Shown: piece by piece, positions 1 to 64,000 of the stretch | Layout: each line of letters starts with the position of its first letter | Numbering within the stretch: position 1 is the stretch's first letter | DNA from: Spisula solida | Lineage: Eukaryota; Mollusca; Bivalvia; Venerida; Mactridae | Direction: 5' to 3' | DNA: 64,000 nucleotides | NCBI GenBank assembly: GCA_947247005.1 | Contig: OX365955.1 | Span: 36,125,822 to 36,189,821 of the forward strand | Notes under the pieces: generated by a model | Seen by the model: the letters and a program-made list of their open reading frames with translations, nothing else | Told to the model about the DNA's origin: nothing | The model's database searches: none | Made by a program: the position numbers and the translations under genes

Positions 1-889
1 ATCTGGATGTATTTAACTATTACTGTAGATCATATATTTTACAAGACCATTATTTTGCATATTGGAGTTTATAAGTAATCAGTCAAAAAGTTTATTTTTT
101 TTAAAATACTTGTATATTCAACTTTCAAAGTTTAAGTGTATATATATAAAGTAGGGTTTTAAAGCAAGTATCTTTTTATTGTGATTTTAAATATTAACAC
201 ATTACATAAATAGGGACTACTTCATATTAATAGAACTTTCCAGGGTGCTTTTTAATATTTTTGTAACTTTAACTTAATGCCATGAGTCCTGTTGGCGTAC
301 TTTTGTTATGACGTCATATCCTGTTTTTTGTGACGTAACGTTGTGTGACGTTTTGGCGTAATTGTTATTTCATGACGTCATTTCCTGTTTTGTGCCATTG
401 ATTACAAAATGGCTGACATTGATGCCTGTATAATGTAGACAAAAACTTTTGTTTGTTTATTTTGAGAAAGGCTCAGGCCGAAACGTAAATAAATGAAGAG
501 TAAAATATAAGAGTGGTTAATAACGTTTCCATCGTAACCAGTTTTTGCGACTTTAGTATATCCTCCGTAAAGCGACATCCGGAGGAGACAGAAAAAACTG
601 CCGCTCTGTGGAGGTTGATTGTTTTAGAATGTCGTTCATAGACTTTTGAGTGTACATAATCACGGTAATCTTAAATTGATGTCGTTTGTCGCATAAAATT
701 AGATCTACTCGTAGCCGCGCATTTTTTTTCTCGATATAATACTTACGATTATTTAATTAAGATCGTTGATTAGTTCCAAAAATGCGTACAATCCACAAGT
801 CTAGTATTTATTGCTATTAAACACGACTCTCAAACCGAATCCACATTATTTTATGCACATGCCGTATTAAATTGAATGGTTTAGTCTAC
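1..889. other. non-coding, two CRE-like palindromes
   Basis: No exon seen. TGACGTCA occurs at about 310-317 and 373-380, the CREB/ATF core, within a GACGT-rich stretch. GAAAGGCTCAGGCCGAAACG at about 466-485 resembles a phrase I associate with retroelement ends, but nothing else supports that. Confidence 0.35.
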
Positions 890-1150
890 CTTCAAAGTGG
901 TAAAATCTCTATTACGTCATATCGCTCACTACACAATTTGTACACATGATCAGTAATTGGTTTACCTCTCGCGTGTAACTTGGTCAGTGCATAAATTATG
1001 CTAAAATTGACAGTTTTAGATGATGTGATTAACCATTAACACGATATTTGCGTGTACTGATTGATAAGCGTGTTTATGTCATTTACAATTATTAATAACG
1101 ACTTTGAATTAAAAAAATCGAATTTTATGCATCTCATCAAGTGCATGGTA
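890..1150 (+). repeat. diverged direct duplication, copy 1
   Basis: Shares an ordered series with 2495-2785: AATCTCTATTACGTCATAT, GGTCAGTGCAT, GATGTGATTAA, TTATTAAT.ACGACTT and ATGCATCTCATCAAGT. Non-coding. Confidence 0.7.
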
Positions 1151-1755
1151 TGTACTGAGATACTGTGTCGAACTGATCCCATAGACAGTCGCTAATTTAC
1201 TAGCGCCCGCGGCATCAGATTTAGTTACCTCGATGAGCGATAATTATTATAATCCACGAAGGTGCGAAAATTATTGTTAATGATCAAGTGATCTATTCAG
1301 CCTTGACATTTAATGATTTAATCCCATTATACATACACTATGTAAGTCGTATGCAGTGACACTTTTTACTAGTATATTGTAAGCGTAGTAACTGTATAAT
1401 GTGTAAACATGTCATCACCTTGACGACGTAGTCTATATTGCGCCCCGTATGTTCGACACTTAGATAATATTTTATGATTATCGATTTCAGCAAAAAAATC
1501 ATGTTTTTATACGAACGTCCGAATGCGAAAATTGGATCCGAACTTCGGAACGGGATCCGAACGTTCGGATGTCCGGATTCCGGTTGACAACTCTAGTAAT
1601 AACCCAGATGTAATCGGAACTGCATTTGTGCAATGTGAAATCTGAACGTTATCGAAGGGAGATAAATAGGACTGAATTACATCAATCATAATAATGTGTG
1701 TTTACACCAGTGTCTTACCCGTGTGCGTATATAAAACTGTCAACAAAATATTTAT

Positions 1756-2137
1756 ACCCCCCGCACAACGAGTTGTAAGGGGGGTATACTGGATTCAGCT
1801 TGTCTGTCGGTGTGTGTGTCTGTCTGTCTGTCTGTAGAAGCATTCTTGTGGACGCAATTCCTCAACATGTAGATGTGCATAAAGGAAAGAAATTGCGCTG
1901 CGACGATTTTTGACAAAATTATGGCCCTTTGTACTTTTATGCACTATTATGACTATACAATATATAGTGAACAAATCTTGTGGACACAACTTCTCCTACA
2001 GTTTTTGCAGCATTTTCTTCTAACTTTAACAGATGAACAACCTCAACATGTAGATGTGCATAAAGAAAAGAATAAGCTGCAATGATTTTTGCCACACGGG
2101 GGTATATTAGTCTGCCAAATGGCGACAGTTCTAGTAT
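1756..2137 (+). mobile_element. bivalve-type ACCCCCCGC...GGCGACAGTTCTAGT element
   Basis: Starts TACCCCCCGCACAACGAGTT with GTAAGGGGGGTATACT, then a (TGTC)n run, two repeats with CTCAACATGTAGATGTGCAT, and ends CACACGGGGGTATATTAGTC / GGCGACAGTTCTAGT. An inverted relative is at 53807-54404. Non-coding. Confidence 0.7.
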
Positions 2138-2494
2138 TTCAGTTTTTTTCCTAAGTATTCATCATTTTACAGTTATGTTTTCTTCCTTTTCATATCACAC
2201 TTCATTAACATTGCCTATATTGGTTTGCATTATACGAACAAACAAAGTAAGTGGCAAAATCACATGCTGTTTATAACAAGATAATACAAAAAACCTTGAT
2301 CCGGGAACACACTCACTAGTACACAGTCAGAAATTAAAAAGTAGTCACTAGGAGACAAGCCTGTCCAGCAGGTGAATGAATGCAAAAAAAAAGCAAACTA
2401 AAAAAACCTTAGTTACAAAATTAATGAAGAAACAAACCAGTAAAATAAAGTGACTAAAAAGTTAGTAACAAGTTGAATCGCTCGACAGCATCAC

Positions 2495-2785
2495 AGTGTA
2501 CTTTCCAAATATTAGAATCTCTATTGCGTCATATTGCTCGCTTAATACACAGTGAGTACACATGCAACATTGTGAGTCGTGTGTGTATGAATTGGGTCAG
2601 TGCATTTGCCGACGTCTGATCAATTGGTAATTTAAAACGATGTGATTAAGCATTGGACGTGTGTGCATGGATTTGTTTTCCTAAACAGATGGATAACATG
2701 TTTTGATATTTCATTCCCAATTATTAATTACGACTTGGATGTAAAATTTGGATTTAAATGCATCTCATCAAGTACATGTAAGTAC
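2495..2785 (+). repeat. diverged direct duplication, copy 2
   Basis: Second copy of the block at 890-1150, with AATCTCTATTGCGTCATAT, GGTCAGTGCAT, GATGTGATTAA and ATGCATCTCATCAAGT in the same order. It may be an old transposon or a local duplication. Confidence 0.7.
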
Positions 2786-3816
2786 GGTGTTATTGTGTTG
2801 CATAGAAAATTCACAACTTTTCTCCAGGACTTGGGTGTTCTGAAAATAGGCTATATAAATGCATTTTTGGCCGCATAATGAGCATGTCATGTTTACATCT
2901 CGTGCAAGGCTTTGTGTAAATCAATAAGCGTTCGCAAGTCACTTGCTAACAGAAGATTGACGCCATGGCACAGAGAAAAAACATTGCATATTTACCGTGG
3001 AGAAAAAAAGTTTACTATTGGTTTCTAAATATTTTGTACTGTACATGCGTACATGTACATCAATACAAACATTACAGTAGAACTGACTTGTATCGAGTGG
3101 ATCCACTGTGAATCCCCAACATCATCACGTTTTTATGGCCTCATGCATCGTGGTGGTCACGGTGACATGTGATTGACAGATGAGTGGAATCACTCAGAAA
3201 AACGTGGTGATTTTCCACACCCAAGTAAAATTTATCCACGGTGGCATAGTGATTTAGGCAAAAGTTGCGTGAGCTGTACTGTACTTAAAAATATACAGAA
3301 ACTCATCTGTTATCAAGCTACTTACTTTTGTAGCCTACAGATTTGTTGCTTTCAAATGCAATAAACTGGTTTGAATCAGCAAAAGTGACTAGTTTAACTT
3401 TACTTCACTTTTATTACTTATTTGTTCCAGGCAACCAGACTAGTACTAATTAAGCAGATTGAAAAAAGATTTCTTTCTTTATTGCCTTGAGTGTGAAAAT
3501 TAGAGTGCCTGGATCAATTGCTTTACAATAGGGATGTGTATAGTAGATATTTTACTGGAAGCAAAAAACATTGAACTGCCATAAAAACATTATCTCTCTC
3601 ATTTTAACCTTTATTTTCATAACCCTATTAATTTAAAAATGTTGATGAAATAAGGACCACTTAATATTTGCTAGTTGCTACTCAGCACTATAATCGCATG
3701 AATTTGAGTCCCCCCCTTTCAACTGCTTTTGAATCTCCATCTGGAAGATTAAACCCTGAATTTGGTAGCAAATTAACCAAATAGTGATATCCCTACTTTA
3801 CCTTATATACATTCAG

Positions 3817-3903
3817 ACAATGTAAGGAAGCTTTGGGAGGTCGTGGATTACAGGAAGTTGAACGCCTCGTTAATGAGGGTACACTTACAGAACAAGATCT
3901 AAG
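3817..3903 (+). CDS. internal exon of an unrecognised plus-strand gene
   Basis: Acceptor ATTCAG at 3811-3816 and donor GTTTGT from 3904. It encodes QCKEALGGRGLQEVERLVN followed by EGTLTEQDLR, a charged, helix-prone sequence of normal protein composition. It enters with one base completing a codon and leaves in phase 2, which fits the exon at 8080-8164 exactly (AG|A = Arg). No upstream exon was found in 1-3816, so the rest of the gene probably lies left of the window. I do not recognise the protein. Confidence 0.6.
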
Positions 3904-4740
3904 GTTTGTATTAAATCACTGACTTATCTATGATTTTAAGCATGAAGTCTTCTCTGCAGTTTGTTAGCAGTGGTTGTTAACTTGTTGTACACACTGGCTA
4001 AGAAATCTTCATGTGTGTTATTCATGACCCCTATTGAGTTCAAGGTCTATAGGTGAAAGGTCATGGCAAGATTGGCTGAATGTTCTAACTCTTATTGATT
4101 AATATGACCATCCTTGTATATTGATTTTAAACTGAAATACTTCCCAGTGAGTTTTTAGAATGGGTTACTTCCAATGTTCAACAATTTCTTCAAATGTCTA
4201 AAATACCTTGGATCAAATTTGACGTACTTGCATACTTTCATGTATGGTATATAATAAATACACAAACAACTTTGAGACAGCAGTTGTATGTTTATTATAC
4301 TCATTCTATGTCTCATCATGAAATCATTTCAGCTCTTCAACATGGTAATGAATGTTTGATTTAACAAATTGATCTGATTAAATAACATAAAATGTTGAGT
4401 GGTGATAGATAACACACTTGTGTTATGTTTGATAATTCACTTGTAAAATAATTGTACCATGTCACAAAACAATGTGAGAACTAAGCACTATATTCATGTA
4501 AGTTATAGTTAGAACATATTAAAGTCCCAATAAGGTTTAAATTGGTAGTATTTTCTGTCTACAAAGACTATCGAAAGATCTAGATATTACATTAGACCAA
4601 AAATGGTACAGAAGGGACCCATATCTGATCTCAGGTCGCTGTTCCTTCTTTGAGAAATAATCAAACGAAAACGCTTATTAGTATTTTGTCCTCAGAAAAC
4701 TTCGTTAATGATCGAAAATACGCACAAACGGGAATCTTTC

Positions 4741-6085
4741 ACTTAAGAACGGGCGCTAGGGATAAGAACTGGCCCTGTAACTCAAAAACCAACCACAAAT
4801 ACGAAATTTGTATGCTTTAAAATGATAGTATAATAGAATTTCGGGCTTCATATGTGAATTTTAGAACAATTTGAAAGATAAAAAAAACTTAAGACCTATT
4901 TTGGGATAAGATACATGTACTGAATTCCTAGAAATGGTTTCGCGCATTTTAAGTTAGCAACTTTCGCGGGAGGTATCATTTCGCGAAGTTTAATAGCCGC
5001 GAAAATGTTACCTCCAACGAATCCGCGAACGTTTCTAGCTTCTTCCTACTAAAAACGCAAAATCATTTGTCGAAGGATAATTGTACTTGCGCATACATGA
5101 CGTGGGAACTTCTGTCAATAAATTCATCTTTATAAAATCTAAGATTAATTGCGTTAATCATCAATTTCGATCCTGTAAGAATCGTGCATATTTAGGCTGT
5201 GTAGACATAAACACTGATGACGTAGCATGTAATGTGCTCAATGTAAACAAGCACGGGGGTACATGGGTGGGGTGTTAACATTCAGTTTACTTCTACATAC
5301 GAAAGTTTTGTCATGATTAAAGTCAATGTATTCCTGTACAGGTATTTACAATAATCATTTCACATTTATTTGTTTAACATATGTTTGGTGGTTAATTTAT
5401 AATAATAACTATTTACTGGTTTATGTTGATAACACCTAGTGAAAACACTTTATGAAATCCTTATTAATTGATCTTCGTAATTGTTATCAGGTCAGTTAAG
5501 ATCACAATCAATTGAATTTGATCATGTATACACGGATGGTGATGACAAACAGTCCAATTAAAATTGCGAGATGTGTCAAACATACCTTTATGCCGTAGCG
5601 ACTTTAGTTTCGCGGAATTCGCGGGCCTTATGATTCCGTGAAAATTTGTAGCCGCGAATATGCCGACGGTATGAAAAATGCGAAATATTGTATCCGCAAA
5701 AGTATCTAGGAATACAGTATAACCTCCCCATCAATAAGAACTGGCGCATAACAATCGATAGATACGAAGAGAACAGGCACTATAACTTAAAAATAATGCG
5801 TACATAAGATGATTTAAAGGTTTTTAAATGGAGCTGATAGTATTTGGGGCTTATTATGTGAATTTCAGGACAATTGGAATGATAACTTATGACAAATGTT
5901 GTTATCACAATTGTGAACGTCTCTTTATATAAAGTCAAGACAATATTAGCTCGGGTCTATGAAAATTAGACTAAGACTAACACGGCTTTAACTCGTGTTT
6001 TAACAATCAAATAATATTTGTGTTTGGTTTTTGAATTACAGGGCCTGTTCTTATCCTCAGTGCCAGTTCTTAAGGACTGGCGCTA
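4741..6085. mobile_element. inverted-repeat (foldback) element in plus-gene intron
   Basis: The left arm ACTTAAGAACGGGCGCTAGG ... GATAAGAACTGGCCCTGTAA (4741-4810) pairs with the right arm at about 6015-6080 (CAGGGCCTGTTCTTATCCTC, AGTTCTTAAG). Inner arms with CCTAGAA...TTCGCG (4925-5040) and TCTAGGAATAC (5590-5720) are also inverted. No transposase frame seen. Confidence 0.65.
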
Positions 6086-6384
6086 GTTCTTAACTGTAAG
6101 ATAGTGCAATAGGTGTGTTATCCATCCATTGGTTTTCAGAGACTGGGGGAAAATTCTCGGTAGTCTCCGGAAAGTGACGAAGAAGCTGTTAAACACCGTA
6201 TTTGTAAACAAACCGGGCTCGTTATGCCAATCTTCCAGAAAAGATTATTTCACATATATGACAGTTAGCACGTGTTTTAATGGCTCATTGTGTTCATTAA
6301 TTGTCTCTCATCAAATCAGTATCACAGATATGTGTTTTCTATTTGAAGAAAATACGTCGTTCCGGAACCTTATTGTGGCTTTAA

Positions 6385-6460
6385 GTAAATTTTAATGATT
6401 AAAAAGGGCGAAGCGAGCAGAGCGAAGCGAGTCCTTTTAAGTCATTAAAATTTACTTAAT
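6385..6460. repeat. perfect-looking hairpin around GCGAAGCGAG repeats
   Basis: TAAGTAAATTTTAATGA...AAAAGG pairs with CCTTTTAAGTCATTAAAATT...TA, leaving a loop of GCGAAGCGAGCAGAGCGAAG-type repeats. Probably the centre of a short inverted-repeat element. Confidence 0.6.
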
Positions 6461-6867
6461 ATGTTCTAACTGGCTTAGAATATAACATTCTGCATTCTGA
6501 TTGGCCGATAGAAATTAGGGCCAACGCATGACGTCAAGTCTGTTAAGAGAAAATTTTCATTTAACCGCCAATTTTCTGCGTTTTCATTGGCTCACAATGT
6601 AGGTTATATTCTAAATGTTGTTAAATCTTGACATGTTACTTACAGGAAACATAAGTTCTAGGTTTGTACACAGACACACATTATGTGTTGCTATTCTAAT
6701 ACATAGATTCCTACAGGTTGCACTATATTTGTGGTGTGTTTGCACTGTACTAAGCTATGGTTTGATTAACGTACAATCCATCATGTAGATGGTAGTAGTG
6801 GTCAAATAAATGAAACATGATTAAACTTATTTCTTAAAATTGGTGAAATGCTGGTTATTAGTACCCT

Positions 6868-7295
6868 ACCGGTTTTCAACTGGAGGGGACTATAGGTTTG
6901 CCCTCTGTCCGTCAGTCTGTTTGTCTGTCCGTCCGTCTGTCTGTCACACAATCTGGATCCTGACATAACTCAAACAGTTTCCAAGCTAGGTTTATGAAAC
7001 TTAGTATGTGGATAGGGGGCTATAAGGGGATAATGCATGTCTAAAATATTTTCATTCTGACAAAAATTGTGGTTGCTATGGAGACAGAAAGAGTGAAAAT
7101 ATGTCCAAAATCTAGATCCTGTCATAACTCTTAGTTTCCAAGCTGTGTTCATGAAACTTGGCATATGGGTAGGTGTCAATAAGGAGATTGTGCCCATCTT
7201 TTTTATTCTGACAAAAAGTGTGGTTGCTATGGCAAAATAATTAAACATTGAAAAAATTCAAAGGCCACGGCTTCAAACCGGTGGGGAACTTCTGT
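6868..7295. mobile_element. bivalve-type ACCGGTTTTCAACTGG...AAACCGGTGGGG element
   Basis: The ends are inverted copies around ACCGGTTT. A (CTGTCCGTC)n run is followed by two copies of about 165 bp containing AAACTTGGCATATGGGTAGG and TTCTGACAAAAA-TGTGGTTGCTATGG. Non-coding. Confidence 0.6.
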
Positions 7296-7744
7296 ATTGC
7301 TTGCAATTCTTTGTGACTGGTTTGTTTGTTGAACTATAGTCTATAGCAGCGTGTATGGGTTAGAAACTGATTGTGAGGTTTCAACAGTTCTTGTATCATG
7401 TATCTCCTTTAAAGTTTTCTCTAACAGTAATTAAGGCTTGAAAATTTCCAAGTATTTATTGATATTTGAAGTATTGCAGCTGGAGTCTTGTTTTTATGGA
7501 ACCCTGTTTGAGCCAAGTAACGGATCTGTAATTCAATAGAAACACTGATTTCATGAAATTTGCACATTCTTGTCATGCAGTGTGTTTAATGGTTATTGTT
7601 TGGAAGTTGTTGGCATTAAAATAGGCTTGGTGCAAACAGATCATCATTATTATTGATGTCTTTACTCTATTTCCAGCTATTATCTATTTGAAGCTTTGAA
7701 ATAATTCCAGAATGTTTCCTTGAATTTTATATTATGATCGCTTG

Positions 7745-8035
7745 TACTGTTTGAATGATATCTGGATGGATGAACCTTCACATGAATACTTGCTACCAGC
7801 CTAGTTGTGCTTATTCTCACAAATCTTAGGGTGGATGATTTTTTCCAGAGTTATGGCCCTTTATGTGAGACATATGTTGCTGCGTCAAAAACTCTTCCAT
7901 GTTGTAACTGCTTTTGTTTATTTATGACATTCTATAGGGGGAAAATGTTTGTGTTTGTTTTTACAGTTACCACGACAGCAAGAGAAAGGATTTATAATTT
8001 ACAGTTACCACGACAGCAAGAGAAAGGATTTATAA
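7745..8035 (+). repeat. old dispersed repeat plus a 37-bp direct duplication
   Basis: 7745-7960 is a diverged relative of 10380-10600 (CACATGAATA, TTGCTACCAG-CCTAGTTGTGC). At 7962-8036 a 37-bp stretch starting ACAGTTACCACGACAGCAAG occurs twice in tandem, just before the acceptor of exon 8080-8164. Confidence 0.6.
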
Positions 8036-8079
8036 TATAGTAGTTAACTATGTATAACATTTTTCTATGTATATTTCAG

Positions 8080-8164
8080 ACCACACATGAAATTGAGCAG
8101 ATCTATTGGGGAAGACAATATGGAGATATGTCACCTAAATTTAGACGACCTTGACCTTGGATGA
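8080..8164 (+). CDS. terminal exon of the same unrecognised plus-strand gene
   Basis: Acceptor TTTCAG at 8074-8079. It encodes PHMKLSRSIGEDNMEICHLN then LDDLDLG and a TGA stop at 8162-8164. The phase joins exon 3817-3903. The acidic LNLDDLDLG tail is distinctive but I cannot assign a family. The intervening intron is about 4.2 kb and full of mobile elements. The gene model rests on splice signals, phase and composition. Confidence 0.55.
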
Positions 8165-8800
8165 GTGATGTGTCATGTGACCAAATGTGTCATGTGACCA
8201 TATAAGGTTTTACCCATAATGTGCAATTGATCTTCATAATAACTTGACTGTGATAGAGATGTCTAAGTGTGTTATTTTTGTATATCTCATACGTCAAATG
8301 TATTGAGTTCAACAATGTCTTCTGACTCTAAATATTGAGCTTGTGTCTTGTCATTGAATGAGAGACTTTAGTGAGTTCCCTCCTCCTGATGTTCTATAAG
8401 GGTACATTGGCTGTTATATTTGGATTACTGAGCTTTTACCACTGCATTGTTTGTCTCTTATCCTTTGTAAAAGGTGAATGACAATTCTTTCCTCAAGACT
8501 GGTGTGATTTCATACTAGGATTCCCCCGGTGTCCAAAGGTTACGGTGTCCAAAGGTTACAGTGGAAATCAGAACAAAGAATAAGTTTAACTGCAGGGTTT
8601 GTACATGCCAATGTTTATATTATGATGGGTCCAACACTTTGTTTAACAAAGGTGTGATAAACTTGACATGTGGTATTTCTATGAGAAACAAGAGTAAAGT
8701 GAGAGGATTCCAACTGGTGAGGTAACCAGTAATTACTGGTTTGTATTAGCTTCATCTGAGTAGGAAGATGATTCGCATGTGACCATTTCATTGATATGTT

Positions 8801-9272
8801 GTTGGATATAACGTGTGAAAGGATACTGCCCTTCAGAATGATATGATGTTTATAGTATTGTTGGATATAACGTGTGAAAGGATACTGCCTTTCAGAATGA
8901 TATGGTGTTTACAGTATTGTTGGATATAACGTGTGAAAGGATACTGCCTTTCAGAATGATATGGTGTTTACAGTATTGTTGGATATAACGTGTGAAAGGA
9001 TACTGCCTTTCAGAATGATATGGTGTTTACAGTATTGTTGGATATAACGTGTGAAAGGATACTGCCCTTTATAATGATATGGTGTTTACAGTATTGTTGG
9101 ATATAACTTGTGAAAGGATACTGCCCTTTATAATGATATGATGTTTACAGTATTGTTGGATATAACGTGTGAAAGGATACTGCCCTTCAGAATGATATGG
9201 TGTTTACAGTATTGTTGGATATAATGTGTGAAAGGATACTGCCCTTCAGAATGATATGGTGTTTACAGTATT
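8801..9272. repeat. 59-bp minisatellite, 8 copies
   Basis: The unit begins GTTGGATATAACGTGTGAAA and contains GGATACTGCC and AATGATATGGTGTTTACAGT. Starts at 8801 and 8860 confirm the 59-bp period. Copies differ at a few sites. A further 44-bp unit (GGTTTCCGTGTCTTGTATAG) occurs twice just after, about 9293-9378. Confidence 0.93.
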
Positions 9273-9839
9273 GTATATTAATATATTTGTATTTATGTAG
9301 GTTTCCGTGTCTTGTATAGGTATATAATGGTTGTATTTATGTAGGTTTCCGTGTCTTGTATAGGTATATAATGGTTGTGAATAGGATGTGGTTATATGTT
9401 GTATTATATTGTATTGTGCGATACTAGATATAGTCATGGAATTACGGAGCCTTATTGGTCCTTTACGGACACGAATAATTTTATACTGCCCATAACAATG
9501 TATTCAACAGTGATTTATCCCATATTGAGGATTTGCAAATGTTGGTCTGTCGGTCTGTAGTCTGCATGATTTCTGCAGGAATGGTTGGGCCTAAGCTCCT
9601 CAAACTGGAAGTTGGTCATATCAGACAGGCAGACGAATGGACAGAGAGACATAAAACTATTCAGCCTATATACAGTTTACAGAGTAGCAACATAACATCC
9701 ATAGATGACTTCTTTTGATTTTGAGGGCTTTAGGTCAAGGTCATGGGGACTTTGAACATAAATTATTTTTTTGTTGCCATGTGGTGTAAATGTTTTACAA
9801 ACATCTTTTGTTCATTTATGCATCAATATTGTATAAAAA

Positions 9840-10130
9840 CTTCATATTAAAGCAATGTTATTTTGTTGGCCAGGTTTCAATGATTACTTCAATCTACCCT
9901 TTTCCACTCCATAATAATTTTGTTTGTTTACTAAAATGATTCCAACATTTGACCTACTGTAAACTCATTAATTTGCTTGGGTATAAAATGTTGTGGTCAA
10001 ACACTTATTCCTATTGGGAGGATAATTAATCTGTAATCATGGGTTTAGATTTTATTATTGAGTTTGACCATGAAATCATAGAAAATTTAAGTCCCATGAA
10101 AAATAATTGTATTACGTTTTTGTGTTATAA
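9840..10130. mobile_element. possible AT-rich inverted-repeat element fragment
   Basis: TACTGTAAACTCATTAATTT, GGGTTTAGATTTTATTATTG and GACCATGAAATCATAGAAAA resemble bivalve elements with CGTGG..TTTAGATTTCGTGG and GACCACGAAATC; a relative lies at 23075-23215. Low certainty. Confidence 0.35.
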
Positions 10131-10379
10131 ACATGTTTTATATTATTTTAGCTCTTCCATTACTTGTTATTTCGATGATTACACTTATTTATGCAACTTT
10201 GTTTGAAAACCAGATGTATATTTACACAAAATGTATTTTTTGTTTTGATCCGTCCGAAAGTTTATTTTTGTTTACATTTCTTTCCTTTTACATTGTATGC
10301 TTGTGAAATTATGCTTGATTTAGTTATATGTTATATACAGTAGTTCTAGCCTGTCTTTATTATGTCTTCCATATATACT

Positions 10380-10600
10380 GGGGGAGGCATAATGATTTTT
10401 TTCTGGACATCTTGATGGAAGCCCGTCACAAAGTTTGTCTGTGCTTGTTCTCCTTAACCACTGCTCGGATTATAATGAAACTGCACATGAATAGTTGCTA
10501 CCAGACCTAGTTGTGCATATTGACAGACGGATGAATATTTCCGGAGTTAAGGCCCTTCATGGGAGACAAACTTTTTGTGTTAAAACCCTTTTTAGGTTGT
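10380..10600 (+). repeat. old dispersed repeat (ATGGCCC/GGCATAA type)
   Basis: GGGGGAGGCATAATGATTTT then TGCACATGAATAGTTGCTAC, CAGACCTAGTTGTGC, and GGAGTTAAGGCCCTTCATGG. Related to 7745-7960 and, inverted, 35385-35600. Confidence 0.5.
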
Positions 10601-10864
10601 ACTTGTATTCTAGGTTGTCATGTGTACTAGTGTTCACCAAATGTTAATGTTGAAGTAAGCATGTTGATCAACTCAAACTAAGCCTTTAATTGTGTTAATT
10701 GATTGTCTGAATATGTTTGAGATTTTCTGACAAGCTTGGACAACAAATATTTTTTTTCAGTTCAGTACTTGAAGTATAGCTTTAGCAGCATTATGTTTAG
10801 ATATCACTTCCTACAGTTTTATAATTATATTACAATGGTGGAATCATAATGTACAGTCTTGCCC

Positions 10865-11190
10865 TTCTCCCGTCGGTTAGGTGTCTGCTTTTAGGAGCGG
10901 AAGGTCTTTGGCTCGAATTCCGTTTGTTCTGATATGGATGGTTGGTGAGCCAACAGTTAAAACTATTGAGTCCCTAATATGCAACCATTGTGTGTCCAGA
11001 CTACTTTGCCTTGTGGTCTTTCTTTCCTTGCTATTTCTCTTGTTCCTTCTTTTGGGCAAGTGCTCTGCATTCTTCTCTGAGTAATCATTTTGTGCTGAAC
11101 TTTAAACTGGTTGGTGTCTGAATCACAGGTCCCTGAAGTAGAGGGCAGTTGAGAGTGTCCTAAATTAGCCCTCACTGACTGACTAGTTAT
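10865..11190 (+). mobile_element. possible tRNA-headed SINE
   Basis: CCGTCGGTTAGGTGTCTGCT resembles an A box region and GGTCTTTGGCTCGAATTCCG a B box, with usual spacing. The body has GGGCAAGTGCTCTGCATTCT. No clear tail or target duplication. Confidence 0.4.
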
Positions 11191-11737
11191 GTGGCACTAA
11201 ATCTTTCCCTCTCTTGTCTTTCTTTATTCAAATACCTTAGTTTGGACAAATAGTCCAAGCTTCATTTAATGAAATCTTAACTGGGTCTGCCAGGAAGGCA
11301 TCAGCCAGCTCCTCAGATATGACCTTTCCACCAGAAAGCTTGGCATTTCCAACTATGACAAAGTCCTGAAACAATTCCTTGCATCAGCAAGTATCTCTAG
11401 CTTCTTCAGTCTCCATGTTTTGTTCTATAGATTTAATTTTATCATCTGACAGTTTTCCGCGATAGTAATGTATCCATTGCTTACACTTTTCTCATAAGAT
11501 TAAAATTACAGCCAGGACACACTGGGTATTCATTACTAGACATAACGGCCATGGTCGAGTGATAGATCTAATTAGGAGATTCACATTGCTTGGAGTCGAG
11601 TTGCTTTGCGAGAGCCTCAGCTTAAGAATTCAGGGAGCTCAAGTTCATGTCATTGGTCTCACAAATGGACCACACTATGTCATTAAATTTGTAGACGTCA
11701 GTTCTTAGAAATTTCTGGACACCATGACCAAAAAGTT

Positions 11738-12520
11738 ACTTTATGCCCCATATCAATAGATCGGGAGGCATATAGTGATTCACTTGTCCGTCTGTTCGAC
11801 AGTCCATACGCACCCACTTGTAGTTGTGAGGTGTGGAACAATAGGCTATATTTAGATTCTATTCATTTCGTTGCTTTTTGGGTGCAAAATGTTGCTTAAG
11901 GGGTTTTACAAACAAAAGGATGAACAAAAGAAACCCCACAATGTCAAGTCAGTGAGAATGTCCGTCCTGGCTAACCTAAATTGACCGTTTCTTCTAGCAT
12001 TATAATGGCTTGCTACAAATTTCCATACTTGCATGGATGTTGTATATTTATACACACCTGTATCACCTGACCCTATTTTGACCTTCACCTTGACCTAATT
12101 TTGGACTTAGACTTATTGATGGTCCAAATTCTTGGTTAATCCAAATTGACCGTTTCTTCTAGCATTTATATGGCTTGCTACGAAGCTTTCATACTTGCAT
12201 GGATGTTGCATATGAACACTCCACACGCCTGTATCACCTGACCCCATTTTAACCTTCACATTGACCTAATTTTAGACTTATACTTATTAAGCGTTCAATT
12301 CTTGGTTAACCCAAATTGACCGTTTCGTCTTACATAATGTCCATCATAGCGTTGCCTTCAAACTTGGCATACTTGATTACCATCATAAGCCCCTTACATT
12401 ATCAAAGCCTTGTAACACAATCCAACATTTTAACAGAATTATGGCCCCTGATTGACTTAGCTTTTTTATGGGCAAGGCTTCCACGGGGGCATAAGCATTT
12501 ATTGAATGCAGTCTTGTTTG
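11738..12520. mobile_element. bivalve-type ATGCCCC...GGGGGCATAAGC element
   Basis: TTATGCCCCATATCAATAGA, a CCGTC run, three repeats of CCAAATTGACCGTTTCTTCT, and an end at GGGGGCATAAGCATTTATTG with GTCTTGTTT. Related copies are at 18034-18342 and 26886-27482. Confidence 0.75.
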
Positions 12521-12743
12521 TGTATATTTTATTTGGTAGAGCTCATTTTCATATTTACAAACAAGCTCAATGGCTTTTCGAGGACTACACTAACAGAATT
12601 AAAACTACCTACTATTAAATTTACAAAAATAAGCAATTAATAAAGAAAAAAAGAAAATCTAAGACAATATACAGTAACCTCACATAATATAAATAAATGA
12701 ATAAACAAACAAAAAATAAACAACATAGTTTCAACACCTTTTT

Positions 12744-13980
12744 AGCTCACCTGTCACAAAGTGACAGAGTGAGCTTTTGTGATCACTCTTCGTCCGTCGT
12801 CCGTCTGTCGTCCGTCCGTCGTCCGTCCGTCCGTCAACAATTGGCTTGTGTAGACACTAGAGGTCACAATTTTAGCCTAATCCTTATGAAACTTGGTCAC
12901 AATGATCATCTCAACAAAATCTAGACCAAGTTCGATATTGGGTCATCTGGGGTCAAAAACTAGGTCACTAGGTCAAATTATAGAAAAACCTTGTGTAGTC
13001 ACTAGAGGTCACAATTTTGACTTAATATTTATGAAACTTGGTCACAATAATCATCTCAACAAAATCTAGGTCAAGTTTGATATTGGGTCATCCGGGGTCA
13101 AAAACTAGGTCACAAGGTCAAATTATAGAAAAACCTTGTGTAGTCACTAGAGGTCACAATTTTGGCCTAATCTTTATGAAACTTGGTCACAATGATCATC
13201 TCAACAAAATCTAGATCAAGTTTGATATTGGGTCATCCGGGGTCAAAAACTAGGTCACAAGGTCAAATCATAGAAAAACCTTGTGTAGTCACTAAAGGTC
13301 ACAGTTTTAGCATAATCTTTACGAAACTTGGTCATAATGATCAACACAACAAAATGTAGGTCAAGTTCGATATTGGGTCATCTGGGGTAAAAAACTAGGT
13401 CACAAGATCAAATCATAGAAAAACCTTGCGTAGTCACTAGAGGTCACAGTTTTGAACTGATCGTTACGAAACTTGTTTACAATGATCATAACAACAAAAT
13501 CTAGGTCAAGTTCGATATTAGGTCATCTTGGGTCAAAAACTAGGTCACATTGTCAAATCAAAAACCTTGCATAGTCACTAGAGGTCACAATTTTGGTCTA
13601 ATCTTTATGAAACTTAATCACAATGATCATCTCAACAAAATCTAGATCAAGTTTGATATTGGGTGATCCGGGGTAAAAAACAAGGTCACAAGGTCAAATA
13701 TTAGAAAAACCTTGTGTAGTCACTAGAGGTCACAGTTTTGGCCTGATCTTTAAGAAACTTGGTCGCAATGATCATCTCAACAAAATCTAGGTCAAGTTCG
13801 ATATTGGGTCATCTGGGGTAAAAAAGTAGGTCATTAGGTCAATCATATAAAAACCTTGTGTAGTCACTAGAGGTCACAATATTGGCCTAATCTGTATAAA
13901 ACTTGGTCACAATGACCATCTCAACAAAATCTAGGTCAAGTTCGACAGGTGAGCGACCTAGGGCCCTTTGGGCCCTCTTG
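12744..13980 (+). mobile_element. bivalve-type AGCTCACC...CCTCTTG element with internal 145-bp repeats
   Basis: Starts AGCTCACCTGTCACAAAGTG with an immediate inverted copy (GAGTGAGCT), a (CGTC)n run, seven to eight tandem repeats with GAAACTTGGTCACAATGATC and CATCCGGGGTCAAAAACTAG, and ends GACAGGTGAGCGACCTAGGG / CCCTCTTG. Non-coding. Second copy at 18490-19706, inverted copy at 24965-25887. Confidence 0.85.
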
Positions 13981-14569
13981 GTGTATTTCCTGTATTCTGA
14001 TGGTATTTGATACTTGAATGTACCTATAATAAAAAAGTTACTTGTTGTTACGTTAGTGTTCTTTGTATAGAACAATCCACTCTGACCGGAGACCCGATAG
14101 ATTATGGTTGTGACATGATAATCGGTCTTGTCGGTACAGACTGTTCTTGAAACGCAGCCAGACTCCTGCGGGTAGTTGCTGTTACAGTAGTAGCTATTGG
14201 GAGCGACCATAATCAATCTGCTCAGCATCATCACATATCTTCCCCCCTAACATGGTCATAAACATGCTTTTTGCTTTGTTCTTCATAAATAAAGATTTTA
14301 ACAATAATTTTTTATTTTCTAGATTTTTCTTATTCACTTAGAATCTAGCTGTAGAAATATGTACAGAAGTCTTGTCAGATTATAATGATAGATCTGCCAT
14401 ATAATTTACGTTAAGTATATTAATTATGATATAGATCTAAATGAACGGCATTGCCTGAGGAACACAGGCTTAATATTGCTATTCATAAGTATTAAGTTAA
14501 AACAAAAATAAATATATAGATCTAGAAAATTAATCTATTATAAAGATCTAATTATAGATCTAGATCATA

Positions 14570-15295
14570 CTGTAAAAGCAGAATAATTCCCGATGGTTTA
14601 ATGTTTGCTATATTCGCGAGTTTGATATATTCGTTAAAATTGATGCTCGTGAAATTATTACCTTCATAATAGCTTCAAATATGTTGAACTTCAATATTGA
14701 TTACGTCTAAGTGATGCCTTTATATTACAATCTACTTGGAATTGATAAAACACTGACTTTTGCCTGATAAACTAACTTCATTTGATTGATATTTACAGAA
14801 ATTTAACAATACAACAAAAAATGTGAGCATAAAATATTTCTGTCAAAAGTATAATTAACACTTCAATTGCAATTAATGTGTCCAAGTATAAAAACACTGT
14901 CTACTGGTACAATGTTTAACACCTACGGCTATTGCTTGTTCCGAGAAGCTCGGAAACAATGTACTTTCACAGTTTTGTCATTTCACAATGGAGCTGTCTG
15001 GTTAGGCTTAATTGAGTACTAGTAAATACCAACAAGTTAAGCCAATCGGCCAATTAAAAATCAATACGTTTGGGTGGATGATCGTTATAGTGTACAAACA
15101 GTAGTCGTAATTGTCGAAGTGATAATCACGCCATGGCAACTAAATAATGCACCAGGGATATTGCTGAGAAAGTAGAATTTTATTTTTTCTGAAATTTGAA
15201 ATTCGCAAACGTTAACCCTCGCAAACTACTTCCAAATTAAAAATTCACAAACATTTAGCCTCGTGAAAATAAATACTTTTGCAGTAAATCTGACA
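14570..15295. mobile_element. inverted-repeat element abutting the DUF3504 fragment
   Basis: The left end TACTGTAAAAGCAGAATAAT with TATTCGCGAGT and the right end ...CCTCGTGAAAATAAATACTT-TTGCAGTAAAT are imperfect inverted copies. The interior is AT-rich with no frame. Confidence 0.45.
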
Positions 15296-15304
15296 GAAGC
15301 AAAC

Positions 15305-15505
15305 ATCTTTGGTAAGTAGCCTCTAGGATCACTGGAAATCCCATTTCTTGTCTTGGCGAGTCTTTCTGTAAAAGCTAGGTACTCTTCCCCGGTTGAAGTT
15401 TGTTTTAACTCAACATCACCCCAAAGCATTGTAGTATGTTCCTGTCGACCCCTCAGACCGACATGAATAGTATTGTTCAGCCAAATTACATAATTGGGTT
15501 GTCTG
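15305..15505 (-). pseudogene. DUF3504/KIAA1958-like fragment, recombinase core start
   Basis: The minus-strand frame reads QPNYVIWLNNTIHVGLRGRQ, EHTTMLWGDVELKQTSTGEE, YLAFTERLAKTRNGISSDPR and GYLPKMFASVR. GLRG.xEH with the conserved Arg, followed by the WGDV and TKTR-like segments, is the DUF3504 pattern. TTTTTCAG-like sequence precedes it, so it may once have been a separate exon. The frame runs into the inverted-repeat element at about 15295 (TTTACTGCAAAAGTA), which probably truncated it. Confidence 0.7.
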
Positions 15506-15949
15506 AAAAAGAAAATAATCACACTAATAAAAATCGCGGACTAAAGCATAATCTAGTTTATCAATCGTCAACAGTTACATAAGGCCTACTCTAAAATGTG
15601 TCTAGGTACGCCCTTGATAGTGCAGCTCTTTACACGTCATAATTACCGACGTCATAGGTCAACATTTACAACACATTTTGCATTTATTGATGTCACAGGT
15701 CAAAATCTATGACAAATAACTAGGACATCTATAAATCATTGAATTTTAAACATTTACAAATGGAGTCTATGTGGTGTCAGGTAGTGTTTATATTTCTATT
15801 TGTTACGAAGGAATGTTTAAACAAATGGTTCTGACTAGATTCTATAGGGAATGATAGGAGGTATAAGTGTCATAGTTTATCATATTTTTGAGAACATTAA
15901 ACATTCTAGGCTTGTGTAGATCTAATTATAGTAATGATTCTCATCGCTT

Positions 15950-16205
15950 CCTAGCAGGCCTTTCTGTCTGAGTATCTGGATCTCTTCGTCAGTGAATGGA
16001 TCTAACCTATTGCGTTTGTTCCCTCTTCCGTGCTCTTTCAGAAGTTTTCGTTTGCTGGACACAACATCTCTGCTGTGCTTAAATGCCATGTCTTGCATAA
16101 TATTGCCATCATATCTTTTGTCAGTCAGGTACCAATGGATGCTGCTCTGAATGCTTTTGATGCTGTCGGGTGTAGTGATGGGACATTGGTTGCAAATTAT
16201 AATTA
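15950..16205 (-). pseudogene. DUF3504/KIAA1958-like (Crypton-type tyrosine recombinase) fragment, N-terminal part
   Basis: The minus-strand frame reads TTPDSIKSIQSSIHWYLTDK, then NIMQDMAFKHSRDVVSSKRK, LLKEHGRGNKRNRLDPFTDE and EIQILRQKGLLGSDE. I recognise this as the helical region ahead of the DUF3504 domain, the Crypton-derived tyrosine recombinase family found in KIAA1958, QRICH1 and ZMYM proteins and in many copies in bivalves. It is stopped by TAG shortly after GSDE and no clean donor follows. The next part of the family sequence is in the same orientation at 15310-15505. Likely a decayed mobile-element gene. Confidence 0.65.
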
Positions 16206-16499
16206 TCAGCTAGAATCGACTGGCACTTCCGATGCGATTTTCCGATTAATAATCTTTTTTTAATCTTTTTCCGTTAACAATGAAATTTATCAGTACACAT
16301 TTTGCAGAAGTTCACATTACAATGTAGTATAATGCCTTAACAAGATGTTTAAAAAAACACAAAAATCCAAATTAACACCGCCGAATGTACCAATTTGAAT
16401 AAAAAAAGAAGTCCTAAACAGAACTCATGGTTTCATCTGCAGCGATGCGACCGTTAAAAGTGCCTTGCGCATGCGTGACCAGATCTCAAGTAAGCTTTA

Positions 16500-17970
16500 A
16501 ACAAAATTCTTAAATGAAAAAGAATCATGTAGTTTATGGGCCATTGCCTCTTTCTTCTGGCATATTACAGCATACTCTTTCAAGTCATGGAGTGCTGCTA
16601 TGTAAATTACTAGCAGCATTATGGTCTTCTTACATTTGTCAAAGAGTTTCAGAAGTACAGATTCCTATCTGTCATTACCTTCTTTGGTCAATTTCTTCTT
16701 CTCAAGTCTGGACATCATGACCTAAAGCGGTGTGTGCTCTTGCTCAGAAACGCCTCTTTTCATTAAGACCTTGTCCAACACAGTCTCAAAGTTCTTCTGT
16801 TCAGGTTGGTCCAGGAAGCTGTAGTAAAACATCATGTATGCATCAAACAGTCTGTATGTGTCTATAGCCAAGTTATATGCTGTATGTGTCTATAGCCAAG
16901 TTATATGCTGAGAGAAATCTCTGGCCTGTAAATCTATGGCACTGTGAATTTAACATTCAGAATGTTAACTCCAGTTCACATCTCAAGTCTATGGACCAGT
17001 GAAAATCAGTGAATAGTATTGGACAGGCTTTCTAGGTAGTAATCAAAGGGCGCGGTCAAAGATTTGGCAACATTATCAACACGGTGAATACTGTGTCCAT
17101 CTATATCATATAGGTTCTGCGCTTTCTGTCTAATGCAGTGTTTAATCCCAATTCATTGCCCCTCATTGTATTGCATGCGGTGTCTAAGCCCGATTCCTTG
17201 CCCCTCATTGTGCTGCATGCGGTGTCTAAGCCCGATTCCATGCCCCTCATTGTGCTGCATGCAGTGTCTAAGCCTGATTCCTTGCCCCTCATTGTGCTGC
17301 ATGCGGTGTCTAAGCCCGATTCCTTGCCCCTCATTGTGCTGCATGCAGTGTCTAAGCCTGATTCCATGCCCCTCATTGTGCTGCATGCAGTGTCTAAGCC
17401 CTATTCCTTGACCCTCATTGTGCTGCATGCAGTGTCTAAGCCCGATTCCTTGCCCCTCATTGTGCTGCATGCAGTGTCTAAGCCCGATTCCCTGCCCCTC
17501 ATTGTGCTGCATGCAGTGTCTAAGCCCGATTCCATGTCCTCATTGTGCTGCATGCAGTGTCTAAGCCCGATTCCTTGCCCCTCATTGTGCTGCATGCAGT
17601 GTCTAAGCCCGATTCCTTGCCCCTCATTGTGCTGCATGTAGTGTCTAAGCCCGATTCCTTGCCCCTCATTGTGCTGCATGCAGTGTCTTAAGCCCGATTC
17701 CTTGCCCCTCATTGTGCTGCATGCAGTGTCTAAGCCCGATTCCTTGACCCTCATTGTGCTCCACATATCCAGAATGACAGAAATTAGATTGTCCAATTCA
17801 AGTCCAAACTTAGTTAGTACATTTTCCCATTCCTATAAGATCGATTCTTCATCTGCTTTTACAACAATGAATGACTCAAGATGCCTTACAATGATTACCT
17901 GTTGATTATCATTGAAGTAACTTACCAGCTCTGCAACCATTTTCTCCTCTCTCATTTGTGAAGTTATCCA
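16500..17970 (-). pseudogene. hAT-like transposase pseudogene containing a minisatellite
   Basis: In minus-strand order: MREEKMVAELVSYFNDNQQV, RHLESFIVVKADEESIL, stop, EWENVLTKFGLELDNLISVI, LDMWSTMRVKESGLD; then the 42-bp array; then IRQKAQNLYDIDGHSIHRVD, NVAKSLTAPFDYYLESLSNT; a frameshift to DFHWSIDLRCELELTF; a frameshift to RFLSAYNLAIDTYRLFDAYM, MFYYSFLDQPEQKNFETVLD; and KEAMAHKLHD. These match my memory of hAT-like transposase families abundant in bivalves and fish (LLDSCNxMRG..SGLE, DIDGD..HHIHN, W/FLSAYDLA.DT.R). Several stops, two frameshifts and a 28-bp duplication at 16853-16908 show that it is dead. Confidence 0.6.
17160..17760. repeat. 42-bp minisatellite, about 14 copies, inside transposase pseudogene
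   Basis: The plus-strand unit is GTCTAAGCCCGATTCCTTGC, CCCTCATTGTGCTGCATGCG and GT. On the minus strand it codes STMRGKESGLDTAC, the duplicated segment of the transposase. The period is 14 codons, so several frames on both strands stay open. Confidence 0.95.
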
Positions 17971-18033
17971 AGTTTAAACAAAATACCTATAACTCTTGAG
18001 ACAAATCTTTCCTTAAAAAATATTTCAATTCTT

Positions 18034-18342
18034 TTTTATGCCCCCCTATCGATAGATGGGGAGGCATATAGTGATTCACCTGTCCGTCCGTTCGTCCATT
18101 CGTTCGTCCGTTCGTCCGTCCGTCCGTCCTGGTTAACCCAAATTGACCGTTTCTTCTAGCATTAATATGGCTTGCTACAAAGCTTTCATACTTGCATGGA
18201 TGTTGTGTATGAACACTCTCCACACGCCAGTATCACCTAACCCCATTTTGACCTTCACCTTGACCTAATTTTGGACTTAGACTTATTTATGGACAAGGCT
18301 TCCACAGGGGGCATAAGCGTTTATTGAACGTAGTCTTGTTTG
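18034..18342 (+). mobile_element. bivalve-type ATGCCCCCC...GGGGGCATAAGCG element, short copy
   Basis: TTTTTATGCCCCCCTATCGA, a (CCGTCCGT)n run, one repeat of AAATTGACCGTTTCTTCTAG, and an end at CAGGGGGCATAAGCGTTTAT with GTCTTGTTT. Confidence 0.8.
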
Positions 18343-18489
18343 ACATTTTGTGGGATTGTTCTTTCAAGCTTGACAATCACTGACAGAAACTACTGGATGT
18401 ACAGCGATGTCTTTACTTCGTGGTTTCACTCTTAGTGTGTCAATCTTTTTAGACAGATTGGTAAATTGTTTTAATCAGATGTACTTTTT

Positions 18490-19706
18490 AGCTCACCTGT
18501 CACTTTAAGTGACAGTGACAGGTGAGCTTTTGTGATCACTCTTCGTCCGTCGTCCCTCCGTCTGTTGTCCGTCAACAATTTACTTGGGTAGACACTAGTG
18601 GTCACAGTTTTAGCCTAATCATTATGAAACTTGGTCACAATGATCATCTCAACAAAATCTAGGTTAAGTTTGATATTGGGTCATCCGGGGTCAAAAACTA
18701 GGTCACAAGGTCAAATCATAGAAAAACCTTGTGTAGTCACTAAAGGTCACAATTTTGGCCTAATCTTTATGAAACTATGTCACAATGATCATCTCAACAA
18801 AATCTAGGTCAAGTTCGATATTGGGTCATCCGGGGTCAAAAACTATGTCACAAGGTCAAATCATAGAAAACCCTTGTGTAGTCTGTAGAGGTCACAATTT
18901 TAACTTAATCTTTATGAAACTTGGTCACAACGTTCATGTCAACAAAATCTAGGTCAAGTTCAATATCTGGTGACAAGGTCAAATCATAGAAAAACCTTGT
19001 GTAGTCACTAGAGGTCACAATTTAGGCCTAATCTTTATGAAACTTGGTCACAATGATCATCTCAACAAAATCTAGGTCAAGTTCGATGTTGGGTCATCCG
19101 GGGTCAAAAACTAGGTCACAAGGTCAAATCATAGAAAACCCTTGTGTTGTCGGTATAGGTCACAATTTTAACTTAATCTTTATGAAACTTGGTCACAACG
19201 ATCATGTCAACAAAATCTAGGTCAAGTTCAATATCTGGTCACAAGGTAAAATCGTAGAAAAACCTTGTGTAGTTACTAGAGGTCACAATTTTGGTCTAAT
19301 TTTAATGAAACTTGGTCACAATGATCATCTCAACAAAATCTAGGTCAAGTTCGATATTGGGTCATCCGGGGTCAAAAACTAGGTCACAATTTCAAATCTG
19401 AGAAAAACCTTGTGCAGTCACTAGACGTCTCAAGGTTGGCCTTGTCTTTATGAAAGTTGGTCACAATGATCATCTCAACAAAATATAGGTCAAGTTCGAT
19501 TTTGGGTCATCTAGGGTCAAAAACTAGGTCATTAGGTCCATAGACAAAACTTGGCTTAAACTTCAATATGTCATTGGGTCTAAATGTGATGTAAATTATA
19601 AAGCATAAGACAATATGAAAACCTTGTTCATGCAATAGAGGCTACCATTAGGGGTAAATGAACTACTAGGACAGGTGAGCGACCTATGGCATTTTGGGCC
19701 CTCTTG
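18490..19706 (+). mobile_element. bivalve-type AGCTCACC...CCTCTTG element, second copy
   Basis: Same structure as 12744-13980, with the opening palindrome AGCTCACCTGTCACTTTAAG / GTGACAGGTGAGCT and internal tandem repeats of about 125-145 bp. Ends TTTTGGGCCCTCTTG. Confidence 0.85.
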
Positions 19707-19999
19707 TTTGATATTTTTCATTCGTCTTGTGTCAAAATTCGTTAAATTCTACTATAATACATGTACATGTATTCATATTTTGCATTCGTCTCTCAATGGG
19801 TCAATGATTTTGTCCTGTGACAAAAATTTGTCAATTATATTATATTGATATTTTGCATTCATCTCTCAGTTGGACAATCCTTTTGTTGGGTTATTGACCT
19901 AGCACACTTCGACTGTGTTAGCACATCCAAGTGCAATCTTTATGGAGCGAAACACTTGCGATAAACTCCTTTATCCAACCCGTCTTCTTCTTTCTGTTG

Positions 20000-21660
20000 G
20001 GCGCCTCCAGAACCTCCTGGATCTCAAAATTTCTCGAGGAGGGGAGGAATGAAGCCTGTCCTCCAGTTCCCTAGGCAACGGCCAAAGCTGACCCTTCTTC
20101 ATATAAGATTTAATTTCTGCCACCGGCGTCTCCAGTCAAGTGTTCTCATGCAGGCTGACTCTCTCCACGGCCTCCTAGGTGAACCTCCTGGTGATGACGT
20201 TGGGGTGCCTGTCTCCGCCATTTCTAAACATATGACTAGCCAAGGAGAATATAACACAGAAATAATGTAGGTTGTAATGTGGTCATCCATGTTGAGTGAT
20301 CAACATAAATGACCAGTAAATTAATGTTAAAAATAAAACGTTATAAAATACCAATAAATGACAAACAAATCTAACAGATTTTATAAAAATGTACATATGA
20401 AAAGTAAATGTAATAACAAAAATGTGGAGTTTCCGAAAAAAGAATGGGTAAAAAGATAGGCATATGGTAAACCAACCAGATGAAGAAGTTATCTGAACCC
20501 AGTCATGATCGCATGTCATATGGATCTATAGAAGCGTTGTTAAACAGATCATACTGGTCTTCACAAGCAAGCGTAGAGTTTCCTACTGGCAATTAACACA
20601 GGATCATGTATGCCCTCAACAGATGACACTTCAGTGTCAAGAGATTCAGTTTGAGACTCTTGATTCACCATGTTATTTACTGTGTTCACTAACTTCCGTA
20701 ACTGATTGACTCGATTTCTACACAGGCGCCAGTACTGGATTAGTCTGGGTCCTTGCTGTTCTAATATCCGGCACACTGCGAGTATCAGTAACACTTGCCT
20801 TGGGAAAATCTGTTGTGTCATGGGAAAAAGAAGTGGGTTTGATACCTGGTCAATGAACATTGAATGATCACAAATAAGCTTTACACTACCACATATATTT
20901 TTTAAACATTTATTTTCTGGGGCATGTATTAAATTTTACCATAAATAATCTTCATCCTTGATAGGTCCTTTAAAGCTGGCCTACCGTCATACTTCTTATT
21001 TGCATTCGACCCAGTCAGAGTCTGCCCCTGCCATTATTCCTCCTTAAACAGGCAATGAAATACCATCTTTGCTGCTTTGGCATAATCAGGAAACTGAGCT
21101 ATTACCGGGCCTAGTTTGTCCCTTACTTAGCTTAGAGATCTTAAATACTTGTAATAACCACTGTCTAATCAACATGTATCCCATATCCTCTGCTTATGTG
21201 AGTTTGAAAATATAACGAGCAAAGTAACATTACTTAACTAAAACTTGACAAATGGAACTTCTTAGGGTGACAACCACCGCAGCTCTGACATTATGTATCA
21301 ATTTATCATATATGAAGTTTGCCAGCTTACACTGTTGTGTCCAAAATCCCTTCATTTTCCAAATATAACTTCTTCTGTGAGGTGTCCGGTTAAGGCTTTC
21401 TATCAGAATGGAGTTTAACTCGTCCCCTATTATTGCTATCTAAACTTACCGCAAGTCATTGCTCCACATTAGAAAAAGCCTATTCCAACGTTTGAAAACA
21501 AAAACTATTGATCTAAAAATACACAATACAAAGTAAAGAGTAAGGAAGATCAGAATAGTCAATTTTATGTCTTCCTCACTGGAATCTATCATTTTACAAA
21601 ATGGCGACCACCTACCAAAGCCCGCGAATACCTACGTGAATTGCTTTGACATTTCTTCCA
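20000..21660 (-). pseudogene. possible degraded coding fragments, unrecognised
   Basis: Minus-strand frames with protein-like composition occur at 20620-20840 (QQIFPRQVLLILAVCRILEQ, QGPRLIQYWRLCRNRVNQLR) and 20105-20230 (MAETGTPTSSPGGSPRRPWR). They are short, have no clear splice links, and lie in repeat-rich DNA. This could be a decayed transposon gene; I do not recognise it. Confidence 0.3.
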
Positions 21661-21784
21661 TGTTTAATTTATTAATCAGTCTAGGATTGACATTGATAGT
21701 TTAATGATGAAAATTTTATTAAAACAAATAAAATATACCATAACAATAAAATGATATTGGCTTATTTCTTACCTCGTTACTTTA

Positions 21785-22580
21785 TCCCCCGCCGATGAAA
21801 TCGGTAGGGGGGTATTAAAATGGTGTTGTCCGTCCGCAGCCATTTCTCTGTAACTACTTGGTAGAATTTCATGAAACTTGAAATAAATGTGAACTAGCAT
21901 ACTGGAATGATGCCCGTCAAGTTTTTTTCTGATCTATAAATAACAGGTTGCCATGGCAATCGATTGAAAAAAAAATTCATAGAAAATCAACCACTGGCCA
22001 GATTTCAAAATAATTTCACAGAATTAGTTGTTGGGTGACTCTCTTACAAAATTGACATTTTTATCGTTGATTCGTCAAAAAACATGGCTGCCAGTGGGTG
22101 GGGCTCTATTTCCCCTATATATAAATAGTGAAGTCTTTAAAAATCTTCTTCTAAAAGTACTAATTGGAATTTATTATGAAGTATTAACAATGTTCTTTTG
22201 ATGATCCTCTATAGAAATAGCTAAAAGAATTGAAATCTATAAAATGTATTGATGTATTGCTTTGATACTTTGCATACTAGTCTAGTCACATCATGACCCC
22301 AACCCCTACACAGAAGATAACTATTTAGCATCTTGTTGAAATTATGCCCCCTATTGGACTTGAAAATGCTAATTTGTTCACCTTCATGACCCAGAGGACC
22401 TACACATGAGTAGGTAACTGTCCTGCACTTTGTCCAAATTATCTCCCTTTTTTGACTTAGAAGCCCCAACCTCTACACAGCAGAGTTTAAGGATTTTGTT
22501 TTGATTATATAATGATTCTACTATCCTAGCATTGCACTGCCAACAGTGGAGCGCGCTGTTTGTGGACAGCTCTTGTTTCT
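21785..22580 (+). mobile_element. bivalve-type ATCCCCCGCCGATGAAATCG element
   Basis: CCCCCGCCGATGAAATCGGT / AGGGGGGTATTAAAATGG opening, a short CCGTCCG run, and repeats with TTATGCCCCCTATTGGACTT. Non-coding. Confidence 0.5.
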
Positions 22581-23230
22581 TACCTCGTAAGGAAGGCTAA
22601 GGTCAAGGACGTTGTGTGAAAATAGTTAGCACATGCATAAGTTTGCCTTTTTCTGGTTGGATCAACGATTGATTTTGATTTGATATTGAAAAAAACTTCC
22701 GGAGATAACGGAAGTGTATAAACTATCATTTTCTAATCTTGGCCGTAAACCATGGACGTGTCCGGGTCATTAATAAAATGCAAGGTGCAAAATAAGTTGT
22801 GCTACTTGTAATGATTTTTGGCCAAAATTGTGCAAAAATACAGAGCACTTCTCCTGGAACTTAAAAAACGCCCCTCGTATAACTTGTAACGGTTGCTAGG
22901 CACAATATGTATTGACAATAAATACTACACCTATAATAATAAAATAATACAGTAAGACCTGTGCATGATCGAGATGAAATAAAATGGATCCAATTTTAAT
23001 TGAAATTAATCCTGATAATTTTATTAAAGTATTAAATTTTGTAGAATTTGGTTAAATGTAATTTTGTTGTGTCATAATTTCGTGGATTGCAAAAGATTGT
23101 AGAGGAACAATTGTTCCCTATTTTTTGGTGGTCGAATAATCGTGGGGATTAGATTTCGTGTTGGAGTTCAACCAGGAAATCAATGAAAAATTACCATCCC
23201 GAAAAATAAGGATTTTAAAGTTTTGAACCT

Positions 23231-23368
23231 GATACATGATGACAGCCTAGGATATCTGTGTCACTGATACATGATGACAGCCTAGGATATCTGTGTCACT
23301 GATACATGATGACAGCCTAGGATATCTGTGTCACTGATACATGATGACAGCCTAGGATATCTGTGTCA
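23231..23368. repeat. 35-bp tandem repeat, 4 copies
   Basis: The unit GATACATGATGACAGCCTAG plus GATATCTGTGTCACT is almost identical in all copies. Confidence 0.93.
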
Positions 23369-23478
23369 GATTGTTTGTTTGTCTATGATATGTATAAAAC
23401 ATATTCTATGAATATAAAATGTGTATAATTATTATGAACAATGTAGACTTCATGAATGCTACACACACACATAGCTAA

Positions 23479-23697
23479 AGCTGGGTCACACTATGAATAT
23501 TTGTACCAGCGTTGGTCAGCGGTTCAAAAGTCCAAAAAATGAGCCCAAACGTCGCTGAATTTACGTTCCCAAGGAGGAATATTTTGGTTTACACTGCTAA
23601 CGGTGTGCATCTAACGTACACTAACTTATCAAAACGTTTAGTAGATTTTACTAGCGGAGCTGAACGTTTGCCCAAACGCCAGAGTGTGAACCCAGCT
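23479..23697. mobile_element. 219-bp inverted-repeat element (AGCTGGGTxCACACT)
   Basis: Left AGCTGGGTCACACT and right AGAGTGTGAACCCAGCT are inverted copies with one base gap. It is flanked by CTAA/TTAA-like bases. Non-autonomous MITE. Confidence 0.7.
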
Positions 23698-24497
23698 TAA
23701 CATTTGAAACTGTGTGATTAATATCCATAACATGTCTATATTGAAATGCATCTTATAATTGCCTGGAAATAGAGTAGATGTGTGAATATATGTTACTAGG
23801 TTTAACTGAATACTCAACTGAAATGTCTGGAGAGTTTCAGAAAGTATGTCGTACATGTAGTACCGAATAAATATGTGGAATTTACTTTAAGTTTAGATAT
23901 ATTTCCCTACGAAAAACCAATAAAGCTAGTATGTTGTAGTATACTGTGAAAGTTGGTATTTTGCTGAGTTATTGCCCTCTTCTTACTCTTCAATACATGT
24001 AAATGATAGTGTGATAGAATTTAGAATTGTTGTATTTGGCAGTCTCATTTGAAAAGGATGAATCAGCAATTTTGCTGAAATGTTTGAACTTAAAGTGTTC
24101 TTGCATCTTTTTGACCAAATATTGAATAGCCATTTGCAAAGATGAAAAATTGTCATGTGAGATATAGAGGTAAAATAAATTACTTTAATTTCACTGACGG
24201 CCAAAATAGACATATTGCAATGAAAACATTTTGAACGCACCTAGTATTCCTTACAACATTTTTCATGGCAACAAACAGTGTTGTTGTATGGAGACCTGAC
24301 TGTACACTATTTTCGAATTTTCTTTTTCCACGTTACTCCTGGAATGTTTAGTGTATTTTGCTGTACATCGTTATGTATAATGTTCTGATTTTATAAAATG
24401 GGTATAGTAAACAGTATTGTTTGTATTAAGATGAATTGACTGTTTTTGTTGTACAAAATAAAATTTAAAGTATGATGCTCTTGTTATCATCGTTTGA

Positions 24498-24563
24498 CCA
24501 CATTAAAATGACGCTCTGAGCCTATGCTCAGTCAAGTCTGACGAGTCTCAGTTTAATGTGGTT
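24498..24563. repeat. short hairpin (ACCACATTAAA...TTTAATGTGGT)
   Basis: ACCACATTAAA and TTTAATGTGGT are perfect inverted copies about 40 bp apart with CTGAGC/GCTCAG pairing inside. Probably a very short MITE. Confidence 0.55.
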
Positions 24564-24825
24564 TACTAATATTATCTAGTCCAAAGTAGTATCCCCTTTG
24601 ATGCGGCACTATCTAATTGTCACACAAAACAAATACAGAGTAAACTTCATAGAATTTTTTTTATTTCTTTTGATATATAATATCTGGTATATAAACAATA
24701 CAACAATGTGAATAGTACGGAGATTTTAACTTGATCATTAAGCTATAATAATATAACTCTAAAGCAAACAAGTAAACATCAGTGCAGGGCCAGTTTTGAC
24801 CCTTGTGACATAATTTGATGGTGGT

Positions 24826-24935
24826 GATCAGTTTGAAGACATGTGTCACACACAGCAACACTTGGTGGTGAACAGTTTGAAGACATGTGTCACACACAGC
24901 AACACTTGGTGGTGAACAGTTTGAAGAAATGAGTC
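24826..24935. repeat. 54-bp tandem repeat, about 2 copies
   Basis: CAGTTTGAAGACATGTGTCA, CACACAGCAACACTTGGTGG and TGAA repeated in tandem, with a third partial copy at the right. Confidence 0.85.
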
Positions 24936-24942
24936 ACACACA

Positions 24943-26312
24943 CAGGCTTTCTACTGCCTCTTCAAACAAGAGTCGTTCACCTGTCGTAGTAGAACATTAA
25001 AGCCCTTATGGTGACCTAAGTACATGTAATCATTAATATTCTATGAATAAGATTTGGGAAAATTCAGCCTTTATTGCAAGCTTTTACTAGAATTTTGCAA
25101 TATTTGACCTAGTGACCTAGGTTTTGACCCCATATGACCCAGTTTCAAACATGACCTAGATTGAATAAAGACAAAGATTCTGACCATGTTTCATTAAGAT
25201 TGGGTCATAATTGTGTCCTCTAATGGATCACAAGCTTTTTCTAAGATTCACCCTAGTGACCCAGTTTTTGACCCCATATGACCCAGTTTTGAATTTGGCC
25301 TAGATTTCATATAGACAAACATTCTGACCCCAAATTTCATCAAGATTGGGCCATAATTGTGTCCACTAATGGGTTCACAAACTTTTTCAAAGATTTGACC
25401 TTGTGACCTAGTTTTTGACCCCCACATTAACCACTTTCCAACTTGACCTAGATTTCATTGAGACAAACATTCTCACAAAGTTTCATGAATATTACCATAA
25501 GTGTTGCCTCTAGTGTGTTCACAAGCTCTTAATAAGTTTTGACCTAATGACCTAGTTTTTGACCCCACATGACCCAGTTTCGAACTTGACCTACATTTCA
25601 TAGAGACAAACATTCTGACAAAGTTTCACCAATATTGATTCGTAATTATGTCCTCTAATGTGTTCACAAGCTTTTTCTAAGCTTTGACTTTGTGACCTAG
25701 TTTTTGACACCGCATGACCCAGTTTCAAACTTGGCCTAGATGTCATAGAGACAAACATTCTGACCAAATTTCATGAAGATTGGGCCATAACTATTGCCTC
25801 TAGTGTTTTCACAAGCAATTGTGGACGGACAGATAAAGAGTGATCACAAAAGCTCACCCTGTCACTATGTGACAGTTGAGCTAAAAATAGTAAGGTAAAA
25901 GTAGGCATAATGTATTTAAAAAGTAGGGCAAAGTAGGAATTTCTGATACTAAAAAGTAGGAATAAAGAAGGATTTTTGACCTTTTTAGTTCAATATTACC
26001 AGGAGGCAGGTACAAGATTTGGTACAAGAGGAGCATAAAATACAAGGGGGGATGACAGAAAAAATAGCAACACAATAATTATGAAAGTGATTTACTTGAC
26101 TTTGCAAGCGTAGCAAGCCCGAAAAAATGTATGCTTTATACTTCCAATGAAATTACAACTAAAAGTAAGTACCATTTTGCACTAAATCTAATTTTTATTT
26201 TGATATGAAAAAGTAGGGTAATAGGGCTGTTTTAGAAAAAAGTAGGACAAAGTAGGGCTTAGATCAAAATAGTAGGGAAAAGTAGGAATAGTAGGGCCCA
26301 GTAGAAAGCCTG
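24943..26312. mobile_element. inverted-repeat element (CAGGCTTTCTACTG) split by another element
   Basis: Perfect 14-bp ends CAGGCTTTCTACTG (24943-24956) and CAGTAGAAAGCCTG (26299-26312). The interior right of the insertion is rich in AAAGTAGG/AGTAGGGC repeats. The AGCTCACC-type element at 24965-25887 sits inside it. Confidence 0.7.
24965..25887 (-). mobile_element. bivalve-type AGCTCACC element, inverted copy
   Basis: From AACAAGAGTCGTTCACCTGT to the palindromic end AAAGCTCACCCTGTCACTAT / GTGACAGTTGAGCT, with four to five repeats holding GACCTAGTTTTTGACCCCAC and ATGACCCAGTTT. Confidence 0.82.
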
Positions 26313-26885
26313 CGTGACGCAACAACGTTTGACTGTGATCAGTTTGAAGTTAGAATTCCTTTACAACTGCGGAAGTTGATGAACTGTTGATGACTCCTTT
26401 AAACCCTTCTTCAAACTTTGTTTGCAAGGATTAGGGATATAATATAGTACAGAGAATTTTACATGATCCTGACCTTAATGCATGAATATATTACAAGGTA
26501 ATTGTGTTGAATATATAAATTTCCGTGAGCAAATCGTGTAAATCGGTTCTTTAGATTTGTTTTGGTATTACACATCGAGCGTTTGTGATAGTCTCCGCTT
26601 ATGAAAACATACAGCCGGGGTTACAAATATAGACAATATATCAGCTGTTAAATTATGCTAATTTAAAGGTCCAGAGTCGTGTCAAATTCTCTGGACTATA
26701 AGAACCAACATTGCACACTGTTGTTAGATGAACAATTTGTAAAACCTCTTCTGTCTATAAAACCACGAAAAACCTATTGTATCTGAGATCATTGCATATA
26801 TTGCTGGAATACAAACTCTAGGTTAACGCTGAATCATACAGAAGTATGCAGTTACAGTAATTCATTTTTAATATCAAGAACACAA

Positions 26886-27482
26886 ACAAGACTGCGTTCA
26901 ACAAACGCTTATGCCCCCATGGAAGCATAGTCCATAAAAAAAGCTAAGTCAATCAGGGGCCATAATTCTGTAAAATGTTGGATAGGGTTAAATGGCTTTG
27001 ACAATGTAAGGGACTTATGATGGTAAACAAATATGTGAAGTTTGAAGACAACGCCTTGATGTAAGATGAAATTTGGGTTAACAAGAATTGGATGCTTAAT
27101 AAGTCTAAGTCCAAAATTAGGTCAAGGTGAAGGTCAAAATGGGGTCGGGTAATACAGGCGTGTGTAGAGTGTCCTTATACAACATCCATGTAAATATGGA
27201 AGCTTTGTAGCAAGCCATAATAATGCTAGAAGAAACGGTTCATTTGGGTTAACCGGACGGACAGACGTTCTCACTATCTTGACGTTGTGGGATTTTCTTT
27301 TGTTCATCCTTTTGTTTGTAAAACCCCATAAGCAACATTTTGCATCCCGTAAGCAACGGAATGAGTAGAATCTAAATATAGCCTATTGTTCCACACCCAA
27401 CAACTACAAGTGAGTGCGGACGGACATACGGACAGGTGAATCACTATATGCCTCCCGGTCTATCGATACGGAGGCATAAAAA
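26886..27482 (-). mobile_element. bivalve-type ATGCCCCC...GGAGGCATA element, inverted copy
   Basis: ACAAGACTGCGTTCAACAAA, CGCTTATGCCCCCATGGAAG at one end; ATATGCCTCCCGGTCTATCG, ATACGGAGGCATAAAAATG at the other. Internal GGTCAAAATGGGGTCGGGTA. Confidence 0.8.
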
Positions 27483-27526
27483 TGCAATTTTTTAACTAAG
27501 GCAATAACTTGCAGTACAAAAACAAA

Positions 27527-28505
27527 CGCTAACAAGAGCCTCCCCTTGCGGGTGCCGACGCTCATCTGATCATTGTCACTGTAAAAAAGGCCCATTACCC
27601 TTGCATAAAGTAGGGCAGTGTTATGAGTCTTGCTTATAATGGTGAGGTATTGATGGTGAAAAAAAGGGGCAATAACTCTTGCAAAATGCTGATCAGAGTT
27701 ATGGGTCATGCTTGACATGGTCAGGTGTTGATGGTGAATAAGTATTGAAAGTTTCAAAGCAATAGCCCACATAGTCTATGAGAATAGTTGACCTAAACGC
27801 AAAACTTAACCAAGGAATGTTCTAAGTCCAAAAAGGGGCAATAAATTTTGCCCAATGCAGACCAGAGTTATGGGTCTTGCTTGACATGGTCAGGCACTAA
27901 TGATGTAAAGGTGTTGAAGTTTCAAAGCAATAACTCAGACAGATTAGGAGAAAAGTGTACCTAAACACAAAACTTAACCAAGGAATTTTCTGAGTCCAAA
28001 AGGGGCAATAACTCTCTCAAATGCAGATCAGAGTAATGGTTCTTGCTTGACATGGTCAGTTGTTGATGGTGGACAAGTGTTGAAAGTTTCAAAGCAATAG
28101 CCCACCTAGTGTATGAGAAATGTAGACTTGAACACAAAACTTAACCAAGGAATTTGGTTAGTCCAAAAAGGGGCAATAACTTTTGCAAAATACAGATCAG
28201 AGTTATGGGTCATGCTTGACATGGCCAGGTATTGAGGGTGAACAGGTGTTGAAAGTTTCAAAACAATAACCCACATAGTGTATGAGAAAGTGGACCTAAA
28301 TGCAAGGCATTTTATTTTCTAAGTCCAAAAAGGGGCAATAATTCTTACCAAATGCAGATCAGAGTTGTGGGTCTTGCTTTACAGGCTCAGGTATTGATGG
28401 TGAACAAGTGTTGCAAGTTTCAAAGCAATAGCTTTGATAGTTTTTATGAAAAAAGTTTACCTAAACACAAAACTTAACCATGCAACGCTGACCAAGTAAT
28501 GACAG
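27527..28505. mobile_element. bivalve-type ACAAGAGCCTCCCC repeat element, five internal repeats
   Basis: Starts AACAAGAGCCTCCCCTTGCG / GGTGCCGACGCTCATCTG. About five repeats of about 170 bp with AAGGGGCAATAACTCTTGCA, CTTGCTTGACATGGTCAGGT and AAACTTAACCAAGGAATTTT. Non-coding. Confidence 0.75.
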
Positions 28506-28533
28506 TAAGATTTTCAAAAATCAGATGAGTTAA

Positions 28534-29478
28534 GGTTATTCCCAACTCTTAATCTGTTCTGTACAAGAGGTATCAAACACCTGATTTTTAAGAAGAACAC
28601 ACTCATGATATTGATTGTGCAAACCCATAACAGTTTTGCTCGGCTAGTTTTCAAGATATTTTTAGATTTTGGGGACCACCCCTTAAACTGATATTTGCAT
28701 TTCACCTAGAAACTTGGAAAGCACGAAATTTCGTATATACGGAATCACACGATAACGTTTGTTTTAGACTATGCATGTTATATGTATTCTTAAATGATAT
28801 TTTAAAATATGTGATTTATCATTTTTAAGTTATACGAAATAAATAGTTGAACAACATACTGTTTTCGTACATGCAACCAGTAGAGTAACTATTATAGAAG
28901 TTTTATCCCAAATTTCATGGCAGTTGCTCGGCTAGATTTTTTTAATTGACACATTTCAGAAATGTCGAAAACCTGGAGAGTTTACAAAATACATTAACGT
29001 TTTAAATACGTTGTATCCCGTTTTCGCGATAATTTGTTTTTGAAAAATATGTGTATTTAAAGATGAGCCCATGCTCTTTTGCATTAGCTAGTCTATATTC
29101 TTACGAAATAAATGCAAAAGAACATTCCTCTAAAGTAGTCGGGATGCTTGCTAAACAAATATTAAAACTTGGATACAATTTTGTGTGGGCGCATTATATT
29201 ACGTTTCAAATACGTTGTAGCTAGTATTCACGAGTGTTGGTGTTTCAACGTTTGGAATAAATGGCACATAAAATTTCAGCTATAGCTTTTTTCTGCAAGC
29301 TTATTATAGTATAATATAGTAATAACTTGACAGTAAATTCGCGATTTTAAGACATGAGAACATGTTGACACATCAATTTTAAGTTTTAACTATTTCATCA
29401 TGGTAGTCAGACGCTTTCAATACATCTTATTTACACCTATTTCTAAACTTCCGCTCAACTGAAGAGTTGGGAATCACC
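28534..29478. mobile_element. TTAA-flanked inverted-repeat DNA transposon, 945 bp
   Basis: Ends GGTTATTCCCAACTCTT and AAGAGTTGGGAATCACC are inverted copies (16 of 17), and TTAA stands on both sides (28530-28533, 29479-29482). TTAA duplication is known for piggyBac and Kolobok elements. No transposase frame is seen. Confidence 0.8.
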
Positions 29479-29614
29479 TTAAAAAGAAACATTTTTGTTA
29501 TGGATTTAAATTATACAAAATTAAGTATTCTAACATTCAATACAACATTTAATGTTTGCAGTTAGGTTTGCTTTTGTATAGCAATTTATGGCGCTAGAGT
29601 TATATATATATAAT

Positions 29615-29868
29615 ACCCCTGTGAGGGGGAGGCATAAAACAAAGACATGACAGAAACAAGTTGTAAACATACCCCTGTGAGGGGGAGGCATAAAATCAAG
29701 ACATGACAGAAACAAGTTGTAAACATACCCCTGTGAGGGGGAGGCATAAAACAAAGACATGACAGAAACAAGTTGTAAACATACCCCTGTGAGGGGGAGG
29801 CATAAAACAAAGACATGACAGAAACAAGTTGTAAACATACCCCTGTGAGGGGGAGGCATAAAACAAAT
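29615..29868. repeat. 56-bp minisatellite, 4.5 copies
   Basis: The unit begins ACCCCTGTGAGGGGGAGGCA and contains AAGACATGACAGAAACAAGT. Starts at 29615 and 29671 fix the period. The inner CCCCTGTGAGGGG is a small hairpin. Confidence 0.93.
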
Positions 29869-29872
29869 AATT

Positions 29873-30320
29873 TGCACCTAAAATCTATTGTTCAACTCAA
29901 AGTCGGATAATTGTATCTGACCGGCGCTGTATGTTTTCACGCCATCTGTATAAAATCTTTGATTTACCTGTAATTTTCACACCTTCTATTGTTGATCAAT
30001 GTGTGCATCAATTAACACAAACATTTCTCATGCAGCTTCACGATGTGACCAAACACTAGTAATAAAAATTATTGAAATCCTGGACACGATTCACTCCTTT
30101 TTACTATTTGCTTTCAATGGATTATTGAGTTTTTCAGTGAAAATAACAGTGAAATTACCACTTTTTAAAAATATGAGGAAATCTCAGACACAGTAAAGCT
30201 CGTGTAATCCCGTACCGTGACTTTGAATGGAACAAAATGGCTTTCAAACTCATCTAAAATTTTCATTATGTTGAAGTTATTTTCACGGTCCCAAAAATTC
30301 TAGATATCGAGAGTTGACTG
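29873..30320. mobile_element. decayed relative of the nested pogo-like element
   Basis: Collinear with 41716-42179: AATCTATTGTTCAACTC, GATTTACCTGTAATTTTCAC, CACAAACAT, CACGGTCCC, and the right end CGAGAGTTGACTG. The left end is missing. Confidence 0.65.
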
Positions 30321-30589
30321 TTTGTACAATAAGGAAACAATCATTATTCGCATCAAAATCATCACATTTTGCAAAAATAACAATAACAATAACAAATTAA
30401 TGGAAAACAAACAAGGCAGTTCAAAAGACAGCTATAATTCCCTGCCACGTTAATGGATAGTGAACTGTGACCTTGACCTGCTTGGTTGGAACTTTGTTCT
30501 GCAGATCTACCCCGTGTGTCACATTGGTTATCAGTTTCGTACAATTCAGACCAGGCAATAAAAAGTTGAGTGGACAGCAATTGTAAAGC

Positions 30590-31970
30590 CCAAACCTATG
30601 ACCTTGAATTTTGAACTAGACCTTGAGCTTGCATGGTAGAAACATGGGTGCTGCACATTAAAATTATTGCAATTTTAGACCTTCAACTCCAAGTGTGACC
30701 TTGACCTTTGAGATATTGATGTAATTGTTTCGCATGACACACCCTCTCATCAACGCGAACAAATGTACCAAGTTATTAAAAATCCTTCAATGCATACGGA
30801 AGATACAACCTGGACAAATTTGGGACAGACAGACTGACTGACAAAGTGACTCATATATAGCCCCCCTACTTTAAATGAGTAGTTCAAAAGTAGTGCGCTA
30901 TCTGATTTAAGGCCCTAGTAGATGAATATTACATAATTTGGTACACTATAAAATGATTATAATTTTTATGGAAGTCTCAGTACATCACAGATGGTTTTAA
31001 ATACTGTTAAACAACTTAATCTCTACGCTTCTAAATAAAACTACTTTCAATATGGAATTTCTTACTTTCCCATTAGTGGCGCCATTAATGTTTATGCAGT
31101 AGCCCATTCATAGGTCAAAACAAAATATTTTCAAACCTATATTTATAGACATTTTTATTTTATGCAGCCGTCGCTTTGAGTGTCTGTTGCACCATATGCG
31201 GGAGCTTCTTAAAGTTTGTCTTTAAATTAACAGCTGCTGGAGCCACCTACTTTGATTACCAGCAGACAAACTATCTGAAGATGTCAATGCTGTGCTAGTA
31301 GTTTTTACTGTAATACAGGTGTTTTCTAGCGGGAAGGAGTGGTGAGCAGATAAGTAATATTAAGATATTGGATGCTTGGTTGGGAAAAGTACAAAATATT
31401 TGTAAACAAAATATCGTGGATCTGGTTACTAATCTAGGTCACTGCGGTCACCACTATGTGGCACTGAGCGAAGTTTCCCAACAAAGGGAGATTACTGCAA
31501 TACAAGCAAACCCACGAGAAAAAAGGAAGCCACTCCATATATGCTGTCGTAAGTTTCATGTAATTTGGCCCAGGCTTTAAAAAGTAATGGAGCGGACATA
31601 AAATGTTACACATAACCCTTGGACCTAAAATTGTGACCTTAAGCCGACAGGGTTGTAATGTGGGTTCTGTATATCGTCTTTAGTGGTTACACATTAGCTA
31701 TAAATTTCATGGAACTCGGTCCTTTTTAAAAAGTTATAGAGAAGACACGAAGTGTAAAGTTCAAACCTTTGACCTTGAACTGTGACTTTGACCCTAAGCA
31801 AGGCACAGTTGGAACGTGAGTTATGCATGTCATCTTTCTTAGGTACACATTTGCTGAAAGTTTCATGGAATTCGGCCCAGGAGTTAAAAAGTTATTGGTT
31901 GACACAATTTTGACAGACGGGCGGAAACCATTTCTGTAACACTTTGCGACGGGGGATTAATTAGTGTTTA
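30590..31970. other. intergenic, two degraded bivalve CCTTGACC-type repeat fragments
   Basis: 30590-30890 and 31570-31960 carry the GACCTTGACC / CATGGAATTC...GTT-type repeats, ending GACAGACAGACTGACTGACA / CCCCCCTACT and GCGACGGGGGATTAATTAG. No exon seen between. Confidence 0.45.
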
Positions 31971-33460
31971 AATGGTGTATGATGTTGTCACTGAGATGTA
32001 GGTATATTATGTTGTCACTGAGATGTAGGTATATTATGTTGTCACTGAGATGTAGGTATATGATGCTGTCACTGAGATGTAGGTATATGATGTTGTCACT
32101 GAGATGTAGGTATATGATGTTGTCACTGAGATGTAGGTATATTATGTTGTCACTGAGATGTAGGTATATGATTCTGTCACTGAGATGTAGGTATATGATG
32201 CTGTCACTGAGATGTAGGTATATGATGTTGTCACTGAGATGTAGGTATATGATGTTGTCACTGAGATGTAGGTATATGATGCTGTCACTGAGATGTAGGT
32301 ATATGATGCTGTCACTGAGATGTAGGTATATTATTCTGTCACTGAGATGTAGGTATATTATATTGTCACTGAGATGTAGGTATATTATGTTGTCACTGAG
32401 ATGTAGGTATATTATTCTGTTACTGAGATGTAGGTATATGATGCTGTCACTGAGATGTAGGTATATTATGTTGTCACTGAGATGTAGGTATATTATTCTG
32501 TCACTGAGATGTAGGTATATGATGTTGTCACTGAGATGTAGGTATATTATTCTGTCACTGAGATGTAGGTATATAATGCTGTCACTGAGATGTAGGTATA
32601 TTGTGCTGTCACTGAGATGTAGGTATATTATGCTGTCACTGAGATGTAGGTATATAATGCTGTCACTGAGATGTAGGTATATTATGCTGTCACTGAGATG
32701 TAGGTATATTATATTGTCACTGAGATGTAGGTATATTGTGCTGTCACTGAGATGTAGGTATATTATGCTGTCACTGAGATGTAGGTATATTATGTTGTCA
32801 CTGAGATGTAGGTATATTATGCTGTCACTGAGATGTAGGTGTATTATGTTGTCACTGAGATGTAGGTATATTATGCTGTCACTGAGATGTAGGTATATTA
32901 TGTTGTCACTGAGATGTAGGTATATTATTCTGTTACTGAGATGTAGGTATATGATGCTGTCACTGAGATGTAGGTATATTATTCTGTCACTGAGATGTAG
33001 GTATATTATGTTGTCACTGAGATGTAGGTATATTATGCTGTCACTGAGATGTAGGTGTATTATGTTGTCACTGAGATGTAGGTATATTATGTTGTCACTG
33101 AGATGTAGGTATATTATGTTGTCACTGAGATGTAGGTATATTATGTTGTCACTGAGATGTAGGTATATTATGCTGTCACTGAGATGTAGGTATATTATGT
33201 TGTCACTGAGATGTAGGTATATTATGCTGTCACTGAGATGTAGGTATATTATGCTGTCACTGAGATGTAGGTATATTATGCTGTCACTGAGATGTAGGTA
33301 TATTATGCTGTCACTGAGATGTAGGTGTATTATGCTGTCACTGAGATGTAGGTGTATTATGTTGTCACTGAGATGTAGGTATATTATGTTGTCACTGAGA
33401 TGTAGGTATATTATGCTGTCACTGAGATGTAGGTATATTATGCTGTCACTGAGATGTAGG
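31971..33460. repeat. 27-bp minisatellite, about 55 copies, downstream of the ABCG gene
   Basis: The unit is GTCACTGAGATGTAGGTATA plus TTATGCT (variants TGATGTT, TTATTCT, TTGTGCT). Because 27 is a multiple of three and no frame used has a stop, both strands give artefactual open frames of over 500 codons. One more unit lies beyond the mariner insertion at 34385-34414. Confidence 0.96.
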
Positions 33461-33462
33461 TA

Positions 33463-34382
33463 CGAGGGGTGTTCCATATGTATTGTCACTGTCCTTCGCA
33501 TTTTTCTATGGCAATATTTAGAAGGATTCTACGATGACTGTCTAAAAGGTGCATGTTTCTATTCTATATCTGGAAAATTTCATAGCCTTTCGTCAACAAT
33601 TAAGTAATTTATTGAACTTAGAAGAGGGTATGCTCAAGTACACTGGCCTTATGTTAATTTTAAGCTAAATTTGTGTCATCTTTGCAGTAGTTGTTTAGAA
33701 AAGTAAATGTCAGTATTCTTTAAACTGCAACATAAGATACGATAACTGGACCCTTATACTTCCATTAGAACTTTAAATCAAAATGAAATTATTATTATCT
33801 ACGAATAAGACGGTCAAAACAAGGGAGATCACTCTAATTTATACCAAATGATGCTTGTTGTTTCACGCACCGATAACTTCATATCAATTGTACTTTGATC
33901 GCAAATTCTTCCCAAAAATCAATGTTGATGGTCAATGGCTTACATACCTGTATGATATGTCAAATTCCAATCAATTAAAGTAATCGAAAATTTTCATTGA
34001 AAAGTAGCATGCTTTTTTGACTAATTTTGACACTTATTTTCGCGACTTTGAAATGCTCTTATTTTGTTAAAAATGGCAATCAAGTACAGCAAATCATGTT
34101 TTTATCGAAGGAATTTACAATATTTACGGTATGATAGTTGTGGAATAAGAATATTTCCCGAAAGGAAGTTTTAATCGACAGTTATTCGAACAAAGTCGCA
34201 GTGTCTATTACTAGTCCTTTGAAAAGACAACAGAAACAACATTCCGGTAATTAAATTTTATTGATTTTTTCACGAAATATCGCGGAAATCTTGATGGTTC
34301 TAGAAACGTACAAAGATTTAAAGATATCAACAAATTTTTTTGATTTGTGACCCAAGTGACAATACATATGGAACACCCCTCG
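33463..34382. mobile_element. mariner-like non-autonomous element, 920 bp
   Basis: Perfect 27-bp terminal inverted repeats starting CGAGGGGTGTTCCATATGTA and ending TTGTCAC, flanked by TA on both sides (33461-33462, 34383-34384). The CGAGG...GTTC start resembles mariner ends. The interior has no recognisable transposase. Insertion in the middle of a 27-bp repeat unit gives a clean empty-site reconstruction. Confidence 0.9.
34257..34262 (-). promoter_or_regulatory. candidate polyadenylation signal AATAAA
   Basis: First AATAAA on the minus strand downstream of the ABCG stop codon, about 180 bases away. It lies inside the mariner-like insertion at 33463-34382, so if used the transposon supplies the 3' end. 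Six bases in AT-rich DNA are weak evidence. Confidence 0.3.
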
Positions 34383-34384
34383 TA

Positions 34385-34414
34385 TATTATGCTGTCACTG
34401 AGATGTAGGTATAT
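34385..34414. repeat. detached unit of the 27-bp array
   Basis: Continues the 27-bp array after the mariner-like insertion. It ends about 30 bases from the ABCG stop codon, so the array originally abutted the 3' end of the coding region. Confidence 0.9.
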
Positions 34415-34442
34415 ATACATGTGAGATCCTACCATCCTACCA

Positions 34443-34635
34443 TCACAATGGCTTCCTCAAGTATCTTAGAGTAATATAACCAAGTATTCTGAAGACAAGA
34501 GTAAATGCTAACAGAAAGATGACATATTGCCAGTATGACCAGGTGACATTATAATACTCTAAAACTTGTTGTGATGGTATCGTACGGGAATGCTGGCATA
34601 TAGTAAATGATGATCTGTTAGATGGTTTCACGCAA
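34443..34635 (-). CDS. ABCG terminal exon with TM6 and stop
   Basis: Acceptor TTTCAG above 34635; TGA at 34443-34445. It encodes [16 protein letters not shown], an extracellular loop with two Cys and candidate N-glycosylation sites NRS and NVT, then TM6 ([20 protein letters not shown]) and a short basic tail ending RYLRKPL. The tandem array begins about 30 bases after the stop. Confidence 0.92.
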
Positions 34636-37600
34636 CTGAAATAAACATATTGCAAGCATATATATATAATTGTATCTATGAAAACATCTAGGTCATTGAA
34701 TTACTCAGAAATGAACAATTATTATAGTAAATCTTTGACACAACAAGAGATGTTTGTAAAACACGTATGCCCCCATGGCTGCCCAATAGTCAGAAATGGT
34801 GAAAGTCATAGTGACCTTGACCTTTGACCTACTGACCTCAAAATCAATAGGGGTCATTTACTTTAGCTGACCAACCTCCATGTAAAGTTTGAAGATCCTA
34901 GGTCAAAGCGTTCTTGGGTTATTGAGCAGAAACCATTTAAAGTCATAAATGGTAAAGGTCACAGTAACCTTGACCTACTGACCTCAAAATCAATAGGGGT
35001 CATCTACTGTTGCTGACCAACCTCCATGTAAAGTTTAAGGATCCTAGGTCAAAGCGTTCTTGAGTTATTGAATGGAAACCATTTAAATAGTCAGAAATAG
35101 TAAAGGTCACAGTGACCTTTGACCTACTGACCTCAAAATCAATAGTAAGTAAGTAACAACTTTATTTATAGTAGATAACATATTTGGTGTTATACCAATT
35201 TTCAATTTGGTCTACATAGGGGTCATCTACTGTTGCTGACCAACCTCCATGTAAAGTTTGAAGATCCTAGGTCAAAGCGTTCTTGTGTTATTGGGCAGAA
35301 ACCATTTTATACGACCGACCGACAGACATGTGCAAAGCAATATACCCCCTCATCAAAGATGGGGGGCATAAAAATGTATGTCTCCCACAAAAGGCTGTAA
35401 CTCCCGCATTAGTAATCCAACCTTAAATTCATGAACAACATGCACAACTAGACTATGCATCAAGTATTCATGTGGAATATGACCAATAGTTAAGGAGAAC
35501 AAGCACTAACAAACTTATTTTGATAATTAAAGGTCCATAACTTTGGCAATAATCATCCAACAAAATACTCTAGAACATCACGCATATGTACCCTTACGTG
35601 ACTATGACTTAGTGACATCAATACCAGTAAAGTTGTCATGATATGTCATGATGTCCCTATCAATTAAGAAGATTGGAGGTATCAATCTAAATTTATTTTA
35701 GAAATACTGACTCACATGAAATTGTCCTTTAAGACCCCCAATCACACCAAACTCTCTTCTTATTCTTAAGTTGCATAAAAAGATGTCCTATGTATCTACT
35801 GTGTTTACTTACTCTACAGGCTCTGCATCATTAAACTCCAGTACCATCAAACAATGGAATGAATAATGTAAGAATGACAAATATTTCATCCAGTCTAACC
35901 ATACTGGAATATTTCGTGTAAATAAACCACCTGAAAATAAAGATAATATGGTCACACACTTTGAATGCTTGCAGACACATGAGTACTGTTTTACTAACAG
36001 CATGGTCAAACTGGTGGGGAAAGTTGCTGTGCATCATTTATGTTATGATAAGTAAGTTTATATCATTTTATGGTACAGTAATAATAGGAGAAGACGTCTT
36101 ACACTAATAATTTCAAAACAAACGGGTTAAAGACACACTGTTAGACTGATGGGAACTGTAAAGCATGCTCTTTGTTGAAAGGTAGGTAATAAGCATCTTA
36201 AAAGTTATTCAAAAAAAATGAAATTGTTTACCTAGTAACATAACTGCCATTTGGAATGTATTAGTGACAGTCATAGCTTGATTAATCTGTGTGCATGCTA
36301 TACCAATAAACAATCCAAAACTCTGCAATAAAATGTTCATTGATAATAGTTGACAACTATGTTTAATATGTACTTTTATGTTTCAGTTCTAACTTTTGTA
36401 CTTGACATGGAGTTATTAAACAAGTTCACTGCCTAATTTGTAATCTAGAAGACAGTCTTCTAGAGCTGTAGTAACAAGACAGTCTTCTAGAGCTGTAGTA
36501 ACAAGACTGTCTTCTAGAGCTGTAGTAACAAGACAGTCTTCTAGAGCTGTAGTAACAAGACTGTCTTCTAGAGCTGTAGTAACAAGACTGTCTTCTAGAG
36601 CTGTAGTAACAAGACAGTCTTCTAGAGCTGTAGTAACAAGACTGCCTCCTCGAGCTGTAGTAACAAGACTGTCTTCTAGAGCTGTAGTAACAAGACTGTC
36701 TTCTAGAGCTGTAGTAACAAGACAGTCTTCTAGAGCTGTAGTAACAAGACTGTCTTCTAGAGCTGTAGTAACAAGACTGCCTCCTAGAGCTGTAGTAACA
36801 AGACTGTCTTCTAGAGCTGTAGTAACAAGACTGCCTCCTAGAGCTGTAGTAACAAGACTGCCTCCTAGAGCTGTAGCAACAAGACTGCCTCCTAGAGCTG
36901 TAGTAACAAGACTGCCTCCTAGAGATGTAGTAACAAGACAGCCTCCTAGAGATGTAGTAACAAGACAGCCTCCTAGAGCTGAAGTAACAAGACAGCCTCC
37001 TAGAGATGTAGTAACAAGACTGCCTCCTAGAGATGTAGTAACAAGACTGCCTCCTAGAGCTGAAGTAACAAGACAGCCTCCTAGAGCTGTAGTAAAAAGA
37101 CTGCCTCCTAGAGATGTAGTAACAAGACAGCCTCCTAGAGCTGAAGTAACAAGACTGTCTTCTAGAGCTGTAGTAACAAGACTGCCTCCTAGAGCTGTAG
37201 CAACAAGACTGCCTCCTAGAACTGTAGTAACAAGACTGCCTCCTAGAGATGTAGTAACAAGACAGCCTCCTAGAGCTGTAGTAACAAGACTGTCATCTAG
37301 AGCTGTAGTAACAAGACTGCCTCCTAGAGCTGTAGTAACAAGACTGTCATCTAGAGCTGTAGTAACAAGACTGTCATCTAGAGCTGTAGTAACAAGACTG
37401 CCTCCTCGAGCTGTAGTAACAAGACTGCCTCCTAGAGCTGTAGTAACAAGACTGCCTCCTAGATTACAAATTTGTCAGTGAAGTAGTCAACAAACCCTGC
37501 TATAATCTATAATAATTTAAATAATGTACTTCAAAACACGTAAAAATAATATAAACACTGTAAAATATTTTTAGAAAAGATGTACATAACTTGCATTTTC

Positions 37601-40600
37601 TTCACAAAAACGACTAATGCCAGTTTTTACCCAGTGCAGAGACATTAGAACCAGAGATTAGCAGGTCGTTAATTTTATTTCGCTTGCGCAATACTAACGC
37701 CCGTATCGGTCCGTTCAATCCGGCAAGAACGGACCCATACAGTCGATAAACTGTTGGCGTTGGTGAAGTTGAAACGTATTAATAATTTTTTGGCAATTTT
37801 GTCTTATGTCTTAATTGCATTTGTGTTGTCCTACATGTTCATGTATGAAACATTAAAGAATCCATTGAAACATAATTATATTAATTGTGCTAACTGCCCA
37901 AACATTAAAGAAGCTGTAATAATTATATTGCTCAATGGTGTTTATTTGTTTACATGTATTGCAATAAATATTTGAAGTTGATATTTATCAATTAGATCTG
38001 TTTTTACTTTTAAGAAGACAAATTAGAGCATTGACGTGACCTTTTTCAAAATATTGTTCACAGTCTTTGAACTGCTTAGGCATTCCCAGTTGAAGTCATT
38101 AACTACCACTCTGGGTAACTACCACAGACATCTAATATATAAGTTCCTGGAAACGCATGGGTTATGTTATATTTTTCAAAGATCATACAACATCTCCAGT
38201 ATTCTTTAGGTTTTTACAGACCCTGTAGTGGTAATATCTTGTAAATTAAATTGTGTGTCTTGCACTGTACAAGAGGGCCCATAGGTCTCTAGGTTGCTCA
38301 CCTGTGCACAATGATCCAGTAGAACCATGTTGTTTTAAAGTTTTTCTTTTCGGTTGCCATGACAACCAGATTTCTGCATGGCTTATAATTCTGTTGGCTA
38401 TATTTAGAAAGGATAGCCCAAGGAACATTGTTACCCATTTAACATCAAATACCAGTACTTTTAGAGAAGATTTTACTAAAGATATATAGGGAAAAAGAGG
38501 GCCCCACTCACTGGTGGGCATGTTTTTTGACGAATCATGACAAAAATGTCAATTTCAACTGACAAAATAAAAGAAAAAAAAAGTGTGTTATACAAGTAAG
38601 TCAGTACCAAAAGCACATGAAAAGGATCATGTAGTAATGTTTAATAATAGGAGCACTCAGGTGTTCCAGGGCCTCATTATGGAGTTGGTCTTTATATTAA
38701 GGTTAAGTTTGTAAAAAGCAAAACCTTAAAATTAATATGGACCTGAAAATACTTATAGTGTAGGCTTTTTCAGCAGGAAAAAATACTCTGCGTGATAAAA
38801 CAGTGAGTATACCTTCCCATTGAAAATAGCATACATAGAGCCAATAGCTGGATTACACTGAAAATATGAGCAGCCAGAGTCCTGTTCATAAGCTCTAAGA
38901 AAATTTTATGTTCATGTGTATCGAATTAGATTTCTCAGAGTTTTACACTGCATTAAATAGTGAATATGTCAGTCTATTCAGTCGGATGAATGACTCGGCG
39001 TGATAAAAAAGGTGAGTATTCCTCACACTGAAAAAACCATACTTAGAGCCCACTATAGAGTATACTCAAAATGTGGGCAGCTAGAGTCCTGTCTTCCAGC
39101 TCTTGGAAAATGTTTAGATAATGGGTATTAGGATAGGTTTCTCAGAGTTTTATGCTGCATAAAATACTGAATATGTCGGTCTATTCTGACAGTCGGACGA
39201 ATGACTCGGCTTGAAAAAAAGTGAGTATTCCTCACACTGAAAAAATCATACTTAAAGCCAATATATTATTCCCAAAATATGGGCATCCAAAGTCCTACCC
39301 TTTAACTTTTAGAAAATGTTCTGTTCATTGGTATCAGGTTAGGTTTCTAAGAGTTTTACGCTGCACAAAATAGTGAATATGTCAACAAATACCCGACCCA
39401 CATACAGTGACCAACACCACTGATTACCTTGGTAGTTAATATGCCGTGTTTTACACTATCCATCAAACATCTTCACTGTACATCATATTGTTTGTGTCAT
39501 ATGTTAAGAAGGATTATTTTACATAATGAGACATGCATTCAACTACGTGTTAACAGTAAATATAAAGTAATCTCAAATTTAATCATTCTCGTTGACTCAC
39601 ATTGACCTGTAGTGACCGTGAATTCCGTCCTGTTCTCGTTAAATCTCGCACACGCACTACTACGCGTGAACAATATAGGGATAGAGCGAACCAGCAAATC
39701 TCTGGTTCTTCTTTCTCTGTCTAGTGTTTCACCCCGAGTGTGAAAAACGACTACTACCGTATGGAACACTGTAGCAGATTGAGACATGAAATTACCTGTC
39801 CAGCTATAGACATCAGCAACACTGTAGCAGATTGAGACATGAAATTACCTGTCCAGCTATAGACACCAGCAACACTGTAGCAGATTTAGACATGAAATTA
39901 CCTGTCCCGCTATAGACACTAGCAACACTGTAGCAGATTGAGACATGAAATTACCTGTCCAGCTATAGAGACCAGCAACACTGTAGCAGATTGAGACATG
40001 AAATTACCTGTCCAGCTATAGACACCAGCAACACTGTAGCAGATTTAGACATGAAATTATCTGTCCAGCTATAGACACCAGCAACACTGTAGCAGATTGA
40101 GACATGAAATTACCTGTCCAGCTATAGAGACCAGCAACACTGTAGCAGATTGAGACATGAAATTACCTGTCCAGCTATAGACACCAGCAACACTGTAGCA
40201 GATTTAGACATGAAATTACCTGTCCCGCTATAGACATCAGCAACACTGTAGCAGATTGAGACATGAAATTACCTGTCCAGCTATAGACACCAGCAACACT
40301 GTAGCAGATTAAGACATGAAATTACCTGTCCAGCTATAGACACCAGCAACACTGTAGCAGATTGAGACATGAAATTACCTGTCCAGCTATAGAGACCAGC
40401 AACACTGTAGCAGATTGAGACATGAAATTACCTGTCCAGCTATAGACACCAGCAACACTGTAGCAGATTGAGACATGAAATTACCTGTCCCTCTATAGAG
40501 ACCAGCAACACTGTAGCAGATTGAGACATGAAATTACCTGTCCAGCTATAGAGACCAGCAACACTGTAGCAGATTGAGACATGAAATTACCTGTCCAGCT

Positions 40601-43600
40601 ATAGACACCAGCAACACTGTAGCAGATTAAGACATGAAATTACCTGTCCAGCTATAGAGACCAGCAACACTGTAGCAGATTGAGACATGAAATTACCTGT
40701 CCAGCTATAGAGACCAGCAACACTGTAGCAGATTGAGACATGAAATTACCTGTCCAGCTATAGACACCAGCAACACTATACAGTCAGATCTCGATACAAC
40801 GACACTGTTAGTTCCCGATCAAACTGTCGTTATAACGAATTTGTCGTTATACTGAATTTCACTAGTGACGAGAAATTTAGTTTGGAGATTGTTTCATAGA
40901 AATCAATTAATGATTAACATATGATTTATTATGTCATAAAATTGACATAATCAGCAAAGTCAGCAGTATGAAATTATCATAATTACCCAAAATAATATTT
41001 AAAATAAAATACGATGTTTTGAGAGAGCTCCAAAATAAATGGCCTCCGAATTTAAAGATGTCCGGATACTACTACAGTAAACTATAAAATCTAACGCTCT
41101 AGAGAATAATTTGGTTATTCATTTTGTTACAATTTTTACACTATCGTCTTTCAGAATTGATGAATTAATAAATCAAGTCAAGAAATCTCGATTAACATCG
41201 TTTATTTCGTGAACCGTACAATTTCTAAAATACGAATCTATGCGATGACTTCGCTTATCTCCCTTCATTACGAATGCACGAGCCGTTGCACACAAACTGT
41301 GATTAGACTGTGAAAGGTACCACTATTATAAAGAGAGCAATTAAGATTGATTTTCACAAGTGTAATTACATAATTAGACTCCTTGCTCAGACTTTGACTT
41401 TATGAAGCCGATAAATAGTTCAGGTGTGAAAAATAGTCCCTTGATAGTGTCAGTATATCGAGTATTAATTACTGTGTAAACAATCGATTCGTTCCCATCT
41501 TTTTGCTGTCGGTGTTGGTAAGTGAATACAGTCAACTCTCTTTATCTCGAACTCGCTTATATCGAATTTTCCGTTATGCCGAAGTTTTTTTCAAGTCCCG
41601 ATTTTTCTCCTTCTTTGTCTATATGAAATCTCGAGACCCATCTCGAAGTTTCGGCTCGAATTCGGCTCGAATTTTTCGTTATGTCGAATTATTTTTTGGT
41701 CCCGATTAACCAATTTGCACTTTAAATCTATTGTTCATCTCGAAGTCGGGTCGAAGTCTGATCGTATTTAACTAGCGTCGAATGTTTTTCACACTTCGCC
41801 AGTCTGAAATCTTCGATTTACCTGTAATTTTCGCGCCTCCCATTGTTGAACAAATATTTGTTTGCAACAATTTGCACAAACATGTCATAAAGCTTCGGGT
41901 TACGTACTAACATCAATAAACATGTCATCTCGAACAATTGTTTGTAAAAATAATAATTAAAATAAAATGCATTTTCTCGAGGAGGAATGCATGTACATAA
42001 ATATCACCACAAGCAATTCTCACGAATATGTCGTTCTTACGACCGTAAAAATATGGCGGCGTAAAATGACAGAAACTGGAAAACTTGCAACTTCAATGCC
42101 GAAAATTCTATCTCCAATTTTCGTTATGTCGAAGTAATTTCCACGGTCCCGTGAAATTCGAGATAACGAGAGTTGACGGTATGTCGTTATAACGGATACT
42201 ATTAATGTTGTATAGAATTCGTCCCCACCAGTTGGTGTCGTTATAACGAAATTGTCGGTATATCGGGTGTCGTTGTAATGAGTCCTGACTGTAGCAGATT
42301 GAGACATGAAATTACCTGTCCTGCTATAGACACCAGCAACACTGTAGCAGATTGAGACATGAAATTCCCTGTCCCGCTATAGACACCAGCAACACAGTGT
42401 AGCAGATTTAGACATGAAATTACCTGTCCAGCTATAGACACCAGCAACACTGTAGCAGATTGAGACATGAAATTACCTGTCTCGCTATAGACACCAGCAA
42501 CACAGTGTAGCAGATTTAGACATGAAATTACCTGTCCCGCTATAGACACCAGCAACACTGTAGCAGATTGAGACATGAAATTACCTGTCCAGCTATAGAG
42601 ACCAGCAACACTGTAGCAGATTGATACATGAAATTACCTGTCCAGCTATAGAGACCAGCAACACTATAGCAGATTTAGACATGAAATTACCTGTCCAGCT
42701 ATAGACACCAGCAACACTGTAGCAGATTAAGACATGAAATTACCTGTCTCGCTATAGACACCAGCAACACTGTAGCAGATTGAGACATGAAATTACCTGT
42801 CCAGCTATAGAGACCAGCAACACTATAGCAGATTTAGACATGAAATTACCTGTCCAGCTATAGACACCAGCAACACTGTAGCAGATTTAGACATGAAATT
42901 ACCTGTCTCGCTATAGACACCAGCAACACTGTAGCAGATTGAGACATGAAATTACCTGTCCCGCTATAGACATCAGCAACACTGTAGCAGATTGAGACAT
43001 GAAATTACCTGTCTCGCTATAGACACCAGCAACACTGTAGCAGATTTAGACATGAAATTACCTGTCCCGCTATAGACACCAGCATCACTGTAGCAGATTG
43101 AGACATGAAATTACCTGTCCCGCTATAGACATCAGCAACACTGTAGCAGATTGAGACATGAAATTACCTGTCTCGCTATAGACACCAGCAACACTGTAGC
43201 AGATTGAGACATGAAATTACCTGTCCCGCTATAGACACCAGCAACACTGTAGCAGATTGAGACATGAAATTACCTGTCTCGCTATAGACACCAGCAACAC
43301 TGTAGCAGATTGAGACATGAAATTACCTGTCTCGCTATAGACACCAGCAACACTGTAGCAGATTGAGACATGAAATTACCTGTCTCGCTATAGACACCAG
43401 CAACACTGTAGCAGATTGAGACATGAAATTACCTGTCCCGCTATAGACACCAGCAACACTGTAGCAGATTGAGACATGAAATTACCTGTCTCGCTATAGA
43501 CACCAGCAACACTGTAGCAGATTGAGACATGAAATTACCTGTCTCGCTATAGACACCAGCAACACTGTAGCAGATTGAGACATGAAATTACCTGTCCCGC

Positions 43601-46600
43601 TATAGACATCAGCAACACTGTAGCAGATTGAGACATGAAATTACCTGTCCCGCTATAGACACCAGCAACACTGTAGCAGATTGAGACATGAAATTACCTG
43701 TCCAGCTATAGACATCAGCAACACTGTAGCAGATTAAGACATGAAATTACCTGTCCAGCTATAGACATCAGCAACACTGTAGCAGATTAAGACATGAAAT
43801 TACCTGTCCAGCTATAGACACCAGCAACACTGTAGCAGATTGAGACATGAAATTACCTGTCCAGCTATAGACACTAGCAACACTGTAGCAGATTGAGACA
43901 TGAAATTACCTGTCCAGCTATAGACACCAGCAACACTGTAGCAGATTAAGACATGAAATTACCTGTCCCGCTATAGACACTAGCAACACTGTAGCAGATT
44001 GAGACATGAAATTACCTGTCCAGCTATAGAGACCAGCAACACTGTACCCAGAGTAGCAAAGAAAGCTTCAATACCATTCAAACCAATCATCCAGTAAGCT
44101 ATAACAACAAACACTAGGGGCTGTATAAGGATCAGTGGTAATTCACTGGTGATTTTGGCAAGATAGTAGGCAGACAGTCGATACCAGCCAGCAGCTCTCT
44201 CTTTGTTTATCACTATCCTCTCCATAGGAACTAAACAATGAAATCAGTCATCACAATTAGAACTTATTCTATATGAAACACATTCAACATATAATTGACA
44301 AACAAAAGAATAGAAAAAATCAATATAATTAGGATTTCAACTAAGGGCCATAACTATGCTGAAATGAAAAACCCAATTCAGGGTTCCCACAAATTTTCTT
44401 AGACAAAATTCCCTGACTTTTCCCTGATTTTTCCCTGACTACAGAGCAATTTTCCCTGACTTAACAGCGATTGGGCGACATCGGCATCTTTTTGTTAGAG
44501 CAAAATATGGCAATAAAATAGAAAAGGAGGCTATATTTGCTCTATATAGAACAAAAGAGTTTAGGTTAGCAGTATGTTGATTAACATTAATTTAATACAA
44601 CTTAGAAATACTCTGAGCGAGCATAGTGAGCGCGATTTTTTTCAGTCTTAGGCATTTTCTTCATAGGAAATGACACTTAGCAACAGCTTCAATGAAAAAT
44701 TCCCTGACTTTTCCCTGACTTTTGCTCAATTTCCAAATTTCCCTGACTAATTTCATAATTCCCTGACTTTTCCCTGACCTTGAAAAAATTATGTTTTTCC
44801 CTGACTTTTCCCTGACCGTGGGAACCCTGCAATTGTACAACTTCACATGCAGATGAACATTCCTATCAACGTTTTTGTTCACAAGGGTACTGTTTTACTA
44901 ACATTGCATAAATGACGTGTACATCTACGTATACATATTTCTCGTACGCAAATTCTTAAGTGTGTTTTACTAAACCGTCGCAAGTTGTTAAATAAAAATA
45001 TTGAATGGTAAACATAAGCAGGGCCACAATATAACCAATATAACTGGAACCAGAATAAACAAATATACATAAACTTAAAAGTTCTGACCCAATACACATT
45101 TTATTTTATGATTAAATAATACTTATCACAGTCTATAAAGCAAGTTACGCTCCTCACTATGTTCGTATTTGCTATCCTACAGTCGCTCTCACTTATCGTT
45201 CATTGGCTAATTAGACAGGGTTAAAATCAAATGAGCATGCACTAAGACTGTCTAAGTCCAACACAATACAACTTACATGAAGTGACAGCATCATATAAAG
45301 GTATAAAGCCCCAATGTGCAGCAATGAAGAAGACTGCTCCCATTCTGTCTCGTAAAGATTCCTCATTTCTGGGAAGTTGGAAGAAGATTAGGCTGACTGC
45401 ACCACATATCAGCAAGTTCTCCAATAATTTTGTTCTATCAAGAATTCTTTTGCGAGATTCGAGAAATGTTCGTAAAGTGAGTTGTTTGTACTGTGTCCAG
45501 AATCCAGTAGGCCACCTCCGGTCAAGGTAATCTGTTTGATGTTCAATGTCAAGGAGACTCATACGTACACTACCAGGATCTGTAAGATAATGATACCATT
45601 AGATCACAATGTAACATAATCATGTTCCAGAAATAGGAATACTTAGAAAAATACAAAACATCTGATACATGTATTGAGAATTTTCTCAGGTTCAAATATT
45701 GAATCTTTCTGCCTGTCAAGCGAAGCAGGACTTGAACTCTTGAAAATGCTTCGTGTTATCAGCTGATCTCTTAAGAAGATGGTTGAGAAATACACTAGGG
45801 GGTCTCTTGTGTAAAAAGTTACCAGTAAGAGTAAAACAAACAATAGAATTACCTAAATCATTATACTCTGTCTCCGATGAAGTCCGTTCAGGATTACTAT
45901 GTATAGATTCTGTTTCAACTCTGTAACATAATTAATTATATCAATAACTAACATTGTAACTCAGTAAATACCCGTTTTGAAACAAGCCTCATAGTCCTGT
46001 TAAACTTGCTATAGAATAAATAACAAGAGCACCGCCTACGAGTGCTGGACGCTCAACTTTCTCGTCCTTGACAGTAAAATTGCTCATCTGAGTCAAAATT
46101 CTAAGAGTACCAATGGAAGATAACTCATAAATATAGGTCACAGGGTTATGTCTGTATGAACTCCTCTGATGATTGTGAATAACTATGTTGAGTTTAAAGT
46201 GAATACCTTCGATAGTCTTGAGTAAATGACATTTTTGAGTAAAGATTCAAAGTCAGAAAAGGGGAATTACTCTTATAAAATGCTGGATAGATGAGTTTCC
46301 TCTTGTCAGTAGATGTAGGTCATCACATTCCACAAGTGCATTGACTTTCAAGTTGAAAGCTTTGTTAGTGTTTGAGAAAAGTCAGTTTGTGTGTAAAATT
46401 TGCCACTATTTCTATGTACTAAGTCCAAACAAGGGCAGATAACTCAATAAACATAGGTCACAGAGTTATCAGCCTTATCAGTATGGAATCCTCTTGTGAT
46501 GGTGAATAACTCTGTTGAGTTTCAAGTTGATACCTTTGATAGTTTTTGAGAAAATGACTCTGATAATAAACTTAACCAACACACACGCAGATGATCCCAT

Positions 46601-49600
46601 CACGACAATAGCACAACTTTTTTTCTTCGAAAAGTCTTGCTTAGAACCAAAACTTCATTGGTTGATAAACACTTCTACAAAGTTTTATAGCCTCACATAG
46701 GTTGAATATTTTTGGAGGTGTGTGACCATGTGGTATGCTGTACGAAATATCACTGCAGTGTGTTGATACATTTGTGCGTTCCGCCATTTCATCTCAAGTT
46801 GCTTGTACATGTATAATGCCGTATCTCACAAGACCATTAGGTCGAGAAGAATGCGGTATAAGCAAGCAACGAGAGGTATAGTAATCAAAAGTGAAAAAAA
46901 CAGAAACTTTTACACACGAAAATGCGTTTAATGTGTTACAGTGACATCATATAAAGGTCGGCATATGTTCGACATATTACACATCGTACATTACAAATAC
47001 GGTATTGTTTATATCTTGACATGATTGACATTGGCATATGTTCCACATTGTACATGTATGATACAGTCTCTAAAAACTGAACATGCATGATATGGAAAAT
47101 GTAATCTGTTGTGCTGTACTACATTGTGCCATTTGGTCTGTATTTAGGACATTGAAAGGTACTAGTATATAATAAACTTACTTGTAAAACTGATATTTCT
47201 GTGATGACAATTTCTTCCTTACACCAGTCTCTGATAATGCTTCCACTGTTCAATAAGCAAGGTATACACTACTCAACACTTATAACCGATCGCTTCATAT
47301 ATCAATAAAGTTCCAGTCATTTAGTATCTAATTAATATTCTGACGATCGTAAATGTATAAGCCAGGTGTAAACAACATAAAAATAAAACTTAAAGATTAT
47401 TCTACTATTTCTAAACATAATTATTCCATATAATTGACAACCAACCTCAAAACCAGAAAACACACAATAAATGGATTAAATGCAATGTCGGTATCCCCTT
47501 TTTTTAACATGAAAAATGATAAACAATAACTTTATATGGACGATAAGATAACAATAAAAGCATATCACAAAGCTTTACTGCGAAAGGTTGTTTAGTCTAG
47601 AAAATGTGAAACAAATTAAAATCATCGACTTTTACGATTTAGCTGGATTTTCAAAATGACAATGTAATTCACCATAGGGAACTCTTTGTCGCCTACAAAA
47701 ATTAAACACACTTATATTTTGATATAATTCAGTTGGATAGATGAGAATTGACAAAAAAAGGAGTGTATGAAATTTGACTAATCTATCACCACGCGTTATG
47801 ACTATTTTGAGAAATTATTTTTCGTTTTGTTTTCAATTGAAAGGGAGGTAATTTCACATTTGTTTTCATTTCCTAAATTTAAAAGCTGCACAGATTTATA
47901 ACTTGCAATTATTTAAGCAATGTTTTATGTTTTTCTGTTTGGGCGATCAACATTGAGTCAACATTTTTAACATTTTTTGCATTTCCTCAGACAAACGTTA
48001 AATTTCACATAAAATTTTTTTTTTATAAACAATGGGCAATAACTCCACATGGTTGACGACGCTACATAAACCATGAACATTTATTGCTAAAGAGCATATA
48101 ATGACGATCGAGATAAGTACCGATATTTCCCTATTGCCATGAACAAAACTGTTCGAGTTTGAAAAGTGATCGGTTATAAGTGTTGAGTAGTGTAGTAATG
48201 ATTTCAATCAATCTAGATAATATAGTCTAATCAAAGGAGTTCATTCTATTGTTTGTCTGTTTATTCGGATTGAATGTCGTTTCTCAACAATTTTTCAGTT
48301 TTATACGGCAGGTGATTTACTTAACCAGTTTTCCTGCACTGTATCTTAACCAGTACTATACATACACTTCCACACAGAACCGACAACTTCCAACATGTGG
48401 ATGAAAATTGACAATGTAAATTTTCATGGAAAGGTTTGACCTGCAAAGACCAGGAATCAAGCCCAGATTGCCAGGTTACAAATCGAGTGCACTAACCACT
48501 GGACGATGTAACTTTCTATCATTCCAATCAATGAGATGAAAGAGGGTTGCTGTAACTTACATATGAAATCAGCAGGATTATAGTTTTCATCAATGCATAC
48601 ACCAACAGCTTCAAAATAATCCAAAACTTGAGTAGTTTCACCAGAATACACAACCTGTAAATTTATTATTCACAGATTTATCTGTATATATGCAAATGTT
48701 TCGTATGAGAAATAGATGAGTGTGTGCGGGCGTATGTGCGTGCGTGCGGATTGTTTGTACAGATGTATGTGCGGTTATATCCGCGTGAGTGTGTGATTGT
48801 GTGCGCGCATGATAGTGAATATAGAAAATTTTGTCACCACTAGTACAAGTAATGTAATAGGGCATAATTATGCTAGATACTTCATCCATATCATTATGAT
48901 ACTATTTCACGAAATTATATTAAGTTGTTGTATATATTGAAATGCAATGTAAGTCATTATGTATATATTTTGTATATATTTTGGGTTTCATTTCAATTGT
49001 TTGCCATTGATTGCTATGTATTATGAGCCGGAGGCCTAAATTACTGGAATAAACATTATTATTATTATTATTACATTATTAATAAAAACATCAAACACTT
49101 TACTAGTCAGTAAATGCAGACACTTAACTAGTTAACAAATTTAGACACTGCATTTACTTGTAAAACACAGCTTACTAGCTAGTCTGTGAACACTTAGTCG
49201 GAAGACACTTCAATAGTGGGTTAACACTAAACTAGTCACCAAACACTTAACTAGTCACCAAACACTTTACTAGTCACCAAACACTTTACTAGTCACCAAA
49301 CACTTAATTAGTCACCAAACACTTAATTAGTCACCAAACACTTAACTAGTCACCAAACACTAAACTAGAAACCAATCACTTAACTAGAAACCAAACACTT
49401 AACTAGTGGGTGAACACTAAACTAGTCACCAAACACTTAACCAGTCACCAAACACTTAACTAGTCACCAAACACTTTACTAGTCACCAAACACTTTACTA
49501 GTCACCACCAAACAATTAACTAGTCACCAAACACTTAACTAGTCACCATACACTTAACCAGTCACCAAACACTTAACTAGTCACCATACACTTAACTTGT

Positions 49601-52600
49601 CACCATGCACTTAACTAGTCACCATACACTTAACTAGTAACCAAACACTTAACTAGTAACCAAACACTTTACTAGTCATCAAACACTTAATTAGTCACCA
49701 AACACTTAACTAGTCACTAAACATGACCATGCCAGGGACCAACCCACTTCTCAGGCACTCTGAGCAGATACTCTACTTCTAGGCTAATCTTTCACATTAT
49801 GACAACTATCATTTGTATACAAAGAAAGAATATTTGATATATTTATACCATTGTTGTTTACCGGACCATCAAAGATAAGATTGTTGCTTACCTGACCAAC
49901 TAGGATAAGATTGTTGTTTACCTGACCAACTAGGATAAGATTGTTGTTTACCTGACCAACTAGGATAAGATTGTTGTTTACCTGACCAACTAGGATAAGA
50001 TTGTTGTTTACCTGACCATCTAGGATAAGATTGTTGTTTACCTGACCATCTAAGATAAGATTGCTGCTTACCTGACCATCTAAAATAAGATTGTTGCTTA
50101 CATGACCATCTAAGATAAGATTGTTGCTTACATGACCATCTAAGATAAGACTGTTGTTTACCTGACCATCTAAGATAAGATTGTTGTTTACCTGACCAAC
50201 TAGGATAAGATTGTTGTTTACCTGACCATATAAGATAAGATTGTTGCTTACCTGACCATCTAAAATAAGATTGTTGCTTACATGACCATCTAAGATAAGA
50301 TTGTTGCTTACATGACCATCTAAGATAAGACTGTTGTTTACCTGACCATCTAAGATAAGATTGTTGTTTAACTGACCAACTAGGATAAGATTGTTGCTTA
50401 CCTGACCATCTAAGATAAGATTGTTGCTTACATGACAATCTAAGATAAGACTGTTGTTTACCTGACCATCTAAGATAAGATTGTTGTTTACCTGACCAAA
50501 TAGGATAAGATTGTTGTTTACCTGACCAACTAGGATAAGATTGTTGTTTACCTGACCATCTAAGATAAGATTGTGGTTTACATGACCATATAAGATAAGA
50601 TTGTTGCTTACCTGACCATCTAAAATAAGATTGTTGCTTACATGACCATCTAAGATAAGATTGTTGTTTACCTGGCCATCTAAGATAAGATTGTTGTTTA
50701 CCTGACCAACTAGGATAAGATTGTTGCTAACCTGACCATCTTAGATAAGATTGTTGTTTACCTGACCATCAAAGATAAGGTTGTTGTTTACCTGACCAAC
50801 TAGGATAAGATTGTTGCTTACCTGACATTCTAAGATAAGACTGTTGTTTATATGACCATCTAAGATAAGACTGTTGTTTACATGACCATCTAAGATAAGA
50901 TTGTTGTTTACATGACCATCTAAGATAAGACTGTTGTTTACCTGACCATCTAAGATAAGACTGTTGTTTACCTGACCATCTAAGATAAGACTGTTGTTTA
51001 CCTGACCATCTAGGAGTAGATTAAGTTTATCAAACAGGAAGAATGTTTGTGTAGAGGGTTGATGTATAGAAGCAATCACCATCTTCCTCGACTCTACAGC
51101 GTATTTCTTCAACAGTGACATCACACTGAAAGCTGTACTAGAATCAAGTCCTGTAGTAGGTTCCTGTATCATAAAACATACACCTTGTAGTAGGTTCCTG
51201 TATCATACAACATACACCCTGTAGTAGGTTCCTTTATCATACAACATACACCCTGTAGTAGGTTCCTTTATCATACAATATACACCCTGTAGTAGGTTCC
51301 TGTATCATAAAACATACACCCTGTAGTAGGTTCCTTTATCATAAAACATGCACCCTGTAGTAGGTTCCTTTATCATACAACATACACCCTGTAGTAGGTT
51401 CCTTTATCATACAACATACACTGTGTAGTAGGTTCCTGTATCATACAACAAACACCCTGTAGTAGGTTCCTTTATCATACAACATACACCCTGTAGTAGG
51501 TTCCTTTATCATACAACATACACCCTGTAGTAGGTTCCTGTATCATAAAACATACACCCTGTAGTAGGTTCCTTTATCATACAACATACACCCTGTAGTA
51601 GGTTCCTTTATCCTAAAACATGCACCCTGTAGTAGGTTCCTGTATCATAAAACATACATCCTGTAGTAGGTTCCTTTATCATACAACATACACCCTGTAG
51701 TAGGTTCCTTTATCATACAATATACACCCTGTAGTAGGTTCCTGTATCATAAAACATACACCCTGTAGTAGGTTCCTTTATCATAAAACATGCACCCTGT
51801 AGTAGGTTCCTTTATCATACAACATACACCCTGTAGTAGGTTCCTTTATCATACAACATACACTGTGTAGTAGGTTCCTGTATCATACAACAAACACCCT
51901 GTAGTAGGTTCCTTTATCATACAACATACACCCTGTAGTAGGTTCCTTTATCATACAACATACACCCTGTAGTAGGTTCCTGTATCATAAAACATACACC
52001 CTGTAGTAGGTTCCTTTATCATACAACATACACCCTGTAGTAGGTTCCTTTATCCTAAAACATGCACCCTGTAGTAGGTTCCTGTATCATACAACATACA
52101 CCCTGTAGTAGGTTCCTTTATCATACAACATACACCCTGTAGTAGGTTCCTGTATCATACAACATACACCCTGTAGTAGGTTCCTTTATCATACAACATA
52201 CACCCTGTAGTAGGTTCCTTTATCATACAACATACACCCTGTAGTAGGTTCCTGTATCATACAACATACACCGTGTAGTAGGTTCCTGTATCATACAACA
52301 TACACTGTGTAGTAGGTTCCTGTATCATACAACATACACTGTGTAGTAGGTTCCTGTATCATACAACATACACCCTGTAGTAGGTTCCTGTATCATACAA
52401 CATACACCGTGTAGTAGGTTCCTGTATCATACAACATACACCCTGTAGTAGGTTCCTGTATCATACAACATACACCCTGTAGTAGGCTCCTGTATCATAC
52501 AACATACACTGTGTAGTAGGTTCCTGTATCATACAACATACACCGTGTAGTAGGTTCCTGTATCATACAACATACACCCTGTAGTAGGTTCCTGTATCAT

Positions 52601-55600
52601 ACAAAATACACCCTGTAGTAGGTTCCTGTATCATAAAACATACACCTGCTAATTATAACATTTGCTAATAAAAATATGCGAGACTGTAGCTGTCTATTGA
52701 ATATTTATTAAGTGGTTGGTAAACCCTCACCAAATGGGTCGGGGTAGATGGCGGGGGTCATAGAATCAAATCAAACCCACCATGTGCGGGTACAGATCAC
52801 TTATAATGTGTACAGGGGCATAACTAGACAAATATTTTGATGTGCTGTTCCAACAATACTAGGAGGGTATTTTTCCACTGTTGATAGCATGGGTGTGTTT
52901 TGGTGTACATTTGGTCACTTCAAATGTAACAAAATTTGTCTTCAAAGTTTATATGACATATGCTTAACAATATTTGGCAAATGATGTGTATGCCTGGCAT
53001 ATATGCATTTTTACCCCCCAAAATTACAGTATCTCAGATAGATAGAAGGCAAACCCTCAACATATGGCAATAGTGACTCCTTACTACATACAAAACAGAA
53101 ATTAATCTAAATTTTAATGCAAGAACACTGTGGAAAGTGTTTGCTAATAATAAATGAATTATATCAAATACAATGTTTGCAAGGAAGTTCATGAATAACA
53201 TCTGGAATACATACATCAAGAAAAATAATATCTGGATCCCTAAGGAGTTCACATGCAATACTGGCCCTCTTCTTTTCTCCCCCTGATAATCCTGGTGAAA
53301 ACATATCCCCCATATCTGAAATATGTGTACACCAAATAGAACAACATATCTGAAATATGTGAACACCAAATAGAACAACATATCTGAAATACAGTAACAC
53401 CAAATCGAACAACATATCTGAAATATGTGTACACCAACTAGAACAACATATCTGAAATATGTGAGCACCAAATAGATCAAGATATCTGAAATTTGTGAAC
53501 ACCAAATAGATCAAGATATCTGAAATTTGTGAACACCAAATAGATCAAGATATCTGAAATATGTGAGCACCAAATAGATCAAGATATCTGAAATTTGTGA
53601 ACACCAAATAGATCAAGATATCTGAAATATGTGAGCACCAAATAGATCAAGATATCTGAAATTTGTGAACACCAAATAGATCAAGATATCTGAAATTTGT
53701 GAACACCAAATAGATCAAGAAATCTGAAATTTGTGAACACCAAATAGATCAAGAAATCTGAAATTTTTGAACACCAAGTAGATCAAGAAATCTGAAATTA
53801 ACTAGAACTGTCGCCATTCGGCAGACTAATATACCCCCCGCGTGGCAAAATCATTGCAGCTAATTCTTTTCTTTATGCACATCTACATGTTGAGGTTGTT
53901 AATCTGTTAAAGTTTGAAGAAAATGCTGCAAAAACTGTAGGAGAAGTTGCGTCCACAAGAACTATTTACTGTATATTGTATAGTGCATAAAAGTACAAAG
54001 GGCCATAATTCTGTCAAAAATTGTTGCAGCGTAAATTCTTTCCTTTATGCGCATCTACATGTTGAGGTTGTTCATCTATTAAAGTTTGAAAGAAATGCTG
54101 CAAAAACTGTAGGAGGACATGCGTCCACAAGAACTGTTCACTATATATTGTATAGTGCATAAAAGTACAAAGGGCCATAATTCTGTCAAAAATTGTCGCA
54201 GCGCAAATTCTTTCCTTTATGCACATTTACATGTTGAGGTTGTTCATCTGTGAAAGTTTGAAGGAAATGCTGCAAAAACTGTAGGAGGAGTTGCGTCCAC
54301 AAGAACTATTCACTATATATTGCATAGTGCATAAAAGTACAAAGGGCCATAATTCTGTCAAAAATTGTCGCAGTGTAAATTCTTTCCTTTATGCACATCT
54401 AATGTAAACACCAAATAGATCAAGATATCTGAAATATGTGAACACCAAATAGATCAAGATATCTGAAATATGTGAACACCCAATAGATCAAGATATCTGA
54501 AATATGTGAACACCAAATAGATCAAGATATCTGAAATATGTGAACACCCAATAGATCAAGATATCTGAAATATGTGAACACCAAATAGATCAATATATCT
54601 GGAATTAAATTTGTGAACACCAAATAGATCAAGATATCTGAAATTTGTGAACACCAAATAGATCAAGAAATCTGAAATTAAATATGTGTACACCCAATAG
54701 ATCAAGATATCTGAAATATGTGAACACCAAATAGATCAAGATATCTGAAATATGTGAACACCAAATAGATCAAGATATCTGAAATATGTGAACACCAAAT
54801 AGATCAAGATATCTGGAATTAAATATGTGTACACCAAATAGATCAAGATATCTGGAATTAAATATGTTTACACCAAAGAGATCAACATATCAGAAATATG
54901 TGCTTACATCAAATAGAACATTAAAATTTTTACTACATACTGGTATGTAGACATTTGTTGAGATCCAAGGCATCAACAACTGATTGTAGACGAGACATTT
55001 TCTCAGACTTCGACATTTCGTCCGGCAACCTGATCATAGCAGTGAACTACAATATAAGATAAAACCAACAACATAATGTAGTCAATGTTTTGCTGGTTTC
55101 GTAATCACATTGGTAAAATAAGCATGGCTGCACAAAATATCCAAATCTACCCATTGGCAAATAGGCACACCATCTGGCAGGCTCACTTATAGGTTAGAGA
55201 ACCACCAGCCTGTGAGTATAACACACCATCTGGCAGGCTCACCTATAGGTTAGAGCACCAGCCTGTGAGTATAATACACCATATGGCAGGCTCACCTATA
55301 GGATAGAGCACCACCAGCCTGTGAGTATAACACACCATATGGCAGGCTCGTCTATAGGTTAGAGCACCAGCCTGTGAGTATAATACACCATATGGCAGGC
55401 TCACCTATAGGTTAGAGCACCAGCCTGTGAGTATAACACACCATATGGCAGGCTCGTCTATAGGTTAGAGCACCAGCCTGTGAGTATAATACACCATATG
55501 GCAGGCTCACCTATAGGTTAGAGCGCCAGCCTGCGAGTATAACACACCATATGGCAGGCTCACCTATAGGTTAGAGCACCAGCCTGTGAGTATAATACAC

Positions 55601-58600
55601 CATATGGCAGGCTCACCTATAGGTTAGAGCACCAGCCTGTGAGTATAACACACCATCTGGCAGGCTCACCTAAAGGTTAGAGCACCACCAGCCTGTGAGT
55701 ATAACACACCATCAGGCAGGCTCACCTATAGGTTAGAGAACCACCAGCCTGTGAGTATAACACATCATCTGGCAGGCTCACCTATAGGTAAGAGCACCAG
55801 CCTGTGAGTATAAAACACCATCTGGCAGGCTCACCTATAGGTTAGAGCACCACCAGCCTGTGAGTAAAACACACCATCTGGCAGGCTCACCTATAGGTTA
55901 GAGAACCACCAGCCTGTGAGTATAACACACCATCTGGCAGGCTCACCTATAGGTTAGAGAACCACCAGCCTGTGAGTATAACACACCATCTGGCAGGCTC
56001 ACCTATAGGTTAGAGCACCAGCCTGTGAGTATAACACACCATCTGGCAGGCTCACCTATAGGTTAGAGCATCACCAGCCTGTGAGTAAATACCATCTGGC
56101 AGGCTCACCTATAAGTTAGAGCGCCAACCTGTGAGTATAACACACCATCTGGCAGGCTCACCTATAAGTTAGAGCGCCAACCTGTGAGTATAACACGCTA
56201 TATGGCAGGCTCACCTATAGGTTAGAGCACCAGCCTGTGAGTATAACACACCATCTGGCAGGCTCGTCTACAGGTTAGAGCACCACCAGCCTGTGAGTAT
56301 AACATACCATATGGCAGGCTCACCTATAGGTTAGAGCACCACCAGCCTGTGAGTATAACATTACATCTGGCAGGCTCACCTATAGGTTAGAGCACCACCA
56401 GCCTGTGAGTATAACACACCATATGGAAGGCTCGTCTATAGGTTAGAGCACCAGCCCGTGAGTATAACACACCATATGGCAGGCTCACCTATGGGTTAGA
56501 GCACCACCAGCCTGTGAGTATAACACACCATCTGGCAGGCTCACCTATGGGTTAGAGCACCACCAGCCTGTGAGTATAATACACCATATGGCAGGCTCAC
56601 CTATGGGTTAGAGCACCACCAGCCTGTGAGTATAACACACCATCTGGCAGGCTCACCTATGGGTTAGAGCACTACCAGCCTGTGAGTATAACACACCATC
56701 TGGCAGGCTCACCTATAGGTTAGAGCACCAGCCTGTGAGTATAACACACCATCTGGCAGGCTCACCTATAGGTTAGAGCACCAGCCTGTGAGTATAACAC
56801 ACCATCTGGCAGGCTCACCTATAGGTTAGAGAACCACCAGCCTGTGAGTATAACACATCATCTGGCAGGCTCACCTATGGTTAGAGAACCACCAGCCTGT
56901 GAGTATAACACATCATCTGGCAGGCTCACCTATGGTTAGAGAACCACCAGCCTGTGAGTATAACACACCATATGGCAGGCTCACCTATAGGTTAGAGCAC
57001 CACCAGCCTGTGAGTATAACACACCATCTGGCAGGCTCACCTATAGGTTAGAGAACCACCAGCCTGTGAGTATAACACATCATCTGGCAGGCTCACCTAT
57101 AGGTTAGAGCACCACCAGCCTGTTAGTATAACACACCATCTGGCAGGCTCACCTATGGGTTAGAGCACCACCAGCCTGTGAGTATAACACACCATCTGGC
57201 AGGCTCACCTATGGGTTAGAGCACCACCAGCCTGTGAGTATAACACACCATATGGCAGGCTCACCTATGGGTTAGAGCACCACCAGCCTGTGAGTATAAC
57301 ACACCATCTGGCAGGCTCACCTATGGGTTAGAGCACCAGCCTGTGAGTATAACACACCATTTGGCAGGCTCACCTATAGGTTCGAGCACCAGCCTGTGAG
57401 TATAACACACCATCTGGCAGGCTCACCTATAGGTTAGAGAACCACCAGCCTGTGAGTATAACACATCATCTGGCAGGCTCACCTATAGGTTAGAGAACCA
57501 CCAGCCCGTGAGTATAACACACCATATGGCAGGCTCGTCTATAGGTTAGAGCACCAGCCCGTGAGTATAACACACCATATGGCAGGCTCACCTATGGGTT
57601 AGAGCACCACCAGCCTGTGAGTATAACACACCATCTGGCAGGCTCACCTATATGTTAGAGCACCAGCCTGTGAGTATAACACACCATCTGGCAGGCTCAC
57701 CTATAGGTTAGAGCACCACCAGCCTGTGAGTATAACACACCATCTGGCAGGCTCACCTATAGGTTAGAGCACCACCAGCCTGTGAGTAAAACACACCATC
57801 TGGCAGGCTCACCTATAGGTTAGAGAACCACCAGCCTGTGAGTATAACACACCATCTGGCAGGCTCACCTATAGGTTAGAGAACCACCAGCCTGTGAGTA
57901 TAACACACCATATGGCAGGCTCACCTATAGGTTAGAGCACCACCAGCCTGTGAGTATAACACACCATCTGGCAGGCTCACCTATAGGTTAGAGCACCAGC
58001 CTGTGAGTATAACACACCATCTGGCAGGCTCACCTATAGGTTAGAGCATCACCAGCCTGTGAGTAAATACCATCTGGCAGGCTCACCTATAAGTTAGAGC
58101 GCCAACCTGTGAGTATAACACACCATCAGGCAGGCTCACCTATAAGTTAGAGCGCCAACCTGTGAGTATAACACGCTATATGGCAGGCTCACCTATAGGT
58201 TAGAGCACCAGCCTGTGAGTATAACACACCATCTGGCAGGCTCGTCTATAGGTTAGAGCACCACCAGCCTGTGAGTATAACATACCATATGGCAGGCTCA
58301 CCTATAGGTTAGAGCACCACCAGCCTGTGAGTATAACATTACATCTGGCAGGCTCACCTATAGGTTAGAGCACCACCAGCCTGTGAGTATAAAACACCAT
58401 CTGGCAGGCTCACCTATAGGTTAGATCCAGCCTGTGAGTATAACACACCATATGCCAGGCTCGTCTATAGGTTAGAGCACCAGCCTGTGAGTATAACACA
58501 CCATATGGCAGGCTCACCTATAGGTTAGAGCACCACCAGCCTGTGAGTATAACACACCATATGGCAGGCTCACCTATGGGTTAGAGCACCAGCCCGTGAG

Positions 58601-61600
58601 TAAAACACACCATATGGCAGGCTCACCTATGGGTTAGAGCACCACCAGCCTGTGAGTATAACACACCATCTGGCAGGCTCATCTATGGGTTAGAGCACCA
58701 CCAGCCTGTGAGTATAACACACCATATGGCAGGCTCACCTATGGGTTAGAGCACCACCAGCCTGTGAGTATAACACACCATCTGGCAGGCTCACCTATGG
58801 GTTAGAGCACCAGCCTGTGAGTATAACACACCATCTGGCAGGCTCACCTATAGGTTAGAGCACCAGCCTGTGAGTATAACACACCATCTGGCAGGCTCAC
58901 CTATAGGTTAGAGAACCACCAGCCTGTGAGTATAACACATCATCTGGCAGGCTCACCTATAGGTTAGAGAACCAGCAGCCTGTGAGTATAACACACCATA
59001 TGGCAGGCTCGTCTATAGGTTAGAGCACCAGCCCGTGAGTATAACACACCATATGGCAGGCTCACCTATGGGTTAGAGCACCACCAGCCTGTGAGTATAA
59101 CACACCATCTGGCAGGCTCACCTATGGGTTAGAGCACCACCAGCCTGTGAGTATAACACACCATATGGCAGGCTCACCTATGGGTTAGAGCATCACCAGC
59201 CTGTGAGTATAACACACCATCTGGCAGGCTCACCTATGGGTTAGAGCGCCAACCTGTGAGTATAACACGCTATATGGCAGGCTCACCTATAGGTTAGAGC
59301 ACCAGCCTGTGAGTATAACACACCATCTGGCAGGCTCGTCTATAGGTTAGAGCACCACCAGCCTGTGAGTATAACATACCATATGGCAGGCTCACCTATA
59401 GGTTAGAGCACCACCAGCCTGTGAGTATAACATTACATCTGGCAGGCTCACCTATAGGTTAGAGCACCACCAGCCTGTGAGTATAACACACCATATGGCA
59501 GGCTCACCTATGGGTTAGAGCATCACCAGCCTGTGAGTATAACACACCATCTGGCAGGCTCACCTATGGGTTAGAGCACTACCAGCCTGTGAGTATAACA
59601 CACCATCTGGCAGGCTCACCTATAGGTTAGAGCACCAGCCTGTGACTATAACACACCATCTGGCAGGCTCACCTATAGGTTAGAGCACCAGCCTGTGAGT
59701 ATAACACACCATCTGGCAGGCTCACCTATAGGTTAGAGAACCACCAGCCTGTGAGTATAACACATCATCTGGCAGGCTCACCTATGGTTAGAGAACCACC
59801 AGCCTGTGAGTATAACACATCATCTGGCAGGCTCACCTATGGTTAGAGAACCACCAGCCTGTGAGTATAACACACCATATGGCAGGCTCACCTATAGGTT
59901 AGAGCACCACCAGCCTGTGAGTATAACACACCATCTGGCAGGCTCACCTATAGGTTAGAGAACCACCAGCCTGTGAGTATAACACATCATCTGGCAGGCT
60001 CACCTATAGGTTAGAGCACCACCAGCCTGTGAGTATAACACACCATCTGGCAGGCTCACCTATGGGTTAGAGCACCACCAGCCTGTGAGTATAACACACC
60101 ATCTGGCAGGCTCACCTATGGGTTAGAGCACCACCAGCCTGTGAGTATAACACACCATATGGCAGGCTCACCTATGGGTTAGAGCACCACCAGCCTGTGA
60201 GTATAACACACCATCTGGCAGGCTCACCTATGGGTTAGAGCACCAGCCTGTGAGTATAACACACCATCTGGCAGGCTCACCTATAGGTTAGAGCACCAGC
60301 CTGTGAGTATAACACACCATCTGGCAGGCTCACCTATAGGTTAGAGAACCACCAGCCTGTGAGTATAACACATCATCTGGCAGGCTCACCTATAGGTTAG
60401 AGAACCACCAGCCCGTGAGTATAACACACCATATGGCAGGCTCGTCTATAGGTTAGAGCACCAGCCCGTGAGTATAACACACCATATGGCAGGCTCACCT
60501 ATGGGTTAGAGCACCACCAGCCTGTGAGTATAACACACCATCTGGCAGGCTCACCTATGGGTTAGAGCACCACCAGCCTGTGAGTATAACACACCATATG
60601 GCAGGCTCACCTATGGGTTAGAGCACCACCAGCCTGTGAGTATAACACACCATCTGGCAGGCTCACCTATGGGTTAGAGCACTACCAGCCTGTGAGTATA
60701 ACACACCATCTGGCAGGCTCACCTATAGGTTAGAGCGCCAACCTGTGAGTATTACACACCATCTGGCAGGCTCACCTATAGGTTAGAGCACCACCAGCCT
60801 GTGAGTATAACACATCATCTGGCAGGCTCACCTATAGGTTAGAGCACCAGCCTGTGAGTATAACACACCATCTGGCAGGCTCACCTATAGGTTAGAGAAC
60901 CACCAGCCTGTGAGTATAACACACCATCTGGCAGGCTCACCTATAGGTTAGAGCACAACCAGCCTGTGAGTATAACACACCATCTGGCAGGCTCACCTAT
61001 AGGTTAGAGCACCACCAGCCTGTGAGTATAACATACCATCTGACAGGCTCACCTATAGGTTAGAGAACCACCAGCCTGTGAGTATAACACACCATCTGGC
61101 AGGCTCACCTATAGGTTAGAGCGCCACCAGCCTGTGAGTAAATACCATCTGGCAGGCTCACCTATAGGTTAGAGAACCACCAGCCTGTGAGTATAACACA
61201 CCATCTGGCAGGCTCACCTATAGGTTAGAGAACCACCAGCCTGTGAGTATAACACACCATCTGGCAGGCTCACCTATAGGTTAGAGCGCCAACCTGTGAG
61301 TATAACACACCATCTGGCAGGCTAACCTATAGGTTAAAGCACCAGCCTGTGAGTATAACACACCATCTGGCAGGCTCACCTATAGGTTAGAGCACCAGCC
61401 TGTGAGTATAATACACCATATGGCAGGCTCACCTATAGGTTAGAGCGCCAACCTGTGAGTATAACACACCATCTGGCAGGCTAACCTATAGGTTAGAGCA
61501 CCACCAGCCTGTGAGTATAACACACCATCTGGCAGGCTCACCTATAGGTTAGAGCACCACCAGCCTGTGAGTATAACACACCATCTGGCAGGCTCACCTA

Positions 61601-64000
61601 TAGGTTAGAGCACCAGCCTGTGAGTATAAACTGTGCAGAATGGTAATGGTATAACTGCCAGTGTAAAAATGTAGTTCCAGAACTTGTTAGCTCATTGTCA
61701 GCATATTCTCTATATCACTGAAATACGAGCCTTTAAGCCACAAAACACCAGTACATAGTGGTGGTAGGGAGCACACTTTAGGATTTGAGAGGTCTCGGGT
61801 CCAATCCAGGTCTGTGCCACTGCTTAATTTCTGAGCAAGAATAACCAACAATGCTCCACTCGACCAAGGTGTGAATTGGTACGTGTGAGGTCAGTATATA
61901 TTCAATATTCCTGGGCACCGTATCTCAATGTTGGCTGCACACAAACCTGGATAGAAATAGTCTACCCAGGGAGACCAAACACATGTTTCATTAGGTAGCC
62001 CAATGGCCAGGGCAAGTTAAATGTCAAAGGGTGGCTGAATTGCTGAAAGCAGCCCTAAACCTGATAGTTTAAACTCAAAATGATTACGGTATACAAACCT
62101 CCATAGTTTGTTTCAGAGTCAAGTTCGCAAAGAAGCATTCTTGTTGTAAAACAAAGCACATTTTTCTTTTCAGGGTTTTATTCAATGTTGTGCCCCCGAC
62201 ATTAATATTCCCATCATAAGCTGTACGTCCATTTAATGTGTTCATCAGAGTTGTCTTTCCTGCTCCTGAATAATCATAGTTAGATCTACTGTAAAATGGT
62301 TCATTTTTTTAAGAGTCCAATTATTCTTGCTAGCAATAATTGATTCATTAATCTAAATGACAATGAGTGTTGGATTCTTTTTATCTCATTAATTTAGTTA
62401 CCGAGTTAAAACAACATCAGAAATAATGAATTTAAGCCTACGACATTACGTGGTGAACTCATGCATTTGTTATCACACACATTGGAGAACATTGTTGCGT
62501 GATTTGTTCTCGAATGGAACATGACGTGTTTATGTGATAAGGCAGCAGAGACCATTGAAGGAATGGGTTAACTGGTTCACTATATCATTTACCAGGTATC
62601 AAAGTTATTTTGAGACTTTATGTGTATATACACATGTAGAATGGGATGTAACAGCATGAAGCTGAATGTACCTACCACTTGATCCCATTATGGCATGAAG
62701 CTGAATGTACCTACCACTTGATCCCATTATGGCATGAAGCTGAATGTACCTACCACTTGATCCCATTATAGCATGAAGCTGAAAGTACCTACCACTTGAT
62801 CCCATTATAGCATGAAGCTGAAAGTACCTACCACTTGATCCCATTATAGCATGAAGCTGAATGTACCTACCACTTGATCCCATTATAGCATGAAGCTGAA
62901 AGTACCTACCACTTGATCCCATTATAGCATGAAGCTGAAAGTACCTACCACTTGATCCCATTATAGCATGAAGCTGAAAGTACCTACCACTTGATCCCAT
63001 TATAGCATGAAGCTGAAAGTACCTACCACTTGATCCCATTATAGCATGAAGCTGAAAGTACCTACCACTTGATCCCATTATAGCATGAAGCTGAAAGTAC
63101 CTACCACTTGATCCCATTATAGCATGAAGCTGAAAGTACCTACCACTTGATCCCATTATAGCATGAAGCTGAAAGTACCTACCACTTGATCCCATTATAG
63201 CATGAAGCTGAATGTACCTACCACTTGATCCCATTATAGCATGCAGCTGAATGTACCTACCACTTGATCCCATTATGGCATGAAGCTGAATGTACCTACC
63301 ACTTGATCCCATTATAGCCAGCATTTCTCCCGGGGACACGCTTCCCGAGACATTGTTCAATATTTGGTTGCCAGCAATACTGACAGACAGACCAGACCAT
63401 CTCAACTCAGTTCCTGATAAACCATCTCTGTATGAATAGAGGAATAATGTGAATCATTTATTGTGATAGACAGACCGTAATAAAACCATGATATGCACTT
63501 ACATAATTATAGCTTCTGATGAAAGAAAACACTACATGATTTCCCCCCAAGTATTGTTTTATACCAACTTTAGAAATCACTACAACTTTACCCGTGTAAT
63601 TTCTCCACAACCAATTCATCCGAGCAAAAAACGAGTTCCAGCCAATCATAATTTTCAATCATTTTTAAGAACATTTGTCACTAGCAATTGAAATATTTTT
63701 TATTTCTCTGTATTGCGAGAAATTTTGGAATGTTTCTTCTGTGAGTTAATGTTTTTGTGTGAATAAATTCCTACGCGCTGTGAAATGACCATTGGTTCTT
63801 GAGGGTTGATAAAAATGTCGCTGTTACAGTACCTGGTTAAGCAGACGATATTTACACTGTTTGGTTTCATAATGTTCGCAGTTTAGCAACAAACTCCTGT
63901 TATAATGTATTTATTTTTTACTATTTACAATACTTTGCATTGATAAATAGAATTGATCGACGTTTCATCCATTAAATTTACCTCAGATCTTCGGCTAAAT
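34443..64000 (-). CDS. ABCG-family half-transporter gene, 14 exons in window, 5' end outside
   Basis: This gene encodes an ATP-binding cassette transporter of subfamily G, an integral membrane protein that works as a dimer and exports lipids or small organic compounds; the substrate cannot be read from sequence. Minus-strand exons: 63982-64000 (partial), 63300-63427, 62099-62265, 54941-55046, 53215-53315, 51002-51163, 48561-48654, 47182-47245, 45853-45920, 45277-45579, 44016-44230, 36232-36322, 35813-35930, 34443-34635. All internal borders are GT/AG and all phases agree, giving 608 residues counted from the window edge. Motifs: Walker A GSSGAGKT (46-53), Q-loop Q89/Q90, signature LSGGE (149-153), Walker B IIFLD (169-173) with catalytic E174, D-loop GLDS, H-loop H207. 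Six hydrophobic segments lie near 354-369, 383-398, 434-454, 459-483, 488-508 and 580-600. The linker [15 protein letters not shown] resembles the plant ABCG14/ABCG21-type clade more than ABCG1, ABCG2 or white. No internal stop or missing motif is seen, so the gene looks functional. Its introns are unusually rich in minisatellites. Confidence 0.92.
34760..35372. mobile_element. bivalve-type ATGCCCCC...GGGGGCAT element with three internal repeats
   Basis: Starts ACAAGAGATGTTTGTAAAAC plus ACGTATGCCCCCATGG and ends GATGGGGGGCATAAAAATG. Contains three copies of about 150 bp (GTGACCTTTGACCTACTGAC, AATCAATAGGGGTCAT). It lies in the intron between exons 34443-34635 and 35813-35930. Confidence 0.7.
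35145..35217 (-). mobile_element. short retroelement 3'-end insertion inside the preceding element
   Basis: Sister repeats read AATCAATAGGGGTCATCTAC without a break; here about 73 bases (TAAGTAAGTAACAACTTTAT ... TTGGTCTACATAG) are inserted after AATCAATAG. The TAAGTAAGTAA end looks like a short-repeat tail, fitting a 5'-truncated non-LTR insertion. Confidence 0.5.
35385..35600 (-). repeat. old dispersed repeat (also at 7745-7960 and 10380-10600)
   Basis: Inverted copy sharing CATGAATA, CTACCAGCCTAGTTGTGC-like and GAGAACAAGCAC/GTGCTTGTTCTC segments with the two plus-strand copies at the left of the window. Diverged, non-coding. Confidence 0.5.
35813..35930 (-). CDS. ABCG exon, TM5 end and extracellular loop
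   Basis: Acceptor TTTCAG above 35930, donor GTAAGT at 35807-35812. It encodes [20 protein letters not shown] and [18 protein letters not shown]. The motif with P-W and YLSF-YSF is the conserved ABCG segment after TM5. Phase 1 to 2. Confidence 0.93.
36232..36322 (-). CDS. ABCG exon, TM4-TM5
   Basis: Acceptor TTGCAG above 36322, donor GTAAAC at 36226-36231. It encodes [19 protein letters not shown] and then [11 protein letters not shown], matching the TM4-TM5 region of ABCG proteins. It is 91 bases long, phase 0 to 1. The preceding intron of about 7.7 kb holds two minisatellites and nested transposons. Confidence 0.92.
36449..37465. repeat. 27-bp minisatellite, about 37 copies, with inverted flanks
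   Basis: The unit is AGACTGTCTTCTAGAGCTG plus TAGTAACA, drifting to CCTCCTAGAG in the right half. The flanks are inverted copies of each other: TTCACTGCCTAATTTGTAAT... at 36427-36450 and ...AAATTTGTCAGTGAA ending near 37483, 22 of 24 matching. The array may therefore be the core of a foldback mobile element. It lies in the intron before exon 36232-36322. Confidence 0.9.
38262..38520. mobile_element. diverged bivalve GGGCCC...CTCACCTG repeat fragment
   Basis: ACAAGAGGGCCCATAGGTCT, GCTCACCTGTGCAC at one end and GGAAAAAGAGGGCCCCACTC at the other. Resembles the ends of the AGCTCACC elements at 12744 and 18490. No coding content. Confidence 0.45.
38770..39395. repeat. three diverged tandem repeats of about 209 bp
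   Basis: GTGAGTAT lies at 38803, 39012 and 39221. Each unit contains CTCAGAGTTTTA, GTGAATATGTC, GAATGACTCGGC and GAGCCAATA-like segments. Lies in an ABCG intron. Confidence 0.75.
39757..40780. repeat. 53-bp minisatellite, distal block (about 19 copies)
   Basis: Same unit as 42293-44046. The two blocks were one array before a pogo-like element inserted at a TA within a unit (CAACACT-TA). Units alternate between variants GAGACC/GACACC and CCAGC/CCCGC/CTCGC. Confidence 0.95.
40781..42291. mobile_element. pogo/Tigger-like non-autonomous DNA transposon, 1.5 kb
   Basis: The terminal inverted repeats start CAGTCAG...TACAACGACAC (21 of 25 matching) and the element is flanked by TA on both sides, the target-site duplication of Tc1/mariner/pogo elements. 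Subterminal TCGTTATAACGAA motifs are typical of pogo-like ends. No transposase reading frame is visible. It interrupts the 53-bp array. Confidence 0.85.
41529..42179. mobile_element. second pogo-like element nested in the first
   Basis: Inverted ends CAGTCAACTCTCTTTATCTC and CCGTCAACTCTCGTTATCTC (read inward; 21 of 23 matching including GAA) with TA on both sides at 41527-41528 and 42180-42181. It has no coding capacity. A degraded relative lies at 29873-30320. Confidence 0.82.
42293..44046. repeat. 53-bp minisatellite carrying a splice donor, proximal block (about 33 copies)
   Basis: The minus-strand unit is GTGTTGCTGGTGTCTATAGC, TGGACAG|GTAATTTCATG and TCTCAATCTGCTACA. It repeats the last roughly 31 bases of exon 44016-44230 plus its donor. 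Each unit also has CTGCTACAG|TG, an acceptor-like site, so a unit could look like a 26-base micro-exon. Confidence 0.96.
44016..44230 (-). CDS. ABCG exon, TM3 and start of TM4
   Basis: Acceptor GTTTAG above 44230, donor GTAATT at 44010-44015. It encodes [22 protein letters not shown]3 ([20 protein letters not shown]) and the start of TM4 ([17 protein letters not shown]). The last roughly 31 exon bases plus the donor are repeated about 52 times downstream as a 53-bp array. Any later donor would run into an in-frame stop in the first repeat. Confidence 0.93.
44379..44829. mobile_element. short inverted-repeat element (CAGGGTTCCCAC ends)
   Basis: The ends CAGGGTTCCCAC and GTGGGAACCCTG are perfect inverted repeats. 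The interior is dominated by TTCCCTGACTTTTCCCTGAC repeats. I recall elements with this end from many animal genomes. It lies in an ABCG intron. Confidence 0.75.
45277..45579 (-). CDS. ABCG exon, start of membrane domain (TM1-TM2)
   Basis: Acceptor TTACAG above 45579, donor GTAAGT at 45271-45276. It encodes the linker end, the amphipathic stretch [22 protein letters not shown]1 ([16 protein letters not shown]) and TM2 ([16 protein letters not shown]). It is 303 bases long, the largest exon of the gene, and phase 1 at both ends. Confidence 0.93.
45853..45920 (-). CDS. ABCG exon, linker
   Basis: Acceptor TTACAG above 45920, donor GTAATT at 45847-45852. It runs 68 bases, phase 2 to phase 1, and encodes [19 protein letters not shown], a Ser/Glu-rich hydrophilic linker. 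Placed by splice signals and exact phase fit between its neighbours. Confidence 0.75.
46021..46600. mobile_element. bivalve-type ACAAGAGCACC repeat element
   Basis: Begins AACAAGAGCACCGCCTACGA with GTGCTGGACGCTCA and carries two diverged repeats with AACTCATAAATATAGGTCACAG. Related to 27527-28500. Non-coding; lies in an ABCG intron. Confidence 0.6.
47182..47245 (-). CDS. ABCG exon, linker
   Basis: Acceptor GAACAG at 47246-47251, donor GTAAGT at 47176-47181. A short 64-base exon, phase 1 to phase 2, encoding [20 protein letters not shown], part of the poorly conserved linker between ATP-binding and membrane domains. Placed by phase continuity and splice signals; sequence conservation is weak here. 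Confidence 0.75.
48233..48515 (-). mobile_element. tRNA-derived SINE in ABCG intron
   Basis: Minus-strand head with an A-box-like CGTCCAGTGGTTAGTGCACT and a B-box-like GGGCTTGATTCC. It is followed by a body that ends AACTGGTTAAGTAAATCACC ... GTTGAGAAACGACATTCAAT and an A-rich tail, as in mollusc SINEs. Confidence 0.72.
48561..48654 (-). CDS. ABCG exon, end of nucleotide-binding domain
   Basis: Acceptor TTACAG above 48654, donor GTAAGT at 48555-48560. It encodes [19 protein letters not shown] and then [10 protein letters not shown], the conserved ABCG segment (usually ...YFG....Y..P.NPADF.) that closes the ATP-binding domain. It is 94 bases long and ends in phase 1. Confidence 0.92.
48900..49076 (+). 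mobile_element. 3' end of a non-LTR retrotransposon
   Basis: The sequence ATGAGCCGGAGGCCTAAATT, ACTGGAATAAAC, then (ATT)n resembles the 3' tail of LINE-type elements that end in a trinucleotide repeat. No coding part remains. Confidence 0.5.
49200..49725. repeat. 19-bp minisatellite, about 25 copies
   Basis: The unit is CTAGTCACCAAACACTTAA with small variants (TTAATTAG, CCATACAC). It lies in the same intron as the 30-bp array but does not touch an exon. Function unknown. Confidence 0.9.
49868..51005. repeat. 30-bp minisatellite, about 38 copies, carrying the splice donor of the catalytic-Glu exon
   Basis: The minus-strand unit is TTAGATGGTCAG|GTAAACAAC plus AGTCTTATC. It copies the last 11 bases of exon 51002-51163 and its donor. 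The frame [10 protein letters not shown] stays open for about eight units, to 50741. Some units have GGTCAT instead of GGTCAG before GTAAAC, a weaker donor. Confidence 0.96.
51002..51163 (-). CDS. ABCG exon with catalytic Glu, D-loop and H-loop
   Basis: Acceptor GATACAG just above 51163, donor GTAAAC at 50996-51001. The 162 bases (54 codons, phase 0 to 0) start with [15 protein letters not shown], contain ASIHQPS with the switch His, and end LNLLLDGQ. Both exon edges are seeds of tandem arrays, the 34-bp acceptor array at 51164-52648 and the 30-bp donor array at 49868-51001, so the exon is enclosed by copies of its own splice sites. Confidence 0.93.
51151..52648. repeat. 34-bp minisatellite, about 44 copies, carrying the acceptor and catalytic-Glu exon start
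   Basis: The minus-strand unit is GTGTATGTTGTATGATACAG followed by GAACCTACTACAGG, in which GATACAG|GAACCTACTACAGG equals the intron end and first 14 bases of exon 51002-51163. Only the most proximal copy leads into the real exon. The unit is not a multiple of three and reading through meets TGA within two units. Confidence 0.97.
53215..53315 (-). CDS. ABCG exon with LSGGE signature and Walker B
   Basis: Acceptor TTTCAG at 53316-53321, donor GTATGT at 53209-53214. It encodes [19 protein letters not shown] through DPDIIFLD: the C-loop signature and Walker B, ending in phase 0 just before the catalytic Glu. About 30 copies of the acceptor with its first exon bases (CAG|ATAT) lie in the upstream intron as a 34-bp array. 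Confidence 0.93.
53322..54930. repeat. 34-bp minisatellite, about 30 copies, carrying a splice acceptor
   Basis: On the minus strand the unit reads CTATTTGGTGTTCACATATT, TCAG, then ATAT plus a variable tail. TTTCAG|ATAT is the acceptor and first bases of exon 53215-53315. The array is split at 53807-54404 by an unrelated mobile element. Subfamilies alternate AGAACAACAT and AGATCAAGAT. Confidence 0.93.
53807..54404 (-). mobile_element. bivalve-type repeat element inserted in the 34-bp array
   Basis: It begins AACTAGAACTGTCGCCATTC with ATACCCCCCGCGTGGCAAAA, and contains three repeats of about 180 bp with CTGCAAAAACTGTAGGAG and AGTACAAAGGGCCATAATTC. It is an inverted copy of the element at 1756-2137, whose end reads GGCGACAGTTCTAGT. 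The other end is truncated. No coding capacity is seen. Confidence 0.8.
54941..55046 (-). CDS. ABCG exon, helical subdomain
   Basis: Acceptor TTGTAG at 55047-55052, donor GTATGT just below 54941. It encodes [17 protein letters not shown] followed by [17 protein letters not shown], the helical stretch between Q-loop and signature that is typical of ABCG proteins. It is 106 bases long and ends in phase 1. The preceding intron carries the 6.4-kb tandem array and the following one the 34-bp acceptor-bearing array. Confidence 0.92.
55168..61630. repeat. 6.4-kb tandem array, about 115 copies of 53-56 bp
   Basis: The unit is CACCATCTGGCAGGCTCACC followed by TATAGGTTAGAGCACCACC and AGCCTGTGAGTATAACA. 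Length varies by gain or loss of one CAC triplet. Blocks recur as larger units: the marker GAGCATCACC lies at 56066 and 58044 (1978 bp apart), and the marker CTATGGTTAG at 56875 and 59782 (2907 bp apart), so the array grew partly by kilobase-scale duplication. It sits within one ABCG intron, about 120 bp from exon 54941-55046. Confidence 0.96.
61745..61990 (+). mobile_element. tRNA-derived SINE-like element
   Basis: Contains GGTGGTAGGGAGCACACTTT and a B-box-like GGTCTCGGGTCCAATCCAGG, then CACTGCTTAATTTCTGAGCA and CCAAGGTGTGAATTGGTACG, which I recall from mollusc SINE bodies. It sits just beyond the 6.4-kb array. Confidence 0.6.
62099..62265 (-). CDS. ABCG exon completing Walker A, with Q-loop
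   Basis: Acceptor ATTCAG at 62266-62271, donor GTTTGT at 62093-62098. The exon starts with the two bases that complete the split Gly codon and continues [13 protein letters not shown], then the Q-loop stretch [16 protein letters not shown] and the start of the helical subdomain (KQTME). It runs 167 bases, ends in phase 0, and covers residues 49-104 of the visible protein. The K of GKTT is the ATP phosphate-binding Lys. Confidence 0.93.
62650..63318. repeat. 39-bp minisatellite, 17 copies, carrying the exon end and splice donor
   Basis: Each unit, on the minus strand, holds 19 exon bases (GCTATAATGGGATCAAGTG, coding AIMGSSG) followed by GTAGGTAC and ...CAGCTTCAT. The most exon-proximal copy is the true end of exon 63300-63427. 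The period is 13 codons and the coding frame stays open through all 17 copies. Copies are almost identical, differing mainly at T/A in GAATGTAC versus GAAAGTAC. Confidence 0.97.
63300..63427 (-). CDS. ABCG exon with first half of Walker A
   Basis: Acceptor ATACAG at 63428-63433. The exon encodes residues 7-48, through [13 protein letters not shown], and ends after the first base of the next Gly codon, so the intron cuts the P-loop. The first donor is GTAGGTAC at 63292-63299. Sixteen further near-identical donors follow in the intron because the exon end itself is tandemly repeated; see the array at 62650-63318. Which donor is used cannot be read from DNA. The first was chosen because it gives the normal ABCG length. 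Confidence 0.9.
63428..63981 (-). other. ABCG intron 1, no features seen
   Basis: Intron between the first two visible exons, GTAAAT to ATACAG. AT-rich; nothing recognised inside. Confidence 0.6.
63982..64000 (-). CDS. ABCG exon (first visible, partial)
   Basis: The last 19 bases of an exon that continues beyond the window. It encodes LAEDLR in the phase that joins exon 63300-63427 (split codon AG|A). The donor is GTAAAT at 63976-63981. This is the N-terminal part ahead of the nucleotide-binding domain. The call rests on phase continuity only, because the exon is cut by the window edge. Confidence 0.6.

Follow-up and report, generated by a model that had tools for sequence, protein, structure and literature searches.

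A single gene of the clam Spisula solida carries minisatellite arrays whose tandem unit spans the boundary between an exon and its intron, clearly at four splice edges and weakly at a fifth. These arrays are very probably minisatellites born by short tandem duplications across a splice junction, of the kind called "mirages" in amphioxus. Such births would be recurrent in the clam genome, with the exon-proximal copy of each splice site being the functional one.

The window, i.e., the whole stretch of 64,000 nucleotides that was analyzed (C13:36125822-36189821), is part of a genome of 932 Mb in 36 contigs. The exon model of the host gene was made by hand from the sequence and then checked by joining the exons. 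The gene lies on the minus strand and has 13 exons, and every intron is of the GT-AG type. When built with the exon-proximal splice sites, the coding sequence is intact and forms a single open frame of 602 aa. Pfam matched both PF00005 and PF01061 in this protein, with ABC_tran followed by ABC2_membrane, and the relatives are ABCG proteins, including ABCG structures. The best-scoring named proteins among the relatives listed are from bivalves, namely Dreissena polymorpha (66%) and Sinanodonta woodiana (61%), while one relative without a name was listed at 69%. As judged from its sequence, the host gene encodes an intact ABCG-type half-transporter, with the first (N-terminal) exon missing from the model. 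The modeled exons are as follows.

63300..63427, minus strand: exon E1', ending in the coding sequence for Walker A (AIMGSS/G), with its donor copied into the intron (16 further copies)
62099..62265, minus strand: exon E2
54941..55046, minus strand: exon E3
53215..53315, minus strand: exon E4, with the ABC signature LSGGE
51002..51163, minus strand: exon E5, flanked on its two sides by different arrays
48561..48654, minus strand: exon E6
47182..47245, minus strand: exon E7
45853..45920, minus strand: exon E8
45277..45579, minus strand: exon E9, start of the ABC2 membrane domain
44016..44230, minus strand: exon E10, with its donor copied into the intron
36232..36322, minus strand: exon E11
35813..35930, minus strand: exon E12
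34443..34635, minus strand: exon E13, containing the stop codon

The left part of the window gave no Pfam match at E 0.1 in the 10 open frames scanned out of 106 of at least 52 aa. A repeat with a period of ~145 bp and closely similar units is found at 12845-13945, at 18583-19538 and in L009, and another 145-bp repeat lies at 25102-25816.

Copies of splice edges were counted with a 20-mer straddling the edge (10 exon and 10 intron bases), allowing at most two mismatches, for all 25 edges and in the intron adjacent to each. Further copies were found for the donor at 63300 (16), the acceptor at 51163 (43), the donor at 51002 (35) and the donor at 44016 (51), with 0 copies in the adjacent intron for the remaining 21 of the 25 edges. 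The arrays to which these edges belong, together with those of intron 3, are listed here.

62653..63318, minus strand: 39-bp array of 17 copies seeded on the E1' donor, with ~19 exon bases per unit; the unit length is a multiple of 3 and the array stays open
54402..54902, minus strand: second 34-bp block in intron 3, stopping 38 bp short of the E3 donor, which it does not contain
53312..53799, minus strand: 34-bp array of 14 copies, the last of which is the E4 acceptor; the weakest case
51150..52646, minus strand: 34-bp array of 44 copies seeded on the E5 acceptor, with the exon sequence for EPTTG inside the unit
49850..51012, minus strand: 30-bp array of 39 copies seeded on the E5 donor
42288..44046, minus strand: proximal block (33 copies) of the array seeded at the E10 donor, whose 53-bp unit includes ~31 bases of the exon
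39765..40777, minus strand: distal block of the same 53-bp array, 19.1 copies that an insertion has separated from the proximal block

The tandem unit clearly contains the edge at the E1' donor, the E5 acceptor, the E5 donor and the E10 donor. The E4 acceptor (53315) was counted as a weak fifth edge, because it is the last copy of its array, yet has 5–6 exon bases in common with the unit and gave 0 copies of the 20-mer. The exon bases per unit, partly assessed by eye, number ~19–22 for E1', 5–6 for E4, 14–15 for the E5 acceptor, 10–14 for the E5 donor and 31–35 for E10. For each of the edge arrays the best match of the unit is its own exon; 0 of 200 shuffles were as good for four arrays, and the E4 array gave a p-value of 0.02 in the same comparison. 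The units are regular, with no indel steps in four arrays and two such steps in the proximal block of the E10 array. A repeat with a period of 172 separates the two 34-bp blocks of intron 3. A sequence-only reading of this DNA had described splice edges copied into adjacent intron arrays, and the 20-mer counts bear this out for E1', both sides of E5 and E10. For E4 the agreement is weaker and comes from the position of its acceptor as the last copy of the array.

The copied exon ends encode Walker A (AIMGSS/GAGKTT) and Walker B (LD/EPTTG), as well as LLLDGQ and SIAGQ. In the 43 aligned of the 120 relatives listed, three of which end prematurely at the first junction, the copied residues at the four clear edges are largely conserved and no residues are inserted at the junctions. 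At these four edges the exon is therefore the source and the array the copy. The E4 edge gives no direction of copying, since its residues vary between relatives. The same conservation, along with the match of each unit to its own exon, upholds the earlier view that existing splice edges were expanded into arrays.

With the functional sites excluded, GT or AG is intact in 156 of 160 decoy sites, a count that leaves out the second 34-bp block and takes 51 of the ~52 copies of the 53-bp array. All 43 decoy AGs are intact at the E5 acceptor, as are 36 of 38 decoy GTs at the E5 donor, and the decoys are identical to the functional 9-mer in 16 of 16 cases for E1' and 48 of 50 for E10. Selection on the decoy sites was looked for and none was seen: their splice dinucleotides have survived to much the same extent as the other positions of the unit (P = 0.14 against other dinucleotides). 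The decoys are thus neither purged nor specially kept, which fits nearly neutral arrays whose copies may be passed over by the spliceosome.

The arrays probably arose by duplication of a stretch of a few tens of bp comprising an exon end and an intron start, or an intron end and an exon start, with short direct repeats as the probable borders. Slippage and unequal exchange would then expand and homogenize the duplication to between 14 and ~52 copies. The exon-proximal copy would remain the functional splice site, and the other copies would turn into intron, so that the protein would be unchanged and the array nearly neutral; the arrays would be tolerated because the exon-proximal site is in use. 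We infer both the duplication mechanism and the near-neutrality, and the conservation of the protein suggests that the spliceosome uses the exon-proximal site. By eye, bases from the exon side are repeated at the far ends of the arrays (~10 bases for E4, TACAGTGTT for E10, CAGG for the E5 acceptor, GCT for E1' and at most AAT for the E5 donor), as expected for the remnant of a tandem duplication between short direct repeats. The unit variants are structured: a block of several units recurs within the E5 acceptor array, and the 39-bp array is uniform in its center and variant at its ends. Two arrays are split by insertions.

40779..42293, no strand assigned: insertion of ~1.5 kb that interrupts the 53-bp array, bounded by TA on either side and with inverted ends of 27 nt (85%)
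33461-34384: insertion bordered by TA, with perfect inverted ends of 30 nt, splitting an array downstream of the stop codon

Because the former insertion splits the 53-bp array, the array must predate it. Four further arrays lie away from the exon edges.

55166..61629, minus strand: 118 copies of a 56-bp unit in intron 2, carrying on the gene strand AG and AGGTGAG that resemble splice signals
49223..49723, minus strand: 19-bp array in intron 5
36449..37463, minus strand: 27-bp array in intron 10
31974..33462, minus strand: 27-bp array of 55 copies downstream of the stop codon, without exon bases

The gene strand of intron 2 holds 104 AGGTGAG and 108 CTCACAGG, making up a field of pseudo-exon-like signals. 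The first copy of the array downstream of the stop codon stands at ~34.4 kb, split off by the insertion 33461-34384. This array had been read as a sixth one starting just after the stop codon; it begins ~30 nt downstream without bases of the last exon, and we reject it as an exon-seeded array. Its unit resembles the end of E9 on the opposite strand, with 0 of 200 shuffles as good, and the 27-bp array of intron 10 gave a p-value of 0.025 against E11. Neither is convincing as an old edge among 26 tests. A tRNA or Rfam source of the repeats was also dismissed, with no tRNA and no Rfam match at gathering scores in the window.

Arrays spanning an edge account for five of the eight minisatellites counted in the gene, where the two split arrays were each counted once and the array after the stop codon, being outside the gene bounds, was left out. 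Random placement of the arrays within the gene put five of them at edges in 0 of 20,000 trials (mean 0.33). Random seeding of units gave P = 6.6e-7 for five of eight and P = 1.3e-5 for the four arrays with at least 10 exon bases. Adding five rows from TRF (13 arrays, not every TRF row) changed these values to 1.1e-4 and 9.6e-4, and this variant would not stand alone because 9.6e-4 over an assumed 30,000 genes corresponds to 29 expected genes. All of these P values serve as a guide only, since the gene was picked as striking.

Similar structures are found elsewhere in the genome. Donor pairs of CAGGTAAGT spaced 24–54 bp apart number 4577 (1888 + 2689), compared with 105 (65 + 40) for the reversed motif; the arrays of the window are excluded from this count, as none of them holds CAGGTAAGT. 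The 100 donor-pair places listed span the first 32.2 Mb of C1 and make up four loci, with 90 of the 100 in one array without a clear exon (L029). The 100 control places listed of the 105 fall into 29 loci genome-wide, 12 of which have two or more pairs, so that the four loci compare with ~1 expected from the control in the first 32.2 Mb of C1. With 90 of the 100 listed places in a single array, the excess at the level of loci is smaller than the 44-fold obtained for pairs. With AGGT 7 nt downstream, CAGGTAAGT occurs 31 times compared with 20 for the control, six of the occurrences being in two arrays.

Six tandem-donor arrays were inspected, namely the four C1 loci of the donor pairs and two clusters from the pattern with AGGT, whose period of 85–87 is outside the 24–54-bp count; one of these two clusters has two copies only. 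In five of the six, the array starts where an apparent open exon, preceded by an AG acceptor, ends; the array at C1:32.16 Mb showed no clear exon on inspection. The five are listed below.

C1:13.968 Mb: exon of a MICU1 EF-hand (PDB E 5.9e-11), the only firm identity; 6 exon bases in the next copy
C1:23.844 Mb: membrane segment, with TMC-2 as the sole PDB match (E 1.8) and DUF3561 below the Pfam cut-off (E 0.024); 22 exon bases
C1:26.003 Mb: membrane segment, with TctB below the Pfam cut-off (E 0.0087) and no PDB match; 24 exon bases
C5:12.856 Mb: VWA-like (E 0.18, not firm), no PDB match; ~81 of 87 bases are exon (by eye)
C17:21.966 Mb: apparent exon end; 57 exon bases in the next copy

A case of the acceptor type is seen at L014:4807-7709, where an array of 50 copies of 58 bp continues into an open reading frame that follows an AG acceptor; this frame had no Pfam or PDB match. 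Edge arrays thus recur at other exon ends, including that of MICU1, as far as exons can be recognized from sequence. The sequence-only reading had proposed a genome-wide check for enrichment of arrays at exon borders. The part of it that was run agrees with the reading in the pair counts and in the five arrays at open exon ends, and does not refute it. Sixteen sample stretches of 10 kb (L011-L026, 160 kb) contained 21 minisatellites with a period of 15–120 and at least three copies, of which the L014 array was the one followed up; the genome is rich in minisatellites, as sampled in these 160 kb.

The passages available on amphioxus mirages describe minisatellite-like repeats that span exon-intron boundaries in Adh, the globins BflGb6 and BflGb9, TnC and PGBD5 (PMC3087553, PMC3902484). 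They are found at donors or acceptors with the AG/GT signals repeated, reportedly without disturbing normal splicing, and with 3–6 units in BflGb6 and 2–7 in PGBD5 (PMC3087553, PMC3902484). Judged by these passages, the clam arrays are of the same kind, with a unit that spans the exon-intron boundary and repeated splice signals, and they were therefore wrongly taken for an undescribed phenomenon (PMC3087553, PMC3902484). The amphioxus cases belong to a cephalochordate and have 3–6 or 2–7 units in the passages available, whereas the clam is a bivalve with five such edges in one gene and up to ~52 copies. The clam also differs from what those passages describe in having both edges of one exon (E5) affected and in the recurrence at other exon ends. 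Such arrays were not reported for bivalves or molluscs among the matches listed in the open-licence literature. As far as the literature matches show, the bivalve host, the number of edges per gene, the recurrence and the copy number (compared with BflGb6 and PGBD5) are new.

Introners are one mobile family present at many introns, with a repeated sequence tied to splice sites. In contrast to such a family, the clam gene has a different unit at every edge, and the exon that a unit matches best is its own. In human segmental duplications, tandem repeats at exon-intron boundaries are described as changing gene structure (PMC2812944). As presented in that source, the human repeats are tied to new or alternative introns, whereas the clam arrays enlarge existing introns and would leave the protein unchanged. 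Human introns from tandem arrays are also said to have been described by Zhuo in 2007. Large minisatellite arrays are known from intron 1 of earthworm metallothionein (PMC12783039). They resemble the clam arrays as large intronic minisatellites of an invertebrate, and the spanning of splice edges is not mentioned in the passages available from that source.

Long tandem arrays are hard to assemble and one assembly was examined, but an assembly or sequencing artefact is barely credible, because the internal unit variants stand in structured order; each array also has its own unit, insertions with TA ends interrupt two of the arrays, and similar structures occur on other contigs. The AGGT tandem-duplication model of intron gain, reportedly put forward by Rogers in 1989, has tandem duplication across splice-like sites in common with the clam arrays. 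Introns made in this manner from AGGT-containing exon sequence might be suggested by units that carry splice signals, including a 53-bp donor unit that also holds CTACAG as a possible acceptor. We consider this origin very improbable. The model derives both intron ends from the same exon stretch, but the opposite edge of every array-bearing intron has 0 copies, the other side of these introns consists of non-array sequence, the relatives have no added residues at the junctions, and the clam gene shows no new intron. As only one edge per intron was copied, the arrays are expansions of existing introns, and the link to intron origin drawn in the sequence-only reading finds no support in this gene. 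A function of the arrays is also highly unlikely, for example as in-frame 39-bp and 30-bp decoy donors that would give inserts of 13 and 10 residues in the ATP-binding domain. All 16 E1' decoys would, if used, leave the reading frame intact and restore the end of the exon, adding 13 residues per copy without a stop, and the first eight E5 donor decoys would do likewise with 10 residues per copy. Against this, the splice dinucleotides are no better kept than other positions, and stops are hit by 16 of 16 printed decoys for E10, 16 of 16 printed for the E5 acceptor and 11 of 13 for E4. A screen of the 120 relatives listed for exact tandem peptide runs (at least six identities, spacing 7–30) gave three matches in two proteins, unrelated in sequence to the arrays.

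Splice junctions might further be preferred birth places of minisatellites through an active bias, for example from transcription-linked DNA damage or from microhomology of splice motifs such as CAG/AGGT. This idea is compatible with duplication across splice junctions and goes beyond it, and we give it an even chance of being correct. It would account for five of eight arrays at edges compared with a seed expectation of ~2.7% each, and for the excess of tandem donor pairs over reversed pairs; the 31 compared with 20 for CAGGTAAGT with AGGT hints at little excess of single sites over the control motif. By eye, a CAG-containing stretch is common to the edge and the array end in three of five cases. 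Large arrays dominate the pair counts, however, the four loci in 32.2 Mb compare with ~1 expected, and the gene was chosen for being striking. The reading of the arrays as mirages has its own weak points: E4 has 5–6 exon bases in common with its array and edge residues that vary in relatives, three arrays of the gene lie away from the edges, and for three of the five exons outside the window, searches gave no firm match. Mirage-like birth at splice junctions nevertheless remains our preferred explanation.

If splicing of this gene is normal, the cell picks one of 14–52 near-identical sites and always the one nearest to the exon, at donors and acceptors alike. Ideas on splice-site choice could then be tested without engineered constructs. 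If the pattern holds genome-wide, nature would have supplied an experiment on how splice sites are chosen, and the arrays would represent a mutational class beyond amphioxus. The case is about evenly balanced for splice junctions being genome-wide hot spots of minisatellite birth in this bivalve lineage, with hundreds or more introns starting or ending in arrays of near-perfect decoy sites that splicing ignores. Were junctions indeed preferred seeds throughout the genome, they would point to a local source of instability in the DNA that is linked with transcription or splicing, and to a way for introns to grow rapidly in animals.
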